Made by a program: the position numbers and the translations under genes. A stretch of DNA of 64,000 nucleotides from Terfezia claveryi. Its lineage: Eukaryota > Ascomycota > Pezizomycetes > Pezizales > Pezizaceae. The stretch lies in the NCBI GenBank assembly GCA_015179025.1, contig WHUX01000017.1, positions 62,001-126,000 of the forward strand. The letters run 5' to 3'. The stretch's first letter is position 1; each line of letters begins with the position of its first letter. Below, one piece after another: positions 1 through 64,000 of this stretch. Below the pieces are notes generated by a model that saw only the letters and a program-made list of their open reading frames with translations, did no database searches and was not told the origin of the DNA.

Positions 1-23
1 AAAAGCAAATCAAACAAATATCG

Positions 24-215
24 TCAGTCCGGGTTAAGTACTGCAAATGCTTCCCTCTTGTGACCCAAGGTGCGCTCCTTCTTGGATTTGGGTTTAGGGC
101 GTGACTTGACACCTTCGATGTCGGGCTGCTCAGACTCAGGCTCAGAAACATCATAGTCTATTTTTGGAAGAGCAGAAAACTGTTTCTCATCATTGCCATC
201 CATCGGAGTTACCAT
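24..215 (-). CDS. Small hypothetical protein or last exon, unrecognised
   Basis: A 63-residue frame with an ATG start and a TGA stop 23 bases from the window edge. It is acidic in the middle (DYDVSEPESEQPD) and basic near the C-terminus (KSRPKPKSKKERT), which suggests an intrinsically disordered tail. The frame stays open for about 25 codons upstream of the ATG, so it could be the last exon of a longer spliced gene. I do not recognise a family. It may be a chance ORF. Confidence 0.25.
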   Translation of the reverse strand: MVTPMDGNDEKQFSALPKIDYDVSEPESEQPDIEGVKSRPKPKSKKERTLGHKREAFAVLNPD

Positions 216-355
216 GAGTGAGGATACTGTGTCTGAAGGACACTGGATATTGAGGAGGAGGATTCCTTACGACAGAGGCCGCACGAATTCTTCTACCTGC
301 AACGCAGAGGAACGCCTTGGTCTCGGCAATCCTGTTGCCTAGACTCACTAACTGA

Positions 356-1829
356 TGATGACTACTTGTTCGAAACGAACAGCCGTAGCTTTGATTTCGG
401 CAGTTGTAAAACTTGGGAGCTGCGACGGGAGTAGAAGACTTAGGATAGAGAGTCGCTCATGGAGTGAAGTTTTACGGATGGGAGCATTAGTGACTTCGCG
501 CAGAAAGTTTCCCCACGAGAGCTACGATATGGGATTGCTCTTCCAGCCTAGATTTGCTTTTGAGCGTGCGTGTTTAAGGACAGATAGGATAAAAATAATA
601 TCCTTTAAAGGAGAAAGTAAAAGACTCCACCATTGCCAGTTTGTGATCTAAATAAAGTAAACAAATTTAGTTTATTTCCTAATTTCACCATTATTTCTTG
701 ATCAACCTTGAGAAGAACACCAGTGTCATCTAGTAGAGTTTTTCATTTCTTTGTTTATTCGTTTCAAGAAATTTTTTTCATGTCATAAAATATGATATGT
801 TTATTTTGCTTGCTATTTTTTATATACTACAATTTCTCATTCAGGAAGAGAAGAAAGATTTTGATAATTATTTTCTTTGGCTGTTCAGCAATTGGACAAA
901 AAAAGGCCTCCTCATATTCCCTATTCAAAACCTCGCTTCCTTTTAAGCCCTCCTCGAAGAAAAAATCTTTCCGTGAGTTTTTTTTCATTCTTGCACAGCA
1001 TAAAATAGGGGACTTTCTGATAATTTTTTATTATAACTTTCACAGCTTTTATTGGAAATAAAATTCATATTTTGCTATTTATTATAAATTTTAAAGATAT
1101 ATATAAAGAAAGCAAAATCGTATTATTTTTGTCATTTAGATAAATACCAATATTCAGACAACTTAAAGAATACCTACTGGTGGTGGTTAATTGTTATTTC
1201 TATTAATTAAGTTAATGTCAATTACGAAGCACCTTTGGTATCTTGCTCTCACCTCTCATTGGCCACAGTGCAGCTTAATAGAACTCTTAATTGGTAAAGG
1301 GACTCAAGAGTCCCTTAATGAGATATTTGAAAATAAATTAGCACTTTAGTCAACATCACAACACAATCTCAAACAACATAACCTCACGACACAACATTAT
1401 GATATCACAACATTGTCCAATATTGTAGCATCAACTACCAATAACATCTGAAAAGCCAAAGCCTACTTGAATTCGAAATTGGATGAAGCAAGAAGTAGAG
1501 CAAGATGGAAGAAAACCAGTGGAGTCTACGTGGTTCCAGCACTCCCTCGAGCAGCCAAATACCGGCGCACCAATATCTTTCTATAAACACCCAACTCCTC
1601 ATCCAACAGCTCTAATATTATGTGATCTCCCAGAAGCTCTTTCAGCACCTGTATGAGATGCTCTATGATCCCCAAAATATGGTTCTGCAATACTCTCTAC
1701 TGAGTGAATTGTGGCATATTTTGATGGCTGAGGTGATTTCGATATTACTATGCAGGCTTAACTGAAGATTTAATTTAGACCTGTACATAGTCAATTGATT
1801 TCTGAAAATTTACTTTGCCAAGGCACTTC
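356..1829. other. AT-rich intergenic stretch without a recognisable gene
   Basis: Low-complexity, A/T-rich DNA with long T and A runs around 770-1100. The open frames here have no recognisable domain and look like chance. It ends at the target-site duplication of the gypsy element. Confidence 0.6.
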
Positions 1830-1834
1830 GTAAT

Positions 1835-2458
1835 TGTTACAGCTCAGGTAAGAGGCCTACCCACAACTGGGAATATCCCAATACCTAATTATGGCTGCTA
1901 ACTGTTATGGCCTGATCAACCATACAGCTGCGGGTAATGTGTCCGGGATGGACGGGTATTGGAGTAAGGAAGTGTATGACCTTTGGATGCGTCCTCATAC
2001 ATGTATTCTCTTCTATAGATATCCATTAAGTTCTTATGTTCGTTATTCATGTATTGTTATTCATTGTACTCAAGTTCAGCTCATGTATGTCAGCCTGACT
2101 GCGACGCGTTGTAGTTCGGGCTGCCTAATCAATGTATGTCAGACTGCAGAGTTCCTAAACAGGAAGCGTCTTCCTGTTCTAAGCAACTACCTGACGTCAG
2201 TACTACTAAGCCGTTATAGGAAGTGTCGTCAGATCTGATAACAACTTATCAGATCAACGCTTCTATATAAGCTACCGCTTTTACATAGTTAATACAATAA
2301 GACCCAAGCGGTGTTCTAAGTCTACATATAGCTTTACTCTTATCGAGTCCGCTTTACACCCGAGTTGTTACTGCGTTTATACTTGTACTTATCACCAATA
2401 ACCTCTTTATACCTCTACCGCCGACTTGTATACTCGTAGTTACTGCCCGCCTGTAATA
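1835..2458 (+). repeat. 5' LTR of the chromovirus
   Basis: Matches 7783-8405 over its whole length with about 14 differences counted by eye, nearly all transitions, plus one 1-bp indel. It starts TGTTACAGCTC and ends near TGTAATA, where the other LTR has TGTAACA. The short ORF seen in both LTRs is not a gene. Confidence 0.92.
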
Positions 2459-2507
2459 TTACACTGCTTGTCTATAACCTTTTATAGACATCACCACCGA
2501 CACCGAT

Positions 2508-4320
2508 ATGTCTATGCTCAGAGGACTACTTGGTACTGGGTCTGATGACCATATGGCTGACGATGATAACAATAGTGTTGCTAGGGCTCAACAACAAGCT
2601 GAGGAATTTATTTAGCACCAGTACTCATCTATTCAGAGTCCACCCCCACCACAAGATGCATGGGGACTGCGTCAGATTGAACCACCAGTCTCCATGTCTA
2701 CTTCTTCAGAAGACCATATCATTCGATCAGTTGCACCCTCCGTACCACCACTATCATTTGCTCCACAGCCAGGACCATCTCAGAAGGGCAAACAGCCAGC
2801 GTTTTATAACCGAACACCAGCACCAGACTCCTCCGCAACTATGAAACTCCTAAGCAACTAGAGGAAGAGAAAGAAGCAGCCTTACGAGAGGTTTGCAAGC
2901 TTCAGCAGCACAACAGCAGACCTCCACATTTATTCAGCAACAGTAGCCGATGTACAGAATACAGCTAATGCCTTCTGCCGGACAGACTAAGTTATCAGTG
3001 ATACCAGTGCCGCACTCACTCAGATACAGGATTTGATCCTCAAGGGACAAAATACGCAAGCCGACGAATTTAGAATTGTTCACCACAATATCGGATAGTT
3101 AAGAAATCAAGCCGAACAAACTATCTCCACTATAACCGACGATTTGGAACGATAGAAAACCGGTTTGATACTATGGAAAATCGACTTACTCAGCTAGAAG
3201 GACAAGCTCTAGCACCACGACCCATTCCACCATACAATGGTCTTACAGAACGGTTAGAACAAGCAGCAGGAAATCCACCACCATGACCACCGAAAGTTCC
3301 ACCAGTAGGACTACCACGAGATCCCACCCCACCACGACCACCAGTGCCACCCATGCCACCAATGCCACCAGCACAAGTCGCAGGCAAGGCACCTCCCCCT
3401 ACTAAGTTTAAGGGTGAACGAACACAATTAAAGGGATGGATTCTTCAGATGGACGATTATTTTCTGATCACCCTCACCCGAAATAAAGTCAGAAGCTCGC
3501 TTATGTTGGACTATGTTTGGAAGGGAAAGCATTGATTGGTGGAAGGCTAATAGGATAAGTTATGCTACTTGGGATGAGGTAAAGAAAGCAATGGAGATGT
3601 ACTATGGGGACCACTATCAGGGAGACCGATCATATCAAGAGATAACGCAGCTAAAAAAGACGGATCTATTATCGATTACCTCATAGAAATCGACCGACTC
3701 AATACCTATGCTAAGATCCCTGACCTCAAATAATCAATATAGTTATCTCTAACCTTCCACATAACCTCCGAGTATCAATGGCTCACTACGAACAGCTTCG
3801 ACAACAACCAGCTCTCTGGAGACAGAAACTTATAGAGATGGATGTTATCAATACCGAATTCCAAAGCCGCAACGCAATCCTCCTCCAACTCAACCAGTAT
3901 CAAAGAAGCGTACATTCGAGGAACGGATACAACCTCGGAGTGGAGTACCCTCTACTACCAGGACAAATACAAGGGATATACAAATCCCTAAAGCAATCCA
4001 AGATGCAAGAATGCGAGAAGGAAGATGCTTGTCTTGTGGATATACTGGCCATCGAGCGGCTGAGTGTAGGCGTGGAAAAGTCGCTACTGAACCTACCACT
4101 AAGCCGAGAAATACCACCAATACTAGTCAGGCACTAGTACCTACCAACAAAAAGGCTCGAACCGATAAAGGACAGCTTGGATTACAGAGCTTGGCTCTGA
4201 GGAAGAAGAATCGGGAAACGAGTAAGGAGTACCTCACCTACCGTCAGACGTACTCCAGACATTCTCCTCTCTTGACGGTCCGGATTCTCATCCTGGGGAA
4301 GAAGTTGAAGCAGTGGTAGA
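2508..4320 (+). pseudogene. Retrotransposon gag remnant with zinc knuckle
   Basis: The gag frame starts at an ATG at 2508 (MSMLRGLLGTGSDD) and meets a TAG after about 35 codons; further stops and frameshifts follow. A proline-rich stretch (3270-3390) precedes the capsid-like region. The nucleocapsid zinc knuckle CLSCGYTGHRAAEC (CX2CX4HX4C) is encoded near 4024-4065. In Ty3/gypsy elements this protein packages the RNA. It is not translatable as one product here. Confidence 0.85.
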
Positions 4321-7300
4321 CTGTGGAGCTAGTGCTCCAGTCGTGGGAAAAGATTGGCAGTTAAGTTGGGAATTTGGAAAAGAGCAAGGAAGTTAGGGTT
4401 AGGCAAGGAGATGGATCTCGAATTTCTGGAGGAAAATATGTGGTTAATACTAGGTTTGATATGTTGGATTCCTCTTCTCATTTTTTGGGTAAGTTTAAGA
4501 TGGATGCCGAAGTTTTGGATATTGGGAAGAAGGATGTTATTTTGGGTTTGTCTTGGTTGGAAGAAAATGGATTTTTGGTGGATACTCAGGACAGGTGCCT
4601 GAGACAGGTCTCTACAGGTTTGATTATTCCGTGTTCCGTTAGATGGATTCCTACTGTTTCTGTTCTTGAAGTTGAAGAGCCACTAGAGGATGGCGAGATC
4701 GTGCTTATTATTGACGCAAGCGAACATACTCTCGTTACGCACATTGCTTTACTGCAGAACAGGCAGCTAGACTCCCTGAACACAAGCCATGGGACCACGA
4801 AATCCCCCTCCAAGACCCAACCACAAAGATACCATTCGGGGCTATCTACAAGACCACATGGGAGGAAGACGAAGCCCTTCAGAAGTACCTTGATGAGAAC
4901 CTTCCCACTACCAAAGTTCGATGCTCACGTCCTCCGCTGGTGCTCCATCCTATTTGTTCGAAAGAAAGACGGATCTTTAAGGCTATGTGTCGATTACCGA
5001 GCCCTTAACCGTCTCACAGTACCAAACAAATACCCACTCCCTCTCATCTCGAGTTGCTCGATAGAACTCGTGAGGTAAATGGTTCACACGATTGGACCTC
5101 AAAAATGGGTATAACCTCATCAGGATTGCACTAGGAGATGAATGGAAGACAGCATTCAGGACGAAGAAGGGACTATTTGAGTATACCTGATGCCATTTGG
5201 GTTGACCAATGCCCCGCTACATTTCAAGAGATGATGGATACGATCTTCAAGGATATGGAAGGATGTATCTGGTACTTGGACGACATACTCATCTATGGAG
5301 GTGAGACAGAGGAAGAACATCAACAAATAGTCGAAAAAGTTCTTCAGCAATGCATCCAACATGGGTTAGCTGTTAACCTCATGAAGTCCGAGTTCCATGT
5401 CCAGGAGACCTTATTCCTCAGTCATATTATCAATAGTCAACACGTCCAAATGGACCCCTCCAAGCTCGAAACCATGTCCAAGTGGCCTATTCCTACCAAG
5501 AAGAAAGAGGTTCAAGCATTCCTAGGCTTCGCTAATTACTACCGTCGATTCATTGCCAACTATAGTGCAAAGGCACGCCCTTAATCGACTTAACAAAGGA
5601 TGTTCCTTTCAGTTGGGGACACGAACAACAGCAAGCCTTTGATGACCTCCGAGAATGATTCCTCACTGCCCCATCCTCACACAGTTTGACAGACAACTCG
5701 AGACAATCATAGAGACTGATGCTAGCAACCAAGCTATCGCTGGTATCCTCTCTCAATATCATATTGTCAATGGAGGAAAGCAGCTTCACCCGTTGAATAC
5801 CATGCAAAACCCTCTCGCAGCTCAACGCAACTGGCCTATCCACGATAAAGAGTTGTTTGCAATCGTGGATTGCTTCTGGAAGTGGCGAGATTGGTTGGTT
5901 GGCGTTCCAGTGAACGTCTATACAGACCACCAAGGGTTACAATATTTCAACACCAAACAGAAGCTCAACTCCCGTCAAGCTACCTGGTACCTCCGCATGT
6001 CCGAGTTCATCTACAATATTCACTACAGACCCGGTTCGAAGATGGGCAAGCCTGATGGCCTATCTAGACGTTCAGGGGAAGAGAAATAGGTATGGATGCT
6101 AGATTTTTCGAAGATGGACAGCTAATGTACTTGGGGAAGAGGATGAAGAGGAAGCCGAAGATGTTGAAGTAGAAGGAATAGATGTGGCCGGATGGCAGAA
6201 GAAGGATGGACTATGGGTGGTACCCTCCGAGTTTAAGTTGGAAGTGCTAAGACAGCACCATGATAGTCAAGTGGCAGGACATTGGGGAAGACATTGTACT
6301 CAAGAGCTAGTGTCAAGGAACTTTACGTGGGATAAGTGGTAAGAAGATATAGCGAACTATGTGGCAGGATGTACTAAGTGTCAGAAAGCAAAGGAGATAG
6401 GCATAGCAGACAAACGAAGTTGGTACCGATGCCAACTGGAGAACGACCATTTGAGGAAATAGCTATGGACTTCGTTGGTGAGCTACCAGAGTCAGAAGGT
6501 TTCAATGCAATACTCGTTATCACAGACCAGTTTACGAAAGTACAACACTATATTCCGGCAAAGACTACATGGACAGCATCCGATATTGCTGATACCTATA
6601 TTAACGAGATATGGAGACTTTATGGCCTTCCCAGATACATCACCTCTGACCGTGGTCCACAATTCGCTCTAGATTCCTCAAGGAGCTCAACCAAAAGCTC
6701 AACATAACCCTCCGCCTCTCCACTGCCTATCACCCTCAGACCGATGGACTTGCTGAACGAGCAGTCCAAACACTTAAGCAGTACCTCCGCATCTACTGTC
6801 ACGATAGGCAAGCTCGTTGGAAACGATGGCTACCCTTAGCCGAGTTTGCCTATAATACTGCGCCCACTCTACCCATAAGTACTCCCTTACCGAAGTCTGT
6901 ATGGCTTCGACCCTCGCACCATTCACCTTTCAGATGACTATGAATTCTCCTCCCCGCCGCAGAAGAATGGCTAGACCGAATGACAACTGTGCACAACCAA
7001 ATTCATGATACCCTCAAGCAAATCAACACAAAAGAAGTGCTATACACTCGAAAGGCATGCAGGTTTGCTATCGATGACTGGGTATTGGTTGACCGCCGGA
7101 ACCTACAGATACGAGCAGGGAACAACCGTTCCCTTACCAGCAAGTGGATAGGGCCCTACAAGGTCATTGAAGCTATTGGTTCACACGTATACAGGCTCGA
7201 AGTTCCACAAGGTACACGATGGCACAATGTTGTTCATGTTACCCTCCTGAAGCCATTCAGACAACGAGACGAGCCACAAGATATGGACGAAGATGAACCG

Positions 7301-7600
7301 GATATCTTCGAAGTCGAATCCATTGTGGACTCCCACAAGAATCGAGGAGTAGTCAAGTATAGGGTGCGTTGGGAAGGATATACGGAGTTTGAAGACACTT
7401 GGGAGACCTTTGATAAGTTGGATAACTGCCCAGAGAAGCTCAGGAGTACCGAGAGAAGTTCCCCAATAAGCCACGTGATGAAAGAGACCTCTAAGTTTGG
7501 ACTTACATCCAGTGTTTTATGGATGAAGACATGGTACCTTTTACCCTCCTACTCGTCGCCTTTTCCCTGTGGGTTTTTTGGCGAGAGGTTTGGTTTTTAA
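4316..7600 (+). pseudogene. Retrotransposon pol remnant (PR-RT-RH-IN-chromodomain)
   Basis: In order: a protease motif VDCGASAP at about 4316; reverse transcriptase with the catalytic YLDDILIYG at about 5273 and the ..QAFLGFANYYRRF.. end at about 5510; RNase H with VYTDHQGLQYF at about 5920 and a PDGLSRR end; an integrase zinc region near 6255-6385 (HH...CTKC); an integrase core with MDFVGELPESEGF and TSDRGPQF; and a C-terminal chromodomain at about 7310-7420 (FEVESIVDS, YRVRWEGYTEFEDTWE). Stops and shifts separate the segments. The chromodomain in chromoviruses is known to direct integration to heterochromatin. Confidence 0.92.
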
Positions 7601-7782
7601 CGGCCATGGCATGTATGTGTAGGCACACCGGTCTTGTGGCACCCTTGAATGGGATAGGGGTATTGGTCGGGATGGTCAGTACCTATGTCACCATGGTTAC
7701 CTGAGTTATTACTAATACTTGTCTTCTCCAGGGTCGAAAGACTTGTATTCAGCTGAGGACAGCTGCCTCGAACGGGGAGTAA

Positions 7783-8405
7783 TGTTACGGCTCAGGTAAG
7801 AGGCCTACCCACAACTGGGAATATCCCAATACCTAATTATGGCTGCTAACTGTTATGGCCTGATCAACCATACAGCTGCAGGTAATATGTCCGGGATGGA
7901 CGGGTATTGGAGTAAGGAAGTGTGTGACCTCTGGATGCGTCCTCATACATGTATTCTCTTCTATAGATATCCATTAAGTTCTTATGTTGTTATTCATGTA
8001 TTGTTATTCGTTGTACTCAAGTTCAGCTCATGTATGTCAGCCTGACTGCGATGCGTTGTAGTTCGGGCTGCCTAATCAATATATGTCAGACTGCAGAGTT
8101 CCTAAACAGGAAGCGTCTTCCTGTTCTAGGCAACTACCTGACGTCAGTACTACTAAGCCGTTATAGGAAGTGTCGTCAGATCTGATAACAACTTATCAGA
8201 TCAATGCTTCTATATAAGCTACCGCTTTTACATAGTTAATACAATAAGACCCAAGCGGTGTTCTAAGTCTACAAATAGCTTTACTCTTATCGAGTCCGCT
8301 TTACACCCGAGTTGTTACTGCGTTTATACTTGTACTTATTACCAATAACCTCTTTATACCTCTACCGCCGACTTGTATACTCGTAGTTACAGCCCGCCTG
8401 TAACA
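7783..8405 (+). repeat. 3' LTR of the chromovirus
   Basis: Starts TGTTACGGCTC directly after a purine-rich tract and ends GTAACA. It is followed at 8406-8410 by GTAAT, the same five bases that precede the 5' LTR. Confidence 0.93.
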
Positions 8406-8410
8406 GTAAT

Positions 8411-9025
8411 TGATATTATTGAAAAGCACATGGGTTATACATATCCAACATATCCACTTGCAGCAATCCACATACGTAACTAGAGCATTAGTCTGGTTGC
8501 ACTACCCCTCGCAGAGGTATACCCCACTTTATATGAAGCCTCGTACGTTATGAAGTCTCACAAGCAGTACCTGCTTGCTACTGCGTTATACCTCTTCATA
8601 TATATATAGTGTGTTGGGAAATCACCCTTCTAGAGGGTAGACGAGTATATAGACATATAGCTGCACACATATACATTCGCACATATTCTCACGTATACTT
8701 ATCCGCATATATTACTCGCACATACGTGATACGCATGTACACTCATTCACATACACCACACATACCTTACGTATATACCTTACATACGTATCTCAGGTTA
8801 AGTGGACCTTCGTTGGCCATTCATCTATCCAACCATTGCTAGTATTGCTACCCATAACCTCGTTATTTCAACAGACAATAACTTAATGGAAATAACAATT
8901 GACCTACTGCAACAAGAAAAGAGAAAGAAAAAAAGGGAATGCTGCAAAAGCAAAACACAATAAGCAACTAAACTAACGTTTTTATCTTCTTGCGGCAAGA
9001 ACCTATTTCAAAACAAGACAATGCT
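8411..9025. other. Intergenic; one short TAGTCTGG repeat copy, otherwise featureless
   Basis: Contains a copy of the short dispersed repeat at 8489 (TAGTCTGGTTGCACTACCCC) and an A/C/T-rich stretch with CACATA-like words at 8660-8790. No gene or RNA is recognised. Confidence 0.5.
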
Positions 9026-9502
9026 TTAAAAAGGAATTATAAAATTCTCAGCTTTTTTATGAATTACAAGAATAGCAAGTTCCTGAGGGTAATTGCTAAC
9101 TAAATTTTTAGTTTTCTCATCAGTGTTTGAAGAAAACTCCATAGCAACACTCATATCATAATAGATTCTTCCTCCATTATTGTTTTCCCCACCAAAGAAC
9201 ACTAGATAAGCAGTCATATAACTTCCACTCTTGTTCTCTAAAAAGCCACTTGAAAAGTTCGAATATTCTCCAACTTGATTTGTATCAGCATTCTTTAAGT
9301 TTTCAAGCTTAGTTCTAGTGTCTGACTTTTTTCCATAAGCTTCAATCCAGTTATCGATAACATTGTTATGCTGGGTAGAGGTGAATCTAGAATGGGATAG
9401 CAATCCTTGGTAGTAGATTTTGCCTTCGTTTAGTCCTGATTGTAACTTTTTTATGATTTCTCCGCTTGCTTCAAGGCTTAGAGTAATACTTCTATTACTC
9501 AT
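9026..9502 (-). CDS. Intronless hypothetical protein, 158 aa, orphan
   Basis: An uninterrupted 158-residue frame with an ATG start. It has no cysteine, no signal peptide and no membrane segment, and is rich in Asn, Ser, Lys and Glu. The middle carries SYMTAYLVFFGGENNNG and GRIYYDMSVAMEF, which suggest beta strands of a small soluble protein. I do not recognise the family. It is intronless and AT-rich, unlike the spliced genes from 42 kb onward, and sits alone between the chromovirus and MITEs. It could be a lineage-specific gene or a transferred gene. The intact frame in a decayed neighbourhood argues that it is real. Confidence 0.6.
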   Translation of the reverse strand: MSNRSITLSLEASGEIIKKLQSGLNEGKIYYQGLLSHSRFTSTQHNNVIDNWIEAYGKKSDTRTKLENLKNADTNQVGEYSNFSSGFLENKSGSYMTAYLVFFGGENNNGGRIYYDMSVAMEFSSNTDEKTKNLVSNYPQELAILVIHKKAENFIIPF

Positions 9503-9962
9503 TGCTAAAAAATAATTAGTAAAGATCTACAAAAGAGTGTTTCTCTTACTTACTTCGAGATTGAAATTAGAAAGAAAAACAAGAGAAGGTGAAAAGAGGT
9601 CCAGGGACTAGTAGAGAATTTCTATTAGCCAGAAAACAAAAATGAATGCAATACTAAAAACTCACAAAACGCTGTGCTCTGTTGTGGAGTTTGCAAAAGA
9701 AGAGCAAATTTCGCAACAGAGAAAGCGACTGGTGAAAAGGTAGAAGACGCAATGGCAGGCAGTTTGCGCTTTTATTAAAAATACTCTCAAGTGAAGGGTG
9801 TGAATCTTTTGTTTCCGCGGAACAGCATTATAATTGCATTTCTTTTGCTTATAACCCTAGTCTATGAAAAAGCAAAAAAAAAAGATGATATCTATTTTAT
9901 TTGACGAGCTATTTTTGCTATCTATTGCGTAACTTCTTTTGTGTTTATGCCGCCAGAATCGT

Positions 9963-10020
9963 CTACGTAGAGCTCAAGTTATTGGCTAGCGTAATTTCAA
10001 TATGAGCTGCATATGCGGGT
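9963..10020. mobile_element. Single-ended fragment of the GCTAGCG MITE family
   Basis: Carries ACGTAGAGCTCAAGTTATT, then GGCTAGCGTAATTTCAA and TATGAGCTGCATATGCGG. This matches one terminal arm of the elements at 21333-21556 and 40860-40973. No opposite arm is seen nearby. Confidence 0.6.
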
Positions 10021-10233
10021 TTAAGGATATCATCTGACAATGCCCGTGCTCAGGGTTATATGAACGTCGGAGATTGAAATGTACTGTAATTATCCATAAT
10101 GCCATCAAGGAAGCCTCTACAAGTGCTGTCCCTGAATATAGCTGCAAATGGACTCCAGGCGGTTTCTGGAAGCAGATCTCCTGCACTGGTCCAAAACCGC
10201 AACTCGGTTTGGGCCTAAATCAAAGTCATATTA

Positions 10234-10752
10234 CAGTATACTCTCGATATAAGAATATCGTCCGGCGGGGGGGGGGGGGTAATACTCTTATATCAAATAT
10301 ATTCTTATATCAAAGGTCAGGGTAACTACTAAAGGTGTACATCAAAAAAGAGAATTAACGTGTAGTAGAGGATGGTATAGGAGGACTAGGAACAGCCTTG
10401 GATGAAGTGAAGAAGGCGGTAACTCGCCATGTGAGATCAGGATGTGCATTTGCATAGTCATATATCTGCTTGCGTTCTTCTGTCCACCCTTGACGTTTCA
10501 ATGTACCAGTAGCCGGCATATAGAATTAGCTCGGGAGTTCGGAGGTGGTATTGTAGGTGTAGTAGTATTGTGTGTCACGGTGTTGTTTTTGGCTGCGTTG
10601 TGTGCCTCGGTGAAGCATTGTTGTTGTACCCAAATCAGGTACTCTTGCTATAAGAATGCCTTAGTAAACAACCACGAAAAAATAAGAATATTCTTCTATA
10701 ATATATATTCTTATTTTGTATGGGGGGATATTCTTATATCGAGAGTATACTG
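10234..10752. mobile_element. MITE with 26-bp perfect terminal inverted repeats, TA target
   Basis: Positions 10234-10259 (starting CAGTATACTCTCGATATAAG) are the exact inverse of 10727-10752. A TA lies directly outside each end (10232-10233 and 10753-10754), the target duplication of Tc1/mariner/pogo elements. The minus strand inside encodes GWTEERKQIYDYANAHPDL near 10440-10500, which resembles the N-terminal DNA-binding part of pogo/Fot1 transposases. I read it as an internally deleted pogo-type transposon. A run of about 13 G occurs at 10265. Confidence 0.85.
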
Positions 10753-10961
10753 TAGCTCAAAGAGTCTTCCAGCACCGTCCCGGCCCAGTAAAGCGAGTTT
10801 ATAATTCACCACCTGATCTTCTGTGACTTCACTAAAACATATCTTACATGACTTCAAAGATTCAATAGTGTTTACTTTACCCATTGAATAGATCTTGGCA
10901 CTCAAATTGATATGTTTCACATAAGCCCGGGCTTATGATCAACGTGTCCCACACATATGTA

Positions 10962-11045
10962 TACAGTCAACCCTTGCTATAACGGACGGCAAAAATCCAG
11001 AGCTTTCTGTCCGGTATAGCAAGGGTTCCGCTATAGGAGGCAACC
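10962..11045. mobile_element. Single terminal fragment of a pogo-like element
   Basis: Reads TA-CAGTCAACCCTTGCTATAACGG, then CCGGTATAGCAAGGGTTCCGC. This resembles the terminal repeat (CACTCAAACCTTGCTATACCG) of the element at 56873-57726. No matching second end is found nearby. Confidence 0.55.
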
Positions 11046-11138
11046 GCCCCAGTTAAATTACCCACCAAACACTGTCCTCTTGTGATAAACAACACTGGCA
11101 AAGTTGGAGAGAAGGGTTTTACGGGTACTTATGTTCTT

Positions 11139-12511
11139 TCATTTTTATTTTTTTATTTTTTTTAAATACTTGTTACTCCTATGCGGCCCCGTCAAGGGGG
11201 CCATGAGGAGCCACCTAGAAACCCAGTTGGATTCAAGGGTAAGGCAAGTTAATCTGCCAGTCATTTATACTGATGAGGCGAGGCCCCATGCTGTCATTAA
11301 CGGACGAACCGATGACCCGAAGGCCTGTCTGGACCTCGGCCTGATTGGAACGACCTGAACAAAACCTGTGAAACTTGGACTAGAAAACGTTGAAACTTGA
11401 ACTAATGAAAAGTGTGAAGAAAAGATGAAATGGCTTGTTAGGGAATAAAACAAAAGGAACTCGTGATAACGACCTGAGACAAAGGGAACTCGTGATAACT
11501 GTTTGCGGAGTGAGCTGGCTAGGTGAGCTCATGGTATAATAACTTGAAGAAGGCCTCTGTGGCCTCAAAGATCTCTTCTCCTTCCTTTCTCCATGTCGAG
11601 CTCTATCTAACTGCGTTTTTCCCCCAGTAGGGATCTCCTGAAGTGGTCGAAGCGAGGGCAGTCAAAAGTGATGTGATCTCCTGTCTCCGAAAAGTGTCCG
11701 CATGTGTAGTTCCCAGATTCGCCTTGCCGATGTGGTAGTGCCAGCCCTGTTTGTCCGCAGCCAGGTATAAGCGGATAGGGCGTGGCGGCCCCATTCTACC
11801 CTCCTGATTCCGTACCCCGCCTTACACCTAGCCTCCTTGCGAACTGCCTTAGAGGAAGCACGAAGCCCTCCTTCCGTTGCTCTGTGTGTGTCACCCCCCA
11901 ACACTCCCAGATGGGACTGGAAGTTGGCGATGCGGTCTGCCTTCTCATTGCCCTCAATGCTGATGTGACCTCTGACCCAAGAGAGCCTGAAATCCCTAGT
12001 ATGTGAGTGTCTTAGTAGGAGGGACTTGATATTTCTCTCGATGCCTGACCGTGGGGGGGAGCCTGCACTCATGTTACGGATGGACTGGATTGCTGCTCGT
12101 GAGTCTGACAAGATGCTGATTGTCCGAGTCTAGTCTTGTTGCACTACCCCTCCACAGACTAAGTCCGAATCCTCGTTTTCAATGGCTAGGCACATCACCT
12201 CAAGTTCGCCATCTGTGACCGTAGCTTTATTGCCAAGGTGCGTAAGTAGAGGCACTTCCTCCCTTCCAATCCTCGCTGGCTACCTCTCCCCCTCTGCCTG
12301 TGCCGTCAGTGTAGCATACTCTCCAGCCTTCCTCGAGAATGGAGCCTATCTCCGCAGCCCAAAACCCTAGGTGCTTGGATTTTTCCGATTGAGGGTCGAA
12401 GATTTTCTCATGGATGATAGGAAAAGATGCCGTGTTATCCCGATCGCCGAAGATAGATCTTCCGGGTCTGCTGCAGTTTGGTAAATGGCTTCCGATATAG
12501 CGGTCCTGTGG
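11139..12511 (-). mobile_element. 5'-truncated Tad-like LINE with poly-A tail
   Basis: On the minus strand the copy encodes the end of a LINE ORF2 with RNase H (CYTDGTGRGGEV near 12330, ILSDSRAAIQSIRN near 12110, WVRGHISIEGNEKADRIANF, then a terminal region with LHMRTLFGDRRSHHF). It ends in a 3' UTR and an A-rich tail (T/A run at 11141-11167 on the plus strand). A 10-bp direct repeat TTATGTTCTT sits at 11129-11138 and 12512-12521, exactly outside the tail and the truncated 5' end, and is read as the target duplication. Frameshifts and a short insertion at 12131 disable it. The 3' UTR start near the tail is shared with the copy at 15962. Confidence 0.8.
12131..12162 (+). repeat. Ultrashort TAGTCT insertion, 32 bp, inside the LINE
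   Basis: Begins TAGTCTTGTTGCACTACCCC and ends CACAGACTAA. It is flanked by GTCCGAGTC (12122-12130) and GTCCGAATC (12163-12171), a 9-bp direct repeat with one mismatch. It lies in the RNase H region of the LINE, so it inserted after that LINE. Confidence 0.8.
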
Positions 12512-12521
12512 TTATGTTCTT

Positions 12522-13285
12522 CAACGCTGCTACTGGGAGATAAGGCATTAATTTCGTCGTGATATGTGAAGGGAAAACTATCTCAGCTGTACCATATATT
12601 GTGCAACCAGAGTAATATTGTGCATGAGCGCTTATTTACCACTATGTATCCTCCAGAATCCTGTTTTGGGCACGAGAACATCGATCCTAATAATAGAATA
12701 GAAAGACCGACTCGTTAATTTATTTTTCTGTATATATATATCCCTTTAACCTTGTCCAAAAACGTAATATTTTAGTCGTCATATAGGTTAGTCTCGTGCC
12801 CATATAGGTAGGTACTAGGCTATTGATTAGTCTGGTTAATTGGTATAGTCCCTCCCTAGGAGCGGTCGGGTTCGAGACTAGGTATAGTCCACAGCTCAAG
12901 AATATTGAACATAATCATATTTTTTTTTCTATTTTTTCTCAAAGGTCTAGTAACCAGCGATCACCCTAAGCTCATGACCGGGACTTTTACATTTAGAGAT
13001 TGGAAGGATGATTTAAATCATCTGTATATTTACCTTGAAAAGGATGCTACATGGGCGGATATATTTTTTTTTCCTTTTCTACTGGTTAAGCGATGTACCA
13101 GTTCAATTTGAAAAGTCAATACATATATTCGAGGTAGATACACATATATATTTAAGAATTGTAGGCTTTTTTAAAAAAAAATCTCATATATCTGTAACTT
13201 AAACGGAGTATCCTCTACAGAATTGCATCTGAGCCAACCTCCTGTATTCTGTATAAGAAAGTTTCAAGTAACTATCACAAATCAA
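12522..13285. other. Intergenic with a degenerate tRNA-like stretch
   Basis: At 12828 a TAGTCTGGTTAATTGG segment followed at about 12875 by GGTTCGAGACTAGG looks like A-box and B-box words, but the stems do not pair well. A TAGTCTCGTGCCC word also occurs at 12789. The rest is AT-rich with no recognised gene. Confidence 0.4.
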
Positions 13286-13386
13286 GGTGAGATGGCCGAG
13301 TTGGTTATGGCGCCAGGTTAAGGAACACCCCTTAGCATTACATCCTGGTAGGGAAACCTGCGTGGGTTCAAGTCCCACTCTCATCA
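13286..13386 (+). tRNA. tRNA-Leu(AAG) with a 19-nt intron
   Basis: The acceptor stem GGTGAGA (13286-13292) pairs with TCTCATC (13379-13385), with one G-T pair. The D arm is GCC..GGC. The anticodon stem CCAGG/CCTGG (13313-13317 and 13344-13348) encloses TT-AAG-G, then a 19-nt intron (13324-13342) at the canonical position one base after the anticodon. There is a long class II variable arm, as expected for Leu, and a T arm GTGGG-TTCAAGT-CCCAC. A T run follows. All stems were checked by hand. Confidence 0.93.
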
Positions 13387-13391
13387 CTAAC

Positions 13392-13402
13392 TTTTTTTTT
13401 TT
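13392..13402 (+). terminator. Pol III oligo-T terminator of tRNA-Leu
   Basis: A run of eleven T begins six bases after the tRNA discriminator base. Confidence 0.85.
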
Positions 13403-13777
13403 CCCTACACCCACCCCATTTTGGAACGTAATACTTGCTCATGAACTAGTCTGGTTGCATAAATCTCCTATTCTCCATTGTTACCCGACACACTGATGTT
13501 CCATCCTGGCATATTCCCGCTCGCGATGGCAAAGCTACATTTCTGCGGAATGCTTCCTTGCGCGGTATCTAGGTTTTTCTAGACCTTGATTGTGACAGCT
13601 ACGTATGTAATCAATAAAAATCTTATTCCTCGACTATCTCCCACGTCCTTCCATATGTCGATTGCAGGCATCAAAGTGAGAAATGCTTTCCCCGAATAGC
13701 CCAAAGTACATCAGATATCGTCATCAAACATCACAGTTCTTTTAACAAAGGAAAGATTATTGGGCGTTCTTGAGACA

Positions 13778-15435
13778 CTAATAAGTGCTTGTAGTCGCCC
13801 AAAGGCTTGCAGAAGCCGGGACTGGTCTTTCCCTGATACTGTTTTCATCACGTTTCTCTCCAACATGTTCAGGCTTCTCCGCGGGGCAGCTTTTGACGAT
13901 ATGACCAGTTTGTTTGCATCTGGCACAATAAGGCTTGGTACCGTCCATGATGAAGCCAGCCTCCTCAAGGCGTGCCAAATTTTCCTCAGCGCTTGTAGCA
14001 ATAAGAGCACCAACCAATCCACTGCGCTTAGGTTTGGCACCAAACTGAAACTTCACAACGTATTTTTGATCTGGTTTCCCTTGAAGGTTTACAATTGTCT
14101 TGTTTCCAAACGTTTGGGTTTCCTGTATCCTTGTCAGCCAAGTAGTTACAGCAGCCATGCCATATAAGTACTGCATGCATACCATAGCAATGAGGTGGAC
14201 CCGGAAGCGATTGTTGTCACACCTGAAGCCCTCCTCCATATCCCGGAAAGTAACGTCAGGCAAAGCGCGGGAATATTCCATCATATGCTTTGAAAGTTAG
14301 ACGGTTTTGGAGTCAACAAAACGGAATAAGATTAATCATTATACCTCCTTGAAGTCTTCCAAGTCTCCATTCATATCTGCTTCTATCATCTTGGCCCAAG
14401 ATTGATCCGCGGGGATGATGGGTTCACCCTCTCGAGCATGGTGAATCTTTCTGGGTTCGGCACAGACTGAAACAGTATGACCTTGGCCACGTTAGCCATA
14501 AATGAGGGCAACCGGGGTAGTGGGCTGTACCTTCTTGTCCGCAGCTTCGGCAGATTAGGGGGGGCCTATCGGGGCACTCGGAAGCAGGGTGGCCCTCCTT
14601 GGAGCACACTCTGCAAGTTCCTTTGAATACCTTTGGCTGGGGACAGTCCTTACTTCCGTGTCTATACCCTAGTTGTAAGTATCTACTCTAAGCTAAGAAT
14701 ATCATGTCAAGGGTCTCTTACCCAATCTCATTACAATTGTAACAAGTCATCTCCGGCTTGTCAGGGCATTCAGAAACATGGTGGCCCTCCACAGCACAGT
14801 GTCTGCATGTCCCATTGAAGAATCTGGGATTTGGACAATCCGCCTTACTGTGCCTACATCAGGGTGAGCATTCCTGAAAAGCATCACATTGAGAAAGAAG
14901 CTTACCCCTCCTCACCACAATTGAAACATGGCATCTTGGGCTTGTCAGGGCAATCATTACCATGATGCCCCTCCACACCACAGTGGCGACAGTGTCCTCG
15001 AAACTTTTTTGGGTTAACACAGTCTGCCTTGTTGTGTCTGGCATTGTTTGTCAGAAGTTTGTTGGATGCAATGATGTGGCAAGTTTTGTAAATACTCACC
15101 CCTGCTCTCCACAATTGAAGCAAACCTGGGGCTCAGGACAGTTCTTCGCAAAATGGCCTGGCTTCTTGCATCTGTAACTGGATTAGCTGAAGCCTAAAGA
15201 ATGTGGCAAGCAAACTTGAGACCTCGACTCACCGACGACACCCATCCTCCTGAACGGGCCTAGTATCTAGAGTTTCAAAACCGAAGTCTCCAGAGCCATC
15301 AAATACTTGATCACTGTCGATAACGGAGTCCCCGGCATTACCCCAATCTTCGCCATCATTGGCTGCCTGGAGTGGCAGAGAATTGCTCATAGCGGATGTA
15401 TCCCATGCATCTCCAGAATAACTGTCCCAAGACAT
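13778..15435 (-). CDS. CnjB-like zinc-knuckle (CCHC) nucleic-acid-binding protein, 418 aa
   Basis: Eight exons: 15435-15233, 15171-15100, 15037-14906, 14853-14722, 14661-14531, 14481-14345, 14287-14183, 14122-13778. Every junction has GT-AG ends and keeps frame. The N-terminus is acidic and Trp/Gly-rich (MSWDSYSGDAWDTS). Eight CX2CX4HX4C knuckles follow, for example CRRCKKPGHFAKNC and CRHCGVEGHHGNDC. Then comes the helical region typical of fungal CnjB (EDFKE..MEYSRALPDVTFRDMEEGF..HLIAM) and a ninth knuckle CARCKQTGHIVKSC. Such proteins bind single-stranded nucleic acid; the exact role is unknown. As I recall the family, other fungal members carry further C-terminal knuckles; this copy stops early at SLWATTSTY. 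Confidence 0.88.
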
Positions 15436-15618
15436 CTTGATTGCTTGAATGAATAATAGATAGAGGGTTTTAAGAAGGTTTGCTGGCAGACGAAGGGAGG
15501 AGATGGTAGGGGTGCTGCTGTTGGTGGAGCAGAAAGCAAGGAGAGATGCTTCAAATCCTAGTGCAGCTTGCCTTAGTAATATTTTCCTAGTTTGGTTGGC
15601 ACAAAAGATCTCCCGGCT

Positions 15619-15653
15619 TAGTCTGGTTGGCACCTCCCGGTAGTCTCGGCACC
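15619..15653 (+). repeat. Ultrashort TAGTCTGG insertion with perfect 9-bp direct repeats
   Basis: Begins TAGTCTGGTTGGCACCTCCC and ends CTCGGCACC. The 9 bases CTCCCGGCT occur directly before it (15610-15618) and directly after it (15654-15662). Inside is a second partial target word (CTCCCGG) followed by TAGTCTCGGCACC, as if a second copy landed in or beside the first. Confidence 0.85.
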
Positions 15654-15733
15654 CTCCCGGCTCCTACAGGTGAAGCCGATAGGGAAGTCGAGACTACTAG
15701 TACGGTAATCGAGACTAATTATATCGCTGGTTG

Positions 15734-15770
15734 TAGTCTGGTTGCACAGTCCCGAGCCCTAACCAGACTA
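15734..15770. repeat. Head-to-head pair of TAGTCTGG repeats
   Basis: TAGTCTGGTTGCAC at 15734 faces AACCAGACTA ending at 15770. The reverse copy (15759-15770) is flanked by GTCCCGAGCC (15749-15758) and GTCCCAAGCC (15771-15780), ten bases with one mismatch. Confidence 0.65.
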
Positions 15771-15961
15771 GTCCCAAGCCAGGCTGTGAACACCAGAGGA
15801 ACAGACAACTACCAGGTATCCTAGTACCTAGACTTGCAACGGCCGCCGTTTAAGTATCTGACCTCACGTGGATCTGTCATCCAGCACGGCTATTTTAAAG
15901 GCGCAAATCCCTGGACAATGCTACTTGACTTCGTTTCAAAGGGCATTGACAGCGTTGAACC

Positions 15962-17920
15962 TTTTCTTTTTCTTTTTTTCCTAAATACTGTACTTACTCA
16001 TTACTCCTATTTGGTCCCAGTAAGAGCCACCCAGAAACTCGGATGGATTCAGAACAAGGCAAGTTAACCTGCCAGGTCCGGCGCGCAGAAAGCAAAAGAA
16101 TGGACTCAAGTGAGTCGAGGCCCCACGGATCATTAACTGGCTTGCGCACGATGGCCCAAAGTTGCCTGACTGAACCTCGACCCAAAGCTGACATGTAGTA
16201 ACCTCTCGCGAGTAGAAAGACACCAAACAAAAAAATATACCCCAATCACCCCGAAGGCCCTGACTGGAGCCCCGGCAGAAATGAAGCGCTAGTAGGAAAT
16301 TGAAGAAAACCCTCCCCCAAAAATTCTCGCTGGTGGAAAAACTCAATAAGCGCTGGTGGGAAATTAAACAAAATCTCCCCCCCAAAAATACTCGCAAGTG
16401 GAAAAGCTCCTCCTCCAATCCTCTCTCCAGTCAAAAACGTCCCGCGCGCTTCACGACCCCAGTCGTATTCTGTGGTGTGGAAAATCCTCCGGCCCATGCG
16501 GAGCCCGCGTGCTATATCAATCCCCTCCGCCATGTAAACCACCAGTGACGATGCCAACTTTTCGACTCTTCTTTCTTCTTGTATGTAGCCGCCAGCGGAT
16601 ATCCTGGATTTGAGCCCCCTTGTTGTTGGTGGCTTGGTCGGTTCGGGAGGGAGTGGTTGGGGGTGGTGTCCCGTTCGCCAGCGCTTTGCCCTTACCCTTT
16701 CCTTTCCCGGAGTGTCGGGGGGGTTCAGGGGTGGGTGCTGCCGCTGTGGTTGAGGTCGCTGCCGCCGCATATGTGTGTCTTGTAGGGGGGTCGTCGGTAT
16801 TGGTGTTCATCGTCTTTGGGGTGTGGTCTTGGTAGGGGGTCCGTATTGGTGGAAACGCTGTTGGTTGTTTAAGGGTGCGGTACTGAGGTGGTCTGGTCTG
16901 GATGCCTGAATCAGATACCAGTGAGAAGGGAACCGGCGCTCTTGGTAGTGGAAGTGTTTCTGAGGGTCTCCATGTCCTCCCTCAGTCTGTCGTTCCCCCG
17001 CTGTGATTTTCCCCATTCTCCCTCCGCCTCTGTTAATTGGTCGCAACTTCGCCACCTCCTCCCGCAACCTTTCGTTCTCTCGCTCAGATAGACTACATTC
17101 TTCCAATGCATCTCCCAATTCGGCCGGGAGTCCCACTTAGCCGCCTCCTCCAGCGGCCTGTCCTTTCTCAAAAAAAATGTCCTCTATATCCGTAGCGATT
17201 CGTGCGGAATGTTGCTAACTTCTTGTATTCGGCACTATTGAGGGGGTAGTCGAAGTGAAGCTCAATGTTCGTTAACAAAGCGTGAGCGTTGTAGGCTAAC
17301 CGATTGATATTGTTTCCCCGATTTTTCCGATCCTGATGGGTGCGGAGGAGGGCTGCTAAATTGTTCCCTGTCGCAGCCAGAATTCTTGTGAGACAGTCGA
17401 GTTCCCTTTCAGTGATTGTGACTTTACTTCCGGGGCCCTAGTGTCGACCGTTTCGTTCTCGCTTTCGTCTCCGTTTGGAATTTGCGGAGGAGGATTCTTA
17501 CATCGCTTTTATATCCGTCGAGGGATGGTGGCTTGGGGGACGGTGCTGTGGGGATGGTGACTGCGTTGCTTGCAGAGTGTTGGCCAATCAATAGAGTATG
17601 TAGTGTGGGAGTTATCTCGGATCTAACTCATTGTTGGTGTGCGATGTGAGGAGGCAATGTGAGTGGGCAAGGAGATAGATGGGACAGAAGGTGTGGGAGT
17701 TATTTTGGTGTGGATTGAATGGGAGCAAGCTGAGAGCAGGAAGCCGATACAGTGCGGTTGAGAAGAATCGCAGGGTATCGTGGGAATTTACGGATGGAAA
17801 GCCGGGGGGCAAGTCTGATAAGTAAGAGGGTGCTGAGAGTGAGTTTGGAGTATGAGGAGAGCTCGGAGGACCTTTGTGTCGTGGAGTTATGACCTGTTGG
17901 AGATCCCGTGCTGGTGGTCG
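15962..17920 (-). mobile_element. Internally deleted Tad-like LINE with 11-bp target duplication
   Basis: On the minus strand it ends in an A-rich tail (T-rich 15962-15980 on the plus strand), preceded by a 3' UTR similar to that of the LINE at 11139. The 11 bases AGCGTTGAACC occur at 15951-15961 and 17921-17931, exactly flanking it. The interior keeps ORF1-like coding (MNTNTDDPPTRHTYAAAATS at 16810 and a charged ERENERLREEVAKL region near 17080). The RT and RNase H of an autonomous element are absent. Near 16289-16410 a roughly 62-bp unit (GCGCTGGTGGGAAATTAAAC-like) is repeated in tandem. Confidence 0.72.
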
Positions 17921-17931
17921 AGCGTTGAACC

Positions 17932-18913
17932 GAGTGTGGTTTGCACCCCCGGATACCCACAGAACCACACTGGTACCACTGCAGGTAGGTATGTACTTCT
18001 GCAGTCGTTAAGAAACCCCTAGGTATGCAGTTGGGCCTCTGCAGTTCAGTCAAATATAAAGACAGGCACTCCGATTCCTAAGTGCCCGCGAGAGTTGAGG
18101 GTAACAAGAATTTTTTTAGGTAACTTTAGTCCTCACATCAGTCTACGAACCCATGGTGACTAAACGAGTACGGTATTCAATACCATGCTTTTTGCTATAT
18201 CTTTCTGAAAACATTTGGACATCATTACATTGATGAGTTGTCCTTTATAGCACACTTGATGACATACGGCAATTCCCAGCTTGGAGCCAGCACTCACAGT
18301 GATAGCCCCACGGTAAAAGTAGCAATAAGGAAATTCTTATAGCAAATTGTCCTATCCAACTATGTGACGTCGTTAGGTACTTAATGTATGTGTTATTTCT
18401 TCTCTTCACATGTGCACATATATTCGAGCTCTCAAGGCACTCCTATATCTAGTTCTTTAGACATATACACACATATGCTTTTCGATAAGCTGCTTGCACT
18501 CGCACACTCGCACTGCCTTATTGCACTAATAGTCCACCGCTGCTTCCTTCATTTTCACCCACGATACCTTTGCTCAGTAACCTTTCAAGATTACAGTACC
18601 CCATATTTTTTGCCGGGGGGGTCGCAAATACTTTCACCGGGGTATTGTACTAAAGATTTGCAAGCGAAAAGAATTCCCCCAACCCTTGTACTGTACGTAG
18701 CAGGAGCTGGGATTATTTGCAGGTTTCCGAAACATACGACCAGACGCAGTGCGCGAACTCGATGCTTACCGATCCTGCAAGCCAAGAATTATTATGCAGG
18801 AAATATTTTTGGGAATATCAAGTACTTATAGTCAACAAGCTTCCACGGAATGAGACCCACCAAATTCCTTAAATTTCAAAAGTAGAACTTGAGATAGCCT
18901 TTCGCACTTGACA
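17932..18913. other. Intergenic, no gene seen
   Basis: Between the LINE and the MFS gene. Short open frames here carry no recognisable domain. The last 200 bases are the presumed promoter of the MFS gene. Confidence 0.5.
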
Positions 18914-20420
18914 ATGGCAGACAAGAAATTGACTGGAAAAAATCAATATACCCCCCGAACCTCAAGCATACCGATTCCAACGACTCTCCGAGTCCAGTCG
19001 GTTCACAGACTCTGAGTTTTATCACAAGTGGAAAGGACCTTGATCTGGAGGAAGCGGGGCTTCCTCCTGCTGGGGTGTCAAAGGTGGAAGAGATTATTGA
19101 TTCACAAAAAATCAGCCAGGCCTCAGAGGATTTGCCACCCCCAGATGGAGGGCTTCAAGCATGGCTACAGGTACTCGGGGCACACGCAGTTGCCATGGTT
19201 ACTTGGTGAGGCTCTTGCTTGATAAATTCGTTTTCTGATGATCTTTAAATTTAATGCATTCTTTCAGGGGATATTCATCGTCTATTGGATTTTTCCAGGC
19301 ACATTACCTGGACGTTTTACCATCATCTACCCAATCTGATATCTCATGGATAGGATCGACGCAAATTTTCTGTCTTTTGTTCGTGGGCACATTCAGTGGC
19401 GTTGCGCTGGATGTGGGGTACTTCCCGTTGTTGATGACTATCGGCGCAATTCTGCTCTTACTCGGTATATTCATGACTTCCCTCGCCACCTCTTACTATC
19501 AACTTCTTCTGGCGCACGGCGTATGTGTTGGCCTAGCGAATGGATGCCTTTTCGTTCCAGCTGTGGCAGTTGTTACCAGCTATTTCACCACCAGGCGGGG
19601 GATCGCAATTGGGCTCATGGCTAGCGGTTCCGCAACCGGCGGAATTCTTCTTCCGGCAATTATACTCAAGTTTCTGCCTCAGTTAGGATTTCCAACGACC
19701 ATTCGGATCCTGGGGTGTGTGGTCGCATTTTTGCTCTGCGTTGCCGCATGTCTGATACGACCCAGAATTACCCCCCGGAAGGCAAGGGGGTTCATTGACA
19801 AGACCGTATTTAAGAATCATCCCTTCTGCCTCTTCGTGTTGGGCATGTTTTTCCTCTGCTTTGCTCTTATGATTCCGTTTTACTATATACCTACGTACGC
19901 TCGCCTACTGCTCCCACCTGGATCAAAATCCAGCACCCCCACTACCCTCATAATGGTCATGAATGCTGCAGGAATTCCGGGACGTCTTGTCTCTGCTCGG
20001 ATAGCCGACAAGATTACTGGGCCATACAATTTACTTATACCATTCTCATTCTTTACTTCCGTTCTCCTTTTCGCGTGGGTTGGTGTGAAGTCCGTTGCGG
20101 GGATTTTAGTCTTTGTCGTCTTTTACGGCTACACTGCGGCGGCCATTTTCACACTCTTTCCATACGCGATGAATAACCAGATAACACCTTTGAACCGCCT
20201 AGGGGTAGTTTCGGGGATGGTGCACAGCTTCCTCAGTTTTGCATTCCTGTTCGGAGCGCCAATTGTCGGGAGCTTGCTACAGTTGGATGCGGACAAGCCT
20301 GGAGTGGAAGCCTTTCGGAGCGCGCAGATATTCTCTGGCTGCATGGCACTTATATCAGGAATTCTTTTGACCATTGGGCGAATGATGATGACCAATGGGA
20401 AATGGATCATATGGATATAG
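18914..20420 (+). CDS. MFS transporter, monocarboxylate-permease-like, with a 1-base frameshift near the start
   Basis: Exon 2 (19268-20420) encodes about 384 residues with repeated hydr ophobic helices: the bulk of a 12-helix MFS carrier of the fungal monocarboxylate transporter type. Exon 1 ends at 19205 with LPPPDGGLQAWLQVLGAHAV, the usual cytosolic-to-TM1 junction; the intron is 19206-19267. The downstream exon 1 frame has no ATG. The only good start, MADKKLTGK at 18914, is in another frame, and one extra C in the C6 run near 18953-18958 would join them. This is either an assembly indel or a null allele. Substrate cannot be told from sequence. C-terminus: GRMMMTNGKWIIWI. Confidence 0.82.
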
Positions 20421-21330
20421 GCTTAACTTGCAGCCCTCATGGGTAGACGACCTGCCCACAGAAATTGGTCTTAGAAGAGACACTACTAGCTTTGACACTG
20501 GTTGGAGTCAGTGGCCATGCAGTCTGGTTGACGGACTAGGAGTATCCTGAGTTAATCCGCTTTTTCCTCCGCATGCTCTATATAAAATATTGGCTAGAGA
20601 TATGACTCATCTCTATATCCCATGTATTTTGTTTCCTGTTAATTCTGACTGCCGATGTACTTATGATAATGTTTTTCTTAAAACAAAGGTTCTGGATTCG
20701 GATTTCTGATTGATACGGGCCGATACATTGAAATTCGAGAGACATGGCATGTGGCTAACAGGGTTCACGTGCAGGCTCAATAAAAATAGCTTCTTTTTTG
20801 GGGGTGCCAGAAATATCTGAAAAACAAAAGGCGCTCGATACGTCGCGTGTCTGTCTTACCTTACCGGACGAATTTTCAATATGGTGCAACTGCAGCATTT
20901 CTCAGCTTCGTGGGAACATGAACAATAAGGGAAATGCTAATTCTGCGCGTGGAACAAGAGAATGGTTTCGCAGGAGGCAGAAATAGAAGCTACAGTAATA
21001 ATTTCACTCTCCTAAGGAAAGCCAGAGGGCGAGCTCAGCTGGTGGTGACGCAAAGATCTACAGAAAGAGAACAATGTATCGAAATATTCTACAATCAGGA
21101 TTTGATTACCTACAGCGTTGTTGGGTTCTCTATGAAGGGAAAAATATAAACAAGGACAATTTTTTTTCATAATTATTGTATAGCCCCAGCGGCAGCTGGA
21201 AGATTCCCCGCCGATCCGATGACGTTGCCCTGGAAACAGCTCTGCAGTGCATCAAGCACGCTTGCATGCTGTTGTGTTCCAGGACCAATAGAAAGGTTAT
21301 TGGTATTTGAGGTGTATCCGAGAGGATATG
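20421..21330. other. Intergenic, no gene seen
   Basis: 3' flank of the MFS gene; a CAGTCTGGTTG word at 20520 is a possible diverged short-repeat copy. Other frames look like chance. Confidence 0.5.
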
Positions 21331-21332
21331 TA

Positions 21333-21556
21333 CCGTAGAGACGAGTTATTCGCTAGCGTAATTTTAATGTGAGCTGCATACCCGGTAGTGTGCCAATATA
21401 TATTCTTATGGCCAATCCTGGTGGCTACTGTGTTGGAGAGGCAGATCGCATCCGTGCCAACCAGACTAATCCTTCTGGTGAAGTTCCTTAGTTAAGCTCA
21501 ACAGATAACACTCTTGCTATTGAAATCACGCTAGCGAGTAACTCGCGTCTCTACGG
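21333..21556. mobile_element. MITE, 224 bp, TIR CCGTAGAGAC, TA target
   Basis: The left end CCGTAGAGACGAGTTATTCG continues with CTAGCGTAATTTTAAT. The inverse of the right end reads CCGTAGAGACGCGAGTTACT, then CGCTAGCGTGATTTCAAT. TA flanks both sides (21331-21332 and 21557-21558). A reverse copy of the TAGTCTGGTTGGCAC repeat lies inside (21454-21468). No coding capacity. Confidence 0.85.
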
Positions 21557-21558
21557 TA

Positions 21559-22660
21559 AGTGTGGGAACAAAGACAAGCAGTATTATTATGGCAGCAGTG
21601 TTTGCTTTCAGCCGGCCAAGTCTAACTAAACGCCTTACATACGGTTATCTCGGTATGCCGCTTACTAGCCGCGGTACACCCTGCCGCAGGGGTAGTTGCA
21701 TCTGAGTCAATTGTTATGACGTTGTGTGACGGCATTATTGCGACAAAGGATGTCGGCAGTTATGGTACAGCGGGGTGTGGTGCAAACGGCACCAGAATGC
21801 GGAAAGAAAATAGAGGGTAAGGGTGTCAGATCATTATTAAATGTATATTGATTTGGTTTCGGCTTGTGGTTGGGACATTATTTGGTTATTATACTGGCAT
21901 CTATACAGTTTCATATAATAGGTACCTATCCACTGGCCTCCAGTTGGGCATCGGCGCTTGTGATTTGTTACGCCTTACGGGGGTTATGTGCCTATATAGC
22001 TATTAATGGTATATAACAAGTATCTATGATAAGTAGGGGGAACTTAAATTAAGGCAAAGTTGTATGTTGGTGCTCTGAGGCATCACTTGGCGCTGGATAG
22101 TGGTTTCTTGAAGCAGTGAAGAATAATAAATTCAGTTCAGGGGGAAGAATTCAATACTCCTTAAAACATAGGTATCGCAAAAAAATGACTAAAGATGGGT
22201 CTCAACCTGAAGAAATCTCAATTACAATGGACGGTGACTTACCACTATATTCGGTTCAGTTGAGGGTAACCCAATGGCGGAGATTTTGCATTACCTGGTT
22301 GGCTACTGTGCGATAGTACCAATTGGAGTACCAGCATAATCGCAGTCAATCCACCTCTCTTCCACCGACATCTGTACTTACCTACTCTTACAAGGAGCTC
22401 GGACACCCTCTTGCAGTAGGGGTACGGGAAAGCGCGGATGTGCGGACACATAAACGAGGTCAGGTCGTTCGCTTTGTAGTAGAACTCGCCATGAGACCCA
22501 TCCATCCCGCGTACTGCCCTCTATCAGTATTAACATCACTGAGATACTGAGCATATTAGCTAAAAGCCAATTTATACTCCATCGAATTCTCCACTATAGG
22601 CCCTGTGTGTACGTTGTGGAAGGGGGGAAATCCGCGGAGTGTTTCATGTCGTATTTCGGA
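21559..22660. other. Decayed repeat DNA upstream of a pogo remnant
   Basis: No intact gene. It probably includes the degraded 5' part of the pogo-like element that follows, but I cannot place its left end. Confidence 0.4.
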
Positions 22661-22679
22661 ATATACTAATTACCGCAGC

Positions 22680-23110
22680 ACTTCGCGGAGGAGGCACTAT
22701 ATGAGTGGGAATGCTGATGGGAGTGATAAGTTTCCAATATGGCTTATTGGTACAGCGGTCAATCCTAGGGCATTTAAAAATATCAGTAAGGCTGCTTTAG
22801 GTTGTATCTGCCGTGCAAATGCAACAGCATGGAATAATTCAACATTGATGAAAGAGTGCACATGTCTTTATCTTGTGGTTACCAGCTAAGACTACATCTC
22901 GGTTCTAACCTATGGATCAAGGTATTATTCGCACTTGGAAGGCTTACTACCGGCGAATGATGTTAAGATATATTATTCAGCAAGTGGAAGGGAATATGGA
23001 TTTGCTAGTTGATCCATATAGCACTATGTCTTTGCTACAAGCAGTTCGCTGGGCATAGGAAGCATGGGTTTCTGGGATTTTCTCTATTAAGGAGTGCTTA
23101 GGCGTCATCG
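22680..23110 (+). pseudogene. pogo/Fot1-type DDE transposase fragment
   Basis: One frame gives MSGNADGSDKFPIWLIGTAV followed by NPRAFK and ANATAWNN, the core of the DDE_1 domain (NADGSxKxPxxxIG...PRxFK). After a frameshift, 22912 onward gives PMDQGIIRTWKAYYRR and LLQAVRWA, the downstream block of the same family (QPLDQGIIxxxKxxYRR). Stops and shifts show it is dead. Confidence 0.85.
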
Positions 23111-23438
23111 GAGAGGATGTCGGGGGGTATCTGTGGGTTGGAGGGATGTTTAGGCGGTATTCGGATGTTTTTTACCCTCATTTCACTACATATGTCGATA
23201 TAAGCATATATTCACTATAAGAATGGGGCTCGACCGCCCGATGACATGCTTGTAACGAAGTTCTACTGTATTGTGCTATAGTGAGTGAGTGCACCGCTAG
23301 CACGTAAGAGCACGTGATATGGTGTAACCCACGCTTATCAACAGGTCCCACATTTGTTCTCCAATCTGAAATACTACAGCAAATCTCCACCGAGAAACAG
23401 CCAAAACAGCTGGAATAGCTCATCGATCCGAATTCGAA

Positions 23439-24438
23439 ATGTCTTCAATCTTTCAACTACTATTTAGACCTCAACGGTTCAGTTGGGAAGGAGACACAGT
23501 ATGCATTGAAGATTTCATAGACTTCTTAAGGTTCTCCTTTATGGGTTTGGACCCGGCTATGAAAGAAAGAGCAAAAGTGTTGACCCTCCAAAGCTATCTG
23601 GACGGAAAAGCCAAACAGTTCTGGATGACCCTAAAGGCAGATAAAAAGGCTACATTCGAGATTTCCTCCAGTGTCCTGACGCAACGATTTACTTGTCTGG
23701 TAGACGACCTCGATGAATGGGCAGAAAAATCACAGGCTATTTGGGATTTGAATAATCTGTCCCAAGGTTCGCTTCCAAGTGAGAAATATATTGAAAGGGC
23801 AAATAAGATATTTGCAATACTAGAAGCCGAGTATTCTTCAGTATTAGCTACTAAGTTTATTGATGAACTTGTAGCCGATGTTCTCAAACTCGTGATCGAT
23901 TCCCACTTTGAAGCAGATTATACCTTCCCAGAAGTAGTCAGGGTGTATGCAAAAACTACCGGATTTGACCGACGAAAGGAGAAAGCCGATCAACAACAGG
24001 AGAAAAAGGAAGAAGTAGTTAAAACTGAAATGGAGTTGATGATGGAAACTATAAACAGAGTTCCCAGAAGCTGAGGGAAATGCTAAAGGAAATGAATGAG
24101 ATCATACAAACAGATAGGCAGAAATGAGGATATCAGCCTATTGTAAGCTCGGTTGGGGCTCAAAGGTTGCAGAGTTATTCATCAAATCAGAATAATCAAC
24201 CTATCCCTTCTCATCAACTACAAGACTATATGTTGCAAAGTCATCTACCAAATCAGATAAAACAACTTATCTCTCCTCATTAACTACAAGGCTATAGGTT
24301 GCAAGGTTATCAACCTATCTCTGCTTGTCAACCGCAAGGCTATGGATCACAGAATCAACCTCAAGGCTATAGACAAGAACAAGAACAACCCAGAGTTGAG
24401 TATCATCAACCGGGAGAAATGTTGTTGAACTCTAGAGT
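23439..24438 (+). pseudogene. Retroelement gag-like ORF with decayed Q/Y-rich tail
   Basis: An ATG-initiated frame of 211 codons (MSSIFQLLFRPQRFSWEGDT) runs to 24074. LQSYLDGKAKQFWMTLKAD resembles the capsid region of LTR-element gag proteins. A +1 shift continues the message as KLREMLKEMNEII and then a region with LQGY/PQGY repeats, broken by several stops, up to about 24438. No zinc knuckle is seen. It is either the 5' part of a dead LTR element or an orphan gag. The first 211 codons are unbroken, unlike most retroelement coding nearby. Confidence 0.55.
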
Positions 24439-26459
24439 CAATTAAGGTTTCTGTATCCAAACAGTAACATATATTGAACTACTAGTATCAGATGAAGAGC
24501 TAGGTCTAGTATTGGAACCAAACCCCAAAGGAATAGTTAATATATCTACAACTATAGTAGAAGTAGTAAAGAAGACTATAGAGGATGAGAAAGAGCAACA
24601 GATGAATACTTATTTGGTGGCAATGGCAGATAAGAGAGGGTAAGAATCTGATAATAGAAAAGAGAAATTTGTCATATCTCCAGAATCCCTAAGCGCTCAC
24701 AACATATATATTGGATCTATATTTGGTAAGCTGTAACACAATGGTACCAAAAGCTATCGAAAGACAAGCGAAATTAGTAGCCCTAAAGTATAAGGCTGAC
24801 CTGAATATCATTGGAGTGATGGCTGGTATTAAATTACTTTACACTAATTTTAGAGATACTGAGAAAAAAGAGCTAGAATTAAAGTAAGAAAGGATAGATG
24901 ATATTGTCAATCAGATTAGCTCAAAGGCCAAGATGCAGTCCCAAACTCGAAAGTGGAAATCAGAAGAAGGTAGGGACCTGGAATATGTGGAATGAGAATT
25001 CGGGTCAGAAGATAAAAATATTATAGGGTGTAACCCTCTGTATACGTGCATATAGAAGTAATAACTACCTACGGAAAATAAAGTGCAGCAAAAAAAATAT
25101 GGAGAGGTTTAAAAAAAATCAGCCAAATAGTAAGTAAACATAACAACACAAACCGTTAAAGCAACTATAAACTGTACAACCACTCTTCCTCATGTATTAA
25201 TTTTCACTCCCGTAATTAAGCTACTTCCTCCTAACCATAGCCTTCTTCTTAGTAGCCTTCTCTGCTATGAGCCTGTTCTCAACCCTTCCCCCTATCTACC
25301 AGTATAATTGGAGATCTTCTCTTAAATGAGATGGGACAGGAAAGGATATATTCCAATATGTTACTTGTATAGATACTGACACCAACTATAAGACCTGCTA
25401 CAATTACACAAAGGCAGACAGTTATGATTAGTGAATTTCACCTATTTTGTAGCTATTAGCCAATTTTACTACCAGCTTAAACAGATGATCAAGGACATGA
25501 AGCTTTAAAATTAGGTTCAAATATCTAGAGTCGATAGGATATCAGAATATAAATATATGAAGAAACACTCATATTTTTAGATTGAGGCTTAAGTAGATCA
25601 TTATAGCAAAGAACTCTAAAATTAGAAGTACTATTATAGATAGTAGTATCAGACAAGAGTGAGAAGTTGAAAAAAGCAAAGTTGGAGGAGAAGAAGAAGG
25701 AGAAAAGAGTAGTAGTAGTATTGGGAGCTGATTTCCTAATTTAGTATCTTCTTTATAAGAATACTGAGCTATCTTGAGAGGTATGTTTTTAAAGAAAAGT
25801 GAAAACTACAGCTACAAAATATGAGAACATCTAGCAATTTATAGTTATAAGCCAGAGACTAGATCTCTTCAATAAAGCAATTAATATAAAGAACCTTAAT
25901 TAAGCTCTACCCTAACAACTTTTTCTATAGGAAAATAAGAATATATTATAATAGGAGACTTGCTAGAACTTGCTTGATAATTATTTATTATTGTCATAAT
26001 GGTATACTTAGTTGTTATTATTATTACTTATGATCATAGGTAATAGGTTATTACTATCCTGTTTGGCTCCCGAGATAGGGATCTCAGAAAGTTTATGCTT
26101 TCTATTGCCCTATCTCAAAATTATATATATATATTCCTTATCCTTCATACTATTCTTAGATTCCTATCTAATATCTTGTATACCTAATACAGGATCTTGC
26201 TTCTTCCAGTACTTATGCACCTCTCTTATATACTTCCTTGTCTCGTGAACAGCTCTACAACATAGCTGCCTCCTTCTGACATATGTAGCAACCACTTCTA
26301 TGTATCTCTTACTTCTTACTTTTGTTCTCCATTCTAGCCTTCCCCTAGTCATATATATAGTATTCTTACATATATATTACTATAGCCCTGCTTTTGCCCT
26401 GGTATACTCCTTAGTTACCTTACCCACTCCTGCACCCACGTTACACTATATTGGTTCTC
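24439..26459. other. AT-rich decayed repeat DNA
   Basis: A and T dominate and stops occur in all frames. Short coding-like islands (for example around 24740-24990) are too broken to assign. Probably the remains of the element whose gag lies upstream. Confidence 0.5.
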
Positions 26460-27290
26460 TCTGATCAACTAGTATACTCAATGTCTACCCAAGATACCAC
26501 TTCTATACTTATAGCCAGATTTCAGGCCTGGCAAGCCCTGCTTATCTCTATGAACTAGGCTAACTTCGGTAGCTATTACTAGACTATTATTGATATCTCT
26601 ACCTTGCCACAAATGCATTAAGTCAATGGCTAGAATCAGCCATACATGAAGGACAACAAAAACAGACTAGAGCTAATAACAAAGTTATAATACTTACCGA
26701 AGACCTTTTCTCATGCTAGGCTGACTTTGCCTCCAACTAAAACAACCTTGTAACTGCTCAAAACAACTTAGTCAGTAAAAGAAGAACCATTTAAACCCTA
26801 AATAGGGTAATGGACATGATAGGATTCCAAACAGCCCTAGTATCCTAAGCATCCCAGACACCTAAAACCCAAGATCTCCCCACCCTATAAAAGTTTAATA
26901 GTAATAGAACTTGCCTGAAAGCCTGGAAAAATTCCATTAAGATCAAAGTAAATAAGAATGCTACAAAGTTCTTTACTATTCAATAATGATTAGCCTATAT
27001 ATATAGCCTACTGAAGGGTATAGCTTTGGACTAGGTCTAACCCTATATGCTTGATGACTGCTTCAACCTCTCTGATATCACTACTTTATTCACAATCCTC
27101 AACTACACTTTTAGAGACCCAGATCTCATGCATATAGCAACTTGTGCTCTCTGAGAACTAAAATAGAAAGGTTATAACTTCTGAGTATATATGGCCAAAT
27201 TTTCAAGGTTAGTAGCAGAGGTGGAGTGGAATGATCAGATGAAGTGGGAATCAGGAGGACTTTCTCTTTCATCCCTCTTTTAACTTTTTT
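26460..27290 (+). pseudogene. Ty3/gypsy gag remnant
   Basis: Reading through stops, the plus strand carries the Retrotrans_gag pattern: LKAWKNSIKIKVNKNA near 26930, SLLKGIALD near 27007, YMLDDCFNLSDITTLFTIL near 27040, FRDPDLMHIATCALRELK-like near 27110, and FSRLVAEVEWNDQMKW near 27200. Most stops are TAG or TGA at expected Gln, Arg or Trp positions. No pol follows. Confidence 0.7.
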
Positions 27291-27782
27291 TTAGTAGAAT
27301 TGACTTTGCTAACTGTATATTAGGTATTAGTCATGACTATATTAGTTGATGGAAAAAAAAAATAGTCATGTAGTGCTTCAGGAATAGTATTCATTGACCA
27401 GACCTTTGTCAGTAAAAACTCTATACCAACCTCCAAGCTAAAGACCCTCCACCTTTTTGATGTCATTGACTATGACCATGTGCATTATGCTGCATGCTAC
27501 TATCCCATATACCTCTTGACAGGCTGCACTATGACTCTTTCCACATTAGCTTCAGCTTCTGCATCAGCTTTAGCTTCCACATCAGCCTCAGCTTCTGCAT
27601 CAGCCTCAGCTAGAACATTGGCTACCAGATTAAGGTTTATGAGCTTCAATACTACCTGATTTTGGTATCTTAGCCTTTTATCCCCACCTTTAGGGAGATG
27701 AAAAAAAGCAGTACATAGTGGTGATACTTGCTATGGTATAGGCATTATGGTAACAGATACTACAGTCATAGCATTGTAGTAT

Positions 27783-28052
27783 ATCTGTACCAGATGACTA
27801 GAGTTAGGGCACATCTATATCAGACAACAAGCATTGTGGCACATCTGTACCGGATGATAAGTGTTGGGGTATATCTGTACCGGATGATAAGTGTTGGGAT
27901 ACATCCATACTAGATGATGAGCGTTAGAGTATATCTGTACCGGACAACAAGAATTGGGGTACATTCGTACCAGACGATGAACGTTAGGGTACATCCATAC
28001 TGGACAACAAGCGTTAGGGCGCATCCATACTAGATGACAAGCATTGGGGTGC
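27783..28052. repeat. Minisatellite, nine 30-bp units
   Basis: Nine exact-length units of the type ATCTGTACCGGATGATAAGT + GTTGGGGTAT, diverged from each other by several substitutions but with no length change. Because 30 is a multiple of three, the minus strand stays open as a 10-residue repeat (YPNTYHPVQI-like). A degenerate unit precedes it. Confidence 0.93.
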
Positions 28053-28639
28053 ATATGGCAACCCGGCATCCAAGGGATCTTGAGGGTGCATCAGAAGGCC
28101 CTGAGAGGCATTAGGGTGAGAAAAATTCTTTTGTGATGAAGGTAGTATCAAATACTATAAGACTATAGGCATCACATTAGTAAGTAAACTCTTATAGAAA
28201 AAATATATCAAATAATATATAGATAAGACAACTAAGATATTAAGGGTACTGACAAGCCTAGGCAACTAAAATAGAGAGATAAGTCCACTAGCCCTTAGAG
28301 CCTTCTATACTGGGTATATATAGAGTATCTTCACTTGACGTACAGAACTTTAGAAACCTTAAGATCAGTTCCTATAATCCATATAGTATCTAAAGTATTA
28401 AGTTCTAAAAAAAATCATAGAAGGTTATTATAGCTCTAGCTACTAAGTACTAGAATAGATTACTAATGTTGAACTTCTATAGGAAAAGATAAAAAATATA
28501 AGGTAGACTTGGGTAGTTAGGGTAGTGAGAACAGAGGACACTAACATAAGATTTTACATTGAAAAGGATATATTTTAGTATCACTGTAATAACCTATATT
28601 ATATAATAACCCCCATCTTAAAAGCTTTTTTCCTAAATG

Positions 28640-29340
28640 GAGCTGACCCAGAAGTACTATTATGAAGTGATAGAAAGGATATGACACCCTTCCTATTAAT
28701 ATATAAGATCATCATGGACCCAAAGTTAGATCTTTCAAAACACTTAGGTTCCTAGGTAGCAGGTATAGGGTTTATTTTAGAAGAAAGATGGAGAGTATAC
28801 TATACCAATAGTATAGGGCAAAAAAAGATAGTAGCAAATAGAGTTTATAGTGAAGAATGGACAAGATCCTCTCCTAAAGAATATGGCAACTTCTTAGGAA
28901 ATCAAGCTACAGTGGTAGACAGTAGACTCTATATAATATAACTAGCAGTAAGTAACAAAGATACAGACATGCTAACTATTTTCTCTAACTTATAAGCGGC
29001 AATCTAATTAATATGCAATATAAGTATAGGCTTCTCTACCCTCTCCAGTATCAAGAAAAGAATCAAGACTTAGTTAACTTCTAATTCATATAGAGACCTT
29101 AAGCTAGTATAGATTAGATACTACCTTAGTATTCTAGGGAATAAAAAGTGGACCAGATTGCCTGCTTCCAATTCTATTTAGGAGAGGTAATAAGTCACAA
29201 GTGGATTATCATAGAAGAGGGCCTCTAAACATGTTCAAAAGCTAGATATAAGGAAGAAAGAATGAAAGCTAGTTATGAGACTAAAAGAATAAAGTAGAAT
29301 TAATATACCCTCTCAGCCTTCATATGGACCCATATGAATA
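28640..29340 (+). pseudogene. Tad-like LINE RNase H remnant, AT-rich
   Basis: Read through stops, the plus strand carries RVYYTNSIGQKKIVANRVYS near 28795, MLTIFSNL.AAI.LICN near 28968 (the ILSDSQAAI block), and a GN..RLASFNSI-type block near 29130. These match the RNase H end of the minus-strand LINE at 11139, whose corresponding block is ILSDSRAAIQSIRN. It is heavily decayed. Confidence 0.65.
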
Positions 29341-29680
29341 GAGACCTATAGAAGAGCTAGCAATATCATATTGATAAAGCAGAATTAGTAAAGTATATAT
29401 ATGGGTAGCGTGTACAGCAAGCCGATTTTCCTTCGTGCCATGTCACCAAGACTCACGCCGATGGCGAATTTTTTTTACTCCCACTACACTGGCGAGTTGG
29501 CTTTTTACTTCTTCTGGAAAACTCGGGTCACTTCGAGTAGCCAACGAGTACTCGCCAAGCCTCTCCTTTTCACAGTCTGGTATTTGTTTCCCACTTGTTT
29601 TAGACATCGCACTGCCTATTCGTATCGTAATCCCTTTAGTATGCTTATAATTTGTAACAATTCTTTATTATAGATCGCTC

Positions 29681-29792
29681 ATTGTCACGGAATCATTATC
29701 ACAGAATCATTGTTATGGAATTGTTGTCACGGAATCATTGTCATAGAATCGCTGTCACGGAATTGTTGTTACTAAAGCATTGTTACTTAACT
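29681..29792 (+). repeat. 14-bp tandem array, core TGTCACGGA (forward)
   Basis: Eight units of ATTGTCACGGAATC-type sequence in a row, several with C/T or G/A changes. The same core in inverse orientation occurs at 31433-31481 and 38820-38931, and forward at 35105-35310. Confidence 0.85.
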
Positions 29793-30179
29793 ATTCTAAA
29801 TTGTCATGGAATTGTCAAATGTTGTCACCAATTCTGGTAAATCGTTATGTTTTCTCATCCCCTCATGCTCTCAACGTCCCCTTCTATTTTATTTGCTACT
29901 CCATCCTCAATCATAACCTTCTTTATGAACCTAACCCTACTACTCTTTGCTGCCAATCCCACAAATCAATTCCAACATCTCTATTCTCTCACATAAAATA
30001 CAACCAAAGAATAACATAACCCATATAATAACCCTAGCCTTCATATCCTCAATATAAAATACAACTAAAGAAAAACACAACTAAACAAAAACACAACCCA
30101 AAAAAAACACAACTAAAGAATAACACAACCAAAAAAAAACACAACCAAAAAAAAAACACCAAAAAACTAGGCCTAGCCT
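29793..30179. other. Low-complexity A/C-rich spacer
   Basis: Ends in repeated ACACAAC and A runs (30050-30165). No gene recognised. Confidence 0.5.
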
Positions 30180-30877
30180 CTAGCCAGCAGGGTTCATCGG
30201 CATATTACCCCTGCATAGGCGATTTGCTTCTACTTGACGCCACAACGTCACATCCCTTTGCACGATTGTCTGACGTGGAGGGTTTGTGTTCCTACTCTGG
30301 GTTGCTAATAGGTTGATTGCTGTTCCATAGGCCATGTTAGGATCACTCCGACAAAATTTTAACTATGACGTATGATTTATTACCTGTAAAAAACTCATGT
30401 AGGTATGCTTCTGTAGCCGTTTGTAGGGCATTGGTGCCATAATCCCAATTCTGTCCACATTTGTACATCTATCTAGTATGTTAGGAATGTTGTTGAATTT
30501 AAGGTTCATATCCTGTACTATCTTCCAACATAACTGTCAGAAGGAAGTTTTTAGTATGATTAGTTGTGCGCTGAACTGTTGTTTCTTAATCTGCTGCACA
30601 ATTGATACTGAACGGGACTTAGTATTCCATGTTCAAAGGAAGTGGGATTGGACTGTGAGTTCTTACCTCCCTTCTTCTTTATTCGCTTCTTTTATACCTG
30701 TATAGCCTGCGTTTTTGGGACAGGGGCCACTTTCCTCCTTTTAGGCGTGGCTTGAGCAGGAGGTACTTTCGTCTTTTTGGGTGTGAGTTTCTGGCCCCTC
30801 ATCATATTAATGTTTTTCGGCTTGATTGCTAGTCCCCCATTCTTGATGTTTCTCGGTTTTGTTTTGGTTGTTGCCAT
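30180..30877 (-). pseudogene. Divergent histone H3-like gene, decayed
   Basis: Exon 1 (30877-30698) starts MATTKTKPRNIKNGG, a recognisable version of the H3 tail MARTKQTARKSTGG, and stays Lys/Pro-rich (PKKTKVPPAQATPKRRK). After an intron (30697-30653) exon 2 encodes VQQIKKQQ, SF-QLCWKIVQDMNLKF and, in a shifted frame, NALQTATEAYLHEFF. These match the H3 blocks REIRRYQKS, PFQRLVREIAQDF and ALQEASEAYLVALF. A last exon (about 30338-30180) encodes RQTIVQRDVTLWRQV, matching the H3 alpha-3 KRVTIMPKDIQLARRI pattern. Two in-frame TGA codons and one frameshift lie in exon 2. It could be a decayed H3 variant or CenH3-like copy, or element cargo. Family assignment rests on pattern recognition only. Confidence 0.6.
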
Positions 30878-31432
30878 TATGTGTATTTGTCTCTAGTTTT
30901 AGGACCTATTATTTCCACACTATCAGAATGTTGCAGATTCACGAGGTTCAAAGGATTGAGCAATGGGAGTGGAAGTTTGCCTGTGTATTTAGATTCTGAG
31001 CAATGGGAGTGAAGTTTGCCTCTATATGTATCTATCTATATTTGCTTCTAGGTCACATGAGGGGCGGAAGTGCATTGAAAATCAATGAAACAACTTAAGA
31101 ACAAAGTATAATTCCTTGTTCATCTCCATCTCCAAAACAAAGAACTTGAGAACTAAGTGTATTCATTGTTCTCTCCATCCCCAATAAACTATATTTGCTG
31201 TCATCAGTCAGCTTGGTGAACAAAAGGAGGAACCAGCTAACGTACCTTTGTTTTCCAACGGAACTCAAGTAATACCCCCCAGCCTCGATCATTAGACTGT
31301 AAACTAGCATCGACCACTAGATATCCAAAACACAGAGAAACTCCAAAAAACAAACAACTAATAAACACAGAAATAGTAGGTACAATTAATCTCACAAAAC
31401 GCTTAAGAAATGGTTAAGGAATGAGTATTAAT
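30878..31432. other. Spacer between H3-like pseudogene and repeat array
   Basis: No gene recognised; a duplicated phrase (GAGCAATGGGAGTG-like) occurs near 30957 and 30997. Confidence 0.4.
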
Positions 31433-31481
31433 GGATTCATGACAAGTTCTGAATCCGTGACAAGCTCTGAATCCGTGACAA
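31433..31481 (-). repeat. 18-bp tandem array, core TGTCACGGA (inverse)
   Basis: Nearly three units of GAATCCGTGACAAGCTCT-type sequence. On the minus strand each reads TTGTCACGGATTC, close to the TTGTCACGGAATC of the forward array at 29681. Confidence 0.8.
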
Positions 31482-31596
31482 TAAAACGAAAATGAAATAC
31501 TCCCCATTGTACATACCCTGGCCTGCTTCATCATCATTATCATCATCAGTATAATAGTTACGTTCTTCCCGCATCCGTAGCCTCATCCACACACTG

Positions 31597-32872
31597 ATCA
31601 TCTAACTCACCCTAATCCTTATTCTCATCCCTATCCTTATCCTCGTCCTCCTCCTCGTCCTTATCCTTATCCTCCTCCTCATCCTTATCCTTGTCCTCCT
31701 CCTCATTTGAGCTGGAGTCCTGATAGTCCTTATCTTCTGTGTTCCCTGACAAAAGTCCTTTATTTAATATGGCCTTGACGGGCTTCTTCGGTCTTCATTC
31801 GTTTGAGTTGGCCTCAGTTAGTTGAGCTTCTTCTTCCGAAGAAACATCCAAAGCCTCCCATTTGCGCCATAGCCCTGTATCCTCATCATCATCTTCCTTG
31901 TTGGGTTTGACATCGGAGTCCTATCGAGTGGTGAAATTCTAGGATTTAGATCAAGCACAAGGAATGGCATGAGCCTACGAGGAATGCACTTACCTCTTCC
32001 ATGTCAGTCCTAACATCCTCATCACTTAAGCAATTGTCGGCACCATCTTTGGCTAATTTCTCCTGGTCAGCTATTGATAATGCCCCTTCGTGTGCTCTAG
32101 TCTTGTGTCTTACGTCACCTTTGATTGGTTCTTCAAATTTTGCATATGCATAGCAGTTTATGGGTACAACACTAATAACTACAGCGAACTGCTGTATATG
32201 CTGTACTCTAGCTAGTCTGGTTGGCACTACCCTGAGTCCCTGCACCTCTATTTTAGGCAAATCTCGACGAGGAATTTGCCAATTCGGAAGGTTTTTGTAG
32301 TAATTCAATTCTAGATACCTTCTCTTCTGCTCGTCTGACAGCTCATACCATTGGTATAGAATATAAGCCTTCTTGCGCTAGAATGTGTTCTCCCAAGTCC
32401 TTTGTATAAGTGTTTGTAATTTTCTGAATTCCTCATGCTTTAATATATATCTTGTAGTACCAATTGGCCTCCCAATGTGTGTAGCCTGGTGGAGATTTTG
32501 GATCCCACTCTTGAGATCTCTGTTGACCTTTTGCCACTTCCAATCCTTGACTCGCTCCCACGCCAAGGGGGGTCCAAGCAATTTCTGCTATTGTTCCCGA
32601 ATTTTCTTAGTATATGGATGTATAGAGAGCCCTATTGCCTTCCTCTCACCACTAAATTCTATATCCAGATTAAATTCTCATGGCCCCCAGTTAAAGTCAG
32701 CATACATGGCATATGGATTCCTTAAGGGTGGGGGGATAATTAGGGATTCTGCTCTGGTCTTTCTTGTCTTCGCTATGCCTATTGGCTTGGCTTTTTTCGG
32801 AATAGGTTCGGGTGATGAGCTGGGTTTGCACTTGATTGCTAATTCGGCTTGCGTTTTTCTTTTTGACAGCAT
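31597..32872 (-). pseudogene. Decayed gene with Lys-rich N-terminus and acidic tail, possibly HMG-box-like
   Basis: Starts MLSKRKTQAELAIKCK at 32872. Through several stops the frame continues with WERVKDWKWQKVNRDLKSG, HEEFRKLQTLIQRTWENTF and YQWYELSDEQKRRYLEL; the last resembles the second helix of an HMG box (W..LS.EEK..Y). A likely intron (donor GTAAGT at about 31994) joins DVRTDMEE to DSDVKPNKEDDDEDTGLWRK, ending in an EEEDKDKD repeat (31615-31710). A TAGTCTGG repeat sits inside at 32213. Similar in style to the neighbouring H3-like gene and in the same orientation. The family is uncertain. Confidence 0.45.
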
Positions 32873-32929
32873 TTTGGATACTTAAAGAATCTTCATTAGT
32901 GAATAGTCATTCCACTTCATGCTCCCCAA

Positions 32930-33210
32930 AACGACCTCTGTGACAGCCTCCCTAACAGGCTCTGTGATACACGACCTTGACTACATACCTCTTATGTAAC
33001 TTTATAGCAGGTTATGGAATTCATTAGTGAATACTTTCTTGCCAATTCAGGCTTCCCGACACGACCTCTGTAACAATGAACAACGACTTACACCTTGGTT
33101 AATCTTCATAGCCTATTATGTAGAAGAAGGTGTCTGTGATTCTTTGTTAGTGAATTGAGCTAACTTTCTGCATCAGGCTTTTCAATTCGGCCTTCGTGAC
33201 GACGTCCATA
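32930..33210 (-). repeat. Degenerate TGTCACAGA words (inverse)
   Basis: Scattered CTGTGACAG, TCTGTGATAC, CTGTAACAATG, TCTGTGATTC and TTCGTGACGAC words resemble the array cores in inverse orientation, irregularly spaced. Confidence 0.4.
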
Positions 33211-33544
33211 CCTAGTCTCGTAACTGACTTGTATAGGCATACTGTTGCTTATCGTACTATACATGTAAATATGTCCGATTCTCAGTGGAATGCTGACGAT
33301 TCAGTAAAGTGGAGATAAATGGAGGTTGACCAACAATACTGAGTTCATGCAAATAAAAGAATACATTCTTTGTATACAAGTAAACCTTGATGTGGTTAAC
33401 CAAACATGGACAGACGACTAGCATTATGATGATCATGCACCTTAAATTTCTTGCGAGGAGTATTGCAACCAAACTAATAAGTTCTTACTTGTTTTATGAA
33501 ATCCAACTACACTCAAGTCTACATATGAAAAAATAGTCCATGGT

Positions 33545-34064
33545 TTAACTAGTGACATTGAACGATATCGGGCCAAAATGAAAATGAGAAGAGCATGCCC
33601 CAATGTCAATAGTAAGATTCCCCCCCCTCCAGCGACCTCCTCGTCTCTCGTTCCTGCACCTGCCTTTGCCATCGCCTTTGTTTGCGAATCTTGCATCACT
33701 GGCGTGACCACTCTTTGGACTCTGTTGTCCTTGGATAATAGTCCAGCAGCAGGCAAAGAAACAGTCAACGGGAATTTTCTGGCTGCCGAGAAGGGGGGTG
33801 TCAAATGATGCGGGAAGTTGTTCAATTTGGGATTGTTCAAAGGGCGGGTAGGGGTTGCCTTGAGGTATGAAACAGAGGCTCCTCATTCTCTTTGTTAACC
33901 CCTGCCTCGGCATTGCTCTCTTGTACCTCCATGTTTAGTACGCCAAAAACCACCCTACCATCTCTGAATTGTTCTCCGTCCTTGAGGGTTCGCTCGGTAT
34001 TGCTGGCACCTCTAGCATCGGGTATCGTAGTTGATTTCGCACTCGGTATTGGTTTGATAATCAC
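33545..34064 (-). pseudogene. Coding-like fragment, unrecognised
   Basis: The minus strand gives IIKPIPSAKSTTIPDARG and continues through VFGVLNMEVQESNAEAG and NKENEEPLFHTSRQPLP. Near 33840 it shifts frame to FEQSQIEQLPASFDTPLLGS and ends in a Gly/Arg-rich stretch. Composition and hydrophilic character look like real coding, and an acceptor-like CTTTCAG precedes it at 34065. No family is recognised. It shares orientation with the two decayed genes downstream. Confidence 0.35.
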
Positions 34065-34676
34065 TGAAAGTTTGGATATAAAAAGGTTAGCTGCAAGCCG
34101 TAATAAGGCCTGTCAATTCACGTGTGAGTTATCACACAATACCGCTATGCCCTTTCCATTTCTCGCTCAGATCTGTTTCCAGCACAGCAAGTGTGGTTGC
34201 CTAGGCGCTTCAAACGTGAACCGCTACAAGGTAATAGGAAAATATGATCATTGTCATCTGTTCATTGGAACCACAGCATAGGACAAGCCCACATGGCTAT
34301 CGCACCTACTCAAATGACGCGGGATATGTATGCAACCTCATATGGGGCAAGCAAAAAAGTATGAGAAAGTCATACCTATTCGCTGAATATTCAGCCATTT
34401 GCCTACTACTCGAATTGTTCCGCATAATGTGTGGTGGATTAATAATGAAATGACAGGAGTAGGAGATGCAGATAATGGAGGACAGGAAGTAAATTCAGTG
34501 AGTACGAGGTGGGGACATGCATAATTTATCTGGCACTAGTAGACACTAGCCCAAGCTAATCCCAAACAACATCCCTAGTCAGTCCCTCGAACATAGGCAT
34601 GTGCTACATGTTTCGGAACTGTGACACTAACCTACCTGCATTGCCTCGACCTATACCTCAGAAAGTGATCAATGCC

Positions 34677-34705
34677 TAGTCTGGTTGGCACAAGCCTCAT
34701 AGAGA
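34677..34705 (+). repeat. Ultrashort TAGTCTGG insertion, 29 bp, perfect 9-bp direct repeats
   Basis: TAGTCTGGTTGGCACAAGCC then TCATAGAGA. ATCAATGCC is present directly before (34668-34676) and directly after (34706-34714). Confidence 0.88.
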
Positions 34706-35104
34706 ATCAATGCCATATAATTAATAGGTCGATGGGATGTCCCTAGCACTAGCTAGGTAAACTAACTCTTAACGTAATAGATGGGAATATGAGGTGGATA
34801 GGGTTGTGTGGTGCTTTAAACCTACATACTGTGCCAATGTAAACAGTGCTTTTCAACAACTAGTAAATATTCAACTGGTCAGATGAGCTTTCCATTATCG
34901 CTTTGTCGCGTTACTGTGTCTTGAGGTTAAAGCACGTCTTAACCCCATTCGCCTCGTTACCTCATCCATTACATGGGGATAGATTATGCCATCGACCCAT
35001 GGATAGACAGTACTATAATGGACCAAGTTGGAGGTCCTATGAACATCTGGCTGGAGTAGAGAAGGATGGTAGTTCCATTTAGTAGTAGCTTATGATATAC
35101 TTAT

Positions 35105-35310
35105 ATTGTCATAGATATTTATCTTGTCACAGGTATTTTACCTTGTCACAGATATTTTATCTTATCACGGATATTTCATTTTGTTGCATATGAGTTATTT
35201 TGTCATGGATGTTTTTTTTTTTTTTTTTTCTAATGTGACTTGTCACAGATGTCTTGTCACGGATGTCTTGTCATGGATGTTGTCATGAATTTTCTCACGG
35301 ATGTCTTGTC
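35105..35310 (+). repeat. Tandem array, core TTGTCACAGAT/TTGTCACGGAT (forward)
   Basis: Units of about 18 bp (TTGTCACAGATATTTTA) lead into a T run (35212-35229) and then shorter units (CTTGTCACGGATGT). It lies 5' of the hAT transposase remnant, in the orientation opposite to the array 3' of it. Confidence 0.8.
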
Positions 35311-36199
35311 CTGACCCAGACGGGCTATGCCAGTCTTTCCCGAGACTAAAGTCAGCCAGCTTACCTACTGAAGTAGTCTATTTTGGTCTTCCAATGCTAA
35401 GGGCAGGAGGTTGCCAAAGTACCAAAACAGGACATTGCTATTTAGACTTTCTTACCACAACTGATTTTTGAGATTTGCTTATATATAGTTGATCGGCATT
35501 GTAATTGTCACTAGTCATATCAACTTTGCAATATAGTGGAATACTACAATCCTGAAGATCAATTCGCTTTCGAAGAGTTCCGGCAACCGTGGAGAGACGC
35601 CTTTGAGCTATGATGCTTCTTAGTCTACGTGGTACGGAATTAGTAAGATACCAGTCTATACAGTTGGTTATGGACCGTTTCGACCCCACTAAGATTCTCT
35701 CCGAGGTAGCTATGGACTTCTAGAGAGGATTTGGTTCGATCAGTGTCACTTGGTATTCCCATGAGCATGTACAGCAGTGTACAAATCTTTTGCCTGGATG
35801 ACTATACTCTCTATATTTGTTATGGTTACCCTTTTTCAATATTACCTGTCTGCAGCCAAGAATCATGGGGCTTATGCAAAGGTTGTCGGTTCCCGTCGAT
35901 AATTAACTACTAGCCGAAACATTGGGTCCCACTTACCTATCCTAGATACTCTCCCAGACCCACCGGATCCCTGATGGCGCAATCATCCAGCATCCTGTGT
36001 ATATATCTACAAAATAGCATCCTCACCTAGAATAACAGTACTATATTGTAGGCAAGAGGTCTGTCTTTGGCCTTCAAGAAGGTATCTTTCTAATTCTTGC
36101 ACATAGACAGAGCGGCAGGCTAACCATGTGTAGACCTCGAGAGATTTTGCAACTCACCGAGAGCCCTGATTAGCTATTGAGATGCATTATACTCCAACT
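35311..36199. other. Repeat-region spacer
   Basis: No gene recognised. Possibly the 5' part of the hAT element. Confidence 0.4.
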
Positions 36200-38780
36200 G
36201 GATTTGACAAATATCCCGACAATATATCAGAGCCAGATGGAAGGTTTAATTAACCCGAACTTGATATCGCGACAGTCCCAGCCCTATTGATAGCCCTAAG
36301 GCTGAAGTAGAGTATGACTCTGAAGATGAGGACAATACTGACCGCAGTCCTACTGATTGTGGGTATAGCGATTTATCGTCCTGCTGTAGTGAAAGCCTTA
36401 TCTCTACAAGTGAGCTCTCGAGGTCATCCAACACCTCAGAGGACTCAGATAATAACCATGATGACACTTCAGATGATAGCCCTGATGAGATTGTGGACCC
36501 TTTTTGGAATGATGGCACATTCGCATGTTTGGATTAGGATTGGGTTTAGTGTGCTTTAGATGTGCTACAAGATGATTGATGGTTCTTAATGAAGTATTTA
36601 ATCTATGTATAGGTTGGCCTTATTATGGAAAGAGCCTCAGGTATCTAGAGGACCATAAGCCAATGTCCCCCACTGAATCTGTAACAAGCATGCATTATCT
36701 GTGACATCCCCCTAACCTCTTAGAATGTGAATAAATAGGCATCTCTTCCCTATTGCCTTAGCAATCCTGTTATTACTATAGACTATCTTGTAGTGGTAGC
36801 CCTATACTCGAACTTCTCTCTATTTCCAATTGTGCCCATAGTTCTTAAGATCCCAATGGATTCCACTCTCAGCAAAATACTAGGCAGAACAGCTTTCCAG
36901 TAGGAAGCAGAGAAATCTGTACCCTTTGATGAATAGTGGGAAACTACTAAGTGGGCGGGCAAGCTCCATGACAATCTAGCTAAAGAAATGCAGAGTAACA
37001 ATATTAACCTACCCCGATGGGATTCTAAGCTGCGAACGGCGGCGCACTAGGCCCATTTTGGACAAGGTACTAAGATCCACAGCCGTGAGCCTTTCATATT
37101 TTGCTTAACTTGCAAGAGTACGTTGCAACACCCTAGTGCATTCAATATGGGCACCACACATATGAGATGTCATCTCACCTCAAGGAAATGCTGGGCTGCT
37201 AGTGGGCACAAGGATCAGGACATTTCAACCCTGTTTGGGAAGGTAATTATATAATCCGTACCTTGCCTTACTTAATAGAGCAGACAGGCTTACGTTACAC
37301 GTAGACAACACCTGCAGCTGCACAATCCCCCCAGTTGCAATATAGTGATGATGGGTTCAAATATAAACTCATGAAAACTGTAATTGCTGCAAATTTACCT
37401 TTCCGAACTATCGAACATCCGCAGTTCGAGCATCTCCTGAAATTCCTTAGATCTGGAATCAATATACCCTGTGCAACAACACTTCGCTAGAGTATACACC
37501 ATTATGCTACCGAAGTTCAACAGAAGCTTCAAAAAAGTCTCTCGGAAGATACATTCCTCTCCCTCGCTATAGACTGTTGAACTTCTCTAAACAAGTTAGC
37601 ATTCATGAGCACAACACTCCATTTTATTGACCAGGACTGGCAGTTGCGCCAACATATGATTGGATTCCAGTACCTAGGGGGAGAAGCTCATAATGCTATT
37701 CACTTGAGTAACCAGCTAGGGAAGTTAATTCTGGAATATGGCATTACGAACTGAGTCCTAGCTATTGTTTTAGACAATGCCAATGTCAATATGGTGTTGG
37801 CTAAGCATTTACAAAGTACTGTATTCAGTGTTAAATGGGACCCACAGCAATACTATCTTCCCTACCTTATACATGTAATTGCTCTAGTTAGCAACTAGTT
37901 TATGAAAGAACTCAAGTCAAACCTAGATAATGAGAATACTGCCTCATCCACCTCTCACATTGAGTCTTCAATTAGAGCATTGCAGAACTATACTCCAGGT
38001 ACATTCGCATGATCTGTCTGCAAAGTAAGTCATCTTTTGAGCTACTTAATAAAGGTGGATCATAAAAAGGCAAACATGTCACGGAATAGCGAATATATCA
38101 CGGAAGGCCAAGACGCATCCCAGAATCCTATTGCTAACATTTATCTAGGTTCGAGAGCTCTGTAAGGCTATAGTAGCCAGCCCACAATGCCTGGCACAAT
38201 TCAAGGAACTCCAAACTGATTCCTGATCACCCATGGGCCTCATCCAGGATGTGAAAACCCGGTAGAACTTAACCTTTGAAATGCTTGCCTGAACATTGAA
38301 GCTCCAGTGCTACATTGAGTAATGGATCTCTCTAGCTACAATAGAGAGCAAGTACTCCGAGTTGTGGTTGAGTCAAGAAGAGTGGAACTAAGTTCAGGAG
38401 GCTACTATTTTCCTGAAACCATTGTCAGATTACACTTATGCTATCTCTACAGGGCACTATGCAACCATACACAATGTGTTCTTCATCTACAATGACATCT
38501 TCGACCATATCGAAAAACAGCGGAAATATATACATAAACTTCCGGCTAGTCCTACCTGGACTTCAGGGTTTCTCTCTACGACCAAAGCATGTTAGCAGAT
38601 CTTCAAAAAGTATTATTCTAAAATGGAAAAACAATCTCTCATCTACAATCTAGTAACCATCCTTGATCCTTCAAAGAAATTATCCTTGTATATAGACTGG
38701 GAAAATCTCACAGTCCAAGATCCAAGTGGGACGTAGCAGAACAGGGACACTATTGCATATGTGGAGTATTACAAGTATAT
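36200..38780 (+). pseudogene. hAT-family transposase, decayed
   Basis: An acidic N-terminal segment (YDSEDEDNTDRSPTDCG; near 36311) precedes a BED-type zinc finger at about 37100-37190 (FCLTCKSTLQHPSAFNMG then MRCHL). Then come hAT core blocks LSLAIDC.TSLNKLAFMSTT near 37560, LHFIDQDWQLRQHMIGFQY near 37620, AIVLDNANVNM near 37760 and the late block YATIHNVFFIYNDIFDHIE near 38459, then LVTILDPSKKLSLYIDWE near 38650. Introns are likely near 37245-37310 and 38025-38148. Stops (mostly TAG/TGA) and loss of the C-terminal dimerisation region show it is dead. In active elements this enzyme cuts and pastes hAT DNA, giving 8-bp duplications. Confidence 0.85.
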
Positions 38781-38819
38781 ATGAATTCAATCTGTGTATC
38801 CTATTTTGACCTATGTGAT

Positions 38820-38931
38820 TTCCATGGAACGAGATTTTCCATGACACAAGATTTTCCATGACATGAGATTTTTCCATAACACGAGATTTTTCTATGACAC
38901 GAGATTTTTCCGTGACACGAGATTTTCCGTA
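38820..38931 (-). repeat. 17-18-bp tandem array, core TGTCACGGA (inverse)
   Basis: About six units of TCCATGACACGAGATTTT type. On the minus strand each reads AAAATCTCGTGTCACGGA. It begins about 40 bases after the last transposase-like codons. Confidence 0.85.
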
Positions 38932-38949
38932 ACAAACAGAAAACCAATT

Positions 38950-40072
38950 CTTACCAAATTCTATAATCAGAGTTTAGGGCTAGTACTCACTACCTCTAAC
39001 TTAGTTACTACTATAATATAGATCAATTTTTGTCTCACTAGACTATAGAATATAAAAGTATTATATTAGTAACTAAACTAGTATCTATATTCCTATACTT
39101 TAGTTATATAAAGCTACTTTATATACTTTAAGAAAGGTATATTATAAATTATATACTTTTTTTAGTTTAATATAGTTTTATAATAATAGTTATTATCTTT
39201 TAGTATAATTTTCCTTCTAGTAGACTAACTTTTACTTATTTGTCTTAATATATAATTAAATATATATTACTAATAATAGTAGTAGTTACTTCTTATTTAT
39301 AATAATAATAATTATAATAACAAAGTATCTTAGTAGTTCTAAACTAAATCTAAACTATAAAAATTTGTAATTAATAAGTAACTATCTCTATATGTATTTT
39401 ATTAAAATTCTAATTATATTTGTCTTAATAATTTTTTATCTATGTAATAAGTCTTTTAATATTTTCTTTATTCTATATATACTTTTATATATCTTAAGTC
39501 TCTATACTAGTTGAAGATATTACTATTTAGCTTTGTGGGGTTGAAAACATTACTTATAAGAATTGAAGAAATTTATTACTTTCAAGAATATTAGAGATTA
39601 AGATATTTAGATAGATCTTTAAATTTTATAGTACTTAGATCATATAATAAAGTTAGTTTGCTTAATAACTAAGACTTATTATTACTATCATAATTCAAAT
39701 ATTTCTCATTAATATATTTAAAAGTACATTTATGACTTTAAGTTATAATAATAATTATAATAATAAGCCTAGCCAATTATAGTGGGTGCTAAGGTATTAA
39801 GGTACTTTATTATTATAATTTTTATTATTGTAAATAAAAAGTAACTACTACTATAGAATATACTTTATATATAAAATTAAATTATATATATATATATAGT
39901 TTATAGACTAAATAAGAGGTAATTCTTATAAGTACTTTACTTTTCTAATAAATAATATATATTCTCTCTATCTTTTATATGTAACTCAATTTGTATATTT
40001 AAAGATATTAATATATAGAGTATAGTATATAAATATAATTTTATTATAATATTTTATAGATAAATACTATAT
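38950..40072. other. Extremely AT-rich block
   Basis: Almost only A and T words (TATATA, AATAATAATTATAA) with very few CG dinucleotides; stops in all frames. The edge at about 40072 is sharp (AT-rich to GCTGGGCGCTG). Consistent with repeat DNA driven to AT by repeated C-to-T mutation. Confidence 0.7.
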
Positions 40073-40234
40073 GCTGGGCGCTGTTGAGTATGCTGAATAT
40101 GCTGGGTTGTGTATGCTGCCTGTGTGTAGAGCACGCGTAGTTAGTTGTGTTGGCAAGACAGGTTTAGTGTTGCTTTTAGTACTGTCGGATGTGACGAGAC
40201 CGCATGGTGTCTATTTTAAAGGTTTTTTGCTAGT

Positions 40235-40660
40235 TTGATGTCTATTTCAAAGGTTTTCCCTTTCAACATAGCTATACCAAATATAAATATAGAGAATAGG
40301 AGGATGCATATGCAAACACGAACGTATCGTTCACTACCGGTAATGACTATCACCATTCACCACACCGCTACTACCACTACCACCACAGCACGCAAGATGT
40401 CGGAAGCTATGATGCCAATCTCTACAGATGCTTTGCACTACCGTACTCTGTTGTTTGAGCTCAGTAAACCAGTTACTATTCCTGCTGAAAAGTTTGATGA
40501 GATATGGCCGTATGTAGACTCAGTTTACACATCGCTTTCAGGGGAAGTGCTTCAATGCAATGATACAATGCAAGTCCGGAAATATGAATGTCGGCTTCGA
40601 AAATCAACAAAATCGAGTAGCCAAAGTCACGGAAGGCAAGATTATCAAAAGACGGAATAG
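40235..40660 (+). CDS. Hypothetical protein, about 140 aa
   Basis: Frame with HTATTTTTTARKMSEAM, then a hydrophilic helical-looking part (LLFELSKPVTIPAEKFDEIW, YVDSVYTSLSGEV). After 40600 another frame continues convincingly (AKVTEGKIIKRRNSSIRDKH, then WVEQLQQQLYAIHESVDKIV to a TAG near 40774). An intron or a frameshift may therefore join the two. No family recognised. It follows the AT-rich block and precedes two MITEs, so it may belong to a mobile element. Confidence 0.4.
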   Translation: MMSISKVFPFNIAIPNINIENRRMHMQTRTYRSLPVMTITIHHTATTTTTTARKMSEAMMPISTDALHYRTLLFELSKPVTIPAEKFDEIWPYVDSVYTSLSGEVLQCNDTMQVRKYECRLRKSTKSSSQSHGRQDYQKTE

Positions 40661-40859
40661 CAGTATTCGGGATAAGCATCTATGAGACTATGGGTACTGT
40701 TTGGGTTGAGCAGTTGCAACAGCAGCTCTACGCAATACATGAGTCTGTAGATAAAATTGTTCGTGCATTCTCCTAGGTATTCTCTAAATTTGTATTCGGT
40801 ATAGCGATGTTGAAATCCGCTTGCTTATTTTGAGTGTACCCTTATCCAGCGATACCGTA

Positions 40860-40973
40860 CGGTAGAGACTCGAGTTATAATTTCAATCTGAGCTGGGCAA
40901 ATTCTGGAATTTAAGCTCACATTTGCCCAGCTCAGATTGAAATTACGCTAGCGAATAACTCGAGTCTCTACGG
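40860..40973. mobile_element. Foldback MITE, 114 bp, same family as 21333
   Basis: The left arm GTAGAGACTCGAGTTATAAT then TTCAATCTGAGCTGGGCAAA is the inverse of the right arm, except that the left arm lacks the nine bases TCGCTAGCG. TA flanks it (40858-40859 and 40974-40975). Nearly the whole element would fold into one hairpin. Confidence 0.85.
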
Positions 40974-41005
40974 TACTATAATAGGGACCCCTGTCGTCGA
41001 GCTTG

Positions 41006-41613
41006 AAGCGCTTCCGCGGATACCTTGGTATACCGGACAGCTCAAGCCAGTTTTAGCAATTTAGGTGAGGTGTCTACTTGCTATACCGGATACCGTACCG
41101 GATGGGGCTGGGAAGGGGTTATAGGGATTATTATGGATAAATGTAATTGCTATAACGGAATGGTAAGGTTACAAAATTGTGCAATAGAAAAGAGTACAAA
41201 ATAGTTTCCAAACCGTCACACTACTAGTATTACAGCTAGCCATCGGTCCTTATCCTTTCAATATGTCGCTTATAGTAGACCGTGCCATAGGCCTATCATA
41301 CTATCTGGTCGCGGAAATAGAGCCTCAAACTCTGCATAAGTCATGTCTGCATACCGTGGATCCTGTCTTTTCACACAAATCCTATCACTCAACCCTCTTG
41401 TTTGGTAGCAAAGTGAAATCCGATATATATTGATAGAATTCCGTATAAGCAGTCAACGGTTGGGTAGGTAGAGGTAAACAATCTCTGGAAGCACTCAAGT
41501 TCTATCCTTTTACCCCACCTAGAATGGCCCCTACGCTATTTGCTATACCGGGCATTAGCTATACCGGACACATTGAAGCAGGTTTATGCAGTCCGGTATA
41601 GCAAGGTTGAGTG
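41006..41613. mobile_element. Non-autonomous pogo-like element, left end lost
   Basis: Aligns in inverse orientation with both ends of the element at 56873-57726 (shared words include GGATACCGTACCGGATGG, AATGTAATTGCTATAACGGA and TTCTATCCTTTTACCCC), with the middle deleted. It ends CGGTATAGCAAGGTTGAGTG + TA at 41594-41615. The left terminal repeat is missing. Confidence 0.8.
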
Positions 41614-41994
41614 TATATTGGCTGCTGTGTGTTTGTATGTAGCCACATAATTTCCCGTTATATGCATGGGCAGCTGGTTCTCTCCGATTGCCGGATTTAA
41701 TGTCAATAGTGGTGAAGGCAACGGCTGGCGGAGGAGAGTTGGCTAAAATTCCGGATGTGTGTAATGAGCTTGGCGGCGCCCATGCCTGAGCTGCCAGTGG
41801 GAGGCTTCAATAATTCCTTTATCTCCGCTTCAGAACACTACCCCAGCTCAATTGATTGTCAGCTCTCAACAACTAGGTACGCAATCTTCAGGAAACCTAA
41901 CATATTGTTCTTTGACTGGCCAGACTCATAATAGAGCTCCTCTAGATACACAAAGCAATCAACTTAATAACCCCACACCAGTACCAAATAAACC

Positions 41995-42451
41995 ATGAGC
42001 ACCGAACACAGCATCGGAGAGTCCACCGGCACTACCACAGAGCACACAGCAATGGAAGACGTTGTTGCTGAGAAGGGAAAGGGCAAGGCTATCCAAGAAC
42101 ACACCGAGGGAGAAGAAGATAGCTCTTCTGATGATGATCAGGTATGCATCCCATTTATATCACCAAATCACAGTGAAGCCTGCTAACAAAGTTTGATCTA
42201 GGGTGAGGAGGAGGAGGAGGAGGAGTCAGGTGATTTTCTAGTCTTATGGATATTTTTGACATCCTATTTGTTACTAATTTATGAAATCCACAGAGGATGA
42301 GCTTGCTGAAATTGACACCTCAAATATCATTCACAGTGGTCGTACCCGCAGAAAGAACATTGACTGGACCGCCGTTAGCGATGAGGACGCCATGGATGAC
42401 GACGATGACGATGACGAGTACAAAGCGGAAGACGATAGCATGAAGGAGTAA
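41995..42451 (+). CDS. CHZ1: Histone H2A.Z chaperone Chz1, 110 aa
   Basis: Three exons (41995-42141, 42202-42229, 42294-42451) joined in frame. Chz1 carries H2A.Z-H2B dimers to the SWR1 remodeller in the nucleus. The CHZ motif is plain in exon 3: DELAEIDTSNIIHSGRTRRK. The N-terminal half is acidic and disordered; a GKGKAIQ segment precedes it. Exon 2 is only 28 nt and is almost entirely a GAG run coding a Glu tract. The C-terminus is acidic (DDDDDDDEYKAEDD). Length fits the family. BET1 follows on the same strand 495 bases later. Confidence 0.9.
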
Positions 42452-42946
42452 TTGGTTATGAAGAATTTCATGTCCCTCCCTTTGGGATAGAGTGGATTGC
42501 TTCATTCCTAGGATTAGATGGGGGATAATGTTTTCTTTTTCTTGATCCCGGCGACATAATTTCGCAATGCCCAATATCACGACGGAATAGCATTGCAACG
42601 GTTCCTTGTGTGCTTTGATTGGCTTCTTTTGTCTCTCAGCTTCAAGCATAAGGTTAAAGAACTCGATAGGATAATTATTTGGGCTTTGCATGAATGGTAG
42701 CTAGTCCCGTGATCTCAGCAAAAGCGAAGCGATGCGAACGACTAGAGTCTTGGCATGAGACTATCCCGTGATTCTCTCAGGAACATCTCACTACAGTGCT
42801 TAGTAATCCTAAACCCGACTAAGGTACAAATGCACGCGGCTATCGCGTCTCCCACTGTTGCCATTTGTCCCTGCAAGCTCATCTCAAAATCCACAACAAC
42901 CCGTCCAAAAGCCTTCATCCCAACCACACCATCCCTATGCAGAGTG

Positions 42947-43678
42947 ATGTCGTCGAGGTAAGGTTTCCCGCAAATACTCAATCATAATCCAGATCCACCA
43001 AAAACTTACTCAAAAATTTGTTTTAGATATGGTAGTAATCTCCACCAACGGGACGCACGGTCGCAGCTATTTGGGGATCATGGAGGTGGAGGGAGCTCGG
43101 GAACGGGACTGAGGGCGCCTAGTCCGGGATATGGATATAGGCCTGCTACGCCGAATTCACGGTATGGGATCTTCGGAGGATGGAGTCAAGTAGGATAAGT
43201 TGGAGTTTGAGGTTGACGGTGGCAGTGTTATAGGGGTCAATATAGCGCAAGCGTACTAGAAGAGCTCGAGTCACAGAATGATGCGCAAGTAGAGGGGTTG
43301 AGTGCTAAGGTCAAGATGTTGAAAGATGTAAGCTATGAGCTCTATGTTTCACAAGATAGCTTTTATCTTGAAAGCCCCACTGACAGATGATATCTTAGAT
43401 TACGGAAGCCATTGGTGCGGAGGTTCGTGAATCCTCAACTCTAATACAAAATATGGTAACCATCACACCCCCTTTAGCCCTCTTCAACCTATTATAGTTT
43501 TATCACTAACCTTAGCCCCGGTGAACAGAATGACACCTTTGATAACACCCGAATACGTCTCCGTGGCACCATGAACCGAATGCTCATTATGGCCGACCGC
43601 ATTGGTGTGGGCTGGCGAGCTTGGCTTCTCTTCATATTTACAGTCATCGGTATTTTCTGGTATGTTTGGTTATTTTGA
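42947..43678 (+). CDS. BET1: ER-Golgi SNARE Bet1, 148 aa
   Basis: Five exons: 42947-42957, 43027-43161, 43234-43327, 43399-43455, 43529-43678. All junctions keep frame. Exon 1 is just 11 nt (MSSR). The tail-anchored Qc-SNARE of ER-to-Golgi vesicles: a Gly/Ser/Pro-rich N-terminus (SQLFGDHGGGG, RPATPNSRG), a SNARE helix beginning YSASVLEELESQNDAQ and continuing GLSAKVKMLKDITEAIG to NDTFDNTRIRLRGTMNRML, and a C-terminal membrane anchor WLLFIFTVIGIFWYVWLF. Order and spacing match fungal Bet1. Confidence 0.93.
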
Positions 43679-44278
43679 TTGTTTAAATCATGTTTTCTTT
43701 GTTGGGAATCATGGTATGCTTGTCTTGCGTTTGAGCTATGCTATGATTAGAGCCCTGGGCCTCTGTTATTACCTTACTTTGGTTCAGGCTTGAGGGTAGT
43801 TAGTTATGACTGTATATACACCCTTATAGACCAGCAATGATCAACTGGGGGCACCGCTGAAAACACGTGATATCAGCATCATGCAGGCTCCATCATCACT
43901 GCACGCTGATAGTTGGACTGTGCACCACTCACTCAAGCCTGGAACGGTTGACGATTTAATACCTCCTATTCTTCATTATGACAAGTTGAGTTACAGGTAG
44001 ATATCTGGAACATGAACATAGTAGTACTTAAAGAAACACCAGCTTGAAGAGAACACCCACATACACATCAGACATTATACCAATAAGTCATCAAATACAC
44101 CTAGCCAATCCCGAGATACACCCTGGGAAATCCCTCTGACTACATGCAGATTCAAAAATTATATGGGTAGATTGGAAATGGGTAGATAGGAATTAATGAC
44201 GAAGAAGTCGATTCCAGCTCATGCATTTTCTTCAAGTTCATCCACCTCATTATCTGACTATACGACATTCCATTAAAT
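43679..44278. other. Convergent intergenic region BET1 / ypt3
   Basis: 3' flanks of two genes on opposite strands; no further gene recognised. Confidence 0.6.
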
Positions 44279-45223
<945 letters not shown>

Positions 45224-45698
45224 AGCTCTTATATATGCACGAGGGTTCCGTAAACTGTATCAAGGAGTGATGAGGAGTGTTCCGGTTGATTGTTGAGGGT
45301 GTTAAAGGAAAGAGAGGAGTTCGGTTATACTGTATTAGATAGGAGCAGCTTACAGCAGAGAGTGAGCCAAGACTCAGTTGAAGCTCTGGGTCGCGCTTGT
45401 TTCAACGGGGGGGCGGCTTGAACAATGGGATTATCTGGAGCCGCGGCAGTTGTGACACAGCAGCGCGCTACAGCAACCCAAATCGCGTCCTTAATCCCTG
45501 CCGCTGCAATCTTGAATTTGTGGAGTCGTCTCATCGTACGAGTAAGATAAAAGATACTGGTGTGTTCTAGTATGCCTGATTCGAACCTCCTCGAACATAT
45601 ACTTGGGACTGATTGCTCATGTTTATTCTACAAGAAGTGGCGAAACAAACATCAGCAGCAGACCATTGGATTCCCAGCAGCCACTGTACCCATGCCCC
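45224..45698. promoter_or_regulatory. Divergent promoter region ypt3 / chromodomain gene
   Basis: Shared 475-bp upstream region. No clear TATA box. An open frame from 45603 that leads into the chromodomain gene begins at TTG, not ATG, so I place the start at 45699. Confidence 0.5.
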
Positions 45699-48600
45699 AT
45701 GGATACCGACTCCGATCTCGACGGCATTGATCTCGAATCAACAGAAGTCAGTGATCAAGATGCAGAAAAAGAATATGACGTCGAGAAAATCCTCGCTTCG
45801 AAGCATGTCAACGGTGAAGATCGGTATTTGGTTTTGTGGAAGGGCTATCCGATAGAGAGATCAACCTGGGAACCTGAGCGAAGCTTCACCGACCCAAATA
45901 CCGTTATCGATTGGAGAAGAGCAGCTATCAGGCAGAAGAAAGGTCTGGAGGAGGCGTTTGATTGGCAGGAATGGGACAGGCAGCGGCAGGAGAATGAGCT
46001 CAAGACGGCGGAACGTCGGCGCAAAAGAGAGATCAAGAGACGGCGGCTGGGGTGGGTCCGACGTGACACTTACGATAGCGGGCCTGAACTGGAGGGCTTC
46101 GTGGTGAGCGACAATGAGATATCATCTGAGCATGGGTCTGAGTCGTTTTCCGAGAGAGAACCGAATCCACTTGAACGAGTGAGGAAGAGAAAAAAAGGCT
46201 CAGCATCAACCGAAAGTGACGATGCGTCAGATGACTCCCTGATGGAAGCTGCAAGGAGAAAACACTTGAGTCGACAAAAAAAATTAAAAGCCAAACAAAG
46301 ATTTGGTTATGCATCACAGGAAGAGTCACTGCCGAGTAGCCCAAAGACAAGGAAAAGAGAGGATCAGGTGAGGTTGGAAAAGAGGAAAAGAGTTGGTAGT
46401 CCGGCTGAGATATTATCTGGAGCTGCCAGAAACCTCTCCCTCGAATCCAACCAACAGGGGAAGAAGCAGCACAATGGTACGGATAGGCAGCTGAAAAAAC
46501 AAAAGCTCCAGGGTCCTATAAAAATCGTTGCCAAACCACTCAGGCCAGGTCCTTCACGGCTCAAGCAGAGAAGGGCCTCGGACAATCTTGTTGCACCTGG
46601 TCAGATCAAGACTTTTACTAGCCTATCCCATGTGAATCGTATATATAAAGCTGGAAAGAATGAACCTCCACCGGATCCGTCTCAGCTCCAACTATTTACT
46701 CCAGGGCAGCCCGGCCGTGTCCTGCCGCCTGTGATACCTCTCCCCCGGCGCGCCTCAATTTCACACACAAATTCAGAATTAGCAGGGCCTTCTCTAGAAA
46801 GGCCCCCATCCCCCGTGAAGGTCAATAAGTCAATACCGTATGCTAATTTCAGGATTCCAAAGAGAAAACCTACTATCCCTGCCCAAGGAGTTCAACAACC
46901 TCTACCCGCTTCGACACATTATGATGATAATCAAACGTACTTCGGCTCAGAAAAAGCGTATAGAAGGGATAGTAACACGGCCCGGGAGGTGGCTCATGAT
47001 AACCGAGGCCCTCCCGTTTATCACGATGCCATGGACTTTGATGGCGGCATTGATGGAATGCCTCAAATGGTGGCTCCCGGGCACTTGATGGAGGTCGATA
47101 ATTTTAAGTTTTCAGATCCACGCGTCTTTGTTTGTAACCTCGAGCAGGGTCCTCAAGCCACCCTCGTTGGTGAAGCCAAATTGATAGGATTTCCCACAAG
47201 TTTTGTGGTAGAGCTATACAATAAACCACACTGCCGGGCACTATGGATTTCAAAATTTTATGGTCAAAATTATCTCAAGGAATATTTCGCACCTGTGAGT
47301 TGAGCTGCGCCGTTTTCCGAATAGCTACTAACCTGGAGATATCAGCACTATGGGACTCCTCTCCACAATGCCGCAGTTGAAATCGACCCTGACCAAGTCC
47401 AGCCATTGATCAATGCTCTAGCTTTCCTCAAAGGTGCCGGAGTCGTGTTGCATGCAGACTTCACTATGCTGGTGTTTCTTCCTTCGAACCATGATCTGGA
47501 TAAACTAGCATTCAAACTTCCTCAGTTACCAGCAGCGGGCCCGAATAAAATCAAACCTGCTCTTCGAGTGGTTGTTTATCCGCCTCTCGAAGGGATCCCC
47601 ATACCATCAAGAAACTCAAATCCAGAGGCACATAGTCTAGAGATTACCCAGGTTGTTGACACCCTCCCCTGGTGGGAAAAAAATCTCCAATACTCTCTGC
47701 CTGCATACCTATCTAATACAATAGACTGTAACTGGGATGAGGTGCTCGGGGAGAATATTGACAAAACAAAGGGAAAAGAAATTAAAGAAACATGGTACGT
47801 TCTTGTTTATCCGCCTATCGCGGAAGCTGAGAGTGAAGAGTTTAAACACGCCCTGGAGTGCTTAAACCGGAAGGTTGTAGACCTGAACTACCTGCGAAAC
47901 TACTTACAGCAGGGGCATGGCCATGGATTACATACATTCACCTTTCTAATACACCAATCCCTTCGACGCCAGTTGCACCTCCTCCCGGACCTTGTGCGAG
48001 ATGGAAAGAAAGAAGCTCGTAGCTACTGGTTCTACGGGACAAAAATCGAGCACCAGGTCATTGACGAAAGACCGCAGAGAATTTGGCAATCGGGTACAAT
48101 AATTTTCGTCACACCACAGCTTATATTGTCTTGTTTGGAAGCGTTAAAGGAATTCCTGTACTATGCGGTACGCTCAAGCTTTGTTTCTACGAGTTCTGAG
48201 TCTTGGATTGACATTCGGTTAGGACCGTAAGGCTGCCACCACCAAGCTCGCATTGCCATCGGTATGGGAAGAAAAGGTGATGGAAGTTATGCAAAATGAG
48301 CCGGACCAAGCGTAAGTAGCTAATCCCCACTGTATCCACTTATGCATACTTATCCAATTCGCAGAGTCCTCAATCACGTTTTTGACATAAAGGAGAGGAT
48401 TAAGCGTAATTCCATCATCTTGATTCCAGTAGACATCCATCTGGGCGTATGTACATGACATTGAAGCCAGCAGTGTAGTGGGTCAAATTCCGAGAAATAT
48501 AGCTGACCAACCTTGCTATGCTGATAGTGTGACGAACTTGACATCTACATTGACGAATTTGCATTGTATCAGCTTGATAACCCGTTTCAATTCCGCCGAT

Positions 48601-49162
48601 ATTGGTTTGGTCACCTGACATTACCAGACCCAGGGATCCTTGAGTTGTTCAAAAGTGTGAGTTTAACTAGTCTTCCATACTTCTATATCATAAACCTAAC
48701 GATCACGGTTGTACATGCATAGATTGAATTCTATACCTTTGAGCTATTTAAGACTCAAAGGAACGAAGAGTACAAGAGAACACAAAGGGATCATGAGCTT
48801 CGGAAGTCCCAAGCTAACCCCTCCTCCTCAAATGCAGCTACAATCCACAGGGACCTTCCTCAGGGACCCGAACGCCGCCCGTAAGTCAGGGTTCGCTGTA
48901 CTCACAACACTTTCTGCTGGATTTTGTTTGCGTCATTTGTGCCATTCGGATTGCGATTACTTTATACAGATATATTTGGATGCAGCTACACTTTGGTTAT
49001 GAGCGCCATACCTGTGTTACATCTCTTGGTTTTCATCCTTGTAGAACTGGGAACAGTCCCTGGGAGTTGAAATATGGCATAGTTACCCTACCAACATATG
49101 CATACTTGCGGGAATGGCTTTATTCTTTCGGCTTTCTTATTCTTGTACTGAAGGGAGCTTAG
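45699..49162 (+). CDS. Chromodomain protein, about 1022 aa
   Basis: Seven exons: 45699-47294, 47346-48167, 48223-48311, 48365-48446, 48528-48656, 48723-48880, 48970-49162; all junctions GT-AG and in frame. The N-terminal chromodomain (about residues 24-75) reads YDVEKILASKHVNG, YLVLWKGYPIERSTWEPE; the aromatic residues of a methyl-lysine cage are present (Y, W, W). A long basic disordered middle follows (RRRKREIKRRRLGW, GPSRLKQRRASDN). The C-terminal half is folded-looking (LVVELYNKPHCRALWISKFY-like and WYVLVYPPIAEAESEEF) and I do not recognise its domain. Likely a reader of methylated H3 in heterochromatin; a Chp1- or CDP-2-like role is a guess. The last exon is the least certain. Confidence 0.82.
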
Positions 49163-49603
49163 GCTAGGTGTCAGTCGATGTATGCTTGGTTTCTGGCATG
49201 GCATATCTCCTCCTTTTGTGAAATATTGGCTGGGAGTGTTGGTGATGATTGTTAGAATACTAATAATTAGAACTTCCTCTGTATAGAGTTCTTGGGCTGC
49301 AATACTCTTTATGATACATCGCGTGTGACCCGAGCAAGCCCATGCCTGAAATTATTGCCATGCCTGAAATTATTGTAATGAACGGCATCCTACTCTCCCC
49401 AAAATGGAAAAGGAAAGGCGTAACTGAATCGGAAAGAATGACGCTCGATGATGTGTGAACAAACATGGTACTAATACAACTCCAAGATCCAAAGCATATT
49501 ATTATAGACCAGTTTTACCCTGACATATTTGTCTTGATAGGATAGTAATTTCGGCTCGCACCTCTCCAAGGCGTTCGAGTCAATATCGAGACAAAAAATA
49601 AGA
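49163..49603. other. Convergent intergenic region
   Basis: 3' flanks of the chromodomain gene and mitochondrial clpX; a short direct repeat (ATGCCTGAAATTATTG) occurs twice near 49342-49376. Confidence 0.6.
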
Positions 49604-51679
49604 TTAGGTGAACCCCGCAGCTTTACCTTTCTCCTTATAATCCTCATAGCTCCGATTTATTGGCTTCTCCTCAGGCATCTGCCCATGATACCTCGCCCAT
49701 GTTGCTTCCTCTTCGGATATAGCTCCGTGAAACTGGTGCTTTTGGCCTCGGCCGAAGTAGAGTGGCGGTTGCTTCTTCTGAGCCACAGCCTCTGTGACGA
49801 GGACGTACTTGATGCTCGAGCCTGAGGCCGGGGAGACAAACGTAAGCTACTGCTTGAGCAGGGGAGAAGAGACTCACCAGGTGCTTCGAACATTGCATCT
49901 GTCAACAGTCTTTCCAAAACTGTGCGAAGACCTCGGGCTCCCGTCTCCATTTTCATGGCTGCCTTGGCAATCTCCCATAATGCACCGGAGGTGAACCGTA
50001 ACTCGATACCGCTCATAAGGAAAAGTTGCTCATATTGTTTTATTAGGCAGTTCCGAGGTTCAGTGAGCACTCTTACGAGCATCTCCTCGTCCAGCTTCTC
50101 CACAGCGGTAAGAACCGGAATCCGCCCCACCTAGTTGGAATGTAAGCCTGTAATTCACAAGTTACAAGCACAAAAGTGAACTCACAATCTCGGGTATTAA
50201 ACCAAAATTTATTAGATCTCCTGGTTCTGCCAATTCTAGAGGATTGAACTTTCTCTTCTTACCTCCTTCACCTTCATTTGGGGTGAAGAAGGGAGTATAG
50301 CCTCTAAACTTCTCGTCCTCCAGAGTCACACTATTAGTACGTACATGTGCATTGAATCCTATTGAGCCCTTTGAAACTCTGTCCATGATGACTTTATCTA
50401 GGCCAATGAACGCTCCAGTGAAGATAAAGAGGATGTTCGAAGTATCGACTGTGAATATTTCGCCCTTATTGGCTCCGCCAGGACCCCCAGGGCCCGCGAC
50501 TGTTGATCCTCCTGGTAGTCCACTTGGTGGTCGTCGTTCGGGTTTAGCTGAAACCTGTAGTGTTGTTCCTTCTATAATCTTCAATAGGGCTTGTTGGACA
50601 CCCTGATTGTGTCAGCTGGTATCCAACTCGGGTTATTGGTGGGAATAATTACCTCCCCAGAAATGTCTTTGCTGCCATGTGTCGACTTCGGCTTTGCGAT
50701 TTTGTCGAATTCATCGAGACATATTATGCCAGTCTCTGTCCGAGGTTTTAGCTTGCGTCCCCAAATTGGTTAAGATTATAGCTTACCAGCTCGTCGTACA
50801 TCCCAATTGCTGGCAGCCAGCAGTCTGTGAATACACACATCTGCGTCTTCTCCCACATAACCCGCTTGTGTAAATGGTGTGCAGTCAGACCTAAATTGGC
50901 ATTAATAAAAGCTATTTGATAAGCTGCTATGCTATTGCATACATTGAAAAAGGGACCTCCAGCACCCTGGCGAGAGTTCTATAGAAGCATGTCAGCTGGG
51001 CTCGGACTTTGTACTCATATACTACTTTCGGGCTGACCTGATCATCAGAGTTTTCCCCACACCGGTCGGGCCGAGACATAGTACATTGCTCTTCTCGAGG
51101 GTCAAAGGTGAATGGTCATGAATAGGAAGGAACTCATCTCTCCCATAATCGGGTTGATAGTGCATGGTCTGTTGCTGTCCAGGGAATTCGTCTAACAGAT
51201 CACGTAGTGAGCTACTAGAACCCTTTCTTCGCAACTGGCACCTTTCTACCTTCTAACGAGTGGACATCCATAGCCCGGGCAACTCTTATAAGCTCTTCTT
51301 CCTCTTCTTGCCGCTGCCTAAGTTGTTGTATCCTTCTATAATGATAATAGACGGATGTGGATAAGACCCTTTTAGCTCTCCGCTGGCCCACCACGAATTT
51401 ATCAAGATGCTCTTTTAGGGACCTGAGAAGCACGTTAGAACTCATATGCTTGTGGGCAGAATAAGTCGCCTGTGCTCACCGTGGTGTTAATCTATGGGCC
51501 CCATGTAGAGATGCATCTCCGAGTGGTCCTTTGACTGTCGTATTTGTGTCAATTGTTGAGCTATAGCCGGAAGTGAAGCTGAAATCCGAGCTTGAGGAAT
51601 TAAATGTCGACAGCCATCGTCTGGGAAGCGACGATGTGCAACGTACCAACACAGGAGGAGCATGAAGTATTAGCGGCAT
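49604..51679 (-). CDS. MCX1: Mitochondrial ClpX-type AAA+ unfoldase, about 564 aa, one apparent frameshift
   Basis: Exons: 51679-51480, 51422-51038, 50978-50943, 50890-50787, 50735-50653, 50602-50186, 50130-49878, 49821-49604. The N-terminus (MPLILHAPPVLVRCTSSLPR) looks like a mitochondrial presequence; there is no zinc-binding domain, as usual for fungal Mcx1. Motifs: SLKEHLDKFVVGQ, Walker A GPTGVGKT, pore loop GYVGED, Walker B IICLDEFDKIA, SGEGVQQALLKIIEG, and EPGDLINFGLIPEIVGRIPV. The 385-nt second exon is one base too long: after LEGRKVPVAKKG the frame must shift to reach SSSSLRDLLDEFPG (around 51200-51250). Everything else is intact, so an assembly indel is likely. It remodels mitochondrial matrix proteins, for example in haem synthesis. 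Confidence 0.9.
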
Positions 51680-52832
51680 GGTCGTATGCTTGATGAATGT
51701 TTGCTGATAGCCGTGCCTTGGCTACAATAGTTTTAGAAACCTTCGGGTGTTTAGGAGCCCCCTGCTGAGGATAAGCAATAGAGCTTACGCAGTTATCGTG
51801 GCATGACGCCCTAGTGCATAAGTACAGTAATGCTAGCCTGAAACAGGCACTTAGCGCTGCGCTGACTAACGTAGGCCATCGCAAACATCCGAGCCTCCAT
51901 CACAAAATTGCAGGCCCTGTATCCATAAGTACTTTACAGACTCACCAGAATCTCTTTCTGTTTTTTTCAGCTATGTGTGATCTGGTTAAGAAGTCAATTC
52001 GAAACGCATCGGCGCTAAATCGTATAAGAAATAGCTCATCTCTCCAACGTTTATGAAGGGATCAAGCTCAAACACATTCCAAAAAAAGAGCCTTCAAATT
52101 CGCAACATAAATGTAATTATTCAGGTGTCCACGGAGGGCACTTTTGGTGTGATTTTCCGAGTTTTTGTCTAGGGTCTGTACGTAGGACTCAACATTGGAT
52201 TTTTTTATTTAAGATCGTACTGAAATCAGAATAGGCATCCGGCTTTCAGTCCACACCGTTGTTTCTCCGAGACACATTGTTTGCAAGTTGTGTCGAATGC
52301 CGGATCGATGGGCCGAATGAGCTTCGCGATCAAAGCAGTGGCAAGGGGAGCTTATCCCTGAATGACGTCGGCTACAGCCCACCTCCACTGCGATATTGGC
52401 AGGATATTGAGGAAGTTAATCAATCGAACGTGATCGGGAGAAGAGGGATGTCGGAGGCAAAGGCGACTTGATGCCAGCGCAGCGAGATGCCTGCCTGTAT
52501 GTAGATCCGCGACAGAGAAGGAGCCATCGACGCCCGCAGGCCACTATAATGCCATGCGGAGAAGCCCATGGAGCGCTACGGCCAATTCGAGGGATTTAAA
52601 TGTGCGGCGTTATCAAATATCAAGTTATAGTGTTTCCTGCGTGCCCTCTCTAGCCCTCCATGCAAATTGATAAACAACTGAGCTTAGAAACGAACTGTGA
52701 GGTAGTGGGGGATATCATCCATAAAAGACCAGCAACTCCCCAAGAGGTTCCCGATTCCTCATCCAGTAGTTACCAGAGCCCGCCTCTGCTAAGATTCTAC
52801 TAGTACCCTGACCTCAATTCCTATTCTCCACT
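51680..52832. promoter_or_regulatory. Divergent upstream region mitochondrial clpX / GLC3
   Basis: 1.15 kb between two divergent genes. A CATAAAAG element at about 52720 may serve as TATA box for GLC3. No coding region recognised. Confidence 0.4.
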
Positions 52833-55657
52833 ATGACTGTCACTACTAACCCCAGCACTAACGGCACTTCAGCCGTCACAGACTCCATGGACACTGCCAT
52901 CATTGCTAAGAAAGAACATGAACAACGGAAACTTGAGTCTCTCCTCTCGAAATCAGACGCCCTAGAGATGAGCCAGAATTCGGAGAACAATTTGGACTCT
53001 GTTCCAAGTAATGACACCATTCCAGACGATGGAACTGGCGTAGTCCATCTAGACCCATGGCTTGGACCATGGAAAGATGAGATCCGCCACAGATATAACG
53101 TTGCAAAAGGTTGGATTGACAAATTCAACAAATGCGAGGGAGGATTGGACCAATTCTCCAAGGTATGCTCCTCCATATATACAGGTTCCAACTAGAGCCC
53201 TCACTGACAATTGCTTTTATCCTCAGAGCTACGAGAAATATGGTATCCATATGCAGCCAAACGGGGATATCGTATACCGCGAATGGGCTCCAAATGCCTT
53301 TACTGCAGCCCTAATTGGAGACTTTAGTAGGAAACCTCTTCTATCTCCTATATTACACATGCACTAACTGGTCCTGCATTAGACAATTGGAACAGAGAAT
53401 CCCATCACATGAAGAAGAACCCCTTCGGAGTTTGGGAGATTACGCTGCCTGCTGTACACGGCAAGCCTGCAATTCCCCATGAGTCTAAGATCAAGGTCAG
53501 AGAAATCAAATACCCACTCTGGAGATCATTTATCAACCAGTTTATGTTTAGATTTCCATGGTTGTGCCAAACGAAGGTCGTATCGAACGTCTTCCTGCAT
53601 GGATCGAACGGGTCACACAAGACCTCTCCGTGAGCCCCGTCTATGATGCCGTGTTTTGGAACCCACCCCAAAAATATATCTTTAAGCACCCCAAGCCACC
53701 GAAGCCCAAGTCTGCTCGTGTCTATGAAGCCCATGTTGGTATTAGCACACCTGAGTGCCGTGTCGGTACTTACAAGGAATTTACCGCGGGTGTTCTCCCA
53801 AGAATCAAGAAGCTCGGATACAACATCATTCAGTTAATGGCCATCCAGGAACATGCCTACTACGCTTCGTTTGGTTATCAGGTCACCAGCTTCTTTGCAG
53901 CGTCTAGCCGTTACGGCACACCTGAGGATCTCATGGAGCTGATAGATACTGCCCACGGTATGGGCATCACTGTTTTATTGGACATCGTTCACTCCCACGC
54001 ATGCAAGAACGTCCTTGACGGTATCAACATGTTCGATGGATCAGATCATTTATACTTCCACGAAGGTGGAAAGGGAAGGCATGATTTGTGGGATTCCAGG
54101 CTTTTCAATTATGGCCACCATGAAGTATTGCGTTTCCTTCTATCGAACTTGAGATACTACATGGATGTATATCAGTTTGATGGCTTCAGGTTTGATGGTG
54201 TGACAAGTATCTTGTATACTCACCACGGAATCGGAACGTAAGTGAAACAGAACTCACGAAACGCTGCACCTACTAATCTTATTAGTGGATTCTCCGGTGG
54301 TTATCATGAATACTTTGGCTCGAATGTTGATCAGGAAGGTCTCGTCTATTTGATGTTGGTAAGTATACGCCTTCCTAGCTAAAATCGCTTCGCTAATTGC
54401 CTAAGGCGAATGAAATGCTCCACACAATTTACCCCGAAGTCATCACTATCGCAGAGGACGTCTCTGGAATGCCTGCCCTTTGTCTTCCTCTCTCACTTGG
54501 AGGGGTGGGGTTCGACTACAGGCTTGCAATGGCAATCCCTGATATGTGGATTAAGATTCTGAAGGAGAAGAAAGACGATGATTGGGATTTGGCAAATATA
54601 TGTTTCACTTTGACGAATAGGAGGCATGGGGAGAAGACAATCGCTTATTGCGAGTCTCATGATCAAGCGTTCGTATTATTTGTACCCCTCTTGACCCCAA
54701 TCCGCTAACAGTGGTTGTAGTCTTGTTGGAGATAAGAGTATTATGATGTGGCTCTGTGACAAAGAGCTATATACACATATGTCTACGCTGACGGACCTCA
54801 CTCCAATCATTGAGAGAGGATTAGCATTGCATAAACTAATTCGATTGCTCACTCATGGTTTGGGTGGAGAGGGATACTTAAACTTTGAAGGTTAATTAGT
54901 AATTTCTTTCTTGCATGCAGTTTGAATTTTAACATGGATACAGGAAACGAGTTTGGACATCCTGAATGGCTTGATTTCCCCAGAGCTGGGAACGGAAATT
55001 CCTTCTGGTACGCAAGAAGGCAGTGGAATATTGTTGATGACGATCTCCTGAGATACAAATTCCTCAATGAGTTCGATGCTGCTATGCAGAATACTGAAGA
55101 GAAGTATGGGTGGCTAAATGCGCCCCAGGCGTACATCAGCCTGAAACACGAAGTATACATACATTCCACCCCCGCGATTGTGAAACCATCTAACATGTGC
55201 GCATCATGAAGGGTGACAAAGTTGTTGTATTCGAGCGAGCAGGGCTTCTCTGGATTTTCAACTTCCATCCCACAGTAAGGCAGTTGAAACCTCAAGAAAA
55301 GAGGACAGTATCTAATTATTGCACAGGAAAGCTTCGCAGATTACAGAGTTGGGGTTGACCAAGCTGGTGAATACCGGATAGTCCTCAATTCTGATAGGAA
55401 GGAGTTTGGAGGTCACGAGAGAATCGATGAGGGCACGAAATTTTTTACGACTCCCATGGGCTGGAACAACAGGGCGAACTTCACGCAAGTTTACAGTGAG
55501 TGAAAACCACTTAGAATGCTGAAGGCAAAAACAGCGACTGACTGCTCCTTTACAGTTCCATGCAGGACGGCAATTGTGAGAGATGTGTTCACGCCTGACC
55601 CCTCTGTTCAATGCTAACAACGATTCGCAGGTGCTTGCTCGCTCAGATGCCGCTTAA
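52833..55657 (+). CDS. GLC3: 1,4-alpha-glucan (glycogen) branching enzyme, 740 aa
   Basis: Twelve exons: 52833-53162, 53227-53326, 53383-53495, 53552-54237, 54286-54358, 54406-54668, 54721-54890, 54944-55152, 55212-55274, 55327-55495, 55556-55575, 55631-55657; all in frame. It transfers short glucan chains to make alpha-1,6 branches in cytosolic glycogen. An N-terminal CBM48-like part ([20 protein letters not shown]) leads into the GH13 barrel with [10 protein letters not shown] (region I), GFRFDGVTS with the Asp nucleophile (II), AEDVSGMP with the Glu acid/base (III) and ESHDQA (IV). NEFGHPEW and a C-terminal beta domain follow. An N-terminal extension of about 60 residues makes it slightly longer than usual. 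Confidence 0.95.
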
Positions 55658-56105
55658 ATAAGATATGTATCCGAAGGATCCACTCAGTAACGGTATTGCA
55701 TGTTTTATGGAATGTTCACAGATCTACTCGGCGAAACGCGTTTCATATATATATTCATGTCTTCCCTTTGTTTCTTGGTTGAAAATTGTTATCTGCGAGA
55801 ATTTTCTCTAGGAGAAATTTTCTTACTGGTGGTAGGTATTGCTTTGTCGGAAATATTATAGGAAGGGATCAAGGGTACGAGACTAGGGATCAAGGTTGGG
55901 ATGAAAATCGGAAAGGGCATAGGGGACGCAATGTGATTTAGTAATCAGGATTTTGCTGCGTGCAACAAGAAACAGCGCTAAACGTTCACATTCCAGAATT
56001 CTCATGTTTCGATCAGATATACTAGTCTGGTTGCGATCAGATAGGGCACATTGCAATAGGCAGTATAATCAAACTTGTTTATAGGGCGGGCCATAGAGTC
56101 CCATG
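55658..56105. other. 3' flank of GLC3
   Basis: No gene. Holds an ultrashort repeat copy at 56023. Confidence 0.5.
56023..56033 (+). repeat. Minimal TAGTCTGGTTG copy between direct repeats
   Basis: The ten bases CGATCAGATA occur at 56010-56019 and 56034-56043. TAGTCTGGTTG (11 bases) immediately precedes the second copy; three extra bases (TAC) separate it from the first. Confidence 0.65.
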
Positions 56106-56736
56106 TACCGGCAAACCTGGCTATAACGAATGCCAAGATTCCGACCCCTTTCCTTCGTTATGGTAGCCAGGTTAAGATGTCACGTGCCTACGAGGGGTAA
56201 GGAGATTTGTAGAGAAAAAAGATAGAATGTAGTCAATTTGCTTCTGCTCGATAATATTGGTCAATTCGGGTTCCTTTTACTTCTGCTCGATAATATTGCT
56301 CAATTTACGCTCGACAATTGGCTGCAACCATACTCTGACCTATCACTTTCTTAGTTTTTTATTAGAAGCTCTGCCTTTCTTTCTTGTCACTCTCATATTG
56401 TATTACATCTCGTATGTTCACTCTATCTTCCCTCTAGTTCCCTATTTTTGTCTATATATGTAGTTCCCTATTCCTGTATTCCTGTCTAGTGTAGTGTCGT
56501 CAAGAAGCCCTTTTGCTTCCATTTATTTTGTTAGCACACTACTAGTTTTACTATAGCCAATAAAGTTTTGCTATGTTTTAATTTATTAGCCACGGAATTC
56601 TCTTCACTATCGTTATACCGATTAATTTCACTATAGCCAGGGTACTTTAGCTGCGTGCAAGAATAGTCTAACAAATCCCTTCGGTACAGCCAGTTTTTCA
56701 GTACGTCGAGTTTCACTATAGCCAGGTTTGCCTGTA
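56106..56736. mobile_element. MITE, about 630 bp, TIR GCAAACCTGGCTATA, TA target
   Basis: GCAAACCTGGCTATA at 56111-56125 is the exact inverse of 56717-56731. With one mismatch the inverse match extends to a TA at each end (56106-56107 and 56735-56736). Internal sub-repeats CACTATAGCCA occur near 56547, 56627 and 56714. The right-hand TA is also the first two bases of a TAGTCTGGTTGGCAC repeat. Confidence 0.82.
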
Positions 56737-56812
56737 GTCTGGTTGGCACGGTTCCATGCACAAGTATGGGGGATAGGTAGATGGATGAGTGTTCGAGGTA
56801 TGTACCTCTAAG

Positions 56813-56830
56813 TAGTCTAGTTGGCACAAG
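56813..56830 (+). repeat. TAGTCTAGTTGGCACAAG copy, 18 bp
   Basis: Flanked by ACCTCTAAG (56804-56812) and AACTATAAG (56831-56839), seven of nine matching. Confidence 0.5.
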
Positions 56831-56872
56831 AACTATAAGAGAGTTAAATACTAGGTACCGGTAGGTTGGATA

Positions 56873-57726
56873 CACTCAAACCTTGCTATACCGCTGTAAT
56901 CTGTCCGGTATAGCTAATATCCGTTATAGGAAATAGCGTGGGGTCCGTTCTAGGCGGGGTAAAAGGATAGAAGTAGTGCTTCAGATATTGTTTACCTTAC
57001 CTATACAACCGTTCCCTTATCACCACCGGAACCAACTCTCAACAAGTAAATACTCGAGTTGAAAATTAGTTGAAGAGTATCTTGACTATAATGAAGATGG
57101 AGTGAATACTACTATGTTTAGATCTTGAGGACAGCGAGGAGGAAGATCTTGAGGACCTTTTTGCGCCACCTCCTATACCTCCAATTACAACTGCTCAAGC
57201 ACGCTCTCACCTTACTGAGCTTATTCGGCATTTGGAGGCTCTTACAGTTTCAGAACTTCCTGGAGGAAAGCCCCATCTTAATATCTTTGATGTTAGCTAT
57301 CATCTTGAACAAGCTCTTACTGGCAATATGCATGAGACACGTGTTCAGCGTCTTTATCACTGATTGGTTTTCACCGGTAGTATCCTCATTTCAACGTCTA
57401 TAAGTGTGGATTATGTTCTACTGTTTTGTTCTATAGCTGTTCCATTTCGTGGTTGCGCTATTTTGTATTCTTTTCTATGCTATTGTGCTGTTTTGAGGCC
57501 TTACTACTGTTACCATTCCGTTATAGCAATTACATTTACCTGTAATAACCCCTGTAACAATCCCTGTAACAATCCCTGTAACCCCTTACCAGCCCATCCG
57601 GTACGGTATCCGGTATAGCAAGTAGATGCCTCACCTAAATGGTTGAAAATGGAAAATTTTGACCTGAGCCGTCCGGTATACCAAGGGATCCGCTATAGCG
57701 AGGTCCGGTATAGCAAGGTTTGAGTG
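56873..57726 (+). mobile_element. Non-autonomous pogo-like element with 21-bp TIR
   Basis: CACTCAAACCTTGCTATACC at the left end is matched inversely at the right end; TA flanks both sides (56871-56872 and 57727-57728). The plus strand keeps the end of a transposase-like protein: VEEYLDYNEDGVNTTMF, then after a possible intron DLEDSEEEDLEDLFAPPPIP and a C-terminal helical part (LTELIRHLEALTVSELPGG) ending at a TGA near 57362. The catalytic core is missing. A CCCTGTAACAAT short tandem repeat lies at 57548-57590. Confidence 0.82.
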
Positions 57727-58285
57727 TAGTAGTCTGGCAGATTTCTGACTTCTGAAAATAGATACCGGGAAAACTGGCAAAGAAGAGGCCTTGTCGGTTT
57801 CTATTTACAACAAGTACTAATACTAATTCTATATAGATCTCGTGATTAGACAGGGATCTCTGCATCTGTGGCCTCCAGTGTACACTCAACCTCCTCATCA
57901 GAATCCAACGTACCAGTATAGTCTTCTCTCTGCCATGAGCCAACTGTAATATCTGGTAAACCACGCACATAAAGCTTTGTATCTTCGGTCCCATCCGGAG
58001 CTATTCTCGATTCAGGGAATTGACACTTCGAGGTTGTAGAGCAGTGGATTTATCCTTACTCCCTGTTCGAGTGGACTTTGTAGGTTGTTCTAGAGACGAG
58101 ACTTAAGTACTGGCGGTGCCTGTAGCTATAGGTGCCGACATTATTAGAATTGAACAATTAAACATTATTAATCCGATCAAGTCTATACCTAGATACATTT
58201 TCGTTTTCCTAACTTGTCAGTCGCTGGTTATGCATGGTGGCTGCAGATGCCTACAAGGCCGGTAGTTAGAGAGTGTGCCCGCCAG

Positions 58286-58345
58286 ACCTTGCTAGTGCAA
58301 GCCAGACTAAAGCCAACCAGACTAAGCCAGACTACCGCCAGACTA
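58286..58345 (-). repeat. Four TAGTCTGG units in tandem
   Basis: On the minus strand the units read TAGTCTGGCGG, TAGTCTGGCT, TAGTCTGGTTGGCTT and TAGTCTGGCTTGCACTAGC, one directly after another. Confidence 0.75.
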
Positions 58346-58365
58346 CAGCGAATGATACCTTTAGT

Positions 58366-58394
58366 TAGTCTGGCTTGCACTAGCCCCTCCACAG
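58366..58394 (+). repeat. TAGTCTGGCTTGCACTAGCC copy, 29 bp
   Basis: Flanked by ACCTTTAGT (58357-58365) and ACCTTTACC (58395-58403), seven of nine matching. Another short unit, TAGTCTAACCAGACTA, starts immediately after at 58404. Confidence 0.7.
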
Positions 58395-58444
58395 ACCTTT
58401 ACCTAGTCTAACCAGACTAACCTACTAACCTTAGGCATCATAGA

Positions 58445-58466
58445 GGGGCTTGTGCCAACCAGACTA
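58445..58466 (-). repeat. Ultrashort TAGTCTGG insertion, 22 bp, perfect 9-bp direct repeats
   Basis: On the minus strand TAGTCTGGTTGGCACAAGCC plus CC. CATCATAGA lies directly on both sides (58436-58444 and 58467-58475). Confidence 0.88.
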
Positions 58467-58480
58467 CATCATAGAAATCT

Positions 58481-58620
58481 TGGCATTAGACTAGATCCTC
58501 ATAGCCCGATTTCGTAAGCGCCAAGCCTGCAATCTTCCCACTTTCTCCTCCCGCTCTCTTCCGAATCCCCTCATCGCTGCCAACCTTCCCCCAAACCGCT
58601 TGTCTGCTATTGAATTCACA
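58481..58620 (+). promoter_or_regulatory. Upstream region of ATP2
   Basis: Pyrimidine-rich stretch (CTTCCCACTTTCTCCTCCCG) typical of highly expressed fungal genes, 30-100 bases before the ATG. No TATA box seen. Confidence 0.45.
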
Positions 58621-60676
<2,056 letters not shown>

Positions 60677-60905
60677 ATTAATGGCATCGCGTGTGAATAA
60701 TGTGGCTTTTGTATTTAGCAGTTGGAAAAATAGATATTTTAGGGGGGTGGAATCTGAATCAAAGTTCTGCCATGTAAATATAGATAAGTTCGTAATCGAT
60801 GTCCCTCATCCGACTGGTATCCTTATACTTGGCATATTTAGTTCAACATCTCCAGGTCTTTTACCTTACCTCGACACTTGGGATTAAGTTCCCAAACCTT
60901 AATGA
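60677..60905. other. ATP2-RAD57 intergenic region
   Basis: 229 bases holding the ATP2 3' UTR and RAD57 promoter; nothing else seen. Confidence 0.6.
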
Positions 60906-62212
60906 ATGAGCGACCTTCTATCAGTTTTGTCGGACTTTCCGTTGACGCCAGAAACCAACAAGATCGTGTTGAGCCTGGAGAAGCATGATATAACCACTTC
61001 AGACCTTCTTACTCTTGAACAACTGAACATATCAAAAAGGACGTCAATCTCACTACTTGACTTACGAAGGTTTATCAAGGAAGTAGCTAAGGCTCTCCAT
61101 TCAAGCATCGGGTCTACACATGATATCAGTGAAAGGGTGAATAAAACCGCAGAGGTAGATTATGCTGGTGTGCTGCTTGGGATGACCGCATTTGATGTGT
61201 GGAAGAGCCAGGCTTATATATCCACTGGAGATTCGGAATTTGATAGGGCCTTAAATGGAGGGATCATGACTGGAGGTCTCACCGAGATAGTAGGAGAGAG
61301 GTACGGTCAAGCCCTCCCGAATGTCGCTTTTGACAGTACTAATGATCCTACAGCGGCGCTGGTAAAACACAAGTTCTCCTACAGTTATGTTGTGCAATTC
61401 AGCTACCACGTTCCCTCGGTGGCCTATCGAAGACAGCAGTTTACATTTCCACAGAAGCCCCAATTTCAACTCCTCGGCTGATTCAATTACTCTACTCGTT
61501 CAGAGCGCGCTTTGCAGACAACCTTCAACCCGACGATGAACTCTCTACAGATCATGTTCTCAGCATTACGTGTGGAGATCTGGAATCGCAAGAGCACATC
61601 TTAAATTATCAACTACCTGTAGTTGTGGAGAAGAACAATGTTGGATTGGTCGTCCTTGACAGTGTAGCAGCCAACTTCCGTGCTGAATATGACGGAGCAC
61701 TAAGCTCAATGCTGAAGAATGAAAAGCCTCAGAAGAAGAAAACAGGCCCAGCACTATTGGCAGAGAGAGGAAAACAGCTGGTTAAAATGGCTCAAACATT
61801 GAGGAACCTCGCCCGCTTATACAATATCGCCGTGGTTGTAGCCAATCAAGTTTCGGATCGATTCGAGGATTTTAGTCCCAGACAAAAATCGGTCAGTGAT
61901 GGCGAAACAATGACACTCGACCACCAATCCAGATGGTTCACTGGGTGGGGAGATGAGAAGCATCAGTCGCATGGTGTTGATAACAAGGTACCCGCCTTAG
62001 GGTTAGTCTGGACAAACTGTGTAGGTGCGAGAATAGCCCTTCACAAGAACCCTAAGAGTAGTAATGTTTCAGATCACTCTGCATCTGAATCAAGCTGGGA
62101 AAGGGTTATGAAAGTTGTGTTCGCCCCGTGGGCGGAGGGAGGTACGCTGTGCCACTATACGATTGAGCAAGATGGTGTTAAAGGGGTGGCAATGAGAGAA
62201 TTCCAAAATTGA
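60906..62212 (+). CDS. RAD57: Rad57/XRCC3-type RecA-family recombination protein, 417 aa
   Basis: Two exons (60906-61300, 61354-62212), in frame, with the intron splitting the Walker A region. The N-terminal helical part is LLTLEQLNISKRTSISLLDL; then the RecA core starts with ALNGGIMTGGLTEIVGE and Walker A GESGAGKTQ, VYISTEAPIST, Walker B VGLVVLDSVAANFRAEYDG, and NIAVVVANQVSD. The C-terminal part has LGLVWTNCVGARI. Rad57 pairs with Rad55 to stabilise Rad51 filaments in homologous recombination. XRCC3-like naming is equally possible. Confidence 0.9.
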
Positions 62213-62628
62213 GGCGTGGGTACATTTATTTACGGCGCTCGCATCTGATGACGGTAGAGAAGCCGGTTTGTTCAGCTGCGAAAAATTCTCGCAAGGAACA
62301 AAGAACCAATAACAAAATAAAAAAACTGAATATTTTACACAAAATATTGTGTACTGTATCCAGTCCGGCAAGCAATTGCCATTGTTGTCCCAAGTTCAGA
62401 CTGCAATATCCCTGCTGCGCCCTGCTGCGCCCCGCTGTGTGTATCAGCACTGGTCGCAACGAAAAGACCCCACTGACTGTAGCACATCAGCTTACCCCTC
62501 ATCTCTATATATTAACCTCAGAAAGTTGCGCATCTAAAATCTCTTGTATATAATTCTTCTTTTTCTCAGAGCCGTGTCTTCCTCTCAACTTTACCCAAAG
62601 CTCCTCTCCACCAACATCCCTTCCCATC
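62213..62628. other. RAD57 to WW-gene intergenic region
   Basis: 416 bases; no gene recognised. Contains a duplicated CCCTGCTGCGCC at 62411-62431. Confidence 0.5.
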
Positions 62629-63445
62629 ATGGCCGATTCTGGAACAGTACCCTCCCAAACTCCCCCACAGCCGGGGCCCACTGTCACTCCTCCTCCGTTA
62701 CCGTTTGGCTGGTGAGTTATTGTCAGATTTTTCTCCTGTAGTCCTGAATTCTAACGATTTCATTAAGGATCGCTCAATGGGACCCAAGCACAAAGAGATA
62801 TTATTTCGTACAGCCTTCAACAGGAACAACCACATGGGAAGTCCCAACAGGCTCTGTAACATCAACCCCGGCCCAAGCACAGCCCCCATATACGCCTCCA
62901 GTTGATTCATACAACCCAAAGCAAGCACACCAAAACCCTTCTCCTAGCCAGCAATACGATGCTCAACAAGATCCAGTCACCACGTCACGAGGTGGTCCAT
63001 TAGGAGGTCTTGGAGGGTTAGCACAGGGTTTCCTTGCAGGAGGAGGGAAGCATGGTAACCATGGATCTAGCGGCATGAGCGGTAAACTGGGCGTGGCCAG
63101 TGCGCTTCTCGGCGGTGGGAAGCAGCATTCAGGAAGTGGTGGCCATGGCAGCAGCGGCCACGGTGGGCCTCAGCCAGGTTTAATGGGGTTTGCCGGTGGT
63201 TTGCTGGGGGGCAAGAACAAGCACGGATCAGGTGGCCATTCCAGTGCTGGACCAGGTGGCTTGTTGGGTATGGCTGGCGGCCTTGCTAGTGGGCTGTTGA
63301 ACCAGGCACTTGCCCCTCGTCAAGTAATCTTAATTTGGTGAGTTAACTAACATTATAAGCAGAAACCTGCTTCGCACCATAAGACAGGAGATCTTCAACA
63401 CCAACAGCAAAACTTCAATCAGCAGTATGGCTCCCCACCACCCCC

Positions 63446-63480
<35 letters not shown>

Positions 63481-63872
63481 TACACCAGCAGTCGCCATAC
63501 GGACAACTTCCCTACAGACAAGGACAGTACGGGCCTCCACCAGGACCGTACCAGCAATACCATTCTCCCCCCCCGCCACCAGGCTATGGGGCTCATACTC
63601 TGTATGGTCAATCTCCTGTCGGCCAACAGCCACCTCCACAACATGGTGCGCCTCCCCCACCTCCAGGACAATATGGTGCTCCCCCGCCACCCCCAGGACA
63701 ATATGGCGCTCCCCCGCCACCCCCAAGCCAGTACAGTATACCCCCGCCACCCCCAGGGCAATATGGCGCACCTGCACCCCCCACGGGGCAATACACCCCC
63801 GGTATATATGGTTCGCCGCCTCCTGCTGGGCACCAGTCAAGGTACGGTGCACAACCACCACCAACTCATTAA
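62629..63872 (+). CDS. WW-domain protein with Gly-rich middle and Pro-rich tail, about 382 aa
   Basis: Exons 62629-62711, 62768-63323 and 63363-63872 (the acceptor could be three bases earlier). A Pro-rich start (VPSQTPPQPGPTVTPPPLP) precedes one WW domain split by intron 1: GWIAQWDPSTKRYYFVQPST then GTTTWEVP, with both tryptophans and the YY pair. Then a Gly/His/Ser-rich region with repeated GGLLGGK-type words, a polyglutamine run, and about five YGAPPPPPGQ-type repeats before the stop. WW domains bind Pro-rich ligands such as its own tail. Similar small WW proteins are common in filamentous fungi; the function is unknown. Confidence 0.85.
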
Positions 63873-64000
63873 AGGGTACTCGACGCGTATTTGTAAGGGA
63901 TTATTCTACTGTTTCACGGTTTCTGATGGAAAACGAGCATACAGCAAGGGCGGTTTTTGATTTTGTTGTCACCACTGTATTTTTCTTTGCTAGGAGTTTT

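Follow-up and report, generated by a model that had tools for sequence, protein, structure and literature searches.

Very short insertions with 9-bp target duplications, likely mobile, in the genome of Terfezia claveryi

The closest kin of the units described here are the mitochondrial double-hairpin elements, which are organellar. Like our units, those of Allomyces and Schizosaccharomyces are very short, have two adjacent small hairpins, are dispersed, and are thought to be mobile, and an RNA route has been proposed for those of Allomyces (PMC2800124, PMC10085805). The Allomyces elements reportedly have no flanking duplications (PMC2800124). The GC clusters of yeast mitochondria (GC42 family) are also similar, being palindromic and tens of bp long, and many have the same 13 nt at one end next to sequence that varies (PMC4478555); unlike our units, they are mitochondrial and have AG or ACT flanks and not 9-bp ones.

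In Terfezia claveryi, we analyzed a 64-kb stretch of the assembly (the window), in which an initial annotation had recognized about 20 copies of one short word on both strands. Twenty exact copies of TAGTCTGG were present, compared to 2.27 expected (100 shuffles, maximum of 6). The sites originally listed were exact except for 12131 and 56813, which were the one-letter variants TAGTCTTG and TAGTCTAG, and two exact words, at 58419 (-) and 62004 (+), were absent from that list. The search of the whole genome that the annotation had proposed revealed a genome-wide family, larger than first thought, with 2,885 exact copies of the 15-mer TAGTCTGGTTGGCAC in the 72.6-Mb assembly and none of the reversed control. 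The 15-mer continued with AA in 1,616 of the 2,885 cases, which implies that a large share of copies either end at or close to letter 15 or are members of other subfamilies. Copies were spread over many contigs, one of 1.1 Mb, which argues for a non-organellar location.

Direct repeats of about 9 bp had been noted at the conserved end of several copies, with comparison to shuffled flanks proposed as the check, and both the repeats and their excess were borne out. An exact 9-bp direct repeat bounded the insert at 49 of 158 TAGTCTGG words, tallied on both strands such that a two-ended copy may count twice, whereas shuffled flanks gave a mean of 0.46 and a maximum of 2 (500 shuffles). The 314 kb of sequence used for this count included 25 stretches of 10 kb, of which 20 were picked for copies, 5 for palindromes, and none for repeats. 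Restricted to the window, the count was 5 exact 9-bp repeats for 20 words (shuffled mean of 0.37, maximum of 2). TAGTCTGG had the highest repeat-flanked fraction among 400 sampled 8-mers of 40-200 copies, itself being one of the 400. A second set of 45 copies, 44 of them new (L097 lies in L027), had 12 exact and 8 one-mismatch 9-bp repeats. Repeat length was sharply 9 bp (exactly 9 in 27 of the 48 repeats of at least 7 bp), as in a target duplication (TSD) of constant length. Repeats longer than 9 bp made up 10 of the 37 that were at least 9 bp, near the chance expectation of 25%; microhomology is therefore not needed. Nested events each carried their own TSD (L014:9468/9483), and no clear target preference was seen by eye at the insertion sites. 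The lack of an exact 9-bp repeat at the other 109 of 158 words is due to decay, nesting, or chance words.

Joined flanks were used for 78 queries. Detailed alignment of three cases gave two clean empty paralogous sites, each with one target copy and no insert (Table 1), and one ambiguous case (L013:6612). Weak spanning matches were present at L012:5897 and L027:4322/4381. The insert at 34677 was common to four other repeat copies that were 90-98% identical to the window over approximately 3 kb, and it is therefore old; when an empty site was sought for it, the four close copies were all occupied and four distant copies diverged there. These short, repeat-flanked inserts likely represent mobile units, well below ordinary transposons in size.

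Table 1. Units located in the window, followed by the two empty paralogous sites.
Feature	Position	Strand	TSD or remark
29-bp solo unit	34677..34705	+	TSD ATCAATGCC at 34668-34676 and 34706-34714; exact 9-bp repeat
22-bp solo unit	58445..58466	-	TSD TCTATGATG
15-16-bp solo unit amid other copies	58309..58324	-	TSD AGTCTGGCT
47-bp composite, nested units	58288..58334	-	Bounding 9-bp repeat GTCTGGCGG
35-bp composite unit	15619..15653	+	TSD CTCCCGGCT; TAGTCTCGGCA unit inside at 15641, its repeat with one mismatch
12-bp sister-family unit TAGTCTCGTGCC	12789..12800	+	TSD CATATAGGT
30-bp sister-family unit, distal hairpin CTCC-TAG-GGAG	12851..12880	-	TSD GACTATACC
12-bp sister-family unit TAGTCTCGTACC	55874..55885	-	TSD CTTGATCCC
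14-bp insert TAC+TAGTCTGGTTG	56020..56033	+	Between 10-bp repeats CGATCAGATA; TAG not abutting repeat
TAGTCTGGTTGCACTACCCCTCGCAGAGG-form copy	8489..8517	+	No TSD seen
Exact 15-mer	21454..21468	-	No 9-bp TSD
Exact 15-mer	32213..32227	+	No TSD; TAGTCTGGTTGG end also in repeat copies on C445, C512, C604, C274
Exact 15-mer	56735..56749	+	No 9-bp TSD
Empty paralogous site for 31-bp insert L020:585	10627..10695	-	Single AAGGCATTC, one letter off TSD AAGGTATTC
Empty paralogous site for nested double insert L014:9483/9468	25712..25911	+	Single GAATACTGAG vs GGATGCTGAG

The units had been described as approximately 11-35 bp long with one fixed and one variable end. The two kinds of end were as described, and the lengths were refined to two classes with a limit of about 33-36 nt. 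Among 155 repeat-flanked rows, 106 were classed as solo, although six of these were two-ended by eye. Solo lengths were bimodal, with 51 rows at 8-18 bp, 45 at 22-36 bp, none at 19-21 or 37-45 bp, and 10 at 46-50 bp, six of those ten being two-ended by eye; solo inserts thus ended at or below 36 bp in 96 of 106 rows, and 4 odd longer rows remain once the two-ended ones are set aside. The long class can be read as a pair of small hairpins with a tail. A 28-letter pattern (...AAGCCYCTCGTAG) occurred in 185 copies compared to 2 for its 35-letter extension (...GAGRGGCT), which favors a discrete short template and disfavors copying from a longer genomic donor. One subfamily had its cut-off at the distal hairpin's foot.

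Stems of at least 4 bp were present in 39 of 49 proximal regions (33% when shuffled) and 25 of 49 distal regions (24% when shuffled), and the stems that were kept differed between subfamilies (GGCTA/TAGCC, GGCG/CGCC, GTCT/AGAC; CTCT/AGAG, CCTCC/GGAGG, CCCG/CGGG). Rare arms were more often paired when matched with their own partners (GGCT, 3 of 3; GTCT, 7 of 18) than when matched with those of other arms (31 of 108 and 4 of 93, respectively), whereas the common arm GGTT showed no such advantage (49 of 83 for its own partners, 17 of 28 for the others). The pooled test of the proximal hairpin was weak, with 61 of 111 paired compared to 53.5 when shuffled and a value of 61 also reached by shuffling, and folding of the whole RNA was weakly better than shuffled (mean z of -0.78 for 36 sequences). 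Rfam at its gathering threshold returned one match in the window, a tRNA, and no known RNA family for the units. One unit variant appeared B box-like by eye.

Conservation at one end only, as first claimed, held for most repeat-flanked rows but was too strong a statement, as two-ended palindromes of 23-54 bp with the same duplication also exist. A 9-bp TSD was present at 19 of the 37 palindromes read, and inverted ends on both sides were limited to 22 two-ended loci plus L049, L057, and L063. Palindrome interiors were mostly private among the 46 listed, with two interiors recurring at different sites. The palindrome as a master copy was disfavored, as only the 35-letter pattern enters the second arm and its 2 copies compare with the 185 above. 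A sister end, TAGTCTCG, behaved alike, with an exact 9-bp repeat at 9 of 38 copies (shuffled mean of 0.06). The initial annotation had missed this sister family, the palindromes, the hairpin architecture, and the two length classes with their limit.

Both origins suggested at the outset, truncated retroposition and a tiny DNA element of Mutator-like type, remain the leading models; no parent, whether an RNA or a Mutator-like element, was found, and no enzyme either. We tentatively read the units as DNA copies of a double-hairpin RNA of approximately 33 nt, the candidate template, reverse-transcribed from its fixed 3' end ...GUGCCAACCAGACUA, and give this reading close to, but below, an even chance. 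Some enzyme would cut with a 9-nt stagger, and the 3' end of the cut would prime synthesis on the 3' end of the RNA. Copies of 10-16 nt would come from a stop of synthesis, or a pre-existing template break, in the proximal hairpin loop, and those of 25-28 nt from one in the distal hairpin loop; synthesis up to the RNA 5' end would give 29-34 nt. The copy would then be linked to the opposite side of the cut with no clear microhomology, such that the full 9 bp are kept. In LINE twin priming, both cut ends are primed, and similar priming here would yield a two-ended palindrome. More speculatively, and with somewhat less confidence, the units could represent a new mobile class, one-ended nano-retroposons no longer than 36 bp whose whole genome would be a double-hairpin RNA of approximately 33 nt copied into 9-bp staggered cuts, with palindromes arising by double priming.

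Several observations count against RNA copying. A duplication fixed at 9 bp is commoner with DDE transposases than with LINE-type retroposition, and the palindromes with 9-bp TSDs (19 of 37) look like tiny TIR elements. The weak folding of the whole RNA, the weak pooled test, and the null result for GGTT also count against it, as does the poly(A) end of the LINE family read. This young family, the one read among 71 endonuclease matches in the genome, had 3 copies that were examined approximately 3 kb downstream of the endonuclease match; they had approximately 450 bp in common at 97.6-100%, followed by poly(A), not AGACTA. A survey of reverse transcriptases, in which 150 of 2,308 candidates were scored, has no bearing on which enzyme acts.

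The main rival is a DDE transposase, Mutator-like or other, that would cut with a 9-bp stagger and attach a tiny element to the target by one of its 3' ends (CCAGACTA-3'); short repair synthesis from the joined end and closure of the gap by end joining would leave a solo end, and joining of both ends would leave a palindrome. The constant TSD and the two-ended palindromes that carry it fit this account, as do the 21 genomic matches to MULE transposases, among them one whose open frame spans 575 aa. At the one of these 21 places that was read (5.5 kb), TAGTCTGGTTGG lay inside inverted arms, facing outward, with the true ends of the element outside the stretch. A transposase is harder to reconcile with solo inserts that end by 36 bp in 96 of 106 rows and carry no donor flank (by eye), and with the private interiors of most of the 46 listed palindromes, since a MITE family would share one. 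Nor did 9-bp repeats at distances of 100-5000 bp from the end, sought as the mark of a long parent, clearly exceed chance (4 exact vs approximately 2.4 expected; 71 with one mismatch vs approximately 66). We consider this explanation somewhat less likely than RNA copying.

The units could otherwise derive by internal deletion from an ordinary TIR transposon or MITE, with one end lost afterward, as the common terminal sequence and the two-ended forms might suggest. Such later loss, however, would not account for a full 9-bp duplication placed precisely at the variable breakpoint in dozens of copies, and neither the length cut-off nor the bimodality would be expected. A longer relative was sought 40-440 bp inward of 93 copies, and the 24 matches listed of 50 were short (20-84 bp), save one separate stretch of 170 bp. 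The same 24 showed no long common flank, which speaks against the word being an internal part of a long repeat, as had been considered at the outset. We regard this derivation as improbable. Adapters or a library transposase trapped in the assembly, an idea prompted by the 9-bp duplications that Tn5 too makes, are very unlikely because the insertion at 34677 is common to four diverged repeat copies (90-98%, approximately 3 kb), and the many subfamilies, the decayed duplications, and a unit sequence that presumably differs from the Tn5 mosaic end also speak against them.

Standard transposon annotation targets elements far above 10-36 bp, and a whole layer of genome change, made of insertions of this size with full target duplications, could go uncounted. 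Units this short would also escape fungal defenses that depend on repeat length, such as RIP. They would mark a lower size limit for mobility and make the minimal size of a selfish element testable. If copying is RNA-templated, it would show a nuclear genome taking up copies of very short structured RNAs on a large scale.

An element of this kind was not found in the literature searched. MITEs and Mutator-like non-autonomous elements share the 9-bp TSD and, with the two-ended palindromes, inverted termini; unlike MITEs, the Terfezia units have one end only in most repeat-flanked rows, are 10-36 bp long, and have mostly private interiors. SINEs and 5'-truncated retroposons resemble them in the constant end, the variable truncated other end, and the full target duplications. 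In contrast to SINEs, the units have a TSD constant at 9 bp, lack poly(A) at the fixed end, and are far shorter, and the LINE family read (3 copies) does not have their 3' end. The units share the two adjacent hairpins of the mitochondrial double-hairpin elements, in that stems of at least 4 bp exceed shuffled levels in both regions, more weakly in the folding and arm-pairing tests. They differ from those elements in lying on many contigs, in their exact 9-bp TSDs, in their one fixed end, and in numbering thousands of copies.

The fixed-end word TAGTCTGG occurred 20 times in the window, compared to 2.27 expected. In the whole assembly (72.56 Mb, 794 contigs), exact TAGTCTGGTTGGCAC was counted 2,885 times (1,432 forward and 1,453 reverse), and the same pattern read backwards, as a control, was found 0 times. 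Target duplications were assessed in 314 kb, comprising the window and 25 stretches of 10 kb selected for exact copies (20) or palindromes (5) and not on repeats. For words on both strands, we required the 9 bp before the word to be repeated exactly 9-50 bp downstream; flanks swapped among copies (500 shuffles) served as the control. Such repeats were present at 49 of 158 TAGTCTGG words (shuffled mean 0.46, maximum 2), which bears out the initial annotation that direct repeats of about 9 bp stand at the conserved end. The window alone had 5 of 20 (shuffled mean 0.37, maximum 2), and exact 15-mers had 27 of 72 (shuffled mean 0.28). Repeats of at least 7 bp accompanied 48 of the 104 TAGTCTGGTT copies within the initial 264 kb, 27 of these repeats being exactly 9 bp long, with about 0.7 expected. 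Among 400 sampled 8-mers (40-200 copies each, TAGTCTGG itself included), TAGTCTGG had the top repeat fraction. A sequence-blind scan for repeats of at least 9 bp separated by 8-45 bp returned 216, with TAGTCT the most frequent insert start (38), followed by AGTCTG (8). Contigs C1 and C2 supplied a further sample of 45 exact 15-mers (44 new, stretch L097 being inside stretch L027), of which 12 had exact and 8 had one-mismatch 9-bp repeats; repeat-flanked lengths were 14-15 bp (9) or 25-32 bp (11, including one two-ended).

Pooling distinct repeat-flanked rows, with the repeat exact or one mismatch within the first three letters, gave 155: 106 classed as solo (78 exact), 40 two-ended rows from 22 loci, both strands being counted where both passed, and 9 composites. 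Solo-class lengths were 8-18 bp in 51 (peaks at 15 and 10), 22-36 bp in 45, and 46-50 bp in 10, with none of 19-21 or 37-45 bp. Six of the ten longest were two-ended by eye (stretches L049, L057, and L063). Genome pattern counts agreed with these classes. AA continued 1,616 of the 2,885 15-mers, a 28-letter pattern through the distal loop occurred 185 times, and a 35-letter pattern past the hairpin foot occurred twice, once within a full palindrome. The difference between 185 and 2 indicates a second unit boundary near 33 nt in this subfamily.

On the strand ending AGACTA, long units consist of two adjoining hairpins and a tail. Of 49 units, a number that takes in the few long rows, 25 had a distal stem of at least 4 bp (shuffles 24%) and 39 had a proximal one (shuffles 33%). 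Stems differed by subfamily, both proximally (GGCTA/TAGCC, GGCG/CGCC, GTCT/AGAC) and distally (CCTCC/GGAGG, CTCT/AGAG, CCCG/CGGG). Rare proximal arms favored their own partners (GGCT 3/3 compared to 31/108 for others'; GTCT 7/18 compared to 4/93), and the common arm GGTT paired no better with its own (49/83) than with others' (17/28). Two results speak against the hairpin reading: the folding energies of 36 whole units improved on shuffled sequences by only a modest margin (mean z -0.78), and pooled proximal pairing was weak (61/111 compared to 53.5 shuffled, 61 being attained within 1000 shuffles).

Perfect 15-bp arms 0-30 bp apart were found at 46 places in the genome. A 9-bp repeat (at most 1 mismatch) lay outside both ends in 19 of 37 palindromes freshly read, duplicated loci among the 37 being L037/L058 and L061/L067; four more such copies, outside the 37, are tabulated below. 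Apparent palindromes at L053 and L060 are two successive solo insertions into one target. Interiors were private in most of the 46, so the palindromes seem to have been made during the insertion event itself. Palindromic units with identical flanks were seen on paired small and large contigs (G000:C3:55146 and C408:19091; C615:10289 and C773:224804); these pairs are either segmental duplications or unmerged assembly contigs.

Because a full duplication stands on both sides and one end is exact while the other varies, we infer that a staggered cut would be filled by a copy with a fixed start and variable stop. The main rival, a transposase joining one end of the element to the target, is a credible but less probable account. 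The duplication constant at 9 bp and the existence of two-ended forms speak for it, whereas the additional unit boundary near 33 nt and stops in or just after loops, without donor flanks, favor instead a discrete, short template of RNA or single-stranded DNA. Our preferred reading, that this template is RNA read from its 3' end, has in our estimation slightly less than an even chance.

Coordinates of units and candidate parents (L, additional stretches of the T. claveryi assembly, G000; C, contigs)
Feature	Location	Detail
Two-ended	L017:6186	
Two-ended	L029:5236	
Two-ended	L030:4876	
Two-ended	L033:4963	
Odd 46-50-bp row	L022:5753	
Odd 46-50-bp row	L026:5876	
Odd 46-50-bp row	L026:6183	
Odd 46-50-bp row	window 42763	
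Pile-up, nesting	window 12131-15770	
Pile-up, nesting	window 58288-58475	
Pile-up, nesting	L016:3982-4104	
Pile-up, nesting	L024:8323-8462	
Pile-up, nesting	L025:4604-4821	
Pile-up, nesting	L026:5876-6241	
Example unit	L025:3459	TCTC-TAC-GAGA, then GGCTA-GTGC-TAGCC, then AGACTA
MULE (L034)	G000:C773:254001-259500	575-aa open frame; one stretch read, element ends beyond it
LINE family	L127-L129; G000:C235, C780, C223	four 1250-aa open frames (one with stop)

A 31-bp insert at L020:585 lies between two AAGGTATTC repeats. The paralog of this site at window 10627-10695 (95.7% identity, 69 bp) is empty and carries a single AAGGCATTC. At L014:9483/9468, where a 12- and a 15-bp unit are nested, the second unit was inserted across the end of the first and each has a separate 9-bp duplication; the corresponding paralog at window 25712-25911 (73% identity, 203 bp) is likewise empty. 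The insert at window 34677 is common to four other copies of a 3-kb repeat and is old, since these are 90-98% identical to the window; its sharing by diverged copies argues against a library artefact. This repeat (window 32001-35000) has four near-complete copies over about 3 kb, and part of it has many distant relatives. The 28 TAGTCT[GC]G sites in the window formed 14 neighboring pairs at most 150 bp apart, compared to a random expectation of 1.7 and maximum of 7. Self-targeting or local insertion could possibly account for the clustering.

The sequence-blind scan also surfaced a sister family starting TAGTCTCG, with exact 9-bp repeats in 9 of 38 (shuffled mean 0.06) and one long form in 63 exact genome copies. 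The other strand of a TAGTCTCG variant at window 12851-12880 and L030:7722 is GGTCGGGTTCGAGACTA (window copy), by eye like a tRNA T-arm or B box. Rfam reported a tRNA gene at window 13286-13386, unreported by ARAGORN; being 101 bp long, it probably contains an intron.

Exact 9-bp repeats at a distance of 100-5000 bp numbered 4 compared to about 2.4 expected, not clearly above chance, and no long shared sequence downstream of a unit was seen among the matches listed. The genome had 21 matches to MULE transposases and 71 to LINE endonucleases. The L034 MULE has long inverted repeats built from short repeated motifs, with TAGTCTGGTTGG once per arm, outward-facing. The young LINE family read has poly(A) 3' ends, those of three copies being 97.6-100% alike, and was apparently active recently. 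An identical 170-bp stretch at L024:905-1074 and L016:3771-3940, with inverted ends TACCGTATTTTCTGG, is apparently a separate young MITE.

SINEs are longer than the Terfezia units. MITEs require two ends, whereas these units are mostly solo. Of the systems compared, mitochondrial double-hairpin elements (PMC2800124, PMC10085805) and yeast GC clusters (PMC4478555) are nearest in size and shape; the Allomyces double-hairpin elements are reported to lack flanking duplications (PMC2800124), and the GC clusters are flanked by AG or ACT (PMC4478555). No compared system matches all tested features, and we therefore rate the T. claveryi units, mechanism aside, as a new kind of element.
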